37,367 bases of DNA from Bacteroidales bacterium (lineage in GTDB: Bacteria; Bacteroidota; Bacteroidia; Bacteroidales; JAAYJT01): assembly GCA_012522795.1 (NCBI GenBank), contig JAAYJT010000010.1:1-37367 (forward strand), in the 5' to 3' direction. Below the pieces are notes generated by a model. The model ran no database searches. It saw nothing but the letters and a program-made list of their open reading frames with translations, and was not told where the DNA came from. How positions within the stretch are numbered: position 1 is the stretch's first letter; every line of letters begins with the position of its first letter. Below are positions 1 through 37,367 of this stretch, one piece after another. The position numbers were made by a program, and so were the translations under genes.

Positions 1-25
1 TTCTTCCACACATGATTTCTAGGAT

Positions 26-67
26 AAAAAAAATCTCCCTTTGGGTATTTTTATCCAAAGAGAGATT
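26..67 (-). terminator. Intrinsic terminator closing the glycan operon
   Basis: Read on the minus strand, an imperfect 13-bp stem (arms 55-67 and 32-44, one A/C mismatch) encloses a 10-base loop. It runs into eight consecutive T residues (A26-A33 on the plus strand). It lies 57 bases past the stop of the esterase gene, so it is well placed to end the long minus-strand operon. Seen directly in the sequence; function is inferred. Confidence 0.8.
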
Positions 68-123
68 GTTGAAAGCTGTTTTTAATCCCAAAAAGTAGAA
101 ATTATTCTATTTTCTGAAAGTGC

Positions 124-924
124 CTATTTATAACATGAGAAAAGCCAGGGTAACAATCCTTCTTCTTTAAAGACATAATCCCATGCATTATGCCCGACTC
201 CAGGATAAAGTGTAAGGCTGGCATCAGCACCCGCTACTTTGAAAGCTTCAATCATTTTTACTGATAAAACAGGCTTTACCACTGTATCTTCTTCGCCATG
301 GAATGCCCTGATTTTCACATTCCTGATACCGGCATTTATAAAATCCGGATTTCCACCCCCACAAACCGGAAAAGCTGCAGCAAAAATTTCAGGTTTTCGG
401 TAAAGCAATTCAAAAGTTGCCATACCTCCCATTGAAAGTCCTCCTATATAAACACGTTGCAGATCGGTATAGGGTTCGGAAAGATAAGAATCAATAAGCT
501 CCAGCAGACAGCTCATAGGAGGCTTAGCTTCTTCTGTTGGATTGAAATCAAAATTGCGGCTTCCGTCATCATTGGTCGAAAACACCACATTAGCCCAGTA
601 ATTATCAGTTTTACACTGAGGAAAAATAACAATTGCCGGATAGTTTTTACGGTTAAACTCAGAAGCAAAAAACGAACCGCCATGCATAAGCTGTTTTTCA
701 TTATCATCGCCTCGCTCACCGGCACCGTGAAGAAAGAAAATCAAAGGGTATTTTCCGGAAGGATCAAAATCTTCGGGAAACATGACCCGGTACAGGAGGC
801 TGTCCTGTCCGCTGATGAATATTCTTTTTTCGTAGAGGCTGTTATCCTGCCCTAAAACAATAAAGGAACCGGGAAAAGATACCATTGCTGCAAATAAAAC
901 TATTTTTATCAACTTTATTCTCAT
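124..924 (-). CDS. Secreted alpha/beta-hydrolase esterase
   Basis: A 266-residue alpha/beta hydrolase of the dienelactone hydrolase/phospholipase-carboxylesterase kind. Visible are an oxyanion-type FLHGAGERG segment, the nucleophile elbow GLSMGG (Ser164 from this start), a probable acid in HGEEDT (Asp213) and the His in GVGHNAW (His245). The N-terminus (basic MRIKLIK followed by a hydrophobic run to VLGQ) is a signal peptide, so it should act in the periplasm or outside. The frame stays open to a GTG at 975 that overlaps the stop of the upstream transporter (GTGA), with another ATG at 936. I prefer the ATG at 924 because it gives a normal short signal peptide, but a coupled GTG start is possible. 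It is the last gene of the operon. In this setting removal of acyl substituents from the glycan is a reasonable guess; the substrate cannot be read from the sequence. Confidence 0.85.
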   Translation of the reverse strand: MRIKLIKIVLFAAMVSFPGSFIVLGQDNSLYEKRIFISGQDSLLYRVMFPEDFDPSGKYPLIFFLHGAGERGDDNEKQLMHGGSFFASEFNRKNYPAIVIFPQCKTDNYWANVVFSTNDDGSRNFDFNPTEEAKPPMSCLLELIDSYLSEPYTDLQRVYIGGLSMGGMATFELLYRKPEIFAAAFPVCGGGNPDFINAGIRNVKIRAFHGEEDTVVKPVLSVKMIEAFKVAGADASLTLYPGVGHNAWDYVFKEEGLLPWLFSCYK

Positions 925-971
925 AAAACTGAACATCAAAAATTTAAATTTCAAAACACTCACTTGTATTC

Positions 972-2411
972 TCACCCTGCATGATCCATTGATATTTGTT
1001 CAAGGGTTCTGCCTTTGGTTTCGGTAACATGTTTTTTAACGACCCAGAATGCTATCAGCCCGAAAGCTGCATAAATCCCGTATGACATACCCAAACCAAT
1101 AGATGTCAACAGAATAGGGAATGATATGGTTATCAAAAAATTAGAGCCCCACTGAACTAATCCTGCTACAGCAAGGGCTGCACCCCTGAATTTGTTTGGG
1201 AACATTTCGCCAAGCATGACCCACATAACGGGACCCCAGGTGAAGGCAAAAAATGCAATATAAGCATTGGCGGCCAGTAAAGCCATAATGCCCGTCTTAC
1301 CTGTCAATTCGAGACCTGCAGCACTGTCTTTTGAGCCGTAAGCAAATATGAGAGCCAGTATACCAAGCATAAGTGCCTGCCCCAAAGCTCCGATAAGTAG
1401 TAAAGGTTTTCGTCCAACGCGGTCAACAAGAGCTATCGCAACGAAAGTAAACAGCACATTTACCGAACCGCTTATAACATTGGTAAGCAAAGCATCGGCT
1501 TCAGTGAAACCAGCTGCCTGCCATAAAACTGAGCCATAGTAAAACACAACATTAATACCCGTAAATTGCTGCAAAGCAGCCAATGCCATTCCTACCCAGA
1601 CGATAGTATAAATTTTTCCGGAACCAGGATTTATTATATCAGAAAGCTGGGATTTACGCTCTCCTATAACTGTTTTTCTTATGGATTCAACTTGTAGATT
1701 TGCTGTTTTTATTTCAGTAAGTTTTGCAAGGATATTACGAGCCTTTTCATGTTTCCCGATTGCAACAAGATAGCGTGGTGATTCAGGAATAAGAAAAAGG
1801 AACAGGAAAAACAGCGATGCCGGTAAAACTTCTATCCAGAACATCCATTGCCATGCTTTGTAACCCCACCAGAAAGTTTCAGCAGCTCCGCCGGCACCAA
1901 GAGCAATATTGTAATTGGAGAAAAAAGCCATGAACAAACCCAGAACTATTGCAAGCTGCTGTAATGATATAAGCCTTCCCCTGATATGAGGAGGTGCAAT
2001 TTCGCCAATATATGCCGGCGATATTATACTTGCTGCTCCAACGGCAAGTCCTCCAAGTATCCTGTAGATAACAAATTCGGTGGAGCTGGAAGCAATTCCT
2101 GAACCCCAGGCGCTAATAATAAAAAATATTGCAGCTATCAGCAAGGTTTTCTTTCTACCAATTTTATCTGCCATATTTCCAGCAAAAAAAGCACCAACAG
2201 CGCATCCAAGTAGCATAGATGCAATATTGAAACCTGTGCCTACTACATCGGAATTGAATGCTTCCTGCAATGCATGAACAGTGCCGTTAATGACACCACT
2301 ATCAAAACCGAAAAGAAACCCTCCAGTAGCAGCAACAACAGTCAATGCTAATATCCTGATATGATTGATATTTCCGGATTGATTATTTGCGATCTTGTCT
2401 GTATTCATCAT
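972..2411 (-). CDS. Sugar-porter family MFS transporter (XylE/GLUT-like)
   Basis: A 479-residue, roughly 12-helix carrier of the major facilitator superfamily, sugar porter (SP) family. Hallmarks visible in order are GFLFGFDSGVI in helix 1, the DKIGRKK loop, RILGGLAVG, PESPRYL at the end of helix 6, QQFTGINVVFYYG in helix 7, DRVGRKP, and the C-terminal TETKGRTLEQI. These are the signatures of XylE/GLUT-type proton-sugar symporters, normally for monosaccharides such as glucose or xylose. It sits 73 bases after the GH3 beta-glucosidase. It therefore most likely takes up glucose released in the periplasm by that enzyme, complementing the GPH-type carrier further up the operon. Two consecutive ATG codons (2411 and 2408) offer starts; the first is used here. 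Its stop overlaps the alternative GTG start of the esterase gene. Confidence 0.93.
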   Translation of the reverse strand: MMNTDKIANNQSGNINHIRILALTVVAATGGFLFGFDSGVINGTVHALQEAFNSDVVGTGFNIASMLLGCAVGAFFAGNMADKIGRKKTLLIAAIFFIISAWGSGIASSSTEFVIYRILGGLAVGAASIISPAYIGEIAPPHIRGRLISLQQLAIVLGLFMAFFSNYNIALGAGGAAETFWWGYKAWQWMFWIEVLPASLFFLFLFLIPESPRYLVAIGKHEKARNILAKLTEIKTANLQVESIRKTVIGERKSQLSDIINPGSGKIYTIVWVGMALAALQQFTGINVVFYYGSVLWQAAGFTEADALLTNVISGSVNVLFTFVAIALVDRVGRKPLLLIGALGQALMLGILALIFAYGSKDSAAGLELTGKTGIMALLAANAYIAFFAFTWGPVMWVMLGEMFPNKFRGAALAVAGLVQWGSNFLITISFPILLTSIGLGMSYGIYAAFGLIAFWVVKKHVTETKGRTLEQISMDHAG

Positions 2412-2484
2412 GAAAAATTAATTCGGGTTATAGTGACGTGAATTTGAAGAGTTCAAAAGTAATAATTCTATAATTGTAACCGGA

Positions 2485-4782
2485 TTATTGTAATAAAAAA
2501 GAAGCAGTGAGTACATCTCTGGAATTACCTCCTGTCATTATCAGAAATTCACCCGGTTCATAATCATACTCAAGATCATAATTATAGAATTTAAGGTCTT
2601 CAGTAGTTAATGTAAAAGATACTTTCTGCGATTCACCGGCTTTAAGAAATACTTTTTTGAACCCTTTAAGCTCTTTCACAGGGCGGGTAATACTTCCAAC
2701 AACATCGCGAATGTATAGCTGCACAACTTCAGCACCATTATAATTACCGGTATTGCTTAGCGTAACCTGAACATTTAACCTGTCACCCTCAGTAAGTATT
2801 TGTTTATCCAGTTTTAGTCCGGAATATTCAAATTCAGTGTAGCTCAGCCCATATCCAAATGGATATAAAGGTTCGTTTGGAATGTCGAGATAATTTGACA
2901 GGTATTTAGTGTACCACTCACCTTCCGGTAGTGGACGACCTGTGTTTTTATGACTGTAATAAACAGGAATCTGCCCTACATTTCGCGGAAAGCTAACCGG
3001 CAGTTTGCCTGAGGGACTCACATTGCCAAAAATCACATCGGCAACTGCATTTCCGGTTTGTGTACCTCCAAACCAGACGTTCAGAATAGCAGGAATATTT
3101 TCATCTTCCCATGTCAGTGATAAAGGTCGTCCTGTGAAAAGAACCAAAACTACTGGTTTTCCGGTTTTCAGTAGTGCTTTCAGCAATTGCTGCTGATTTC
3201 CGGGCAAGGAGATATCGGAACGACTAGCGCTTTCTCCGCTCATCTCAGCAGCTTCTCCCATTACTGCTATCACTACATCGGAATTCTGTGCTGCCTTTAT
3301 TGCTTCATCAAGCAGTTCTTCAGGAGTTTCCAGTTTATCAGCATCCAAACCTCCGTGTGCTGTAATACGCCGGATATATTCAGGGTCATCTATAATATTA
3401 CAGCCTTTTGCATAAATGATCTCTGCCCGGTCTGAAACAGCATCTCTGAATCCTTTGAGCACAGTAACCGATTGCGAATGATCTGCTGAAACGCTCCACA
3501 TACCTGCCATGTTCATCTTATTATCAGCCAGAGGTCCAATAAGAGCGATTTTTCCTTTTTTCTGCAATGGCAACAAATAATCCTGATTTTTCAGCAAGAC
3601 AAAAGTCTGAGCGGCAATATCGCGGGCTATTTCATTGTTCTTTTCTGTAAAAATCTCTTTTTCAATTCTTTCAGGTTCGCAATACAGATAAGGATCCTTA
3701 AAAAGGCCAAGCTTATATTTAGCTTCCAGAATTCTGCGGCATGATCGTTCAATCATTGATTCAGTGATTTTTCGCTGCTCAAATGATTTTCCCAGCGTAG
3801 AGATATAGCCTTCGCCAATCATATCCATATCAACGCCTGCATTTAAAGCCAATGCAGAAACTGTCTGCAAATCGCCAACACCATGATTGACCATTTCGTT
3901 AATGGCTGTATAATCAGTAACCACGAAACCTTTAAAATCCCACTGATCCCGCAACACTTCCGTAAGCAGCCATTTATTTCCTGATGCCGGAATACCATCA
4001 ACCTCGTTAAATGAAGTCATAACACTTCCTGCACCTGCTCTGATAGCAGCCAGAAAAGGAGGAAAATACTCATTGAACATGCGAATACGGCTCATATCAG
4101 TGGTGTTGTAATCATGTCCTCCCTCAGCGGCTCCATATAATGCAAAATGTTTTACACAAGCCATGATAGTATGAGAATCAGCAAGGTTATCTCCCTGATA
4201 TCCACGAACAAAGGCTTCCGCAATTCTGGAAACCAGAAAGGGATCTTCACCCCCACCTTCAGCTATCCTACCCCATCGCGGGTCACGGGTAATATCAACC
4301 ATAGGCGAGAAATTCCAGCATATGCCATCGGCACTTGCTTCAATAGCTGCAATTCGTGCACTTTGCTCAATAAGTTCCATATCAAAACTACTTGCCAGCG
4401 CCAAAGGAATAGGGAAAATTGTTTTATATCCATGAATGACATCCATTCCAAATATCAAAGGGATCCCGAGCCGACTTTCATTTACCGCCACTTCCTGCAA
4501 AGTCCGGATTTTTTCAAGCGATTTCACGTTAAGTAAGGCTCCTACCCTGCCCTCCTTTATATTTTTTCCAATCTCAGATGCTGTAACCTGCCCTGTAATA
4601 ATGTCTTCATAGCCTGCAAGCAGATTCAGTTGCCCGATTTTTTCCTCAATTGTCATTTTCTGCATCAGGCTAGTAATAAAAGCATCCATTTCCTTATCGG
4701 AAGTTTGCTTCACTGAATTATTGCACGAGATCAGCAAAGCAGCAAAAAACAATGTCAACAAAAAAGGCTGAAATATTCTCAT
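2485..4782 (-). CDS. GH3 beta-glucosidase lipoprotein (BglX-like)
   Basis: A 765-residue glycoside hydrolase family 3 enzyme that removes terminal beta-linked glucose. A lipoprotein signal ends in LLISC (Cys20). The N-terminal (beta/alpha)8 domain contains the KHFALYGAAEGG substrate-binding segment (about 211-222) and the nucleophile Asp290 in GFVVTDY. The second domain carries GESASRSD with a candidate acid/base Glu. The C-terminal part (about 660-760) is the fibronectin III-like domain usual for BglX proteins, and the full length is normal. The residues after Cys20 (NNSVKQ) are not acidic, so I expect it to face the periplasm rather than the cell surface. Some GH3 enzymes from Bacteroides and Listeria prefer sophorose and longer beta-1,2-gluco-oligosaccharides; given the GH144 and GH94 neighbours that is the likely substrate here. 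Spacing to the upstream SGNH gene is 8 bases, so cotranscription is clear. Confidence 0.93.
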   Translation of the reverse strand: MRIFQPFLLTLFFAALLISCNNSVKQTSDKEMDAFITSLMQKMTIEEKIGQLNLLAGYEDIITGQVTASEIGKNIKEGRVGALLNVKSLEKIRTLQEVAVNESRLGIPLIFGMDVIHGYKTIFPIPLALASSFDMELIEQSARIAAIEASADGICWNFSPMVDITRDPRWGRIAEGGGEDPFLVSRIAEAFVRGYQGDNLADSHTIMACVKHFALYGAAEGGHDYNTTDMSRIRMFNEYFPPFLAAIRAGAGSVMTSFNEVDGIPASGNKWLLTEVLRDQWDFKGFVVTDYTAINEMVNHGVGDLQTVSALALNAGVDMDMIGEGYISTLGKSFEQRKITESMIERSCRRILEAKYKLGLFKDPYLYCEPERIEKEIFTEKNNEIARDIAAQTFVLLKNQDYLLPLQKKGKIALIGPLADNKMNMAGMWSVSADHSQSVTVLKGFRDAVSDRAEIIYAKGCNIIDDPEYIRRITAHGGLDADKLETPEELLDEAIKAAQNSDVVIAVMGEAAEMSGESASRSDISLPGNQQQLLKALLKTGKPVVLVLFTGRPLSLTWEDENIPAILNVWFGGTQTGNAVADVIFGNVSPSGKLPVSFPRNVGQIPVYYSHKNTGRPLPEGEWYTKYLSNYLDIPNEPLYPFGYGLSYTEFEYSGLKLDKQILTEGDRLNVQVTLSNTGNYNGAEVVQLYIRDVVGSITRPVKELKGFKKVFLKAGESQKVSFTLTTEDLKFYNYDLEYDYEPGEFLIMTGGNSRDVLTASFLLQ

Positions 4783-4790
4783 ATAACAGG

Positions 4791-5465
4791 CTATTTTATC
4801 AGTTTGTCTTCAAGAGCTTTTTTCCAGATATCATATCCTTTTTCATTCATATGAAGCATGTCTTCAAGAAATAATGAGGGATCAGGATTACCGTTGCTAT
4901 CGAGCATTGAATCCCAGATGTCAATATAAATAAGACTTTGCTCTTCATCAATAAATCTCTGTATCCTCCTGTTGGCTTCATAAAACCGTTCTGCAAGATG
5001 CCATCTGTCAGGACTTGGTTTCATTGAAACATAAAGCACCGACACATCGGGCAATTCAGAGCGTATTATCTTGTACAGGGTAAGAAATCGTTCAAATACT
5101 TCGTCAGTAGTCAACTGGTCGTCAAATGCAAGATCATTTTCACCACAATAGATAACAATTTGTCGTGGCAGATACGGGAAAACAACATCACCGGCAAAAT
5201 ATATCTGGTCGCTTAGGGTTGAACCACCGAAAGCACGGTTGATTATATCAATATCCGGAAAATACTTTTCCAGGTCAGTCCATATCGTAAATGAAGAACT
5301 GCCGATAAACAAAACTGATCCGGGTTTAGGAGGATTTGTTTTGTCAATTTCCCTGAATTCACGTATTGCATTAGCAAAATGATGTTCGTTTTCCTGAGCA
5401 AGAACAGGAAAATGAAATGCAAGAAATAAAATGAAAGCTATTAATCTGTTGTATTTCATACTCAT
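4791..5465 (-). CDS. Secreted SGNH/GDSL-type hydrolase
   Basis: A 224-residue SGNH hydrolase. Signal peptide about 1-23 (ends PVLAQ). The four SGNH blocks are visible: block I FIGSSSFTIW (Ser57 as nucleophile), block II Gly in RAFGGST (about 80), block III GEND (Asn110), and block V DMLHMNEKGY with the Asp/His pair. The family includes carbohydrate O-deacetylases and other ester hydrolases; the exact ester cannot be told from sequence. The gene is tightly packed between the GH94 (4-base gap) and GH3 (8-base gap) genes, which ties it to the same glycan. Removing acetyl or succinyl groups from substituted beta-1,2-glucans would fit. A second ATG six bases downstream (5459) is an equally good start. 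Confidence 0.88.
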   Translation of the reverse strand: MSMKYNRLIAFILFLAFHFPVLAQENEHHFANAIREFREIDKTNPPKPGSVLFIGSSSFTIWTDLEKYFPDIDIINRAFGGSTLSDQIYFAGDVVFPYLPRQIVIYCGENDLAFDDQLTTDEVFERFLTLYKIIRSELPDVSVLYVSMKPSPDRWHLAERFYEANRRIQRFIDEEQSLIYIDIWDSMLDSNGNPDPSLFLEDMLHMNEKGYDIWKKALEDKLIK

Positions 5466-5469
5466 AGGA

Positions 5470-8400
5470 TTATATATTGATTTCTATCATATTTTCATTT
5501 TTATCAAGAAAACCTAAGAGATAAGTTTTCTCGATCACTGAGCCTCCTTCACGGTACTCATTCTTTTCTCTTAGGAATTGAAGCTCGTTTCCGTTAACTA
5601 TGATTTTTTTCGGGCTATAACACCTGTTCCTAACTCTGTAAATAATTCTGACCTTTTTACCCAACAAATCAAATGATACTATTAATCCATCCATTGCCAA
5701 AGGCAAAACAGGGTCAAAAACAATTCTCTCAGATTCAACCCTTAAGCCAAGCAAATGTTGGATGATCAAACCAGTGTATATGCCCGGACCACTTGAATAA
5801 ACCCTCCATCCCCCTTTTAGTGTGACCCTGCATTTAGCGATCTTCTTATACAACTTGTCAGCTTCGTAACGATTACTGAATGCAACGTCAGAACTGCTGT
5901 AATAACAATTTGATTGGCGTAAATCACCACAAGGCACAACTTCACTGTATTCAATAGGTATAACCTGACGAAGAGCCTTGATAAACTCATCAGCTTTTCC
6001 TGTAACAGCAAGTGATTCGGCATAGCGAACATGCTCGTGCATATACATCAGACCTATTTCACGACCAAAAAATACACTGCTCTCAGCCCTTTGAAAAATA
6101 TTTTGTATTCCTCCCCTGTATTTTAGAGGGCGATCCATTAAACGGGCACCGTCAGGTCCTTTCAAATGCTTTTCAATTATCTGCTGATGATATTCTGCTT
6201 GTTTTTTAGTGAACAGTCCGCTTATTATACCTCTGTTCATTGGTAAAATACTGTATTTTATTCCTGTGACCCTGTCCGAAGGATGAAGCAAGAGGCTGAT
6301 TCTGCCATTTTTACCAATAAGACCATAACCGGCAACAACAGAATCTTTTATCAGGAACCTGTTAAAATCAGTTTTTATATTCCTGCAAATTTTTCTCAGT
6401 CGCTTCGCATCATTTTTCCTGCCAGCCATATCACAAACCTCTGCGTATTCATTAAATGCCTGATAATTCATTTCCACTGTCCAGGAGGATATCATACGGT
6501 CAGCAAGTTCCTGACTTACAGGTTGTAATGAATCATTCCAATCACCACCTCCAAATGGCACAAAATAAGTATCCGGTATAAATGAATCTGTGATCATGTT
6601 AATCAACCTGTCAACATGTTCATATAGCGGTGTTTGTTCTTTGTTACCTTTACCATCATTGCGATAATAAGGCAAAACTTCATCGAGGATATTACGGTCG
6701 CCTGTAATTTTTATATATCTGCTCAAAGCAATGATACACCAGTAGATAATATCTCCGTGAGCATGGTCGGAACGGATATTTTTATACCTGTCAAACATCC
6801 ACCACTGTGGCCAGCCTCCATCAGGGTTCTGATTTGAGAAGATGATACAAAGTATTTTCCTGGTTTCTGAATATTTACCCATACTTAGTAACAAATCTAT
6901 TGGTCCCTGGGCAACATCACGGGTACCCCACGCTGCGCCACTAAATTGTTCCAATCCGTATGGGGTCAGATAATGTATCAATGCATTCATGCCAAACCAG
7001 GGCAGAATTTCATTTATTGCCGATATATCGTGATGTGGGCTTTGAAGAGAAAGATTCTGACTGAGATTTTTCCATATTTCCAAAGCATTATTCTTATCTT
7101 TAACAAATTGTGCATCAGAATCCTCAAACTTTTCAAATTCCGCTTTTTTCTCAACTTCACCAAGAAAGCTCATTGAAAACTCTCTTGCTTTCGCAATATC
7201 AAGAACAAAAAATGAAGCACAACGACTTTGATGATCGCTATATAGTATTTCATCGCCTGCTACATGGTAATCTGACGAACCATTGATCCTTATCCTGAAT
7301 TGAGCATCAGGAAACTTTTCTGAAATCAGGCTTTTCTGAAAGGGCTTACATATTAATTCATGTTCAGCATCGCCACTTAAAGCAGTCCAGTTAATAACCC
7401 TGTCAAACTGATTGGTAATCAATATTTTCACTGGCTCACCCTTAAGCACTTTAAAGTCCAGATTCACCTGCGGAGCAGTCTTTGAAGTCCAGATCCGAAC
7501 CTGAAAAGCAGAATCCTTATACTTGTAAATCCATCTGCAATGGTTCAAACCGGTTTCAAAAGCAGAAGGTACACCCAGCAGGTAATATTTGCTGTTTAGT
7601 TCAAGAAATATCCTTTGACCCGTTTCCGGATCCTGATTAAACTGACTTGAACATACTGAGAGAAGGGTGTTAAAATTGGTGTTGCCCTGAGTTAGATGTG
7701 AATTGAAAGCGCCAAAAGCAAATGAAGTGGTTGAAACAATGCTTTCATCAGGTTCATAACCAGATTTTGCCTGTATAATATGTCCATGAGAACGATCGCA
7801 CAGAATTTCTTTAAGGCGGAAAGCAACGTGATTATTTTCTCCATAAAAAAATGAAAGCAGTTTGCCATCCTTATATTCAGCATGGCGGTAATCAGTGCCA
7901 AAAAAGGTTTCCAGCTCTTCATTAGTCAGGTCTTCACCAGAAAGTAATCCGGAACTGGTAAATATGCTACTGACAGGATTTTTCAGTCCTTGTGAATAAT
8001 AAATTGATCCGGCTTCATTAAATTCATTGATCAGTTCAGGTAGCAGACTCAGATCAGTGTTTGAAGTTGCCAAAGGATGGTCATGAAGATATTTACAAAC
8101 AAAAACACTGCAATGACTTTCATTGGATTCAATCCTGAAAGGCTGTTCCTGCAATGCAACAACCGATGATTCTCCGGCATATTCACCATTGGGGCTTTCT
8201 GAAGCCAGGGCTTCCGGAATAAAGGTTTCGCGAAAAGTTTTACCATAAAACAACATACCATCAGTCAGGGCTGAAGCAGCGCAATTTTTACACGCAAGCA
8301 TCATCCATGGATTCCCGCTTGCTTCCTTCATATTCTGGCGGCAACAAATTACCTTTCCATAAATAGGGTCTTCAAGAATTCTCCTTTCAATATACTGGCT

Positions 8401-8811
8401 TACATAATACTCATTTACCAATCCATCCTGGATCTGTTTCAAGCCTATATCCTGAACCATTATCAAATCAAGTTCAACTGACTGACTATTCCGGTTTGTG
8501 GTTTCTATTCTCCATTGCCAGCTATGGCTATGTTCAGAAAGTTGCAACTCACAAACATATTCTATCCCTTCCCAGATGCCTTTTGCTGTGAATCTGTTAT
8601 CTTTTATCGCAAATGCACTATTACTTCCTGCTCCTGTAAGAGCTTTGAATTCAATGATATCTGATCTCTTACGCAGAAAAATATTTGCTCCTGAATATCC
8701 AAAAAGGGTAGCATTTTTCATGCTTATCCTTATCGGGTCTGCCTCAATACTTTTTACTGAGCCATCATCCTGAAAATAAATACTTAGTCCATGCTTATTT
8801 AAAATTTTCAT
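5470..8811 (-). CDS. GH94 phosphorylase, probable 1,2-beta-oligoglucan phosphorylase
   Basis: A 1113-residue glycoside hydrolase family 94 (former GT36) phosphorylase with no signal peptide, hence cytoplasmic. The N-terminal half (to about 560) is the long beta-sandwich region. The (alpha/alpha)6 catalytic domain follows, with PYGLEQFSGAAWGTRDVAQG (617-636), NQNPDGGWPQWW (660-671), DHAHGDIIYW (682-691) and GGGDWNDSL (754-762). The last carries the family's catalytic aspartate. Cellobiose and chitobiose phosphorylases are near 800 residues; about 1100 is the size of the sophoro-oligosaccharide (1,2-beta-oligoglucan) phosphorylases described from Listeria and Lachnoclostridium. The proposed reaction is release of alpha-glucose 1-phosphate from beta-1,2-gluco-oligosaccharides using inorganic phosphate. 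Its ATG directly abuts the stop of the GH35 gene, suggesting coupled translation of two cytoplasmic enzymes. Family assignment is firm; linkage specificity is inferred from length and neighbours. Confidence 0.9.
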   Translation of the reverse strand: MKILNKHGLSIYFQDDGSVKSIEADPIRISMKNATLFGYSGANIFLRKRSDIIEFKALTGAGSNSAFAIKDNRFTAKGIWEGIEYVCELQLSEHSHSWQWRIETTNRNSQSVELDLIMVQDIGLKQIQDGLVNEYYVSQYIERRILEDPIYGKVICCRQNMKEASGNPWMMLACKNCAASALTDGMLFYGKTFRETFIPEALASESPNGEYAGESSVVALQEQPFRIESNESHCSVFVCKYLHDHPLATSNTDLSLLPELINEFNEAGSIYYSQGLKNPVSSIFTSSGLLSGEDLTNEELETFFGTDYRHAEYKDGKLLSFFYGENNHVAFRLKEILCDRSHGHIIQAKSGYEPDESIVSTTSFAFGAFNSHLTQGNTNFNTLLSVCSSQFNQDPETGQRIFLELNSKYYLLGVPSAFETGLNHCRWIYKYKDSAFQVRIWTSKTAPQVNLDFKVLKGEPVKILITNQFDRVINWTALSGDAEHELICKPFQKSLISEKFPDAQFRIRINGSSDYHVAGDEILYSDHQSRCASFFVLDIAKAREFSMSFLGEVEKKAEFEKFEDSDAQFVKDKNNALEIWKNLSQNLSLQSPHHDISAINEILPWFGMNALIHYLTPYGLEQFSGAAWGTRDVAQGPIDLLLSMGKYSETRKILCIIFSNQNPDGGWPQWWMFDRYKNIRSDHAHGDIIYWCIIALSRYIKITGDRNILDEVLPYYRNDGKGNKEQTPLYEHVDRLINMITDSFIPDTYFVPFGGGDWNDSLQPVSQELADRMISSWTVEMNYQAFNEYAEVCDMAGRKNDAKRLRKICRNIKTDFNRFLIKDSVVAGYGLIGKNGRISLLLHPSDRVTGIKYSILPMNRGIISGLFTKKQAEYHQQIIEKHLKGPDGARLMDRPLKYRGGIQNIFQRAESSVFFGREIGLMYMHEHVRYAESLAVTGKADEFIKALRQVIPIEYSEVVPCGDLRQSNCYYSSSDVAFSNRYEADKLYKKIAKCRVTLKGGWRVYSSGPGIYTGLIIQHLLGLRVESERIVFDPVLPLAMDGLIVSFDLLGKKVRIIYRVRNRCYSPKKIIVNGNELQFLREKNEYREGGSVIEKTYLLGFLDKNENMIEINI

Positions 8812-11247
8812 TTAACTATATTTTAAAGTGAGCAAAATTTCCTGCTTGTGTTTATGAGGGTAATTAATTACAAGGCGATCATCAGAATAATTTAAATCAA
8901 TCTGTTTATCATCAAGATGGATCAGACTGATATTTTTAACTCCCTCACCTTCCAAAACAATTTCACCCTTAAGATCCCTGTCGCCATACAACCTGAAGCC
9001 AATTTCATCCTTATTTACTGCAATGTCAAGAATATCGGAAGTGCTGTGAAGAAGCCTGATCTCATCAGTCACTGGCAGACAAATGGGTGTAAGAATGCTA
9101 TACAGGGGAGGAATCAGGATATCTTCACCTGAATACGGAATATGAACAATTTCTCCATTCGCTGGATTCGTGTATGATATTCTGGATTTTTGCACTTCGT
9201 TGAAATAATTGCCAATAAAAAGAATTCCTGAATCTTCGCGAGTAAATCTTTCTCTCACTGTAACATTATCATTAGAGGAAACTGCCAGTCTTAAAACAGC
9301 TTCTGATCTGCGTAACAAAGCTTCATAAACCGGCTTATGTCCTTCGGTATCAAACCCGAGCCAGGTTCCCAGGAAAACAACACTGCCTTTGCCGGATTTC
9401 TTAATAAAACCACAAGCTGTTTCATTAAGGGTTCGTGCAATGATTTCAGCATCACCCAAGGATTTATCAGCAAAAACAATTTGCGGATTTGCGCATTTAA
9501 TATCTTTAAAGCCAAGGATATCAATCAAAGGCGAGTTTATAACTTCTGCCTTTTCAGGATGACAGTTTAATGTGTCTCTGAGAACAGAACATGGTTCCTG
9601 CCTTAAAGTACGATCAGGCAAATACGGATATATTACCAATTGTCCGCCATTACTTGCATAATCGGCTAAAACCTGCTGATCTTCTGCATCCATTTCATCA
9701 GTACAAAAAGCCCATACCTGAGCATACTTCCCAAGACTTTCAGCAGAAGCTCCGATCAGATCAGCCATGTCATAGTCAATATTCAGAACCTGCAACACTT
9801 TTAGTAAACCATCGAAATACGCAGGACGGCGAATTTTTGAAGGAACAAATCTGAGATCACAAGCTCCATTTTCAGGTCGTTCAAGTTCGGTAGCATAATA
9901 CGGAGGATAAAACAAAACACAGATATCTGCTTTGCGTTCAGCATTAACTATCAAATTCTCTGACACTTTAATAAGTCTGCTCATACGTTCTACCAGGTCA
10001 AAGGCAGAACTACGTTCACCTTGTGCATTAAGCGGAGTGAACCAGTAAAAGGTATCTCCCGAATATCCTTTATGTTCCGGATTAAGCCCTTGCGAAAACA
10101 TATAATAATTCCACCCTTTTAGCCCGTTGGCAATACTTGCCTTGTAAAACAGCTCCATCTCACGTGGATTGGTCACAACGTGGTATTCGCGTGAGCCACT
10201 CTGAAACTCAGCAGCAAACAAAGGTTTATCTCCCTGTATTGTAGCTGTTATATCATTAATAATACGATTATCGTGCATATTACGGTAAGAAACAAACTCC
10301 GGTATATGATCAACCCCGAAAATGATCTCACTTTTATCGCCAAACAAATCATCGTACATGGTGATATTTACCGGAAATTCATATCCGCTGCCATAAATCC
10401 AGCCAGGCAGGTTATGAAATAAAAGCAATCCAATATTTTTCTCTCTGATCATGGCGGTAAGTAGTCGTAAGTATTCGCCATAATAACGGCGCCAGAATCT
10501 ATGCCATTCATAGTCTCTGCTTCTATCACCTTTTGAAGTGTAAGGTCTCACGCCATCAGGAGGAGGCTCAACATTGTCAAATGATTGATAATCAGTATCC
10601 CAAAGTCTGTTTATTTCCGAAACCGAATTAAATGTTTGTTGCAGATATTTTACAAAGAGGTTTTTTACTTCTCCGCCATAATCAGCCTGATGGGCAAGCC
10701 ATGAAAACACACCTATTTCATTGCATAATTGCATCATGATTACAGGACCACCGGCATCAACTTCCTGACTGCCAATCAGTGGCATGATCTGGTCGTACCA
10801 CAATCTGACTTTTTCAAGATAAACCGGATGAAAAAGATTAACTCCTTCACTATCGACAATTTCCCCTTTTTGGTTCCTCATTTTAACATCATCACCATGT
10901 TTTTCAAGAAACCAGTCAGGGAGACCTGCTCCACGAAATTCAGCAAGAATAAAAGGTCCGGGTTTTACAATACAGTACAAACCATGTGATTTACATTTCT
11001 GCAACCACAATTTCAAATTTCGTTCAGGGCTGGTAGTTCCATCAAAATCAAATAATCCTTTTTCAGGTTCATGCCATGCCCATGGAATATAAGTGCTTAC
11101 AGCAAACAAACCGGATTCTTTTGCGGCTTCCAGGTGCTTATCCCATAAGCTCTGCTTTATCCTGAAATAATGGATCTCGCCTGAATTGAGGAATATTTTC
11201 CGGTCGTTAAAATAAAAACTGTCTTTCTTATAGCTGAATGTCATCAT
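8812..11247 (-). CDS. GH35 family enzyme, candidate beta-1,2-glucosyltransferase
   Basis: An 811-residue clan GH-A protein of family GH35, with no signal peptide, so cytoplasmic. Family landmarks are SGEIHYFRI (22-30), YIPWAWHEPEKG (53-64), VKPGPFILAEFRGAGLPDWF (94-113), the acid/base Glu177 in QLCNEIG and the nucleophile Glu347 in FAAEFQSG. C-terminal domains to about 811 resemble the beta-rich accessory domains of the family. Standard annotation would be beta-galactosidase, but nothing else in this operon handles galactose. A GH35 protein from Ignavibacterium album, encoded beside endo-beta-1,2-glucanase homologues, is known to be a beta-1,2-glucosyltransferase acting on sophoro-oligosaccharides. 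This gene has the same kind of neighbours and directly abuts the GH94 gene. I infer a transglycosidase or hydrolase on beta-1,2-gluco-oligosaccharides; beta-galactosidase remains possible. Family call high, activity moderate. Confidence 0.85.
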   Translation of the reverse strand: MMTFSYKKDSFYFNDRKIFLNSGEIHYFRIKQSLWDKHLEAAKESGLFAVSTYIPWAWHEPEKGLFDFDGTTSPERNLKLWLQKCKSHGLYCIVKPGPFILAEFRGAGLPDWFLEKHGDDVKMRNQKGEIVDSEGVNLFHPVYLEKVRLWYDQIMPLIGSQEVDAGGPVIMMQLCNEIGVFSWLAHQADYGGEVKNLFVKYLQQTFNSVSEINRLWDTDYQSFDNVEPPPDGVRPYTSKGDRSRDYEWHRFWRRYYGEYLRLLTAMIREKNIGLLLFHNLPGWIYGSGYEFPVNITMYDDLFGDKSEIIFGVDHIPEFVSYRNMHDNRIINDITATIQGDKPLFAAEFQSGSREYHVVTNPREMELFYKASIANGLKGWNYYMFSQGLNPEHKGYSGDTFYWFTPLNAQGERSSAFDLVERMSRLIKVSENLIVNAERKADICVLFYPPYYATELERPENGACDLRFVPSKIRRPAYFDGLLKVLQVLNIDYDMADLIGASAESLGKYAQVWAFCTDEMDAEDQQVLADYASNGGQLVIYPYLPDRTLRQEPCSVLRDTLNCHPEKAEVINSPLIDILGFKDIKCANPQIVFADKSLGDAEIIARTLNETACGFIKKSGKGSVVFLGTWLGFDTEGHKPVYEALLRRSEAVLRLAVSSNDNVTVRERFTREDSGILFIGNYFNEVQKSRISYTNPANGEIVHIPYSGEDILIPPLYSILTPICLPVTDEIRLLHSTSDILDIAVNKDEIGFRLYGDRDLKGEIVLEGEGVKNISLIHLDDKQIDLNYSDDRLVINYPHKHKQEILLTLKYS

Positions 11248-11274
11248 ATTGTTGTTTATTCATCATATCGCAAA

Positions 11275-13065
11275 TTAATCATCTGCATTTTTATCTTTGA
11301 ACTCGTTACCAATATTTCTAAGCTTCAGTAATTCCTTTATCTCATGGCTTCGTTTCTCAGTGAGGGTGTACCGCAAAATGAAAAAGATTGAAAAGATGCT
11401 TAGAAGTAACGGAAGTCCAATTTCTACAATCCTCATCATCAGTAATGTATAAGGCGATTGTTTTGTTAAAATAGTTATTTCTTTTTCAATAGTATTAAGT
11501 TCGGTTTCAAATAATCCATCAGGTAACTCCGGATCAAGAGCGATTAGCCTCTCCCTGACATTCTCAACTGATTTTAATAAAAATTGATAATGATTATGGC
11601 TGTGTTTTGTGTTTGCAGCTTTGATTTCCAGATGGTTCTCAAGTTCTTCACAACGCAATAATGATTTTGCTAAAAGACTGTCAATAGTTGGATTTGTAGC
11701 TGCATTTTCGTTGCTGACCTGAATTTCGCTTCGCAATTCCCTGATGCTGCCCTGAAGAGAATCCACTTTTGTAACCTGCGTCTGATCGAACATTGTTAAA
11801 ACAATCAAAGCACCGGCTACAAAGCTTGCAAGAGCCGTTCCCATTTTTATGAACCACCAGAAAATCGAATAAAAACTACCTTCGGTACGCTGACCCGTTT
11901 TTAGATCATCTTCATCGCATATATCGCCAACCATTGATGAGCCAAGAGTAAAGAAAAACAACATGCCTGACGACAGCAGGATAGTAGGTATAATTATCAG
12001 ATAAGGATACTCAGGATTGTAACAAACTATTTTGGACAATTGCGCCAAAACCATCATTGCAATAGCAAGAACAAGAGTTGAGCGTTTGCCAAGCTTCGGG
12101 CTTATCCAGTTCAGCGGAAAAACTGCGAGTACTCCTGTAATAGCCCATATCGTTCCATTAATACCAAGTAAATAAGCACCTTCCATTTTATCACCACCAA
12201 AAACATAGAAAATAGGAATATAGGATCCCAGAAGGTTCACAAAATTAAAACCCATGGCAAGAGTGAAAATGGTAAGAGTGAGCATTATAAAATTCCTGTT
12301 CGAGGCGGCATGCTTCATATTTTTCCAGAAAGGAGATTTTTCCTGCTTTGAAACCCTTGCAAATTCAGGCTCGCGAAGTTTTATGCTCCACCAGAATGAC
12401 AATGGTATTAAAAAAGCAGCAATAAGTAGTGAAACATAACGCATTCCGTCAGCCTCATTACCCCCGGTGCCTCTGAAAAACTCACGGTTTGCAAGCCAGA
12501 AAAGCCATGGAGTACTCATTGCAAAAATGTTTCCAACAAAACTCTTAGCGCTGAACAGTCGTGTACGCTCATGGTAATCGGTGGTCATTTCCATACCCAA
12601 AGCACCATGAGGTATCTCAAAAATTGTTGTTGAAGTATAGAAAAGCAGTAATGCCAGAAGTATATAAACCAGTTGAAAAGCCTGAAACTGACTTTTAGAA
12701 GGGAACCATGAATGAACCAGCTCGCCTTTTGGTATCCACCATAATATCACAAAAGTTATGGCTACCAGTATTCCTCCAATAAGCAGGTAAGGACGCCTGC
12801 GCCCCCATCGGGTTCTGGTATTGTCAGAAAGATGACCAATAATAGGGTCGGAAACTGCATCCCAAAGGCGGGGAATTATTAAAATCACTCCCAGCCAGAA
12901 AGCACTCAGCCCAAGGCTGATATTTCCCATTAATCCCACAAGAATACCGGCAATATTAAAAAGTGCAATCGGAATAATACCACCGGCACCATAAGCTGCT
13001 AACTGCGAAAACTTTATCCGGTCTTCCGATCCGGTATTATTCAATTTTGCTTTAGATTCACTCAT
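11275..13065 (-). CDS. GPH-family cation:glycoside symporter with long periplasmic insert
   Basis: A 596-residue member of the glycoside-pentoside-hexuronide:cation symporter family (MelB-like, MFS_2). The cytoplasmic loop motif RLWDAVSDPIIGHLSDNT (66-83), followed by WGRRRPYLLIG, and the second-half loop with GDICDEDDLKTGQRTEGSFY (380-399) are typical. Normal members are 450-500 residues. This one carries an extra stretch at about 428-538 between the last two membrane helices, which the topology places in the periplasm. It is rich in Leu/Glu heptad-like patterns (for example SLQGSIRELRSEIQ and LLRCEELENHLEI), suggesting a coiled-coil hairpin. Located between the toroid protein and the GH35/GH94 pair, it is the best candidate for importing sophorose or short beta-1,2-gluco-oligosaccharides to the two cytoplasmic enzymes. 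Coupling ion and substrate are inferred. Confidence 0.9.
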   Translation of the reverse strand: MSESKAKLNNTGSEDRIKFSQLAAYGAGGIIPIALFNIAGILVGLMGNISLGLSAFWLGVILIIPRLWDAVSDPIIGHLSDNTRTRWGRRRPYLLIGGILVAITFVILWWIPKGELVHSWFPSKSQFQAFQLVYILLALLLFYTSTTIFEIPHGALGMEMTTDYHERTRLFSAKSFVGNIFAMSTPWLFWLANREFFRGTGGNEADGMRYVSLLIAAFLIPLSFWWSIKLREPEFARVSKQEKSPFWKNMKHAASNRNFIMLTLTIFTLAMGFNFVNLLGSYIPIFYVFGGDKMEGAYLLGINGTIWAITGVLAVFPLNWISPKLGKRSTLVLAIAMMVLAQLSKIVCYNPEYPYLIIIPTILLSSGMLFFFTLGSSMVGDICDEDDLKTGQRTEGSFYSIFWWFIKMGTALASFVAGALIVLTMFDQTQVTKVDSLQGSIRELRSEIQVSNENAATNPTIDSLLAKSLLRCEELENHLEIKAANTKHSHNHYQFLLKSVENVRERLIALDPELPDGLFETELNTIEKEITILTKQSPYTLLMMRIVEIGLPLLLSIFSIFFILRYTLTEKRSHEIKELLKLRNIGNEFKDKNADD

Positions 13066-13081
13066 AAATGAAGTTTTTTGC

Positions 13082-16000
13082 TTAGTAATAAATCAGTAGC
13101 TCGGCAGGAATTTCGTTGATCATGATCTCGTTATTAGTGAAATGCCTGGTTTCCTTGCTGTTAATCATAACTTTTAAAGGCAGTTTTGAACTGTTGAAAT
13201 TCTTAATTTTGATCCCGTTAGTAGGCAATTTAACATCGCCGGAAACTGAAAAACGATAGAAATCGTATTCTTTTTTGATTGAATATGATATTTCTCCGAA
13301 ATAAGTAGGGAGATCTTCCACTGACATACCTTCGGGAGAGTCAATCCAATCCTGATAAAGCGCCGGAGCTAACACAAGGGACTGATCATATTCGTTTTCA
13401 TAAACAAACATTGTCCGAAAAGCATTAATAAAATCGCTGCCTACCCAGGTATGGGGCATATCGCCTATGAACCGGGGTACACGGTAATCTTTCCATACAA
13501 TCTCAGCCCAGTGATACCATCCCTGAGGCCGCTGATCATCAAGCAAAAATTCCAATAGCTCATGTGCCCTGTCGGGCTGGTCAAGTATGATAAAAGAACC
13601 AATCAAACGGTTTTCATAAGGTGTGTAATCCCGCCATTCTATTTTAGTATCCCTTCGATCCTTGAAATATTCATAATACTTATTGAAAGTATTGTAAATC
13701 TGAGGTTTAGGCAGATTTTTCAATTCATTGCAGGGAGTAAGTGCCACAGTAGTTGAGGTGGCATCAAAATCACCAAGTTCCACGCAACCTGGTATAAAAT
13801 CAATGCCCCTGATTTTCATTGCAGCTCTGATTGAATTGTAAAGATTAACTTCAAAAGTGTCTTTCAACATTTTAATCCGCTCATAATTTTCGGTTTCGCC
13901 AAGTATCTTTTGAATTTCTGCAGCATCCTTCAAACCTTTTATTGTAAAAAAATTATCCCAGTATGAGTGCATTGGCTTCTCTGAATAGCCCTCATGACTG
14001 ATAGATTCCGGAACCAACCCATAATATGCTCTAACGCTGTCGTTACCATATTTAAAATGATCAACTGAACGTTCTGCCACGAGCGATGCAATGTAATCTG
14101 CAGCCATTAACACATGTTTATTTTTCGAACGCAAAAAAGCAGTGTCTTTTGTGAAATTGAAATATTCGCGTATCAGATAAATCAGTTGACCGTGACTGTC
14201 GTTTTCCGGCACAGGGTCAGGACCACGGAAATCAACCACACATGGAACCTTACCGTTTTCATACTGATGTGGTGCATACCAGTTAATAAAATCCCTCACT
14301 TCATCAATAATTCCGGATTTCAACAATGCTGAAGATGTTAATGCTCCATCGCGTATCCAGCTTCTTTCATACGAACGCGAACCCGGCTGAATACCAGCTA
14401 AATCGCGATTAATAAGTATGTAGATCAGGTTGGCTTTATATGTATTTATAATCCTGTCAGCCGAAGATGGCAGATTAAACCTGATTTTGTCAACTTTTGA
14501 CCTCCAGAAATCTGCTGATTTGTTAAATTCAACACTGGCAGCATCAGGGTCTGAATTTTGATCAATAAAAGCTTCTTCATAAAATGGAATAAGCATGTAA
14601 AACTCTTTAATACCGCCCGGATTCAGATTTAAAGAATATTTTATCACACCGCTAACAAGTCCGTGCTCATCGGTAACACTGGTTATATCCGGCATTAAGC
14701 CTTTTGAGAGCAGATCAGCAATATTTCCATTATCGAAACTTACAGCTCCCAAAGCATCATATTTTTGTTGTGGTATTATTACTTTATCATTTACTGCTAT
14801 TACTCCGTTATCTTCGCTGATGCTTTTGATCTTCCCCACTCCTCCCGGTAAATTCAGGAACTGGTAATACGGATTGACCTGAAAAGGACGTATAATCAAA
14901 AACAAATCAAATTCAATTGGCTCCGTGTTCCTATTTTCAAGTGTATAACGTATATCGAGCATTGAGTTCTTATTTGCTTCACCTATTGAAGCAACAGAAA
15001 CAGAGAGTTTTATACCTTCACACAACCACTGAACTGTGGGCAGGAAAGTAAAGTTTTCATACCTTCCGTCAAAACCAAGGGATTGCGACTTCTGAACGTT
15101 ATTCCAGTTATAAAGTTTGTTATTTGCCCTGATCATGGGTTCAATTGAAAAAGAAGCCTTGTCAGCCTCTATCATACCATCTTCGTTTATCAAAGCTTCC
15201 CTGACATCATTATTCACTCCGCTGATAGTCCAGTATGAAGCCTGTTCAGTAAAATACCGGGGATAATACCCTAATGCAGAATTTTTGGCAACATATCTGA
15301 AAAAATCATTAGGAGTCAGGGATTCCAATACTTCAAGGAATTCAATTTCCCTGATCCCGTATCCCTTTTCTGAAGAGAAATTTATAAGTTCAAGGCGTAA
15401 GAACCGTGCCTGAGCCTCAGGCAAACGAATAAAACTAACATCTGTCTGGTTGTTCCTGACTGAATAGGCTTTCTCCCAATCCCTGGCATCACCTGAGATA
15501 AATACATCAAAATCTTTTGCAAAATGATCTTCCAGCCATCTTATCTGCAAGCCTCCGAATTCACGGCTCATTTTAAAATCAATATTTACCGTTTGATTAC
15601 CCGAACATTTGCTAAACCAATATGTCTCTGCTGACCTGTCCAGCATATTATCTGCTGTATTGTTTTTCAGAAGCGATGAAGTATTTACTGATGGCTGCGG
15701 ATATTCTTTTATCTCTGCTGGCAGAGGTTCGAACTTCAGGTCATCAAGCCATATAGTACCTTTGCCGCCAACAAAGGAAGCAATTGTGAATTCAATCCGG
15801 TCAATACGCTTCAGGTTTCTGTCGCTTGCAGGACCCCATGCAAAATCAATATGGCGCTTTTTTATACGGATTTTCTTCCATTCTTCAGGAAATTTATAAT
15901 TGCGGTTATTCACCCACCAGACATTGTCGCCGGATTCGTCAATAAACTTGATTTCAAAATTATTATCAGGCGATTGGGCTTTCAGATAAAAAGTAAATTC

Positions 16001-16261
16001 ATAATTCTCAGGAAGATCAATCGGAAAAAACTTCTGAACCCCACCATAACCGGTACCTTTCGTAAAATCATAATCAAAACGGATGGCTTTACCAGTCAAA
16101 CCCTGTTCAATATCAAGCTTAAGCTCAACACCATCAGATTTTATAAAATTCCAGCCTTCAGTGGTTTCAAATTCATCAAGAACTATGATCTGGGAAAACA
16201 AAAACCGGCATATCAACAGGAGCAAAAATAAAGCAATAAACCTTGAGTAGTATCTATTCAT
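13082..16261 (-). CDS. Secreted CBM-discoidin-alpha/alpha-toroid putative glycosidase
   Basis: A 1059-residue exported protein. Layout by eye: signal peptide 1-23; a CBM11/CIA30-like jelly roll (about 25-180, starting LDEFETTEGW and ending TIWLDDLKFEP); an F5/8 type C discoidin domain (about 187-312); a beta-sandwich linker domain (about 317-595); an alpha/alpha toroid (about 597-952); and a small C-terminal beta domain. The toroid has SWIRDGALTSSALL, a PENDSHGQLIYLIREYF segment, VELGDFDATSTT and WAEIVWKDYRVPRFIGDMPH. These recall GH15/GH63/GH94-type six-hairpin glycosidases, but I cannot assign a known GH family. Candidate acids are the Asp of WIRDG, Glu of VELGD and Glu of WAEIVW. The frame extends to a TTG at 16270, but ATG 16261 gives a proper signal peptide. 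It lies 30 bases after the second GH144 gene. Most likely it attacks or binds beta-1,2-glucan fragments in the periplasm. Confidence 0.8.
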   Translation of the reverse strand: MNRYYSRFIALFLLLLICRFLFSQIIVLDEFETTEGWNFIKSDGVELKLDIEQGLTGKAIRFDYDFTKGTGYGGVQKFFPIDLPENYEFTFYLKAQSPDNNFEIKFIDESGDNVWWVNNRNYKFPEEWKKIRIKKRHIDFAWGPASDRNLKRIDRIEFTIASFVGGKGTIWLDDLKFEPLPAEIKEYPQPSVNTSSLLKNNTADNMLDRSAETYWFSKCSGNQTVNIDFKMSREFGGLQIRWLEDHFAKDFDVFISGDARDWEKAYSVRNNQTDVSFIRLPEAQARFLRLELINFSSEKGYGIREIEFLEVLESLTPNDFFRYVAKNSALGYYPRYFTEQASYWTISGVNNDVREALINEDGMIEADKASFSIEPMIRANNKLYNWNNVQKSQSLGFDGRYENFTFLPTVQWLCEGIKLSVSVASIGEANKNSMLDIRYTLENRNTEPIEFDLFLIIRPFQVNPYYQFLNLPGGVGKIKSISEDNGVIAVNDKVIIPQQKYDALGAVSFDNGNIADLLSKGLMPDITSVTDEHGLVSGVIKYSLNLNPGGIKEFYMLIPFYEEAFIDQNSDPDAASVEFNKSADFWRSKVDKIRFNLPSSADRIINTYKANLIYILINRDLAGIQPGSRSYERSWIRDGALTSSALLKSGIIDEVRDFINWYAPHQYENGKVPCVVDFRGPDPVPENDSHGQLIYLIREYFNFTKDTAFLRSKNKHVLMAADYIASLVAERSVDHFKYGNDSVRAYYGLVPESISHEGYSEKPMHSYWDNFFTIKGLKDAAEIQKILGETENYERIKMLKDTFEVNLYNSIRAAMKIRGIDFIPGCVELGDFDATSTTVALTPCNELKNLPKPQIYNTFNKYYEYFKDRRDTKIEWRDYTPYENRLIGSFIILDQPDRAHELLEFLLDDQRPQGWYHWAEIVWKDYRVPRFIGDMPHTWVGSDFINAFRTMFVYENEYDQSLVLAPALYQDWIDSPEGMSVEDLPTYFGEISYSIKKEYDFYRFSVSGDVKLPTNGIKIKNFNSSKLPLKVMINSKETRHFTNNEIMINEIPAELLIYY

Positions 16262-16291
16262 GAAGATCAATATTTTGTATTTCCAATTTAT

Positions 16292-17680
16292 TTATTTCTG
16301 TGTCAGATACTCATAACCTAGTTTTTTCAACCCATTCTGAATTATACGATCTTTCATTACATAATTCCAGACCAGTCCTGACCTGAAGTTCTCAATCATA
16401 ATGATCATTGGTCCCTCAGCAATTCCCAGAAAATCGTCGTTTACCCAGTTAGCCGTGGGATTAAATGCATCATAATAGCCGTATTTACCCCATATTTTTG
16501 AACCATATCTTTTGTTTATTGCTTTGATGGTTGGTAAAACGATTTCAGGCGTAAAAGGCAGGGATGATAAAGAGGCATAAGGTGCAATGGTACCATCATC
16601 GAAATAATTAAAATCTGGTCCGCTTGTTCCTCTGCCTGCATATCCCAGAAATTCTCTTCCATTGGCATTGTATTTCTCAGTAGGACCATCACTGGCTGTT
16701 ATGCCCCAGCACAATGAGTCATAACCCTTCCATCCATAAGGATTATCCATGGCATATAATCTTTGCACAAAAGTAGCACGCCTGGAATTCTCAAAATAAT
16801 CAATGCCCTTTTCTTTCATATAGGGATCCACCAACCCACGATAGTCAATAAATGCATGAGAAAACTGATGACCAAACAAAGGCGGGAATACCACATGTGA
16901 ATAACCTTCGTAAGGAGTTTGCCATTTGTACGAGCTTAACCATGCGTTATAGCTTCTTTCTATATTTTCCATTCCAGTGCCGGCAGCAAGAGTGTAAAGA
17001 AAAAGTCCCTCATTATATCCATACCAACCCCAGTCAGTCCTGCCTTCCTCCGGCGACCAGCCCATTGATATAGTGTAAGGATGACGACTTTCAGCAGGCA
17101 TAGCAAAAATACTCCAGTCCATCCCTTCAAGTAATTTATCAGCATACAGACGTATTTGTGTTTCTGTTATATTATCTATGTTAAAATAGTTTCGTGCGAA
17201 AATGATCCCCATCATCAAAATACCTGTATCAATTGATGAAAGCTCACACTTCCATTCGCGTGTACCAGAATTCATTCTAAGAAAATGATAAAAAAATCCT
17301 TTATATCCGGTAGCATTGGTATCAGCACTCTGAGGCGCATTGTAAAAAAAATCCAGAATATTCATCACTATTTTGGCAGCATCTTCCCGTTCTATCCAGT
17401 TTCTTTCAATTCCCACAGCAAAAACCGGAATAGCAAAGCCGGTAGAGGCAATACTTGATGGCGCCCACTCTGAAGCACGGTCTTTTACAATTCCCCACTC
17501 CGGATGATGCTCGTTAACAAAAAACTGAAAAGTCTTTTTCTGTATAGTGTCAAGCATAAGTTCATCACCGGCTGACAAAGGATAATCAACCTTTCCATGA
17601 GATTTGAAAATCTGTTTTTCCGGTTGCCCACAAGACATTAACAGGGTTAGAAAAAACAAAAATAATGTACTGATCCTCAT
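16292..17680 (-). CDS. GH144-type (PF10091) glucanase lipoprotein, short form
   Basis: A 462-residue glycoamylase-domain (PF10091) protein. The short N-terminus MRISTLFLFFLTLLMSC gives a lipobox at Cys17, followed directly by the catalytic (alpha/alpha)6 toroid. Conserved points are FAVGIERNW, the GWYGYNE segment (Glu224, presumed general acid), GWKGYDSLCWGITASDGP, LSSLPFTPE and GYYDAFNP near the C-terminus. Genome pipelines call this family glucoamylase, but characterised bacterial members (GH144, founded on the Chitinophaga pinensis enzyme) are endo-beta-1,2-glucanases, and at least one Parabacteroides member releases sophorose. The open frame continues 19 codons upstream to 17737, but that extension would put hydrophilic residues ahead of the lipoprotein signal, so I chose the ATG at 17680. 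Residues after the Cys (GQPEKQ) are not acidic, suggesting a periplasm-facing lipoprotein. It may belong to a related beta-1,2-glucanase family rather than GH144 proper. Confidence 0.85.
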   Translation of the reverse strand: MRISTLFLFFLTLLMSCGQPEKQIFKSHGKVDYPLSAGDELMLDTIQKKTFQFFVNEHHPEWGIVKDRASEWAPSSIASTGFAIPVFAVGIERNWIEREDAAKIVMNILDFFYNAPQSADTNATGYKGFFYHFLRMNSGTREWKCELSSIDTGILMMGIIFARNYFNIDNITETQIRLYADKLLEGMDWSIFAMPAESRHPYTISMGWSPEEGRTDWGWYGYNEGLFLYTLAAGTGMENIERSYNAWLSSYKWQTPYEGYSHVVFPPLFGHQFSHAFIDYRGLVDPYMKEKGIDYFENSRRATFVQRLYAMDNPYGWKGYDSLCWGITASDGPTEKYNANGREFLGYAGRGTSGPDFNYFDDGTIAPYASLSSLPFTPEIVLPTIKAINKRYGSKIWGKYGYYDAFNPTANWVNDDFLGIAEGPMIIMIENFRSGLVWNYVMKDRIIQNGLKKLGYEYLTQK

Positions 17681-17765
17681 ATTATTAACAAGGTTTTGAA
17701 ATGGTTTATTCTTATTCTTACAAATCATTATAATCATTTTACTTATTTCTTAATTCAGAAAAACA

Positions 17766-19745
17766 TCAATTTGAAAAGCCAAGTTTTATCATTGCCTGCT
17801 GAACTTCGGGTGCCGACATAAAAAGGTTCCAGCATAAAGCACTGCGATAATTCTCAATCATTATTATAACAGGTCCCTGATCAATTGCAATATAGGAACT
17901 AGCCCACCAGCCTTCATGTGGATTAAAAGCATCGTAAAAGCCATAAGGACCCCATAACTTATCACCCAAAATGTAATAAAAATGCCTAAGAGCCTGCATT
18001 GATTCTTCTGGGGTGAAAGGCATGGACGAAAGCGCAGCCGAAGGAGTAATAGTACCATTGTCTCTTGTTGGTTCGTGAACCTTATAGCCGGCAGGATCAT
18101 CGCTTGCTGTCAGCCCCCAGCAATCAGCACTGTAACCTGTATAGTTCTTCTGGTTCACAATACAATGCTGCCTGTTAATCAATGTATGACTTACATTCTG
18201 AACCCAGTAATTGGCATATTGATCAATGAGATTTATAGGATTTAAACCCAGGAAAGAATATTGAGCAAAGAAAAGAGGTCCTCCATAATCAAACCCGAGT
18301 GGCAACTGAATACCATAGAACGACTTACCATTAACAAAAAATGAAGAACCAGCCCATCCCTTATGGTAAACCTGAGCATCAATTGGAAATGTCTCAGAAG
18401 AGGCAGCCATGAAATAGGTTATCAGTGCTTCGTTATATCCTTTGATCTGCATATTTATATCCCAGCCATAATCTGGCGACCAGTGCCAGTAAAGCACATT
18501 TTGTCCGCCACGTGTATACCATGACCATTCAATGGTATTAAGCAGATTATTTATACTGGATATAAGAGCTTCTTCTGAATCATCATTGGGGTTCAGATAT
18601 TGCCTCACAGTGATCAGTCCAGCAGCAAGAAATGAGGTCTCAACAAGGTCGCCACCATTATCCTTAGTGCTGAACGGAATTATTTTTCCTGTTGATCCAT
18701 TTAGCCAATGAGGCCAGACACCATGAAAACGATCAGCAAAGGTTAAAAAATCAATAATTTTATTCAATCTTTCTATTCCCTGCCTCCTTGTTATAAAATT
18801 TCGTTCAATTCCGATAAGAATTGACATTAATCCAAAACCACTACCTCCAATAGTGACTGTTTCACCTGAAGAATTGCGTTCGCGAGCCAAACCACTGACG
18901 GGATGAGCAAAATCCCAAAAATATCTGAAGGTTTGCTGCTGAACCAGGGTTAACAATTCTTCATCACTTAACTGAGGCATTTTAACTGAGGGGTTCAGAC
19001 CGGTATAAAAATATATAAGGAAACCTTTAAATGAGAAGCCATTTTCCGCAACAAGATCAGGTGATATATGAAAAGAGTATTTTGAGTAATAATCCAGGTC
19101 TTCATTGTTTGTTATGGTAACTGTTGTGCCATCGGCTGACAGAGCTGCATCGAAATTCAAAGGAGGATAAAATGAAAAAGCATTCTTATATTGCTTAGGA
19201 TCAAGGCTATGAGAAAAATTAATTATAAGTTCAATACTGTTGTATGAAATATTTCTTAAATGCATATTCGAACTCAAAGCCAAACCATTAAGTGTGGCTG
19301 CAAGCAGTTTCAAAATTCCGGGTTCAGTTTTAAATTCATATTTTACTCCTGGGAAGTTTTCTTTTTTCGAACCTTTAAGCTCCCAGGTTATTTCAAGCAA
19401 ATAATCTGATTCATTAATTAATGGATTTGAGGGGGTTAAAATAATGGTTTTATTGTCGTCTGTATACTCAAATTCACAAGAAACCTTTTCATTATTCTGA
19501 ACACTGATAAGATAAATATTTTTTTTCGCGGAAGTGGTGTCAACAGCATTGGTAAATTCAATAAAAAATGAACTGTTAACGGGAATATCAGAGATCAATT
19601 GGGTATTTGATAAAATTATATCATCAGCTTTGACCCTGATCAGTTGTAATGTTTGCGCCGGATTGTCATTTTTGCCATTACACGACACCAATGCAATCAC
19701 AATCCAGCTTAACAGGTAAACTATATAACTGATCCCTGACTTCAT
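17766..19745 (-). CDS. GH144-type (PF10091) glucanase lipoprotein with two Ig-like domains
   Basis: A 659-residue lipoprotein (lipobox ALVSC, Cys22). Two Ig-like domains of the bacterial Big_5/SbsA type (about 35-143 and 148-250) precede a PF10091/GH144 toroid (about 258-655). Catalytic-domain landmarks are LIGIERNF, GVWPHWLNG, NGGDLVETSFLAAG (around Asp366), IKGYNEALITY (Glu439, presumed acid), YSADCWGLTASDDP, LSSMPFTPE and GFYDAFNPHEGWW. Family knowledge makes it an endo-beta-1,2-glucanase candidate. The Ig-like spacer after the lipid anchor is the arrangement used by surface enzymes that must reach away from the membrane, so this paralogue probably makes the first cuts and the shorter one (16292-17680) works inside. 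The gene starts right after the T-tract of a hairpin that separates it from the LamG gene, so its dose relative to susCD may be set by partial termination. Ends and start are clear. Confidence 0.88.
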   Translation of the reverse strand: MKSGISYIVYLLSWIVIALVSCNGKNDNPAQTLQLIRVKADDIILSNTQLISDIPVNSSFFIEFTNAVDTTSAKKNIYLISVQNNEKVSCEFEYTDDNKTIILTPSNPLINESDYLLEITWELKGSKKENFPGVKYEFKTEPGILKLLAATLNGLALSSNMHLRNISYNSIELIINFSHSLDPKQYKNAFSFYPPLNFDAALSADGTTVTITNNEDLDYYSKYSFHISPDLVAENGFSFKGFLIYFYTGLNPSVKMPQLSDEELLTLVQQQTFRYFWDFAHPVSGLARERNSSGETVTIGGSGFGLMSILIGIERNFITRRQGIERLNKIIDFLTFADRFHGVWPHWLNGSTGKIIPFSTKDNGGDLVETSFLAAGLITVRQYLNPNDDSEEALISSINNLLNTIEWSWYTRGGQNVLYWHWSPDYGWDINMQIKGYNEALITYFMAASSETFPIDAQVYHKGWAGSSFFVNGKSFYGIQLPLGFDYGGPLFFAQYSFLGLNPINLIDQYANYWVQNVSHTLINRQHCIVNQKNYTGYSADCWGLTASDDPAGYKVHEPTRDNGTITPSAALSSMPFTPEESMQALRHFYYILGDKLWGPYGFYDAFNPHEGWWASSYIAIDQGPVIIMIENYRSALCWNLFMSAPEVQQAMIKLGFSN

Positions 19746-19753
19746 AAACGCAT

Positions 19754-19789
19754 AAAAAAAGAAAGGAGAGGGGAATTAACCCGCTCTCC
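19754..19789 (-). terminator. Intrinsic terminator or attenuator inside the operon
   Basis: On the minus strand a GC-rich hairpin is followed by a run of T. The outer stem is GGAGAG/CTCTCC at 65-70 and 84-89 of block 19700, the inner GGG/CCC has one bulged base, and the loop is AATTAA. The T-run is TTTCTTTTTTT, reaching 19754. It follows the LamG lipoprotein stop by 26 bases and ends 8 bases before the GH144 start codon. No promoter-like TAnnTTTG lies between, so downstream genes probably depend on read-through. Structure seen; effect inferred. Confidence 0.75.
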
Positions 19790-19815
19790 TCCCCATTATT
19801 AACCAAAAACAAAAA

Positions 19816-21054
19816 TTAGGGTTTTTCTGACTCGTACATGAGGTCAATCTCTTTAGGTGTAAGAACTTTATGATAGATACGAATATCATCTAACTGACCT
19901 TTAAAATGGTTAGCCTCCGGGAAGTTATAACCGCCCCATGGTTCATTAGCCCACATTGTACCCTGGCGTGACTGAATAAATCCAAATGCAAGCTCGTTTA
20001 CAACATCAGGAGCAACACCTCCGTATTTCATACCTTTTACGGTACGTTTGGCATCACCATCAGGCCACAGATTAAAGTCGAAGCTCTTCATTTTCTCGCC
20101 ATTATAATACAAGATTCCACGTTTGCTTTCACCATCAAAAGTATATGTAATATGCAACCATTTGTCTTTCAGCATAGCTATCATGTCGTCAGGCTCAATA
20201 GATTTAGCAAAATCCCAGCCCTGAAAACCACCATTGCCATTATATTCAGCATTGCTTGGGAACCACATATCTTCTGCAGTAGTAGTACCATCTTCAAGTT
20301 CATATTGGATGGCGAATTTTGCACCATCAAAACCTCCGAACATTTCAAACTGAATACCATAAAATGCACCTAATCCCAGTACAAAATGTCCCTTTCCTGA
20401 GTCTTCAGCCTTAACCCAGAAAGAAATAGTAAATTTCTGTGTATTAACAAGCTGATCGCCATTGGGAACTTCAATGATACTTGTAGTACCATTAAATGCT
20501 GCAGCTTTTCCGGCATTAGCATTACGTGAATCAACATAGGTAATATCTATTGCAGCCGATGAGTTAAAAGCTCCGGTTTCGTCCTTACCATCGTTTTCAA
20601 ATTTCCAATGTGCTTTAACACCTGCAGGAGCAAAAGTTCCGATAGTAGTGAAGTTACGTTCAAATGCAGTTAGATATTTATCTGCCGTAGATTTCAATCC
20701 GGCTTTGAATATTAATAGGTATATGGCACCGGTACTCAAATCCACCTCTGGTTTAATGGTAATAGTCTTTCCTGAAACTGTTATATTCAGCGGAATATCA
20801 GTACCATCGTAATCCTGGGTAAGAGCAATGTTTGCGGCAATAGCAGTGGCAGGGTCAATATCAGTGCTAAATGTAGCAACGATAGTAGGATTTACAGGCA
20901 CATCATCCGGTGAAGTTGCCGCATTCAGATCTATGGTGCCGGCAACGAGAGTTGCAAGTGTAAGATCGGGGTCATCTTTCTTACATGAGCTTATAGCTAT
21001 TGTAAGAGCTAAAACTACGAGCCCAAGGCTCAAAAAAACATGATTACGTTTCAT
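19816..21054 (-). CDS. Surface LamG-domain lipoprotein, likely glycan-binding (SGBP)
   Basis: A 412-residue lipoprotein, third gene after susC and susD, the usual position of a surface glycan-binding protein. Lipobox AISSC (Cys24) is followed by KKDDPD, an acidic stretch of the kind that directs Bacteroidota lipoproteins to the outer surface. Residues about 45-138 form a Big_5/SbsA Ig-like domain (VPVNPTIVATFSTDIDP). Residues about 147-405 form a LamG/concanavalin A-like jelly roll (AHWKFENDGKDETG, FTISFWVKAED, FKGQLDDIRIYHKVLTPKEI). There is no obvious catalytic glutamate pair of GH16, so binding rather than hydrolysis is the better reading. The same Ig-like domain type occurs in the adjacent GH144 lipoprotein. 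Ligand specificity for beta-1,2-glucan is inferred from context only. Confidence 0.85.
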   Translation of the reverse strand: MKRNHVFLSLGLVVLALTIAISSCKKDDPDLTLATLVAGTIDLNAATSPDDVPVNPTIVATFSTDIDPATAIAANIALTQDYDGTDIPLNITVSGKTITIKPEVDLSTGAIYLLIFKAGLKSTADKYLTAFERNFTTIGTFAPAGVKAHWKFENDGKDETGAFNSSAAIDITYVDSRNANAGKAAAFNGTTSIIEVPNGDQLVNTQKFTISFWVKAEDSGKGHFVLGLGAFYGIQFEMFGGFDGAKFAIQYELEDGTTTAEDMWFPSNAEYNGNGGFQGWDFAKSIEPDDMIAMLKDKWLHITYTFDGESKRGILYYNGEKMKSFDFNLWPDGDAKRTVKGMKYGGVAPDVVNELAFGFIQSRQGTMWANEPWGGYNFPEANHFKGQLDDIRIYHKVLTPKEIDLMYESEKP

Positions 21055-21080
21055 AATTACAAAATTTAATTAAAAAAATA

Positions 21081-22577
21081 TTAAAAACTCCAATTTGGGT
21101 TCTGAGTTAAAGTTCCCTGCGATATATCTATTTCATTCTGAGGTATTGGAAGCAATTCGTGTTTGTCTTGAACAAATCCAAACGGTCCTAGTAACTGAGG
21201 AGCCTTACCGGTTCTGATAAGATCCCAGAAACGATGACCTTCAAGTGCAAGCTCTACACGACGTTCATGAAGTATCAAATCGCGTAATTGATTTTTATCA
21301 GTTGTTTTAACGTCAGGTAATATAGCATTATTGCCATGCCTTGCCCTAGCACGAACCCTGTTAAGATGCACCAGAGCCTGTGACGGCTTTCCATTTTCAT
21401 TCAAAACCTCAGCAGCCATCAGTAACACATCTGCAAAGCGGATCAGGCGGCGGTTATGACCAAACTGGGTATTGGTGGAAGTTCCAGGAATCCAGACTTT
21501 TCTGTTATAACATTCCACTTCAACGAGGTTTCCGTCTTCATCAAATGTTTGGTCAGGTGTAGTACCATCCCCTAAAATCAATACACCATCAATGACATCA
21601 CCAAGATCAATTATTGTTAATTTAAGGCGGGGATCACCTTCTTCAAAAGTTGCACGCAAATCAAGTGACGGGCGGTTAAAACCCCATCCACGGTTAGGGG
21701 TTCCACGAACACCCTGAGTATTGGCATACTGATTTCCGACAGCTCCAGAGCTTTCCATAGCACCAATCTCAAAAACTGATTCAACGCCATGTTCTCCGTT
21801 TTTACCATTAGCATCTTCGAAATCAGATTCAAGGTCATACTGATTTGAAAGGATTATTTCAAGTAAATATTTTTCTGCATTAACAAAATCATTTTTACCT
21901 GCATCATGGCGAAACATATAAACTTTAGACAATAATGCTTTTGCAGCCCCTTTTGTTGCCCTGCCAAGATCGGTAGCAGAGTATTCATTTTTTTCCGGAA
22001 GGTTTTCAATGGCAAACAACAAATCCTTTTCAATCAACTCGTAAACCTCATTAATCGAAGCACGTGGAAGTTTAAGTGGCGGCGAAGTAGTCTCCACTAT
22101 TGGCACACCACCGAATGCTCTTAGAAGATCAAAATAATACAGACCGCGTAAGAATTTAGCTTCACCGATATAGCGGTTCTTAAGTGTAGTGTTCATTCCA
22201 ATATCCGGAACCTTTTCAATAACTACATTGGCACGCTTAATACCCTGATACAATGATGCCCACCAACGATCAAGACCATCCTGAGTGGGTACATGGGTGA
22301 AATTGTCATAAGGTCCTAAAGTATTTAATTGATCAGCAGGGTTACTTCCTTTATGAGAATCGTCAGACATTATATCCAGAATAGGGTATCCGCCTGAATG
22401 ATAATGCCAGTTTCTTAGTGTGGAATAAGCAGCATTGGTAGCAAGAAGAGCATCAGCCGAATTAATAGGGAAACTTTCCTGTGTAAGCTGACCCTGAGGA
22501 CTAACTTCAAGAAAATCTTCACAAGCTGAAAACAATATGATACTGCTGAAAACTAAAATATAATATATTTTTTTCAT
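21081..22577 (-). CDS. susD: SusD/RagB family glycan-binding lipoprotein
   Basis: A 498-residue RagB/SusD protein, the substrate-binding lid of a SusCD outer-membrane importer. Lipoprotein signal with Cys19 in LFSAC, followed by EDFLEVSPQGQLT, which is the classic start of mature SusD proteins. The tetratricopeptide-like core includes EAKFLRGLYYFDLLRAFGG and a C-terminal half with RLIRFADVLLMAAEVLNENG and ERRVELALEGHRFWDLIRTG, all standard family signatures. It lies 12 bases downstream of susC and 26 bases upstream of the LamG lipoprotein gene, so the three are translated from one mRNA. The protein sits on the cell surface and closes over the SusC barrel. The glycan it recognises is inferred (beta-1,2-gluco-oligosaccharide) from the enzymes encoded downstream. 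Confidence 0.96.
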   Translation of the reverse strand: MKKIYYILVFSSIILFSACEDFLEVSPQGQLTQESFPINSADALLATNAAYSTLRNWHYHSGGYPILDIMSDDSHKGSNPADQLNTLGPYDNFTHVPTQDGLDRWWASLYQGIKRANVVIEKVPDIGMNTTLKNRYIGEAKFLRGLYYFDLLRAFGGVPIVETTSPPLKLPRASINEVYELIEKDLLFAIENLPEKNEYSATDLGRATKGAAKALLSKVYMFRHDAGKNDFVNAEKYLLEIILSNQYDLESDFEDANGKNGEHGVESVFEIGAMESSGAVGNQYANTQGVRGTPNRGWGFNRPSLDLRATFEEGDPRLKLTIIDLGDVIDGVLILGDGTTPDQTFDEDGNLVEVECYNRKVWIPGTSTNTQFGHNRRLIRFADVLLMAAEVLNENGKPSQALVHLNRVRARARHGNNAILPDVKTTDKNQLRDLILHERRVELALEGHRFWDLIRTGKAPQLLGPFGFVQDKHELLPIPQNEIDISQGTLTQNPNWSF

Positions 22578-22589
22578 AATCGCGAATTT

Positions 22590-25500
22590 TTAAAATGTAA
22601 TATTCAAACCAAAGGAGTAAACTGCCGAAATGGGATAAATTCCATTATCAATACCGTTTGACAATACATCATAACTGCCTATTTCAGGAGTATAGCCAGT
22701 GTATTTGGTAAATGTAAACATATTTGTCCCTTTTAGATAAACCCTAACCTGCTGCATAGTAAGCTTCTTAGAAACATTTGCCGGAAGCGTATATCCTATA
22801 ATTAATGTACGCATTCTGATAAAAGAACCATTTTGAATAAACCTGTCAGAAGGTGTATAATTATATCCTCCGAACGAAGCTCTGGGTTCTGTATTTGATG
22901 TTTCAGGACCAGTCCAGCGGTTCCAGACACTTTTTTCAAAATTATAAGGATCTGGTCTGACAGCATCCTTACCATTAAAGATCTTATTTCCGGTTTGTCC
23001 ATGAATATCCATTGAAAGATCAAAAGCTTTATAAGCAAACTCAAAGTTCAATCCAAAAATAAATTTAGGAATCGGCGATCCGATGAAAGTTCTGTCAAGT
23101 CCGGTAATTCGCTTATCTCCGTCAACATCCACAAAGCGCAGGTCACCAACCTCAGCCAGTGATGAATGTGGATAGGCATTTAGTTCATCCTGATTCTGGA
23201 AAATACCATCAGTAATATAACCATAAAAAGCTCCGATTGGCAGTCCAATTCTGCTTAATGTAATCGGTTGTCCGTTAGCAAGATAACCACCTATCAACAC
23301 TGAATCTACACCACTTGATCCTCCTATTTCAAGGACTTCGTTATGAATAGTAGTTCCGAGCAACCCCACGCTATAACTAAAATCTCTGATTTTCTCGCGC
23401 CAGCGGATATTAAACTCAAAACCACTGTTAAGAATCGAAGCTGCATTATAACGAACACGTTGCCCCTGCCCGTTACCAATATGCCCGGGAGTGGATAACT
23501 CTACAAGAATATCATCGGTTACTCTGCGATAATAGTCAAATTCTCCAGTTAGTTTGTTGTTCAGAACCCCAGCTTCAAGTCCTATATCGGTTTGGGTAGT
23601 ACTTTCCCATTTCAAATCCGGATTTCCGCTTTTGAAATAACTCGCTGCTGGAAAAGAAGCATCCGGATTTGACAAGATCACAAGAAGATCGGACTGAACT
23701 CTTGCAAAGCGATCGAAATACAATATTTTCTCATTACCTATTATCCCCCAGCTTGCCCTAAGCTTCAGGTTCGAAATTAAGGGAATCTTCTGCATAAACT
23801 GCTCATTTACAATATTCCATCCCAGAGCAAAAGAAGGAAAGTTTGAAAACCGGTTTTCTTTGCTGAATTTTGATGATCCGTCACGGCGAAAAGTAATAGT
23901 ACCAATATAACGATTGTCGAAAGTATAATTAGCTCTGAACAGATACGATATCATTGAATAATAGAGATTGGCGTCAACACCGTTAAAAATGCTTTGTAAC
24001 ATATTGATGTTATTTGATTCATCAATAATGTAAGGTGGTTCAATATACCAAAAATTCTCATTATCGCGTATCACATTTTGTCCTGCAAAGCTAATCTCTT
24101 CCGAGCGAGTTCTCTGCATAGTAAAACCTGCAACAGCATTTATGTTATGTTTATCAATACGCTTATCCCACGAAGCTGTGTTTTCCCACAACCAGCTCAT
24201 ATTCTCAGTATTACCTTTTGAAATATCGCTAAATTCATTGTATTGCTGCGAAGCTGTACCATCAGGGTTATAAACAGTATAAGCAGGTGTAAAAGCTTTA
24301 AACTTATTAAATGAAGCATCAATACCAAAACTTGATTTCAGGGTAATGTCTTCAAGTGGGTTAGCTTCTGCAAAAATATTTCCTACACCCCTGATGCCAC
24401 TGCGGAAATTATTGGAGTATGCCAGATCAGCAAGAGGATTACCAACATTATAAACAACACCAAAGCTTCCATCTTCATAATAAGGCTTTAGCAAAGGTTG
24501 TGCACGATAAACTGAGTATGTGACATTTGGTGCATTTCGCTGTTCGTAAGGTGCCAAAGTAATATTATTACCTAGCTTGAAGTACTTCGATAAATTATAA
24601 GTGTTATTGAGTTTCAATGTTATACGTTGATAATTTGATTTTGGTACTATACCATCCTGCTGATATAATCCTATTCCCACGTAATATTGCGAAACATTGG
24701 TAGCACCGGTTATTGACAACTGATGATTCTGCACAGGGGCTGTTCTGAATACAAGGTTCTGCCAGTCGGTATTAGGAACAGCATCTACATTATTGTATGA
24801 ACCGGGTCGGATTTCATTTGAGATGATTGCAAATTCACGTCCGTTGAGCAGATCTATCTTTTTAGCAAGCTTTTGAATGCCATATTCGCTTGAAAAAGCA
24901 AAAACCGGCTTCTCCTGCCCAACCGAACCTGTTTTTGTTTGTATGAGAATAACACCATTAGCACCCCGTGAGCCGTAAATCGCAGTTGCTGACGCATCTT
25001 TCAATACTTCCATAGATGCTATATCTGCTGAATTTAAAAATGATATATCATCGAGGATAACACCATCAACAACAAATATTGGTAAGGAATTATTGAATGT
25101 TCCAACCCCCCTGATTCTCACTGCTACACCTGATCCAGGAGCCCCTGATGTTGTTGTTACCTGAACACCGGTTACTTTTCCCTGCAAGGCTTTTTCCGGA
25201 TGTATAGCAGTGATTTTACCTATATCTTCAGATTTAAGAGAACTGACAGCACCGGTCAAATCACTTTTCCTTACTGTTCCATATCCAATAACCACAATTT
25301 CTTCAAGAGTGGTGCTACTTAGCTGTAATACAATACTAAAGTTTTGCTGGGTTCCAATAATTATTTCCTGATCCTGATATCCGATAAATGAAAATACTAA
25401 TGTTCGGTCATCAGGCTGGATTTCCATCTTAAAATTACCATCAATATCAGTTGTAGTTCCCCTGTTAGTACCTTTTATCCAAACATTAACTCCCGGTAAA

Positions 25501-25643
25501 GTTTCACCATTATCTGAAGCAGTAACCTTCCCGGAAATAACCTTTTGGGCAAATACACCAACAGCCGAAAGAAACAAAAACAGCATCAATGGTATTAAAC
25601 GTCGGAAAATTTGGTTTGTAAAATTGTTTATTTTCATAAGCAT
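22590..25643 (-). CDS. susC: SusC/RagA TonB-dependent outer-membrane importer
   Basis: A 1017-residue TonB-dependent receptor. Signal peptide about 1-33 (ends VGVFAQ). A carboxypeptidase-regulatory-like domain (about 34-115: ISGKVTASDNGETLPGVNV) is followed by the SusC-type motif LEEIVVIGYGTVRKSDLTG. The plug comes next (GVQVTTTSGAPGSGVAVRIR, IYGSRGANGVILI), then a long 22-strand barrel ending in the aromatic terminal residue (LNITF). No N-terminal extension for anti-sigma contact (STN domain) is present, so it does not look like a sigma/anti-sigma transducer. It is the first gene of the operon, with a well-matched Bacteroidota promoter about 100 bases upstream. ATG at 25643 or 25637 may be used. 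It imports oligosaccharides across the outer membrane with SusD; substrate inferred from context. Confidence 0.96.
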   Translation of the reverse strand: MLMKINNFTNQIFRRLIPLMLFLFLSAVGVFAQKVISGKVTASDNGETLPGVNVWIKGTNRGTTTDIDGNFKMEIQPDDRTLVFSFIGYQDQEIIIGTQQNFSIVLQLSSTTLEEIVVIGYGTVRKSDLTGAVSSLKSEDIGKITAIHPEKALQGKVTGVQVTTTSGAPGSGVAVRIRGVGTFNNSLPIFVVDGVILDDISFLNSADIASMEVLKDASATAIYGSRGANGVILIQTKTGSVGQEKPVFAFSSEYGIQKLAKKIDLLNGREFAIISNEIRPGSYNNVDAVPNTDWQNLVFRTAPVQNHQLSITGATNVSQYYVGIGLYQQDGIVPKSNYQRITLKLNNTYNLSKYFKLGNNITLAPYEQRNAPNVTYSVYRAQPLLKPYYEDGSFGVVYNVGNPLADLAYSNNFRSGIRGVGNIFAEANPLEDITLKSSFGIDASFNKFKAFTPAYTVYNPDGTASQQYNEFSDISKGNTENMSWLWENTASWDKRIDKHNINAVAGFTMQRTRSEEISFAGQNVIRDNENFWYIEPPYIIDESNNINMLQSIFNGVDANLYYSMISYLFRANYTFDNRYIGTITFRRDGSSKFSKENRFSNFPSFALGWNIVNEQFMQKIPLISNLKLRASWGIIGNEKILYFDRFARVQSDLLVILSNPDASFPAASYFKSGNPDLKWESTTQTDIGLEAGVLNNKLTGEFDYYRRVTDDILVELSTPGHIGNGQGQRVRYNAASILNSGFEFNIRWREKIRDFSYSVGLLGTTIHNEVLEIGGSSGVDSVLIGGYLANGQPITLSRIGLPIGAFYGYITDGIFQNQDELNAYPHSSLAEVGDLRFVDVDGDKRITGLDRTFIGSPIPKFIFGLNFEFAYKAFDLSMDIHGQTGNKIFNGKDAVRPDPYNFEKSVWNRWTGPETSNTEPRASFGGYNYTPSDRFIQNGSFIRMRTLIIGYTLPANVSKKLTMQQVRVYLKGTNMFTFTKYTGYTPEIGSYDVLSNGIDNGIYPISAVYSFGLNITF

Positions 25644-25745
25644 ATTTTATTTGGTTCTGAATTATTGAACTCTTAGATAATAAGTTACAGATATGTAACT
25701 GGTAAATATCACTTGATTAAATAACAAAAATCTGAAATAAGATTG

Positions 25746-25776
25746 CAAAATTAAGATTATTATAAGCTGAAAGCAA
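25746..25776 (-). promoter_or_regulatory. Promoter of the susC operon (Bacteroidota sigma-ABfr type)
   Basis: On the minus strand a TTG (-33 element, 25776-25774) is followed after 20 bases by TAATTTTG (-7 element, 25753-25746). This matches the known consensus TTG-N19/21-TAnnTTTG. The start site would be near 25739, leaving a leader of roughly 95 bases before the susC ATG. The leader shows no Shine-Dalgarno sequence, as usual in this phylum. Confidence 0.7.
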
Positions 25777-25874
25777 TAAAAATATCACTATTGTCCGGTA
25801 AAGGTATAAAATAATTTTCACTTTTTTAATTAGCTGATAATCAATAACAATATTTACTATTTTTCATTTTTCTC

Positions 25875-25902
25875 AAAAACAAGCCTCCTCAAAAAGAGTA
25901 GG
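25875..25902 (-). terminator. Possible terminator after the orphan gene
   Basis: Read on the minus strand: a 7-bp stem with one mismatch (CCTACTC/GAGGAGG, plus-strand arms 25896-25902 and 25884-25890), a TTTTT loop, then CTTG and TTTTT. It lies about 125 bases after the stop of the orphan gene and just upstream of the susC promoter. That is where a terminator insulating the two transcripts would be expected. Weak stem, so modest confidence. Confidence 0.35.
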
Positions 25903-26026
25903 TTGCCTCGCTAATTCGATTTTTTTTGCCAGCCTCTATCTGGATTTTCGGGGAAAAATAGCATATGAATGTAATTGAACAAGTGAATTCTGTACTTCAG
26001 CCTGCCTTGCGTTTAAGCCCTGATTA

Positions 26027-27655
26027 TTACCTGCTGGCTGTTTTTTCATTTTGCCCTGCATAAGTTATAGTTGGCGTTGTATGATATCTATCCTTTTTCC
26101 AAAATCTTAATAAGAAATCAATATCTTCTAGGTATTTTTTTCCAACACCTTTTGTAAAAAATGACAATTTAGTCTTGCAATTATCAATGCAGTACATAAC
26201 CAATTCAGTTGAAAGACTTTCATTCATCAATAAACGTGTCACATGCTCTTCGCTATCTTCTTCTTTAAAATATGGATTTGATGGCATTGGAAATGCTGAA
26301 TTAACAGCCAATGCTATTTCGCCTCCGCTTTTTGGATTGAAGAAAACCAATCCTGTTTCTGATAATTCGAAAAAATCATTATGCGTATTATTTGTGCCAA
26401 AAAAACCATCATTTCTCATTCTTTGTTTTGCCTCTTTAATTTCTTCTTCTGATAGATTTAAAGTATTATTAAAGAATTCTATGTACCCTTTATAAAATTC
26501 CTCAATTCTCACTGATGGCAAAAATGCTATCTGAGAGCCATTATTAAAATTTTCAAATGTTAACAATTGTTTTTTCAGTATCTTATCTGTCTGTTGTTTT
26601 TGATGGTCTAAAAAATTGACTGCCATTCTACTCTCCAATGAATTCTTTTCGTAAAGTATTAAATCAGGATTAAATGGGTGTTGGAAAAACACACCAGAAA
26701 ACCACCATTCATCTTTCCACATTACAATACCCATAAATAAAATTGTATCCAACTCTTTCAAAGTTTGAGAATGGTCAAAAGATTTCTTTTTTAGATTAAA
26801 TTTTTTACTGGAAGCAATATGCTCAATAAAGATATTGTTTTTGTCTTGTCCTTTGTATAAGAAAAATCCTTGTATCTTTTGCGAGATAGCTAGAAAGTCT
26901 TTACTTAGAAGATGATTTGTACCCAAAATTTCAGAAACCCATTCTTTTCCTGTTAAGGCAAGCAAACTTGTATGCGCTTTATGTAGTGTTCTATCTCTGT
27001 TTTCATATAAGAACAATTCTAAATCATGGTCATCTTTGTTGTTTTTAATTATCTCAATTTCTTCTTCTTGTACTCTAAAAAAAGTGTCGGTATAAAACAG
27101 GTAAGTTTTAAATAGCACAGTTTCAATTAGATTCCGAGCAATATAAAAATCATTTTGTTTTTGGTTTATTTGATAAAACGTCTTTAAATATTCATTTTCT
27201 GGAGCAAATTCCCATTCCTTATCAAATACATCAAATATCTTTTCTGCCGTTTCTACGATAAAATCGTTAAAAGGTGAAATGAATTTTTCTTCTTGCACTG
27301 TATTCAAAAAATACCAGATTAAAAAACTAATATCTTGAGGATTAATTTCTTCCTCATAATACTCGTCCAAATTATAAAATGGTAGATGTTTCTTATATAA
27401 TCTTTGATGAGTTCTCACGAAAGAACTCCATATGTTTGTTTCTGAAATCAAATCCTCGAAATATGATGTTAGAAAGCAAGACAACAAGTTAATATCTTTA
27501 TTATCCAAATATTTCTGTGGAACGAACGATTGTTTATTTGTTGTGATAACCTTCTTAACATCATTACATATCTTGAGATAATAACTGTCAGTTACGGTTT
27601 GTTTCTTGTATGGTTTTAATTCTAACCAGTCTTTTATAAAAATTCTTTTATCCAT
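26027..27655 (-). CDS. Hypothetical protein, possibly DUF3843-like
   Basis: A 542-residue protein with no signal peptide, no membrane helix and no motif I can tie to a function. The N-terminus (FIKDWLELKPYKKQTVTDSYYLKICNDV, beginning at residue 6) resembles a Bacteroidota family of unknown function that I remember as DUF3843; this is from memory and uncertain. The composition is rich in Phe, Lys, Glu and Asn with many AT-ending codons, visibly more AT-rich than the operons on either side, which suggests a separate history. It stands alone: 384 bases from susC and 415 bases from moxR, divergent from the latter. A possible terminator lies downstream and a repeat-bounded segment lies upstream. 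It has no evident link to glycan use or the Bat operon. Confidence 0.75.
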   Translation of the reverse strand: MDKRIFIKDWLELKPYKKQTVTDSYYLKICNDVKKVITTNKQSFVPQKYLDNKDINLLSCFLTSYFEDLISETNIWSSFVRTHQRLYKKHLPFYNLDEYYEEEINPQDISFLIWYFLNTVQEEKFISPFNDFIVETAEKIFDVFDKEWEFAPENEYLKTFYQINQKQNDFYIARNLIETVLFKTYLFYTDTFFRVQEEEIEIIKNNKDDHDLELFLYENRDRTLHKAHTSLLALTGKEWVSEILGTNHLLSKDFLAISQKIQGFFLYKGQDKNNIFIEHIASSKKFNLKKKSFDHSQTLKELDTILFMGIVMWKDEWWFSGVFFQHPFNPDLILYEKNSLESRMAVNFLDHQKQQTDKILKKQLLTFENFNNGSQIAFLPSVRIEEFYKGYIEFFNNTLNLSEEEIKEAKQRMRNDGFFGTNNTHNDFFELSETGLVFFNPKSGGEIALAVNSAFPMPSNPYFKEEDSEEHVTRLLMNESLSTELVMYCIDNCKTKLSFFTKGVGKKYLEDIDFLLRFWKKDRYHTTPTITYAGQNEKTASR

Positions 27656-27732
27656 TTAATTCTTTAGTATTGTATTTTGTCTCGCAAGCTTGCTGCCAAC
27701 TTGTTAATCCTCTGCCTTAAGGTTAGACTATA

Positions 27733-27814
27733 TAACAACTCCTGCTTCTATACCCAACTTTTGTGGCGGAATTGGAAAGCAAATTTTGTAATACTTGGTT
27801 TTAAGTCTTTGTTA
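27733..27814. repeat. Imperfect inverted-repeat segment, attC-like layout
   Basis: The ends TAACAA (27733-27738) and TTGTTA (27809-27814) are exact inverted repeats. Inside them, CTTCTATACCCAA (27744-27756) is partly complementary to TTGGTTTTAAG (27795-27805) with unpaired bases. Length (82) and nested imperfect pairing recall integron attC sites, but the core heptamers do not match the consensus well. It could equally be a decayed mobile-element end. Pairing is seen; identity is speculative. Confidence 0.3.
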
Positions 27815-28017
27815 GCAAAGAAGGCGGCAATTTATTTCCGACACAAACATATAAAACTCTTAACTACAAAGTCTTGAATTCGTATTTCCTCAAAACTTTT
27901 GCATTTACAAAGATATTAAAACACCTGAAGATGAACCGGTCAGTTAAGGGTTAAAATACAAAACCTATAGGCTATTTAGTTGCTTAACTTTGTTTAACAT
28001 TTTTTAACAGTTTAATA

Positions 28018-28049
28018 TTGTGGTAGTTACAGCCAATTGGCTAATTTTG
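28018..28049 (+). promoter_or_regulatory. Promoter of the moxR-bat operon
   Basis: TTG at 28018-28020 is followed after 21 bases by TAATTTTG at 28042-28049, a good match to the Bacteroidota -33/-7 consensus. Transcription would begin near 28056, about 15 bases before the moxR ATG, so the leader is very short. Confidence 0.65.
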
Positions 28050-28070
28050 CCCTCTTAAAAATTCATTTTT

Positions 28071-29063
28071 ATGACAAGCATAAATATCAGTGAGCTGAAC
28101 GAAAAAATCAGACAAGAAAGTTCATTTGTTGATCTTATCAACATTGAAATGCAAAAAGTTATAGTTGGTCAGAAACATATGATTGAACGCCTGCTTATTG
28201 CATTGCTTGCCGATGGTCATATCCTACTTGAAGGAGTGCCCGGACTGGCTAAAACACTGGCAATCACCTCTCTTGCCAATACAATTAAGGCTAAATTCAG
28301 TCGTATTCAGTTTACTCCCGATCTCTTGCCTGCCGACCTTATAGGAACCATGATCTATAGTCAGAAAAAAGAAGAATTCATGGTTCGTAAAGGACCTGTT
28401 TTTGCTAATTTTATTCTTGCAGACGAAATAAACCGTGCGCCGGCGAAAGTGCAAAGCGCATTACTCGAAGCTATGCAGGAACGACAGGTAACCATTGGCG
28501 ATAATACATTTAAAATTGAAGAACCATTCCTGGTACTTGCAACCCAAAACCCTATTGAACAAGAAGGAACCTATCCTCTGCCCGAAGCCCAGGTTGACCG
28601 TTTTATGCTGAAAGTGGTAATTACATATCCTACGAAAGAGGAAGAAAAAATCATTCTTCGTCAAAGGATCACCAATGAAATACCCACAAATCAGACTATT
28701 ATTAAACCTCAGGACATATTGAAGGCAAGGTCAATAGTAAGGGAAGTTTATCTGGATGAAAAGATTGAAAACTACATAACCGATATTGTTTTTGCAACCC
28801 GTTTTCCAACTGATTTCAAACTCAATAAATATAAGGATATGATCAGTTACGGTGCTTCGCCCAGAGCCAGTATCTATATGGCTTTGACAGCAAAAGCCTA
28901 TGCTTTCATCAAAAGACGCGGGTATGTGATACCTGAAGATGTCAGAGCTGTTGCTCATGATGTTTTAAGGCATCGTATCGGGCTTTCGTATGAAGCCGAA
29001 GCTGAAAACATTACAACTGTTGAGATCATTAATGATATATTGAATACAGTTGAAGTTCCCTGA
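28071..29063 (+). CDS. moxR: MoxR-family AAA+ ATPase
   Basis: A 330-residue AAA+ ATPase of the MoxR branch. Walker A GVPGLAKT (55-62), Walker B FILADE (114-119) followed by INRAPAKVQSALLEAMQERQ, sensor 1 ATQNPIEQEGTYPLPEAQVD and a sensor 2 region SYGASPRAS are all present. Length is typical and no membrane segment is seen, so it is cytoplasmic. MoxR ATPases act as chaperones that load or mature partners bearing von Willebrand A domains, and such partners are encoded immediately downstream (DUF58, BatA, BatB). It is the first gene of a seven-gene plus-strand operon with its own promoter directly upstream. In Bacteroides fragilis the equivalent Bat locus has been connected with aerotolerance; the molecular role here is inferred from that. 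Confidence 0.95.
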   Translation: MTSINISELNEKIRQESSFVDLINIEMQKVIVGQKHMIERLLIALLADGHILLEGVPGLAKTLAITSLANTIKAKFSRIQFTPDLLPADLIGTMIYSQKKEEFMVRKGPVFANFILADEINRAPAKVQSALLEAMQERQVTIGDNTFKIEEPFLVLATQNPIEQEGTYPLPEAQVDRFMLKVVITYPTKEEEKIILRQRITNEIPTNQTIIKPQDILKARSIVREVYLDEKIENYITDIVFATRFPTDFKLNKYKDMISYGASPRASIYMALTAKAYAFIKRRGYVIPEDVRAVAHDVLRHRIGLSYEAEAENITTVEIINDILNTVEVP

Positions 29064-29107
29064 TTGAAAACAAATCAAAGTCAAATAATTACCGATAATT
29101 TCAGTAC

Positions 29108-29989
29108 ATGCTGCTCGAAACCTCTGACATAATTAAAAAAGTAAGGCAGATTGAGATCAAGACCCGTGGATTGACAAATCAGATATTTTCAGGTCAATAT
29201 CACAGTGCCTTTAGAGGTAAAGGTATGACTTTCAGCGAAGTGCGTGAATATCAGTATGGTGATGATATCCGTTCCATTGACTGGAATGTTACCGCACGAT
29301 TCAACCATCCTTACATTAAGATATTTGATGAAGAACGCGAACTAACGGTCATGCTTCTGATTGATGTAAGCGGCTCAAATGAATTTGGCACGCAAAAGCA
29401 GTTCAAAGAAGAGTTAATGACAGAAGTTGCTGCCGTGCTTGCTTTTTCGGCAATTCAAAATAATGATAAAGTTGGGGTTATATTTTTTAGTGACAGGATC
29501 GAAAAATTCATTCCTCCCAAAAAAGGAACAACACATATTTTACGTATTATTCGCGAACTAATTGATTTTAAACCTCAAAGTCAGAAAACCGATATTTCCG
29601 AAGCTCTGAAATTCTTAAACAATGTTCTTAAAAAGCGTTCAGTTGCATTTGTATTGTCCGATTTCATTGATCGTAATTTTTATGATGCAATGAAAAGATC
29701 TGCCCGCAAGCATGATCTAATTGCTTTGCGTATCTTCGATCCCAGCGAATCGCAATTGCCCCGTCTTGGTATGGTTCAGATGTATAATAAGGAAGAAGGT
29801 AAATCAATATGGGTTGATACTTCGGGTGAGGCAGCAAGGAAGCATTATCAAAACTGGTGGAAAGAAACTGAAAAATATATTCAGAGTGCTTTTACACGCT
29901 GTGGTGTTGATAATGCAACCCTTCAAACCGATAGGGATTATATTAAGCCTTTGACTAATTTGTTCAGAACACGTGGTAGCAGGAGGTAA
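29108..29989 (+). CDS. DUF58 protein with VWA-like fold
   Basis: A 293-residue soluble DUF58 protein. The family signature is clear: FRGKGMTFSEVREYQYGDDI (residues 35-54), then RSIDWNVTARFNHPYIKIFDEERELTV. A degenerate metal-ion adhesion site LLIDVSGSNEFG begins near residue 83 and ALRIFDPSE lies near 205. DUF58 proteins are the usual second gene after moxR and are thought to be VWA-type clients or adaptors of the ATPase. There is no signal peptide and no transmembrane helix, unlike BatA and BatB below, so it should be cytoplasmic or peripheral at the inner membrane. It lies 44 bases after moxR and 18 before the next gene. The role is known only at the family level. Confidence 0.93.
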   Translation: MLLETSDIIKKVRQIEIKTRGLTNQIFSGQYHSAFRGKGMTFSEVREYQYGDDIRSIDWNVTARFNHPYIKIFDEERELTVMLLIDVSGSNEFGTQKQFKEELMTEVAAVLAFSAIQNNDKVGVIFFSDRIEKFIPPKKGTTHILRIIRELIDFKPQSQKTDISEALKFLNNVLKKRSVAFVLSDFIDRNFYDAMKRSARKHDLIALRIFDPSESQLPRLGMVQMYNKEEGKSIWVDTSGEAARKHYQNWWKETEKYIQSAFTRCGVDNATLQTDRDYIKPLTNLFRTRGSRR

Positions 29990-30007
29990 TAAAACAGACA
30001 GGTAGAA

Positions 30008-31012
30008 ATGCGAAAATCAATTAGTTATATATTACTCCTCTACTTTAGTTTAGCCGGTTTACTGTCTTTTGCATATGATCCCGGGGTAAATGTTGAAGGA
30101 ATAATTGAATCGGAATCTATTCAGCTTGGATCACAAACAAAAATCATTCTTACTATAACATCGCCAACTGATTATTTCTGGCAATGGCCTGATTTGATTG
30201 ATCGTGTTACTGACGAAATTGAGATCGTCCATCAGTCTGGTATTGATACATTAAAACATGGTGATAATAAAATGATGCAGTTAAAAAAAGAACTCATCAT
30301 TACATCGTTCGATACCGGATATCATGCTGTGCCCCCGTTGGTTTTCTTGTTCAAGGCACCGGGAGATGAAGAATGGATACCCGCCGAAACCAATCCTTTT
30401 TTGGTGTATGTTGCCGGTGTGGAGCTAAGCCCTGACGGCGAACTTCGGGATATCAAAGAAATTTACAAGGCACAACTGACCTTTAAGGAAATATTACCAT
30501 GGCTCCTGATTTTATTACTGGTTTCTGGTGGTATATGGCTTTACACATATTATCTGAAGAAGAAGAGGGAAAAAGCTTCACTTATTCCAAAACCCTCAAA
30601 ACCCAAAATACCTCCGCACACTCTGGCACTTAATGAATTAGACGAACTGCGGGAGAAAAAATTATGGCAAAACGGACGTATAAAAGAATATCACAGCGAG
30701 CTTACTGAAATTATTCGCAACTATCTGGAAGGCAGATATAATATTATGGCTTTGGAAATGACAACTTCCGAAATAATGGAAGCAACAGCTACTACCCATA
30801 TACCTTCAGAAGGCAGAAACAAGCTTCTGATACTTTTCACAAGGGCTGACCTTGTGAAATTTGCCAAGAGTATTCCCTTACCTGGAGAACACGAAGATAG
30901 TTTTTCAATTGCGGTAGATTTTGTTCGTTCCACAATACCTTCTGTTATAATACCTGACGTAAAACAGACCAATGAAACCCAGGTTGATAACAATAATAAA
31001 GTAGAGCAATGA
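30008..31012 (+). CDS. Bat-operon membrane protein (DUF4381/BatD-like)
   Basis: A 334-residue protein with a signal peptide (1-22, ending LLSFAYD), a periplasmic beta-rich region (about 25-155) and one transmembrane helix (about 160-178: ILPWLLILLLVSGGIWLYTYYL). A cytoplasmic tail follows, with LNELDELREKKLWQNGRIKEYHSELTEIIRNYLE starting near residue 213. The tail resembles that of BatD and the DUF4381 proteins often found between DUF58 and BatA, and it echoes the C-terminal tail of BatD later in this operon. Its last four bases overlap the batA start (ATGA), indicating translational coupling and probably a shared complex at the inner membrane. Precise function is unknown; the name is by position and topology. 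Confidence 0.85.
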   Translation: MRKSISYILLLYFSLAGLLSFAYDPGVNVEGIIESESIQLGSQTKIILTITSPTDYFWQWPDLIDRVTDEIEIVHQSGIDTLKHGDNKMMQLKKELIITSFDTGYHAVPPLVFLFKAPGDEEWIPAETNPFLVYVAGVELSPDGELRDIKEIYKAQLTFKEILPWLLILLLVSGGIWLYTYYLKKKREKASLIPKPSKPKIPPHTLALNELDELREKKLWQNGRIKEYHSELTEIIRNYLEGRYNIMALEMTTSEIMEATATTHIPSEGRNKLLILFTRADLVKFAKSIPLPGEHEDSFSIAVDFVRSTIPSVIIPDVKQTNETQVDNNNKVEQ

Positions 31013-32022
31013 TTTATTTTTTGAAAAATATTGATCATATTGATTTTGCACGGCCGGAACTGCTTTATTTCCTGTTTATCATACCTTTAATGATTGCCTG
31101 GTATATTTACAAGTACTCCAGAAGTCATCCGAGCATACAGGTTTCCACAACAGAACCCTTCATTCACAAATCAAGATCATGGCGTTTATGGTTGATTCAC
31201 ATGCTATTCGTTTTAAGAGTTCTTGCCATAGCACTTATTATTGTTGCACTTGCAAGACCTCAGTCCAGTCTCAGACGTGAAGATATCACAGTTGAAGGTA
31301 TTGATATTGTGATAGCTTTTGATGTCTCGGGTAGTATGCTTGCCGAAGATTTCAAACCTAACAGGATTGAAGCGGCAAAAGATTTAGCCATTCAGTTTAT
31401 TCATAACCGTCCTAACGACAGAATAGGGTTGGTTGTATTTGCAGGCGAAAGCTATACTCAATGCCCACTAACTACTGATCATCCGGTTTTAACCAATCTT
31501 TTCAGAGAGGTACGTCAGGGAATTATTCAGGATGGTACAGCCATAGGAGATGGACTTGCAATAGCCGTTGATCGTTTAAGAAATAGTAAAGCCGTAAGCA
31601 AGGTAGTAATCCTACTTACTGACGGTGTAAACAATACTGGCGCAGTTGATCCTCTTACAGCAGCTGAAATGGCACGTCTTTTTGGTATTAGAGTATATTC
31701 TATCGGGGTTGGAACCATTGGTAAGGCTCCTTTTCCGGTACAAACACCGTTTGGCAAACAAGTTCAGATGGTTGATGTAAAAATTGATGAAGAAATGATG
31801 AAAGAAATATCAAACATGACTGATGGCAAATATTTCAGAGCCACGAGTAATAAAAAACTGGAAGAAGTATATAATGAAATTGATCTTCTTGAGAAAACAA
31901 AAATTGATGTTACCGAGTATAAACGCAGGATTGATGAATTCAGACCCCTTGCACTTTTAGCATTATGGCTGCTTTTAACTGAACTTGTATTGCGATATAC
32001 ATTATTCCGGAGCATACCTTAA
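31009..32022 (+). CDS. batA: BatA, membrane-anchored VWA protein
   Basis: A 337-residue inner-membrane protein. Two N-terminal membrane segments (about 17-34 and 59-82) and one C-terminal helix (about 315-333, LALLALWLLLTELVL) flank a von Willebrand A domain. The metal-ion site is intact: AFDVSGSML (Asp105-x-Ser107-x-Ser109), a Thr in CPLTTDHP and Asp in LLTDGVNNTG. The ARPQSS motif before the domain is typical of BatA/BatB proteins. The start overlaps the preceding stop by four bases. VWA domains of this kind bind protein partners through a divalent metal and are thought to be handled by the MoxR ATPase encoded upstream. The complex is linked to oxygen tolerance in Bacteroides; the partner here is not known. 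Confidence 0.94.
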   Translation: MIYFLKNIDHIDFARPELLYFLFIIPLMIAWYIYKYSRSHPSIQVSTTEPFIHKSRSWRLWLIHMLFVLRVLAIALIIVALARPQSSLRREDITVEGIDIVIAFDVSGSMLAEDFKPNRIEAAKDLAIQFIHNRPNDRIGLVVFAGESYTQCPLTTDHPVLTNLFREVRQGIIQDGTAIGDGLAIAVDRLRNSKAVSKVVILLTDGVNNTGAVDPLTAAEMARLFGIRVYSIGVGTIGKAPFPVQTPFGKQVQMVDVKIDEEMMKEISNMTDGKYFRATSNKKLEEVYNEIDLLEKTKIDVTEYKRRIDEFRPLALLALWLLLTELVLRYTLFRSIP

Positions 32023-32118
32023 ATTAAATAAAATTTAATTTTGAACGATTTGATATTGATTTTGAATTAATAAAAGTACACTGACTAATAAAAAGTAGGA
32101 TTGACAGACTAAGAAAAA

Positions 32119-33822
32119 ATGATCAGACTTGAACACATAGAATATTTGAATTATTTATGGGTAATTCCGGCGCTGCTGCTGCTTTTCGTTTGGTTCAGAT
32201 TATGGAAGAGCAAAACGCTGCGGAATTATGGGGAATTTAAAATTATTTCACGTTTGATGCCCGAAATTTCCGGTGCCAAACAATGGTTCAAATTCATTAC
32301 TCTTATTGTTACCATCGTTTTACTGATCATAGGTATTGCAAACCCTCAGGTTGGTTCAAAACTTGAAAAGACCGAGCAAAAAGGTGTTGACATTATCATT
32401 GCCCTTGATGTTTCAAACAGTATGCTTGCTGAAGATATTAAACCCAACCGCATTGAAAGGGCACGGCAGGCAGTAAGTCGTTTCATTGATCGCCTGGGTA
32501 ATGACCGGATCGGACTGATAGTTTTTGCCGGAAAGGCATACCCTATGTTACCTCTAACGAGTGATTATGCTGCTGCAAAAATGTTTTTATCAAATGCTGA
32601 TAACAGTGTAGTTTCAATGCAAGGCACTTCAATTGCCGATGCAATAGACCTTGCAATACAGTCGTTTCCGCAAGGACAACAGGGTAAGGCACTGATAATT
32701 ATCACCGATGGTGAAGATCATGAAGGTGAAGTGATGAAAAAAGTTGAAGAAGCTGTAAGTAAGGGAATTGTAATTCACACTATTGGTATAGGTTCACCAC
32801 AGGGTGTTCCAATACCCTTGTACAGAAATAATGTTCGAGTTGGATTTCGCACCGGTAATGACGGACAGACTGTAATAACTAAACTTAATGAACCAATGCT
32901 TCAGCAAATAGCACATGCAGGTAAGGGAGCTTATGTGCTTGCGAGCAATTCACAATTCGGATTATCAAGCATTTATGAAAAAATCAATAAAATGGAAAAG
33001 GGAGAATTCGTGGACGGTCGGGCTTTTGCTGAGTTTGACAGCAGGTTTTATTATTTCCTGTTCGTTACCTTAATATTATTGGTTTTTGAAACCCTTATCT
33101 ATGATCGCAGTAGTCGCTGGATACGCAAACTCAGCCGTTTTCTACCCGTAGTTCTTATTGTTATGATAAGTTTTAATGCTAACGCTCAAAACGAAAATCC
33201 ATCAATAAGACGTGGTAATAAAGCTTATAACAACGAAAAATATCAGGATGCGGAGGTGCAATATCGGAAGGCTCTTGAAAAGAATCAAAACTCTTTTAAA
33301 AGTAATTTCAATCTGGGAAATTCGATTTACCGACAGGAAAATTTCGAAGAAGCTGGTTCCGCATTTCAGCGGGCTATTGCTAATCAAACAGATAAGAACG
33401 AAATGTCGAGATCATTCTATAATTATGGTAACTCATTGCTTAAGAATCAGCAGATCCCTGAAAGTGTAGAGGCTTACAAAAATGCTCTGAGGCTCAATCC
33501 ATCAGATGATGATGCAAGGTATAATCTTGCCTATGCTCTGAATCTTTTGCAACAACAGGAGCAACAGCAGCAAAGCGATGGTCAGAATGAAGAAAATGAT
33601 CAGAATGATGAGGATCAGAATCAACAAGATCAATCTCAGGAAGATCAACAGGAACAAAGTCAGGATCAGCAACAACAGGAAAGCCAGTCGCCGCAACAAA
33701 TATCAAAACAGGAAGCTGAACGGATGCTGCAGGCTTTGAAAGAAGATGAAGAAAAAACATTGGAAAAAATAAATCAGCAAAAAGTTAAATTACAAAGTAT
33801 TAAAGTAGAGAAAGACTGGTAA
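32119..33822 (+). CDS. batB: BatB-BatC fusion: VWA protein joined to TPR domain
   Basis: A 567-residue protein. Residues 1-330 are BatB: membrane helices about 12-27 and 57-75, an intact VWA metal site ALDVSNSML (Asp97, Ser99, Ser101) with IITDGEDHEGE, and a helix about 305-325. A second hydrophobic stretch (about 336-355, FLPVVLIVMISFNANAQ) looks exactly like the signal peptide of a separate BatC. TPR repeats follow (GNKAYNNEKYQDAEVQYRKA; SFYNYGNSLLKNQQIPESVE) and then a Gln/Asp/Asn-rich tail (about 472-530). In other Bacteroidota, including B. fragilis, BatB and BatC are separate. Here there is no stop between them, so the two are one reading frame. It lies 96 bases after batA. The TPR part probably faces the periplasm and docks partners such as BatD/BatE. 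Confidence 0.92.
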   Translation: MIRLEHIEYLNYLWVIPALLLLFVWFRLWKSKTLRNYGEFKIISRLMPEISGAKQWFKFITLIVTIVLLIIGIANPQVGSKLEKTEQKGVDIIIALDVSNSMLAEDIKPNRIERARQAVSRFIDRLGNDRIGLIVFAGKAYPMLPLTSDYAAAKMFLSNADNSVVSMQGTSIADAIDLAIQSFPQGQQGKALIIITDGEDHEGEVMKKVEEAVSKGIVIHTIGIGSPQGVPIPLYRNNVRVGFRTGNDGQTVITKLNEPMLQQIAHAGKGAYVLASNSQFGLSSIYEKINKMEKGEFVDGRAFAEFDSRFYYFLFVTLILLVFETLIYDRSSRWIRKLSRFLPVVLIVMISFNANAQNENPSIRRGNKAYNNEKYQDAEVQYRKALEKNQNSFKSNFNLGNSIYRQENFEEAGSAFQRAIANQTDKNEMSRSFYNYGNSLLKNQQIPESVEAYKNALRLNPSDDDARYNLAYALNLLQQQEQQQQSDGQNEENDQNDEDQNQQDQSQEDQQEQSQDQQQQESQSPQQISKQEAERMLQALKEDEEKTLEKINQQKVKLQSIKVEKDW

Positions 33823-33825
33823 AAA

Positions 33826-33897
33826 TATGCAGGAATACCATGCCCTACAATTCATTAATGAGATCGGGGTTCGGAAAACAAATAGTACTCCTGCATA
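33826..33897. repeat. Long stem-loop between batB/C and batD
   Basis: Arms 33826-33841 and 33882-33897 pair at 14 of 16 positions, the first nine perfectly (TATGCAGGA/TCCTGCATA). The loop is about 40 bases and contains a small CATTAATG palindrome. No T-tract follows on either strand, so it is not a standard terminator. An mRNA-processing or stability element, or a relic of a small mobile repeat, are possible. Pairing is seen directly. Confidence 0.65.
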
Positions 33898-33938
33898 AAT
33901 AATAAAAAGAAGAGAAAACAGTTTCTATCAGTACATAA

Positions 33939-35792
33939 ATGAAGAATAAGGGTTATAAAATATCAATATTATTCAGCCTGCTGCCTGTTATTTTAATGGC
34001 ACAACAGATCAGCCTGTCAGTGTCAGTACCCGCTGAAGTTCAGGCAGGACAGCAATTCCGGCTGGTATATACCCTTAATGCTGAAGCTGATAATTTTAGC
34101 GGACCAGATCTTAAAAATTTTATAATCCTTTCGGGTCCATCTCAGTCAACCAGCTCTAATATTCAGATAATTAACAATCAGGTTACCCGTTCATTTGCCA
34201 CTACTTTTACATATATAATTGCCGCTCAGCAGGAAGGAACTTTTACCATTCCGGCTGCAAAAGCAGGTTCAGGCGGAAAACAATATACTTCAAACACAGC
34301 TACAATTAAGGTTAGAGGAGCCTCTTCCCCACCCTCCGGAACTCAATCACCACAACAGCAGCAACAACAAAGACAATCAGCCGGAGGAATTACAAATAAA
34401 GATGTGTTTTTGCGTGTAGTAGCTGACAAAAAATCGCCCTATATGGGAGAGCAGGTTATTGTAACCTACAAGCTTTACACAAGATTACAGATTTCAAGCT
34501 ATCAGATTGAGCAATCGCCCGGTACAAGCGGTTTCTGGGTAGAAGAACTGCTACGTGATAGCAGAAAACTAAAACAATATAATGAAGTAATTGATGGTCA
34601 GCAATATACGGTTGCTGAAATTCGTCAGGTAGCATTGTTTCCACAACGTTCAGGTAAATTACGAATTGAACCTCTGGAAATTGATATTGTAGCAAGAGTT
34701 CAGCAGCAGACGCAGCGTCGTACCGGAGATCCGTTTTTCGACAGCTTTTTTAACGATCCCTTTTTCTCGTCCCGATATCAGAATGTTAATCACACACTAA
34801 AGTCAAATGCTTTTGAACTTGATGCAAAACCTCTTCCGGTTCAAAACCGTCCGTCAGAATTCAGTGGTGCCGTTGGCGACTTTAATTTCCGTGCTACCAT
34901 TGATAAAACTGAACTGGCTGCCAACGAACCTATCAATCTGAAAGTTGTGATCAACGGCAAGGGAAATGTAAGATTAATTGACAAGCTTAATTTTCAGTTT
35001 CCGCCCTCTTTTGAGGTTTACGACCCGAAAATCACAACCGATGTTCAAGTCAGCCAGAACGGAGTTTCAGGAACACGTACTCTTGAATATCTGATTATTC
35101 CGCGTTCAGCCGGTAAATATACTATCAAACCGGTTAGTTTCAGTTATTTTAATCCACAACGTGGAACCTATGTAAATCATAATACACCGGAATTCAATTT
35201 CAATATTGTTCGTGGTGAAGGACATGATATTACTGCCGGTTCAGCTATAGCCGATCAGCAATCAATTCAGTATATCGCGTCCGATATCAGGTTCATACGT
35301 CAGACGCCTTTCAAACTTAGCAAAATAGGTTCTTATTTCTTTGGATCTTCGTTGTTTTATATTCTGCTCTTCAGCCCGCTAATATTGTTCGTAGTTTTTG
35401 TTATTCTACTTCAGAATCATATTAAAAACAATCGTGACATTGTACGCGTAAAAAACAAACGAGCTACCAGTATAGCACGTAAGAGGCTAAAACAGGCTGA
35501 ACAGTTCCTCAAGGAAAAATCAGGTGAAAAATTCTTTAACGAGCTATCGCAAGCTTTATGGGGCTATCTGAGCAATAAATTCAACATACCGCTTTCTGAA
35601 TTATCTCTGGAAACAGTGTACGATCGTCTGACAGCAAAATCAGTTAAACCCGAAGTTATTGACGATTTTATCAAGGTTCTTGAACAGTGTGAATTTGCAC
35701 GTTTTGCCCCCGGGGATAAGTTGCACGAAATGGATCAGCTATACGAACAAGGGCTAAACATAATAATGCGTATTGAAAAAGAACTGAAATGA
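33939..35792 (+). CDS. batD: BatD, oxygen-tolerance family membrane protein
   Basis: A 617-residue BatD protein. Signal peptide about 1-22 (ends VILMAQ) and tandem beta-sandwich domains (about 24-440) that start SLSVSVPAEVQAGQQFRLVY, the standard BatD opening. One transmembrane helix follows (about 466-490, SLFYILLFSPLILFVVFVILL), then a basic cytoplasmic tail with KRLKQAEQFLKEKSGEKFFNEL. A Gln-rich linker lies near residues 137-147. The large periplasmic part is thought to interact with the VWA and TPR members of the complex. Its stop overlaps the batE start (ATGA), so the two are coupled. It is separated from the batB/C fusion by 116 bases that include a long stem-loop. Biochemical function is not established for the family. 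Confidence 0.93.
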   Translation: MKNKGYKISILFSLLPVILMAQQISLSVSVPAEVQAGQQFRLVYTLNAEADNFSGPDLKNFIILSGPSQSTSSNIQIINNQVTRSFATTFTYIIAAQQEGTFTIPAAKAGSGGKQYTSNTATIKVRGASSPPSGTQSPQQQQQQRQSAGGITNKDVFLRVVADKKSPYMGEQVIVTYKLYTRLQISSYQIEQSPGTSGFWVEELLRDSRKLKQYNEVIDGQQYTVAEIRQVALFPQRSGKLRIEPLEIDIVARVQQQTQRRTGDPFFDSFFNDPFFSSRYQNVNHTLKSNAFELDAKPLPVQNRPSEFSGAVGDFNFRATIDKTELAANEPINLKVVINGKGNVRLIDKLNFQFPPSFEVYDPKITTDVQVSQNGVSGTRTLEYLIIPRSAGKYTIKPVSFSYFNPQRGTYVNHNTPEFNFNIVRGEGHDITAGSAIADQQSIQYIASDIRFIRQTPFKLSKIGSYFFGSSLFYILLFSPLILFVVFVILLQNHIKNNRDIVRVKNKRATSIARKRLKQAEQFLKEKSGEKFFNELSQALWGYLSNKFNIPLSELSLETVYDRLTAKSVKPEVIDDFIKVLEQCEFARFAPGDKLHEMDQLYEQGLNIIMRIEKELK

Positions 35793-36580
35793 CAAAGGAA
35801 TCAGCATATATAAAAAGCAGTCTTTGGGCACTTGTTATTTTGACAATTGTTTTTACAGGTGTTTCCGGTTATATTGTTGCCGGTCCTGCTGATGATACCA
35901 TTAACGAGGCAAATGAAGAATATTCCAACGGATATTATGAGCATGCTCTTGAACTCTATAAATCAGTTATTAATCAAGGGTATGCCTCATCAGATCTTTA
36001 CTATAATATTGGAAATACTTACTTTAAACTCAATCGTTTTCCTGAAGCCATTCTTTATTATGAACGTGCTTTAGTATTGGCCCCTCACGACGAAAATATA
36101 CGTTTCAACCTTGAACTTGCCCGGAAACATACTATTGACAAAATAGAATCAATACCGGAACTTTTTTATGAGCGATGGTTCAAATCTCTGATAAATATTA
36201 ATACTGCTGACGGATGGGGCACATTTGGCATTATTCTGCTTTTTATCGCTGTTGTGTTTGCATCTATCTTTTTATTGTCAACCCGCCGCGGGATCCGTAG
36301 TTTTAGTTTTTACTTTTCGCTAATATTACTACTTCTTGCAATAGGATCATTATCACTGGCTTATCTGCAGCATAATTCCCGTACTTCAAACCGTGATGCC
36401 ATTGTGTTCGACCCTTCAGTAACAGTAAAAAGTTCGCCATCAGAAAACAGTATTGATCTATTTGTTATTCATGAGGGTACTAAAGTTAGAATTTACGATA
36501 TTATGGGCGATTGGTACGAAGTACGGATTGCCAGCGGAAGCCAGGGATGGATAAAAAGCTCTTCAGTCGAAAAGATTTAA
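35789..36580 (+). CDS. batE: BatE, TPR and SH3 domain membrane protein
   Basis: A 263-residue protein and last gene of the Bat operon. Signal/anchor about 8-30; TPR units about 35-112 (EANEEYSNGYYEHALELYKS; YYNIGNTYFKLNRFPEAILY); two membrane helices about 147-166 and 174-192. A C-terminal bacterial SH3 domain spans about 203-263 (VKSSPSENS, HEGTKVRIYDIMGDWYEV, GWIKSSSV). This TPR-TM-TM-SH3 arrangement is characteristic of Bacteroidota BatE. The SH3 part should lie in the periplasm and may contact peptidoglycan or a partner. Translation is coupled to batD by the ATGA overlap. The next gene is convergent, and a GC-rich hairpin about 200 bases downstream may help end the transcript. Confidence 0.92.
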   Translation: MTKESAYIKSSLWALVILTIVFTGVSGYIVAGPADDTINEANEEYSNGYYEHALELYKSVINQGYASSDLYYNIGNTYFKLNRFPEAILYYERALVLAPHDENIRFNLELARKHTIDKIESIPELFYERWFKSLININTADGWGTFGIILLFIAVVFASIFLLSTRRGIRSFSFYFSLILLLLAIGSLSLAYLQHNSRTSNRDAIVFDPSVTVKSSPSENSIDLFVIHEGTKVRIYDIMGDWYEVRIASGSQGWIKSSSVEKI

Positions 36581-36884
36581 AAATCATCCGAAAAAATTTT
36601 CATCCTAGTAAAAACCTTTTGATAACAAAATCATAACCTCTCAAAAACAGTTCGGTTGTGCTTTTATGGCCTGATCAGCTTTATTATTGATATTTATTAT
36701 CAGGAAATAGGCTGAATTAATTAAAATTTAGATCTGTAAAGATAGTCACTGTCTTAAGACAGAATGTTAATTATACAAATATAACCGCCGGTTGAAGCCG
36801 GCGGTTACTTATAATTATATCGCTAAAAAATTGAAACGAATCTAAGTGAATATCTATGGATTATATTCCCATCATTACAACCAG
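36581..36884. other. Intergenic region between convergent genes
   Basis: 304 bases between the batE stop and the stop of the convergent secreted-protein gene. Apart from the GC-rich hairpin at 36782-36807 it is AT-rich. I see no small gene, no promoter and no second repeat. Confidence 0.7.
36782..36807. terminator. GC-rich hairpin between convergent genes
   Basis: A perfect 10-bp stem, TAACCGCCGG (36782-36791) paired with CCGGCGGTTA (36798-36807), with a 6-base loop TTGAAG. It lies between two convergent genes, the expected place for a shared terminator. Neither strand has a clear T-tract after it, so it may instead be a dispersed palindromic (REP-like) unit. Structure certain, role uncertain. 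Confidence 0.5.
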
Positions 36885-37367
36885 TTACTTCTTAATTATC
36901 TTTTTCAAAACCACTGAGTTACCGTTTGAAAACTTAACTAAATAAACACCTTGCGGCTGTGAAGTAAGGTCAAGCTCATATAAACTATATCCACTTATTT
37001 CTTTTGCTAATATTCGTTCGCCTATAAGTCCGTAAACTTCAATAATAGTATTTGAAGTAGGTTCTGAGAATTCAAGCATTACACGACCGTTAGTTGGGTT
37101 TGGATAAACCCTTAAGAAATCATCGGTTTGTGTTTCAAAAACTTCTGCTGACTTTTCTGATACTATTTCATCATAGGTATCTGACTCTTCATCCACTGCT
37201 AACATTACAGGAGGTAATGTACAGTAGTCATTTGATATAAATGCATGCAGATAAGCTCCTGAACGTACAGATGTCCCCTCAAGCATACGGATATTATGAC
37301 CGGCAATAAGATTGACATTGCCGCCGTTTTGCACAATAAAGGTACTTCCGCCTCCGGCAACTGTCAA
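36885..37367 (-). CDS. C-terminal part of a type IX-secreted protein
   Basis: Partial gene: 160 residues are visible, and the start lies beyond the right window edge. The last roughly 75 residues are a Por-secretion (type IX) C-terminal sorting domain: LRVYPNPTNGRVML, then IIEVYGLIGERILAKEI, ELDLTSQPQGVYLVKF, and the ending VVLKKIIKK. Before it is a beta-repeat stretch (NGGNVNLIAGHNIRMLEGTS, GAYLHAFISNDYC) of the kind often seen next to this domain in Bacteroidota surface proteins, and a short acidic linker. The protein is therefore exported across the outer membrane and attached or released by the type IX system. The functional domain is outside the window, so its activity is unknown. Confidence 0.88.
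   Translation of the reverse strand: MTVAGGGSTFIVQNGGNVNLIAGHNIRMLEGTSVRSGAYLHAFISNDYCTLPPVMLAVDEESDTYDEIVSEKSAEVFETQTDDFLRVYPNPTNGRVMLEFSEPTSNTIIEVYGLIGERILAKEISGYSLYELDLTSQPQGVYLVKFSNGNSVVLKKIIKK

What the first reader, a model, noticed from the sequence alone, without database searches (positions are those of the whole stretch)
124..25643. A 13-gene locus apparently dedicated to beta-1,2-glucan use
One uninterrupted minus-strand operon combines SusCD, a LamG lipoprotein, two PF10091/GH144-type enzymes, a toroid protein of unassigned family, GPH and SP carriers, GH35, an approximately 1110-residue GH94, SGNH, GH3 and an esterase. GH144 plus long GH94 plus GH3 is the known enzyme set for beta-1,2-glucans. 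The added GH35, toroid protein, two carriers and two esterases make it much fuller than the known phosphorylase and beta-glucosidase clusters. Cyclic or substituted beta-1,2-glucans from proteobacterial periplasms would be a natural food source.
Basis: partly seen in the sequence, partly recalled or inferred. Interest (0 to 1): 0.85.

Follow-up and report, generated by a model that had tools for sequence, protein, structure and literature searches.

The report
Beta-1,2-glucan feeding operon with new enzyme
This is a 13-gene bacterial operon for eating beta-1,2-glucans (sugar polymers made by other bacteria); most of its parts match known enzymes, but it contains one uncharacterised enzyme, related to alpha-glucosidases, that is almost always found next to beta-1,2-glucanases and may cut the single alpha link that closes some of these rings.

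Summary
In detail: 13 genes on the minus strand, at the stated coordinates, gaps -4 to 73 bp. The beta-1,2-glucan reading is well supported. The GH94 is nearest to a 1,2-beta-oligoglucan phosphorylase. The GH35 keeps all 16 compared residues of the beta-1,2-glucosyltransferase IaSGT. The two PF10091 proteins are GH144, one of the CpSGL and one of the XcSGL type, with the clan residues intact. "Much fuller than known clusters" is overstated: GH144 x2 + GH94 + GH35 + transporters is published for Ignavibacterium album, GH144 loci are abundant in Bacteroidota, and operons of the same order occur in many genomes. The new part is the "toroid" (13082-16270). It has 413 relatives in several phyla and no Pfam or NCBIfam family, and it sits near a GH144-type gene in 65 of 66 scan loci and 17 of 17 other toroid-bearing genomes of a separate Bacteroidota sample. 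Profile comparison puts it nearest to GH15 (E 1e-9), with GH15's subsite -1 Arg/Asp and general base matched to invariant residues. An alpha-glucosidase-type enzyme beside a beta-1,2-glucanase suggests it removes the alpha-1,6 link of alpha-1,6-cyclised beta-1,2-glucans. That step is inferred, not shown.

The parts
22590..25643 (-). SusC-like TonB-dependent outer-membrane transporter
   Evidence: Pfam CarbopepD_reg_2 and Plug; 77-79% identical SusC in the same place in related operons
21081..22577 (-). SusD-like surface glycan-binding lipoprotein
   Evidence: Pfam SusD_RagB and SusD-like_3; lipobox FSAC
19816..21054 (-). Big_5 + LamG-type lipoprotein, probable surface glycan-binding protein
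   Evidence: Pfam Laminin_G_3 and Big_5; lipobox ISSC
17766..19745 (-). GH144 lipoprotein of the CpSGL type (endo-beta-1,2-glucanase), Big_5 N-terminus
   Evidence: PF10091 2e-72; PDB 4gl3 3e-166, CpSGL 5gzh 2e-148; D135, D139, E142, E211, F268, Y330, D400 of CpSGL all kept
16292..17737 (-). GH144 lipoprotein of the XcSGL type (endo-beta-1,2-glucanase)
   Evidence: PF10091 1e-69; XcSGL 8xul 2e-103; clan residues E211/F268/Y330 kept, acidic D at the E142 position, groups with XcSGL (support 0.997) apart from CpSGL
13082..16270 (-). Toroid: secreted protein with two N-terminal carbohydrate-binding-like domains, a beta-supersandwich and an (alpha/alpha)6 barrel; GH15-like, unassigned family
   Evidence: F5/8C domain; model pLDDT 89.7; nearest profile GH15; neighbour of GH144
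11275..13065 (-). GPH-family sugar symporter, probable importer of beta-1,2-glucooligosaccharides into the cytoplasm
   Evidence: MFS_2 2e-63; TIGR00792 below its cut-off; conserved between toroid and GH35
8812..11247 (-). GH35 beta-1,2-glucosyltransferase of the IaSGT type, no signal peptide seen
   Evidence: IaSGT 7vkw 6e-159; 16 of 16 catalytic, donor and acceptor residues identical, including R349
5470..8811 (-). [quoted passage not shown]
   Evidence: Pfam SOGP_N, SOGP_2nd, SOGP_4th; 5h3z 4e-168; GGDWND motif at residues 755-760
4791..5465 (-). Secreted SGNH esterase, possible removal of acyl groups
   Evidence: Lipase_GDSL_2 2e-12; SGNH proteins recur in related loci, once fused to GH3
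2485..4782 (-). GH3 beta-glucosidase lipoprotein, BglX-like
   Evidence: Pfam GH3 N and C domains; JMB19063 3u48 and 5xxl ('Periplasmic beta-glucosidase'), both E 0; lipobox LISC. That 5xxl is BT_3567 is from my own knowledge
972..2411 (-). Sugar-porter (SP) family carrier, probable glucose uptake
   Evidence: Sugar_tr 3e-114; TIGR00879 9e-117
124..975 (-). Secreted alpha/beta-hydrolase esterase
   Evidence: Peptidase_S9, DLH and Abhydrolase_2 at 1e-8 to 1e-9; GLSMGG nucleophile elbow in the sequence
25746..25776 (-). Candidate Bacteroidota-type promoter (TTG-N20-TAATTTTG) upstream of susC
   Evidence: Loose pattern, 7 matches in the whole window, so weak

Best explanation
The operon is a beta-1,2-glucan utilisation locus of a Bacteroidales-like bacterium. 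Surface lipoproteins (SusD, LamG) and SusC bind and import glucan. The two GH144 enzymes cut it into beta-1,2-glucooligosaccharides. Esterases may strip acyl groups. Two branches use the products: GH3 releases glucose outside the inner membrane for the SP carrier, while GPH imports oligosaccharides to the cytoplasm, where GH94 phosphorolyses them to glucose-1-phosphate and the GH35 transglucosylase handles sophorose, the limit product. The toroid is an uncharacterised GH15-like hydrolase that works with GH144; most likely it cleaves an alpha-glucosidic link, of which the alpha-1,6 link of alpha-1,6-cyclised beta-1,2-glucans is the only one I know in these polymers. The family assignments were tested here. 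The order of steps, cell compartments and toroid specificity are inferred. The confidence given is for the beta-1,2-glucan locus; for the alpha-link role of the toroid I put about 0.4.
For: GH94: 5h3z far above all other GH94 chains (4e-168 against 1e-10). GH35: IaSGT 6e-159 against 1e-62 for the next type, all 16 residues kept, including R349, which PMC8861115 says many homologues lack. GH144: XcSGL and CpSGL types with clan residues; both types are reported active on beta-1,2-glucan (PMC12102758; CpSGL cited there). Operon conserved. Toroid: PF10091 upstream of it in 65 of 66 loci with more than 6 kb upstream and within about 7 kb in 17 of 17 genomes of a separate draw, while only 105 of 296 genomes have PF10091 at all. 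Toroid profile against GH15 E 1.2e-9, GH133 4e-6, GH94 4e-5, GH65 0.008, GH78 0.03. NCBIfam GH15 model TIGR01577 hits 36 of 37 members, below cut-off. R640, D641, E760, E923 invariant in 40 toroids. GH15 chains align 545-555 residues at 3.7 A.
Against: No activity, induction or localisation was measured. GH3 specificity is not resolved by sequence: the best PDB match is JMB19063, not a characterised beta-1,2 enzyme. Barrel fold alone does not fix linkage: VIA-align rows from GH15, GH65, GH78, GH116, GH94 and GH95 lie within a few Z units, and GH94 and GH116 act on beta-links. The general-acid assignment E760 rests on spacing, not on aligned columns; the loop 760-764 has pLDDT under 50. Toroid and GH144 also travel together in genomes where the diet is unknown.
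Confidence: 0.85

Rival explanations
1. Same locus, but the toroid acts on a beta-link: an exo-acting beta-1,2-glucosidase, or a debranching enzyme for beta-1,6-glucosyl side groups of E. coli-type periplasmic glucans.
For: The related superfamily includes beta-acting GH94 and GH116; toroid profile also matches GH94 SOGP (4e-5); beta-1,2-glucans with beta-1,6-glucose side chains are among the natural forms in PMC11842490; constant GH144 partner.
Against: Nearest profiles are GH15 and then GH133, families known to me only for alpha-glucosides; many of the loci already encode a GH3 or GH1 beta-glucosidase.
Confidence: 0.3
2. The toroid has lost catalysis or serves mainly as a glycan-binding partner for GH144.
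For: It carries CBM32-like and CBM4/11-like domains.
Against: Many barrel residues, including acids D641, D680, E689, D691, E760, D772, D834, D836, E923, D937, are invariant from Bacteroidota to Xanthomonadaceae, which fits an enzyme.
Confidence: 0.08
3. The locus targets a different polysaccharide (for example a galactan, through a GH35 beta-galactosidase).
For: Most characterised GH35 are beta-galactosidases (PMC8861115).
Against: The GH35 keeps every IaSGT residue checked and ordinary beta-galactosidases score far lower; GH94 and GH144 agree on beta-1,2-glucose.
Confidence: 0.04
4. The polymer is a decorated (acylated or sulfated) beta-1,2-glucan, and the toroid or esterases are there for the decoration.
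For: Cyclic glucans often carry succinyl or acetyl groups (PMC11842490); SGNH genes recur in these loci, once fused to GH3.
Against: No sulfatase in the operon; SGNH is missing in the same-genus copy; a GH15-like fold does not suit ester removal.
Confidence: 0.15

Closest known systems
Ignavibacterium album GH144/GH94/GH35 (IaSGT) gene cluster (PMC8861115)
   Same: Two GH144, a GH94 SOGP homologue, GH35 beta-1,2-glucosyltransferase, TonB-dependent and inner-membrane transport; Ignavibacteria relatives also carry the toroid beside GH144 (L017, L023, L030)
   Different: Window uses SusCD, GPH and SP carriers instead of an ABC importer, and has SGNH and an esterase; whether the published cluster holds a toroid could not be read (figure in supplement)
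Bacteroidota GH144 polysaccharide utilisation loci (PMC6499787; B. thetaiotaomicron SGL cluster cited in PMC8861115)
   Same: SusCD, GH144, GH3 beta-glucosidase
   Different: Window adds the toroid and the cytoplasmic GH94/GH35/GPH branch
Listeria innocua SOGP cluster Lin1839-1841 (PMC12369401)
   Same: GH94 SOGP with GH3 beta-glucosidase and oligosaccharide import
   Different: No GH144, GH35, toroid or SusCD reported; ABC importer
XcSGL-type loci of Xanthomonas and relatives (XCC2207, PMC12102758; loci L046-L090)
   Same: XcSGL-type GH144 and toroid in one cluster, TonB receptor
   Different: ABC importer between the two genes, in some a GH1 beta-glucosidase (L046, L058); no GH94/GH35 branch
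GH15 glucoamylase/glucodextranase family (1lf6, 1ug9, 9ju0)
   Same: Supersandwich plus (alpha/alpha)6 barrel; RD motif and general-base Glu in matching positions
   Different: About 13-14% identity; below every GH15 model cut-off; different neighbourhood; own N-terminal CBM-like domains

Membership tests
GH144 (PF10091), XcSGL type: 16292-17737 | PF10091 over cut-off; clan residues E, F, Y (E239, F286, Y367 of XcSGL); acidic residue at CpSGL E142 position | tested here: met
GH144 (PF10091), CpSGL type: 17766-19745 | As above, with CpSGL D135, D139, E142, E211, F268, Y330 | tested here: met
GH144 | Hydrolysis of beta-1,2-glucan | not testable with these tools
   Needs purified protein
[quoted passage not shown] W-N-D general acid | tested here: met
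GH35 beta-1,2-glucosyltransferase (IaSGT) | Y52, E102, N175, E176, N275, E343, Y378 (donor and catalysis), R349 and hydrophobic acceptor pocket | tested here: met
   residues from PMC8861115
GH3 beta-1,2-glucan-preferring beta-glucosidase (BT_3567 type) | Preference for sophoro-oligosaccharides | tested here: inconclusive
   5xxl ties with 3u48 and 5tf0 in the PDB search; specificity residues not compared
Polysaccharide utilisation locus (SusCD type) | SusC/SusD pair beside carbohydrate-active genes in one tight same-strand run | tested here: met
GH15 (toroid) | Pfam PF00723 or NCBIfam TIGR01577 over curated cut-off | tested here: not met
   PF00723 12.1 bits against 22, TIGR01577 25.5 against 820.7
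GH15 (toroid) | Subsite -1 Arg-Asp and general-base Glu in register | tested here: met
   R640-D641 and E923 aligned with GH15 RD and [AS]E motifs; invariant
GH15 (toroid) | General acid in the WExR motif | tested here: inconclusive
   E760 matches by spacing only (163 against 162 residues to the base); W is replaced by H
GH144/SGL clan (toroid as a further beta-1,2-glucanase) | Sequence relation to PF10091 | tested here: inconclusive
   hhalign against GH144a only 0.5% probability, one single-sequence test

The most novel reading that the evidence does not exclude
The toroid founds a new glycoside hydrolase family, distantly related to GH15, that opens or trims the single alpha-1,6 link of alpha-1,6-cyclised beta-1,2-glucans. 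With GH144 it would form the missing degradation pathway for a glucan class that includes a Xanthomonas infection factor, present in Bacteroidota and in the producing genus itself.
Probability: 0.35. Interest if true: 0.75.

Novelty: new variant of a known kind. Interest (0 to 1): 0.55.

Why it matters
Beta-1,2-glucans are symbiosis, virulence and osmoregulation factors, and few enzymes that use them are known. The locus ties a widespread uncharacterised protein family to GH144 across phyla, and its GH15-like active site gives a specific prediction (an alpha-link cutter) that one enzyme assay can test. I found no paper in the held library describing an enzyme dedicated to the alpha-1,6 closure; if confirmed, it would show how such rings are broken down in nature.

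Tried and rejected
A first idea, that GH144a belonged to the Group 4 proteins without known substrate, was dropped after reading PMC12102758: XCC2207 (XcSGL) is GH144 and active; Group 4 is PgSGL4. PDB sequence search with the toroid profile found only its CBM-like domains. VIA-align could not separate families on the barrel: rows tie. Single-sequence hhalign of toroid against one GH15 gave nothing; only the 18-sequence GH15 profile did. Control profiles GH65, GH78, GH133 and GH94 were run so that the GH15 result would not stand alone. No Rfam hits or tRNAs. Phage collection has no toroid. No paper links periplasmic glucans and Bacteroidota loci under the terms tried.
Full report
Observation. 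Pfam confirms SusC, SusD, LamG/Big_5 lipoprotein, two PF10091 proteins, GPH and SP carriers, GH35, GH94 with SOGP domains, SGNH, GH3 and an alpha/beta-hydrolase esterase; the 1062-aa toroid has only an F5/8C domain in Pfam. The window is a whole contig of a 2.88 Mb assembly. A same-genus genome carries the same operon on a longer contig, without the SGNH gene.

Enzyme assignments. The GH94 matches the solved protein 5h3z (4e-168), which I know as the Lachnoclostridium phytofermentans 1,2-beta-oligoglucan phosphorylase (the PDB table names it only 'Uncharacterized protein'), far better than cellobiose or other GH94 phosphorylases, and it has the Pfam SOGP domains. The GH35 matches IaSGT, a beta-1,2-glucosyltransferase (6e-159), against 1e-62 for glucosaminidases and 2e-25 or weaker for most beta-galactosidases. 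All 16 IaSGT residues named in PMC8861115 and compared here are identical in the window protein, and nearly all in 22 related GH35 sequences. PF10091 protein 16292-17737 is of the XcSGL type (8xul) and 17766-19745 of the CpSGL type (5gzh/4gl3). They fall on the two sides of a tree with these references, and the clan residues E, F and Y and the acidic residue at CpSGL E142 are kept (the tree contains some duplicated fragments, so its row counts are not protein counts). PMC12102758 reports XcSGL specific for beta-1,2-glucan. The GH3 is BglX-like, its specificity open. GH94 and GH35 lack a visible signal peptide; GH3, GH144b, LamG and SusD have lipoboxes, and GH144a has one by eye if it starts at a later Met (LLMSC).

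Is it fuller than known clusters? Only in part. PMC8861115 describes an Ignavibacterium album cluster with two GH144, a GH94 SOGP homologue, GH35 and transporters. PMC6499787 lists GH144 loci among the abundant Bacteroidota loci. In one search the order SusC-SusD-LamG-GH144b-GH144a-toroid-GPH-GH35-GH94 recurs across Bacteroidota MAGs.

The toroid. A scan of 84,980 species genomes with a toroid alignment found 413 encoded relatives; the best 80 loci are from Bacteroidota, Ignavibacteria, KSB1, Caldithrix, Gemmatimonadota, Eisenbacteria, Rokubacteria and Proteobacteria, mostly Lysobacteraceae. Of 66 loci with more than 6 kb upstream, 65 have a PF10091 gene there. The Lysobacteraceae loci are closely related, so these are not independent counts. 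In a separate draw of 296 Bacteroidota genomes the toroid is in 18. All 17 other than this one have PF10091 on the same contig within about 7 kb, although only 105 of 296 genomes have PF10091. None of the 17 has the SOGP domain or the GH35. So the toroid belongs with GH144, and GPH/GH35/GH94 is a separable module. In Methylosinus the toroid lies beside a full-length SOGP-like GH94 (36%) without GH144 in view, a second link to beta-1,2-glucan. In Lysobacteraceae and Duganella the order is TonB receptor, GH144, ABC importer, toroid, and in some a GH1 beta-glucosidase.

What the toroid looks like. AlphaFold2 gives pLDDT 89.7: beta-sandwich, CBM32-like domain, beta-supersandwich, (alpha/alpha)6 barrel, C-terminal beta region (domain reading from the secondary structure, Pfam and the fold hits). 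Fold search puts it among many families of this architecture with tied Z; two-domain GH15 chains align 545-555 residues at 3.7 A. Profile-profile comparison with controls ranks GH15 first (E 1.2e-9), then GH133 (4e-6), GH94 (4e-5), GH65 (0.008) and GH78 (0.03); GH15 against GH65, its clan sister, gives only 0.27 with the same sets. These E-values are for single comparisons and small profiles, so only the ranking is used. The alignment places the GH15 'W-x-R-D' (subsite -1) on toroid R640-D641 and the GH15 '[AS]E...GNFPQ' base on E923 '...GDMPH'; E760 fits the general acid by spacing. Which GH15 residues are subsite -1, acid and base is from my own knowledge of the family. All four toroid residues are invariant in 40 toroids. 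NCBIfam's GH15 model TIGR01577 matches 36 of 37 toroids, far below its cut-off. The toroid is therefore GH15-like but not filed as GH15.

Mechanism. GH15 and GH133 enzymes known to me act on alpha-glucosides. In the periplasmic glucans of Ralstonia, Xanthomonas and Cereibacter, beta-1,2-glucan chains are closed by one alpha-1,6 link (PMC11842490, PMC11228985). A beta-1,2-glucanase cut leaves fragments with an internal alpha-1,6 link, which phosphorylase or beta-glucosidase could trim only up to that link. A GH15-like enzyme beside GH144 would solve this. This is inference; a beta-acting toroid is the main rival (about 0.3). The remaining pathway (surface binding, GH144 cutting, import, GH3 plus SP branch, GPH plus GH94 plus GH35 branch) follows from the families and, for the GH35, from PMC8861115.

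Limits. No function was measured. The organism is an uncultured-type assembly of unknown name. CAZy and paper supplements could not be searched, so the toroid may already have a family number there. Only open-licence papers were searched.

Noticed in passing
window 28071-36580 (+): A divergent plus-strand run of MoxR ATPase, DUF58, and by reading the sequence two von Willebrand proteins, a BatD-like and a TPR/SH3 protein, looks like a Bacteroidota aerotolerance (Bat) operon.
   Followed up: no
window 26027-27655 (-): A DUF3843 protein lies just upstream of susC; in the same-genus genome this place holds a large sensor-like regulator instead (L008:942-3854).
   Followed up: partly
L003:12001-14883: The toroid copy on the Xanthomonas sacchari R1 plasmid is frame-broken (three pieces, no annotated gene), while other Xanthomonas copies are intact.
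   Followed up: partly
L031:4418-7303: A GDSL esterase fused to a GH3 beta-glucosidase lies next to the toroid, suggesting deacylation and glucose release are coupled.
   Followed up: no
L005:4454-12427: Methylosinus plasmid pMSC49c carries a GH15 gene, an SOGP-like GH94 annotated hypothetical, and a toroid side by side, without GH144 in view.
   Followed up: partly
L075:15500-17800: A second, 28% identical toroid-like reading on the opposite strand near the first in Luteimonas terrae.
   Followed up: no
[quoted passage not shown]
   Followed up: no

What the first reader, a model, noticed from the sequence alone, without database searches (positions are those of the whole stretch)
8812..11247. 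GH35 protein probably not a beta-galactosidase
It has both GH35 glutamates (Glu177, Glu347) but no signal peptide, and it directly abuts a cytoplasmic GH94 phosphorylase gene in a glucan locus. A GH35 member from Ignavibacterium with comparable neighbours is a beta-1,2-glucosyltransferase. Automatic annotation would miss this.
Basis: partly seen in the sequence, partly recalled or inferred. Interest (0 to 1): 0.7.

Follow-up and report, generated by a model that had tools for sequence, protein, structure and literature searches.

The report
GH35 beta-1,2-glucosyltransferase paired with phosphorylase
A bacterial protein that software would label a beta-galactosidase is most likely an internal enzyme that shuffles glucose units between short beta-1,2-glucan chains, working hand in hand with the phosphorylase encoded next to it (and once found fused to it), probably so that the two-sugar leftover is not wasted.

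Summary
The nearest solved relative is the Ignavibacterium album beta-1,2-glucosyltransferase (IaSGT, EC 2.4.1.391; 534 bits, model Z 45.8), far ahead of beta-galactosidases (at most 92 bits). The protein belongs to a clade ('SGT-II' here) sister to IaSGT's (100/100). In 83 SGT-II proteins the catalytic, -1 and +1 positions listed for IaSGT are essentially invariant (Arg349: 83/83); only the +2 subsite differs, in all 83. All 58 loci with at least 3.8 kb of downstream DNA carry SOGP, and in one genome the two are a single 1923-aa protein. The window's genome has one GH3 (exported) and no GH1. I propose that SGT-II recycles sophorose, which SOGP cannot cut: 2 Sop2 -> Glc + Sop3, then Sop3 + Pi -> Sop2 + Glc1P, like MalQ with MalP. 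This role is inferred; IaSGT kinetics argue partly against it. The enzyme kind is known; the variant clade, the SOGP partnership and the fusion were not found described in the papers searched.

The parts
8812..11247 (-). GH35 protein, 811 aa, predicted beta-1,2-glucosyltransferase of a clade sister to IaSGT ('SGT-II')
10717..10719 (-). Glu177 codon, predicted acid/base (IaSGT Glu176)
10207..10209 (-). Glu347 codon, predicted nucleophile (IaSGT Glu343)
10189..10191 (-). Arg353 codon (IaSGT Arg349, side chain that holds glucose at subsite +1); 83 of 83 in the clade
   Evidence: role from PMC8861115
10927..10929 (-). Ala107 codon (IaSGT Gln106, subsite +2); Ala in 83 of 83 SGT-II, Gln in 10 of 11 SGT-I
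10060..10062 (-). Ser396 codon (IaSGT Tyr392, subsite +2); Ser in 83 of 83 SGT-II, Tyr in 10 of 11 SGT-I
5470..8811 (-). [quoted passage not shown] starts on the base after the GH35 stop codon
11275..13065 (-). GPH-type (MFS_2) sugar:cation symporter, presumed inner-membrane importer of sophoro-oligosaccharides
   Evidence: present in 68 of 69 loci with at least 2.1 kb upstream of SGT-II
13082..16270 (-). Exported 1062-aa protein: F5/8-type C domain, then a region modelled as supersandwich plus (alpha/alpha)6 barrel; no Pfam catalytic family
16292..17737 (-). GH144-like protein (Pfam PF10091), exported
17766..19745 (-). GH144-like lipoprotein with Big_5 domains; matches endo-beta-1,2-glucanase 5gzh and BDI_3064 5z06
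19816..21054 (-). Lipoprotein with Big_5 and Laminin_G_3 domains, possible surface glycan binder
21081..22577 (-). SusD-like lipoprotein
22590..25643 (-). SusC-like TonB-dependent receptor
4791..5465 (-). Exported GDSL/SGNH hydrolase, possible esterase acting on glucan substituents
   Evidence: role is inference
2485..4782 (-). GH3 BglX-type beta-glucosidase with lipobox (outside the cytosol); the only GH3 found in the genome
972..2411 (-). Sugar porter family MFS transporter, presumed glucose importer
   Evidence: substrate is inference
124..975 (-). Exported alpha/beta-hydrolase esterase

Best explanation
The GH35 protein is a cytosolic, retaining beta-1,2-glucosyltransferase (transglycosylase). 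Glu347 takes a glucose from the non-reducing end of sophorose or a longer beta-1,2-gluco-oligosaccharide (Sopn), Glu177 acts as acid/base, and the glucose is passed to the 2-OH of an acceptor glucose that Arg353 and main-chain atoms hold tightly at subsite +1, so that water is a poor acceptor. Its main job is to serve the adjacent phosphorylase. Outside the cytosol GH144 enzymes cut beta-1,2-glucan; SusCD and the GPH symporter bring oligosaccharides into the cytosol; SOGP removes glucose 1-phosphate one unit at a time but stops at sophorose (Sop2). The transferase disproportionates the stranded sophorose (2 Sop2 -> glucose + Sop3), and Sop3 goes back to SOGP. Net: Sop2 + Pi -> glucose + glucose 1-phosphate without a cytosolic beta-glucosidase. 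It works like amylomaltase (MalQ) serving maltodextrin phosphorylase (MalP). Shown by computation: kinship, residues, gene linkage, fusion, absence of a recognisable GH1 or cytosolic GH3 beta-glucosidase in this genome. Inferred: the transferase activity (about 0.9 likely), sophorose disproportionation as its main role (about 0.5), the direction of transport.
For: Kinship: 534 bits to IaSGT against 215 for GlmA and at most 92 for beta-galactosidases; tree 100/100 for SGT-I and for SGT-II, the two joined at 100/97; model Z 45.8 over 697 residues to 7x87. Residues: -1 (Y52, N175, E176, N275, E343, Y378), +1 (G278, W279, D309, R349) and aglycone (F180, L183) positions are the same in every one of 83 SGT-II proteins that has a residue there (81 at Y52, with 2 gaps) and in 11 of 11 SGT-I; E102 and L100 in 82 of 83; V179 is V or L. 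Coupling: SOGP on the same strand in 58 of 58 loci with at least 3.8 kb downstream; 17 of 71 measured gaps are exactly 0 and 12 overlap; L034 encodes both as one 1923-aa protein with all GH35 and SOGP domains and no stop. In 395 Bacteroidota genomes SOGP was found only in the window's. SOGP does not cut Sop2 (PMC5309861 and PMC3960220, passages). In Listeria a GH3 beta-glucosidase sits beside SOGP; here GH3s of the loci are exported (27 of 28) and 15 of 35 fully covered loci have none. The own genome has no GH1 and one exported GH3; GH1 occurs in 3 of 34 further SGT-II genomes; 4 of those 34 have a single GH3, and it is fused to a beta-lactamase domain.
Against: IaSGT uses sophorose poorly as its own acceptor (Km 120 mM, kcat/Km 0.069 per s per mM) and prefers aryl and alkyl glucosides (PMC8861115); SGT-II may do the same. 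The +2 residues that contact a Sop2 acceptor in IaSGT (Gln106, Tyr392) are lost in SGT-II (Ala, Ser), which could weaken rather than improve it, while Glu102, blamed for the clash at +2, is kept in 82 of 83. Beta-glucosidases of other families (GH5, GH30, GH116 and so on) were not searched, and 30 of the 34 further genomes have two or more GH3 genes, whose location was mostly not checked. SGT-I loci do without a full SOGP, so the family does not need one. The fusion is a single case in a metagenome assembly. No activity data exist.
Confidence: 0.6

Rival explanations
1. It is a beta-1,2-glucosyltransferase as in IaSGT, but its real acceptor is an unknown cytosolic glucoside: sophorose from SOGP is only the donor and the product is a beta-1,2-glucosylated glucoside.
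For: IaSGT has Km values of 0.02-0.4 mM for glucoside acceptors with sophorose as donor (PMC8861115); the hydrophobic aglycone pocket is conserved in SGT-II.
Against: No gene for making or using a glucoside was recognised in the window; the invariant partner is SOGP (58 of 58), and one natural fusion joins the two.
Confidence: 0.22
2. It is a cytosolic hydrolase, a beta-1,2-glucosidase that splits sophorose to two glucoses and so fills the place of the missing beta-glucosidase.
For: The clade fits the gap left by SOGP in genomes without recognisable GH1 or cytosolic GH3 beta-glucosidase; the +2 subsite has changed, and hydrolysis is the usual GH35 reaction.
Against: The features tied to transfer in IaSGT, strong +1 binding by Arg349 and the hydrophobic pocket, are invariant or nearly so.
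Confidence: 0.12
3. It is a beta-galactosidase or beta-1,2-galactosidase that happens to sit in a glucan locus, as Bxy_22780 does beside GH144 in Bacteroides xylanisolvens.
For: Most characterised GH35 enzymes are beta-galactosidases; the Bxy_22780 case shows that context can mislead (PMC11739564).
Against: Bxy_22780 lies in the beta-galactosidase group, far from SGT; this protein lies with IaSGT. Of 11 other GH35 proteins from relatives, none has Leu100, Arg349 or Tyr397, which SGT-II keeps.
Confidence: 0.03
4. It is an exo-beta-D-glucosaminidase of the GlmA kind.
For: GlmA is the second-best match in sequence (215 bits) and fold (Z about 40 over about 750 residues), and the longer C-terminus resembles GlmA's.
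Against: The GlmA aspartate for the 2-amino group (Asp178) is Asn in 83 of 83; the NCBIfam GlmA model scores 234 against a cut-off of 1500; no chitosan genes were seen in the window.
Confidence: 0.03

Closest known systems
IaSGT (IALB_1185), beta-1,2-glucosyltransferase, EC 2.4.1.391, GH35
   Same: Catalytic pair, -1 and +1 residues, aglycone pocket, no signal peptide, GH144 genes nearby, TIM barrel plus Rossmann-like domain
   Different: 38% identity, separate clade; +2 subsite Gln106/Phe391/Tyr392 replaced by Ala/Tyr/Ser in 83 of 83; about 100 residues longer C-terminus; partner is full SOGP plus a GPH symporter instead of an ABC importer (ABC genes seen by Pfam here in one SGT-I locus, L127)
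TkGlmA exo-beta-D-glucosaminidase, GH35
   Same: Overall fold including a long C-terminal region; most -1 residues
   Different: Asp178 to Asn; +1 and aglycone residues differ; about 29% identity
GH35 beta-galactosidases (for example SpBgaC, 4e8c/4e8d)
   Same: TIM barrel and catalytic glutamates
   Different: Only 313-314 residues align with SpBgaC; Leu100, Arg349 and Tyr397 positions differ in the 11 GH35 proteins compared; 18-25% identity to these
LpSOGP and LiSOGP, 1,2-beta-oligoglucan phosphorylases (neighbour gene)
   Same: All SOGP domains; ligand residues N138, Y141, Q621, R630, D631, W758, D760, R907, R916, E917, Y922 and H924 of LpSOGP match in the alignment (compared by eye)
   Different: Partner is a GH35 transferase instead of the GH3 beta-glucosidase of the Listeria cluster
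MalQ/MalP (amylomaltase with maltodextrin phosphorylase), recalled, as an analogy
   Same: A transferase rescues short chains that a phosphorylase cannot use
   Different: Unrelated folds and linkage; an analogy of working, not of membership

Membership tests
GH35 | Pfam GH35 over curated cut-off, acid/base and nucleophile glutamates in a TIM barrel | tested here: met
   143 bits against 27; Glu177/Glu347; model
beta-1,2-glucosyltransferase (SGT, EC 2.4.1.391) | Groups with IaSGT and apart from GlmA and beta-galactosidases | tested here: met
   SGT-I plus SGT-II 100/97, each 100/100 (bootstrap had not fully settled, long branches for GlmA and some GH35)
beta-1,2-glucosyltransferase (SGT, EC 2.4.1.391) | -1 residues Y52, E102, N175, E176, N275, E343, Y378 | tested here: met
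   All present in the window; in 83 SGT-II rows: 81 Y plus 2 gaps, 82 E plus 1 R, then 83 of 83 for the other five
beta-1,2-glucosyltransferase (SGT, EC 2.4.1.391) | +1 residue Arg349 and the hydrophobic aglycone pocket | tested here: met
   R 83 of 83; L100 82 of 83; F180 and L183 83 of 83; V179 V 72, L 11
beta-1,2-glucosyltransferase (SGT, EC 2.4.1.391) | Transfer of glucose between Sopn without hydrolysis | not testable with these tools
   Needs enzyme assay
IaSGT-type +2 subsite (describes IaSGT; does not define the reaction) | Gln106, Phe391, Tyr392 | tested here: not met
   A, Y, S in 83 of 83; hence 'variant', not ortholog
GH35 beta-galactosidase | Groups with beta-galactosidases and shares their subsite residues | tested here: not met
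   Outside them in the tree; Cys at position 100 in 9 of 11 and Asp at 397 in 11 of 11 of the compared GH35 proteins, Leu and Tyr here
GlmA exo-beta-D-glucosaminidase | Asp178 for the amino group | tested here: not met
   Asn in 83 of 83
SOGP (adjacent gene) | N-terminal SOGP domains and ligand residues | tested here: met
   SOGP_N, SOGP_2nd, GH94 and SOGP_4th over cut-off; 12 ligand residues match (compared by eye; the printed alignment is cut before Y1004/S1005)
SOGP (adjacent gene) | Phosphorolysis of DP 3 and longer, none of Sop2 | not testable with these tools
   Known for LiSOGP and LpSOGP

The most novel reading that the evidence does not exclude
SGT-II and SOGP form a near-obligate cytosolic pair, in at least one genome a single bifunctional protein, that together act as a 'sophorose phosphorylase' cycle: a beta-linked counterpart of the MalQ/MalP logic that gives a physiological reason for a GH35 transglycosylase, with the altered +2 subsite as the adaptation to sophorose as acceptor.
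Probability: 0.45. Interest if true: 0.65.

Novelty: new variant of a known kind. Interest (0 to 1): 0.48.

Why it matters
The IaSGT paper left the physiological acceptor open. A sister clade tied to a phosphorylase with a known blind spot for sophorose makes one answer testable with two enzymes and one sugar. It also marks a group of Bacteroidota genes that automatic pipelines would name beta-galactosidase, and offers a natural fusion as a tool for making or breaking beta-1,2-glucans.

Tried and rejected
Beta-galactosidase and glucosaminidase readings: rejected on tree, residues and fold. Resting the case on context alone: rejected after the Bxy_22780 example. Homologs without Arg349, said by the IaSGT paper to be many: none found; only the best 80 of 155 relatives were kept and other phyla could not be centred on, so the link between Arg349 and a beta-1,2-glucan locus could not be tested with a contrast group. 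Loci without SOGP: of 80 loci, 72 showed SOGP at 100 bits or more and L070 a fragment at its contig end; of the other seven genomes five have SOGP elsewhere in the assembly and two (those of L023 and L043) none; all seven have less than 3.8 kb downstream. In L020 SOGP lies 5.3 kb away. Plasmid search: 74 records, no place covering 80% of the query. NCBIfam: no model over cut-off for this protein or for the three further pieces tried. Gap counts: 71 of 80 loci measured; L034 (fused), L052 (ORF call failed) and loci without SOGP in the locus were dropped. Residue counts: 83 SGT-II rows, 11 SGT-I (two fragment loci, L099 and L100, left out), 11 GH35 proteins from loci L101-L119 (two SGT-II loci and those without a matching complete ORF left out). 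Tree: 25 of the 83 SGT-II rows.

Full report
What is there. The finding's interval holds one ORF on the minus strand, 811 aa, ATG to stop. It is the only GH35 gene in the genome (2.88 Mb in 100 contigs, 97% complete). Directly downstream, with no spacer base, starts a 1113-aa GH94 protein with all SOGP domains, closest to LpSOGP. In order of transcription the operon-like run reads SusC, SusD, LamG/Big_5 lipoprotein, GH144, GH144, a 1062-aa exported protein, GPH symporter, GH35, SOGP, SGNH hydrolase, GH3, sugar porter, esterase. Of the 13 genes tested only GH35 and SOGP lack an N-terminal export or membrane segment.

Kinship. Against all PDB sequences the four best distinct sequences are IaSGT and its variants (about 534 bits), then archaeal GlmA-type enzymes (205-215), then GH35 beta-galactosidases (92 and less). 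In 395 Bacteroidota genomes three carry a full-length relative (the window, G148, G416); the next hits are ordinary GH35 proteins matching only the first 200 or so residues at 129 bits or less. A maximum-likelihood tree of 49 proteins puts the window in a clade of 25 (SGT-II, 100/100), sister to a clade of 12 with IaSGT (SGT-I, 100/100), joined at 100/97, GlmA next and the 11 GH35 proteins outside (LG+G4, bootstrap not fully settled, GlmA on a long branch). The predicted model (pLDDT 89.4) matches IaSGT structures at Z 43-46 over about 695 residues; GlmA at Z about 40 over about 750 residues, because it shares the long C-terminal region; beta-galactosidases reach at most Z 35 over 313-488 residues.

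Active site. With IaSGT numbering from PMC8861115, 83 SGT-II proteins and 11 SGT-I proteins share the -1 and +1 residues and the aglycone pocket almost without exception, including Arg349, which that paper calls the key residue and reports as not conserved in many homologs. At +2 the clades differ: Gln106 to Ala, Tyr392 to Ser and Tyr at 391 in 83 of 83 SGT-II (SGT-I: Gln 10 of 11, Tyr392 10 of 11, Phe391 8 of 11), and Glu104-Asn105 to Arg-Gly in nearly all SGT-II. Of 26 barrel positions that are fixed within, but different between, the clades, Q106/A107 and Y392/S396 are among the +2 contacts listed in the paper. So the donor glucose and the first acceptor glucose should be bound as in IaSGT, and what lies beyond them differently. 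Whether that makes sophorose a better acceptor is not decided by sequence.

Partnership. The genome-contig scan kept the best 80 of 155 relatives, 57-67% identical. SOGP lies on the same strand downstream in 58 of 58 loci with at least 3.8 kb there, the GPH symporter upstream in 68 of 69 with at least 2.1 kb there (L063 lacks it), at least one GH144 in 49 of 50 with 9.9 kb upstream (cross-matches between the two GH144 queries are not separated), and the 1062-aa protein in 44 of 50. Of 71 measured gaps 17 are exactly zero, 12 overlap, 52 are 50 bases or less. In L034 the two genes are one ORF of 1923 aa, carrying the full GH35 and SOGP domain sets in order and no stop. Compared with separate-gene relatives the stretch around the stop and start codons is missing, which fits a real in-frame deletion rather than one misread base (by eye). 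The record is titled Limisphaerales but may be misbinned. In 395 Bacteroidota genomes SOGP was found in the window's alone. In 12 SGT-I loci none has a full SOGP or a GPH symporter; one has a shorter GH94, 11 have GH144 and 10 the 1062-aa protein next to or near SGT (several of these loci are cut by contig ends); one examined by Pfam (L127) has an ABC importer.

Why a transferase beside SOGP. SOGP acts on chains of three or more and not on sophorose. In Listeria the gap is filled by a GH3 beta-glucosidase beside SOGP. Here GH3 genes near SGT-II carry export signals in 27 of 28 cases, the exception being a start that was probably called too late, and 15 of 35 loci with about 10 kb on both sides have none. 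The window's genome has one GH3, the lipoprotein in this locus, and no GH1. Of 34 other SGT-II genomes 3 have GH1; all 34 have some GH3, but in 4 of them the single GH3 is joined to a beta-lactamase domain, an architecture that I recall as typical of N-acetylhexosaminidases. A transferase that turns two sophoroses into glucose and sophorotriose would let SOGP finish the job. IaSGT is known to disproportionate Sop2-5 without net hydrolysis. Against this, IaSGT does it poorly (Km 120 mM for Sop2) and much prefers glucosides; its authors suggest that sophorose is its donor and leave the physiological acceptor open. The role is therefore a hypothesis; the enzyme class is well supported.

What is known. 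SGT is a recognised GH35 activity (EC number given in PMC11739564). In the full-text library the term IaSGT is used in this sense by one paper only (the two other papers listed are on viruses and public health); GH35 with glucosyltransferase and SOGP gives the same paper alone; GH144 with GH35 gives nine papers, of which three were opened (PMC8861115, PMC11739564, PMC12369401); the listings showed no title or abstract start describing such a pair. I therefore found no description of the SGT-II clade, its pairing with SOGP or the fusion, within those searches and without access to supplementary figures.

Verdict. The added result is a distinct sister clade with a changed +2 subsite and a near-invariant phosphorylase partner, including one natural fusion.

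Noticed in passing
window 13082-16270 (-); orthologs in 44 of 50 SGT-II loci with 9.9 kb upstream and in 10 of 12 SGT-I loci: Exported 1062-aa protein with an F5/8-type C domain and a region modelled as supersandwich plus (alpha/alpha)6 barrel (GH65/GH94/GH116-like folds, Z 20-25) but no Pfam catalytic family; a steady neighbour of SGT in both clades, possibly an unclassified beta-1,2-glucan-active enzyme.
   Followed up: partly
L034:10001-15769: Natural in-frame fusion of the GH35 transferase with SOGP, 1923 aa, in a MAG titled Limisphaerales.
   Followed up: yes
L120:7398-9779: IaSGT-type locus with a 793-aa GH94 lacking the SOGP N-terminal domains, perhaps like IALB_1177.
   Followed up: no
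window 4791-5465 (-): Exported SGNH hydrolase between SOGP and GH3; orthologs in 8 of 80 loci. Possibly removes ester substituents from beta-1,2-glucans.
   Followed up: no
L195-L198: In four SGT-II genomes the single GH3 is a GH3 plus beta-lactamase-domain protein of 980-1050 aa.
   Followed up: partly
window 26027-27655 (-): DUF3843 protein of unknown function at the upstream end of the glucan locus.
   Followed up: no
window 28071-36580 (+): MoxR ATPase, vWA and BatD gene run on the opposite strand, seemingly unrelated to the glucan locus.
   Followed up: no
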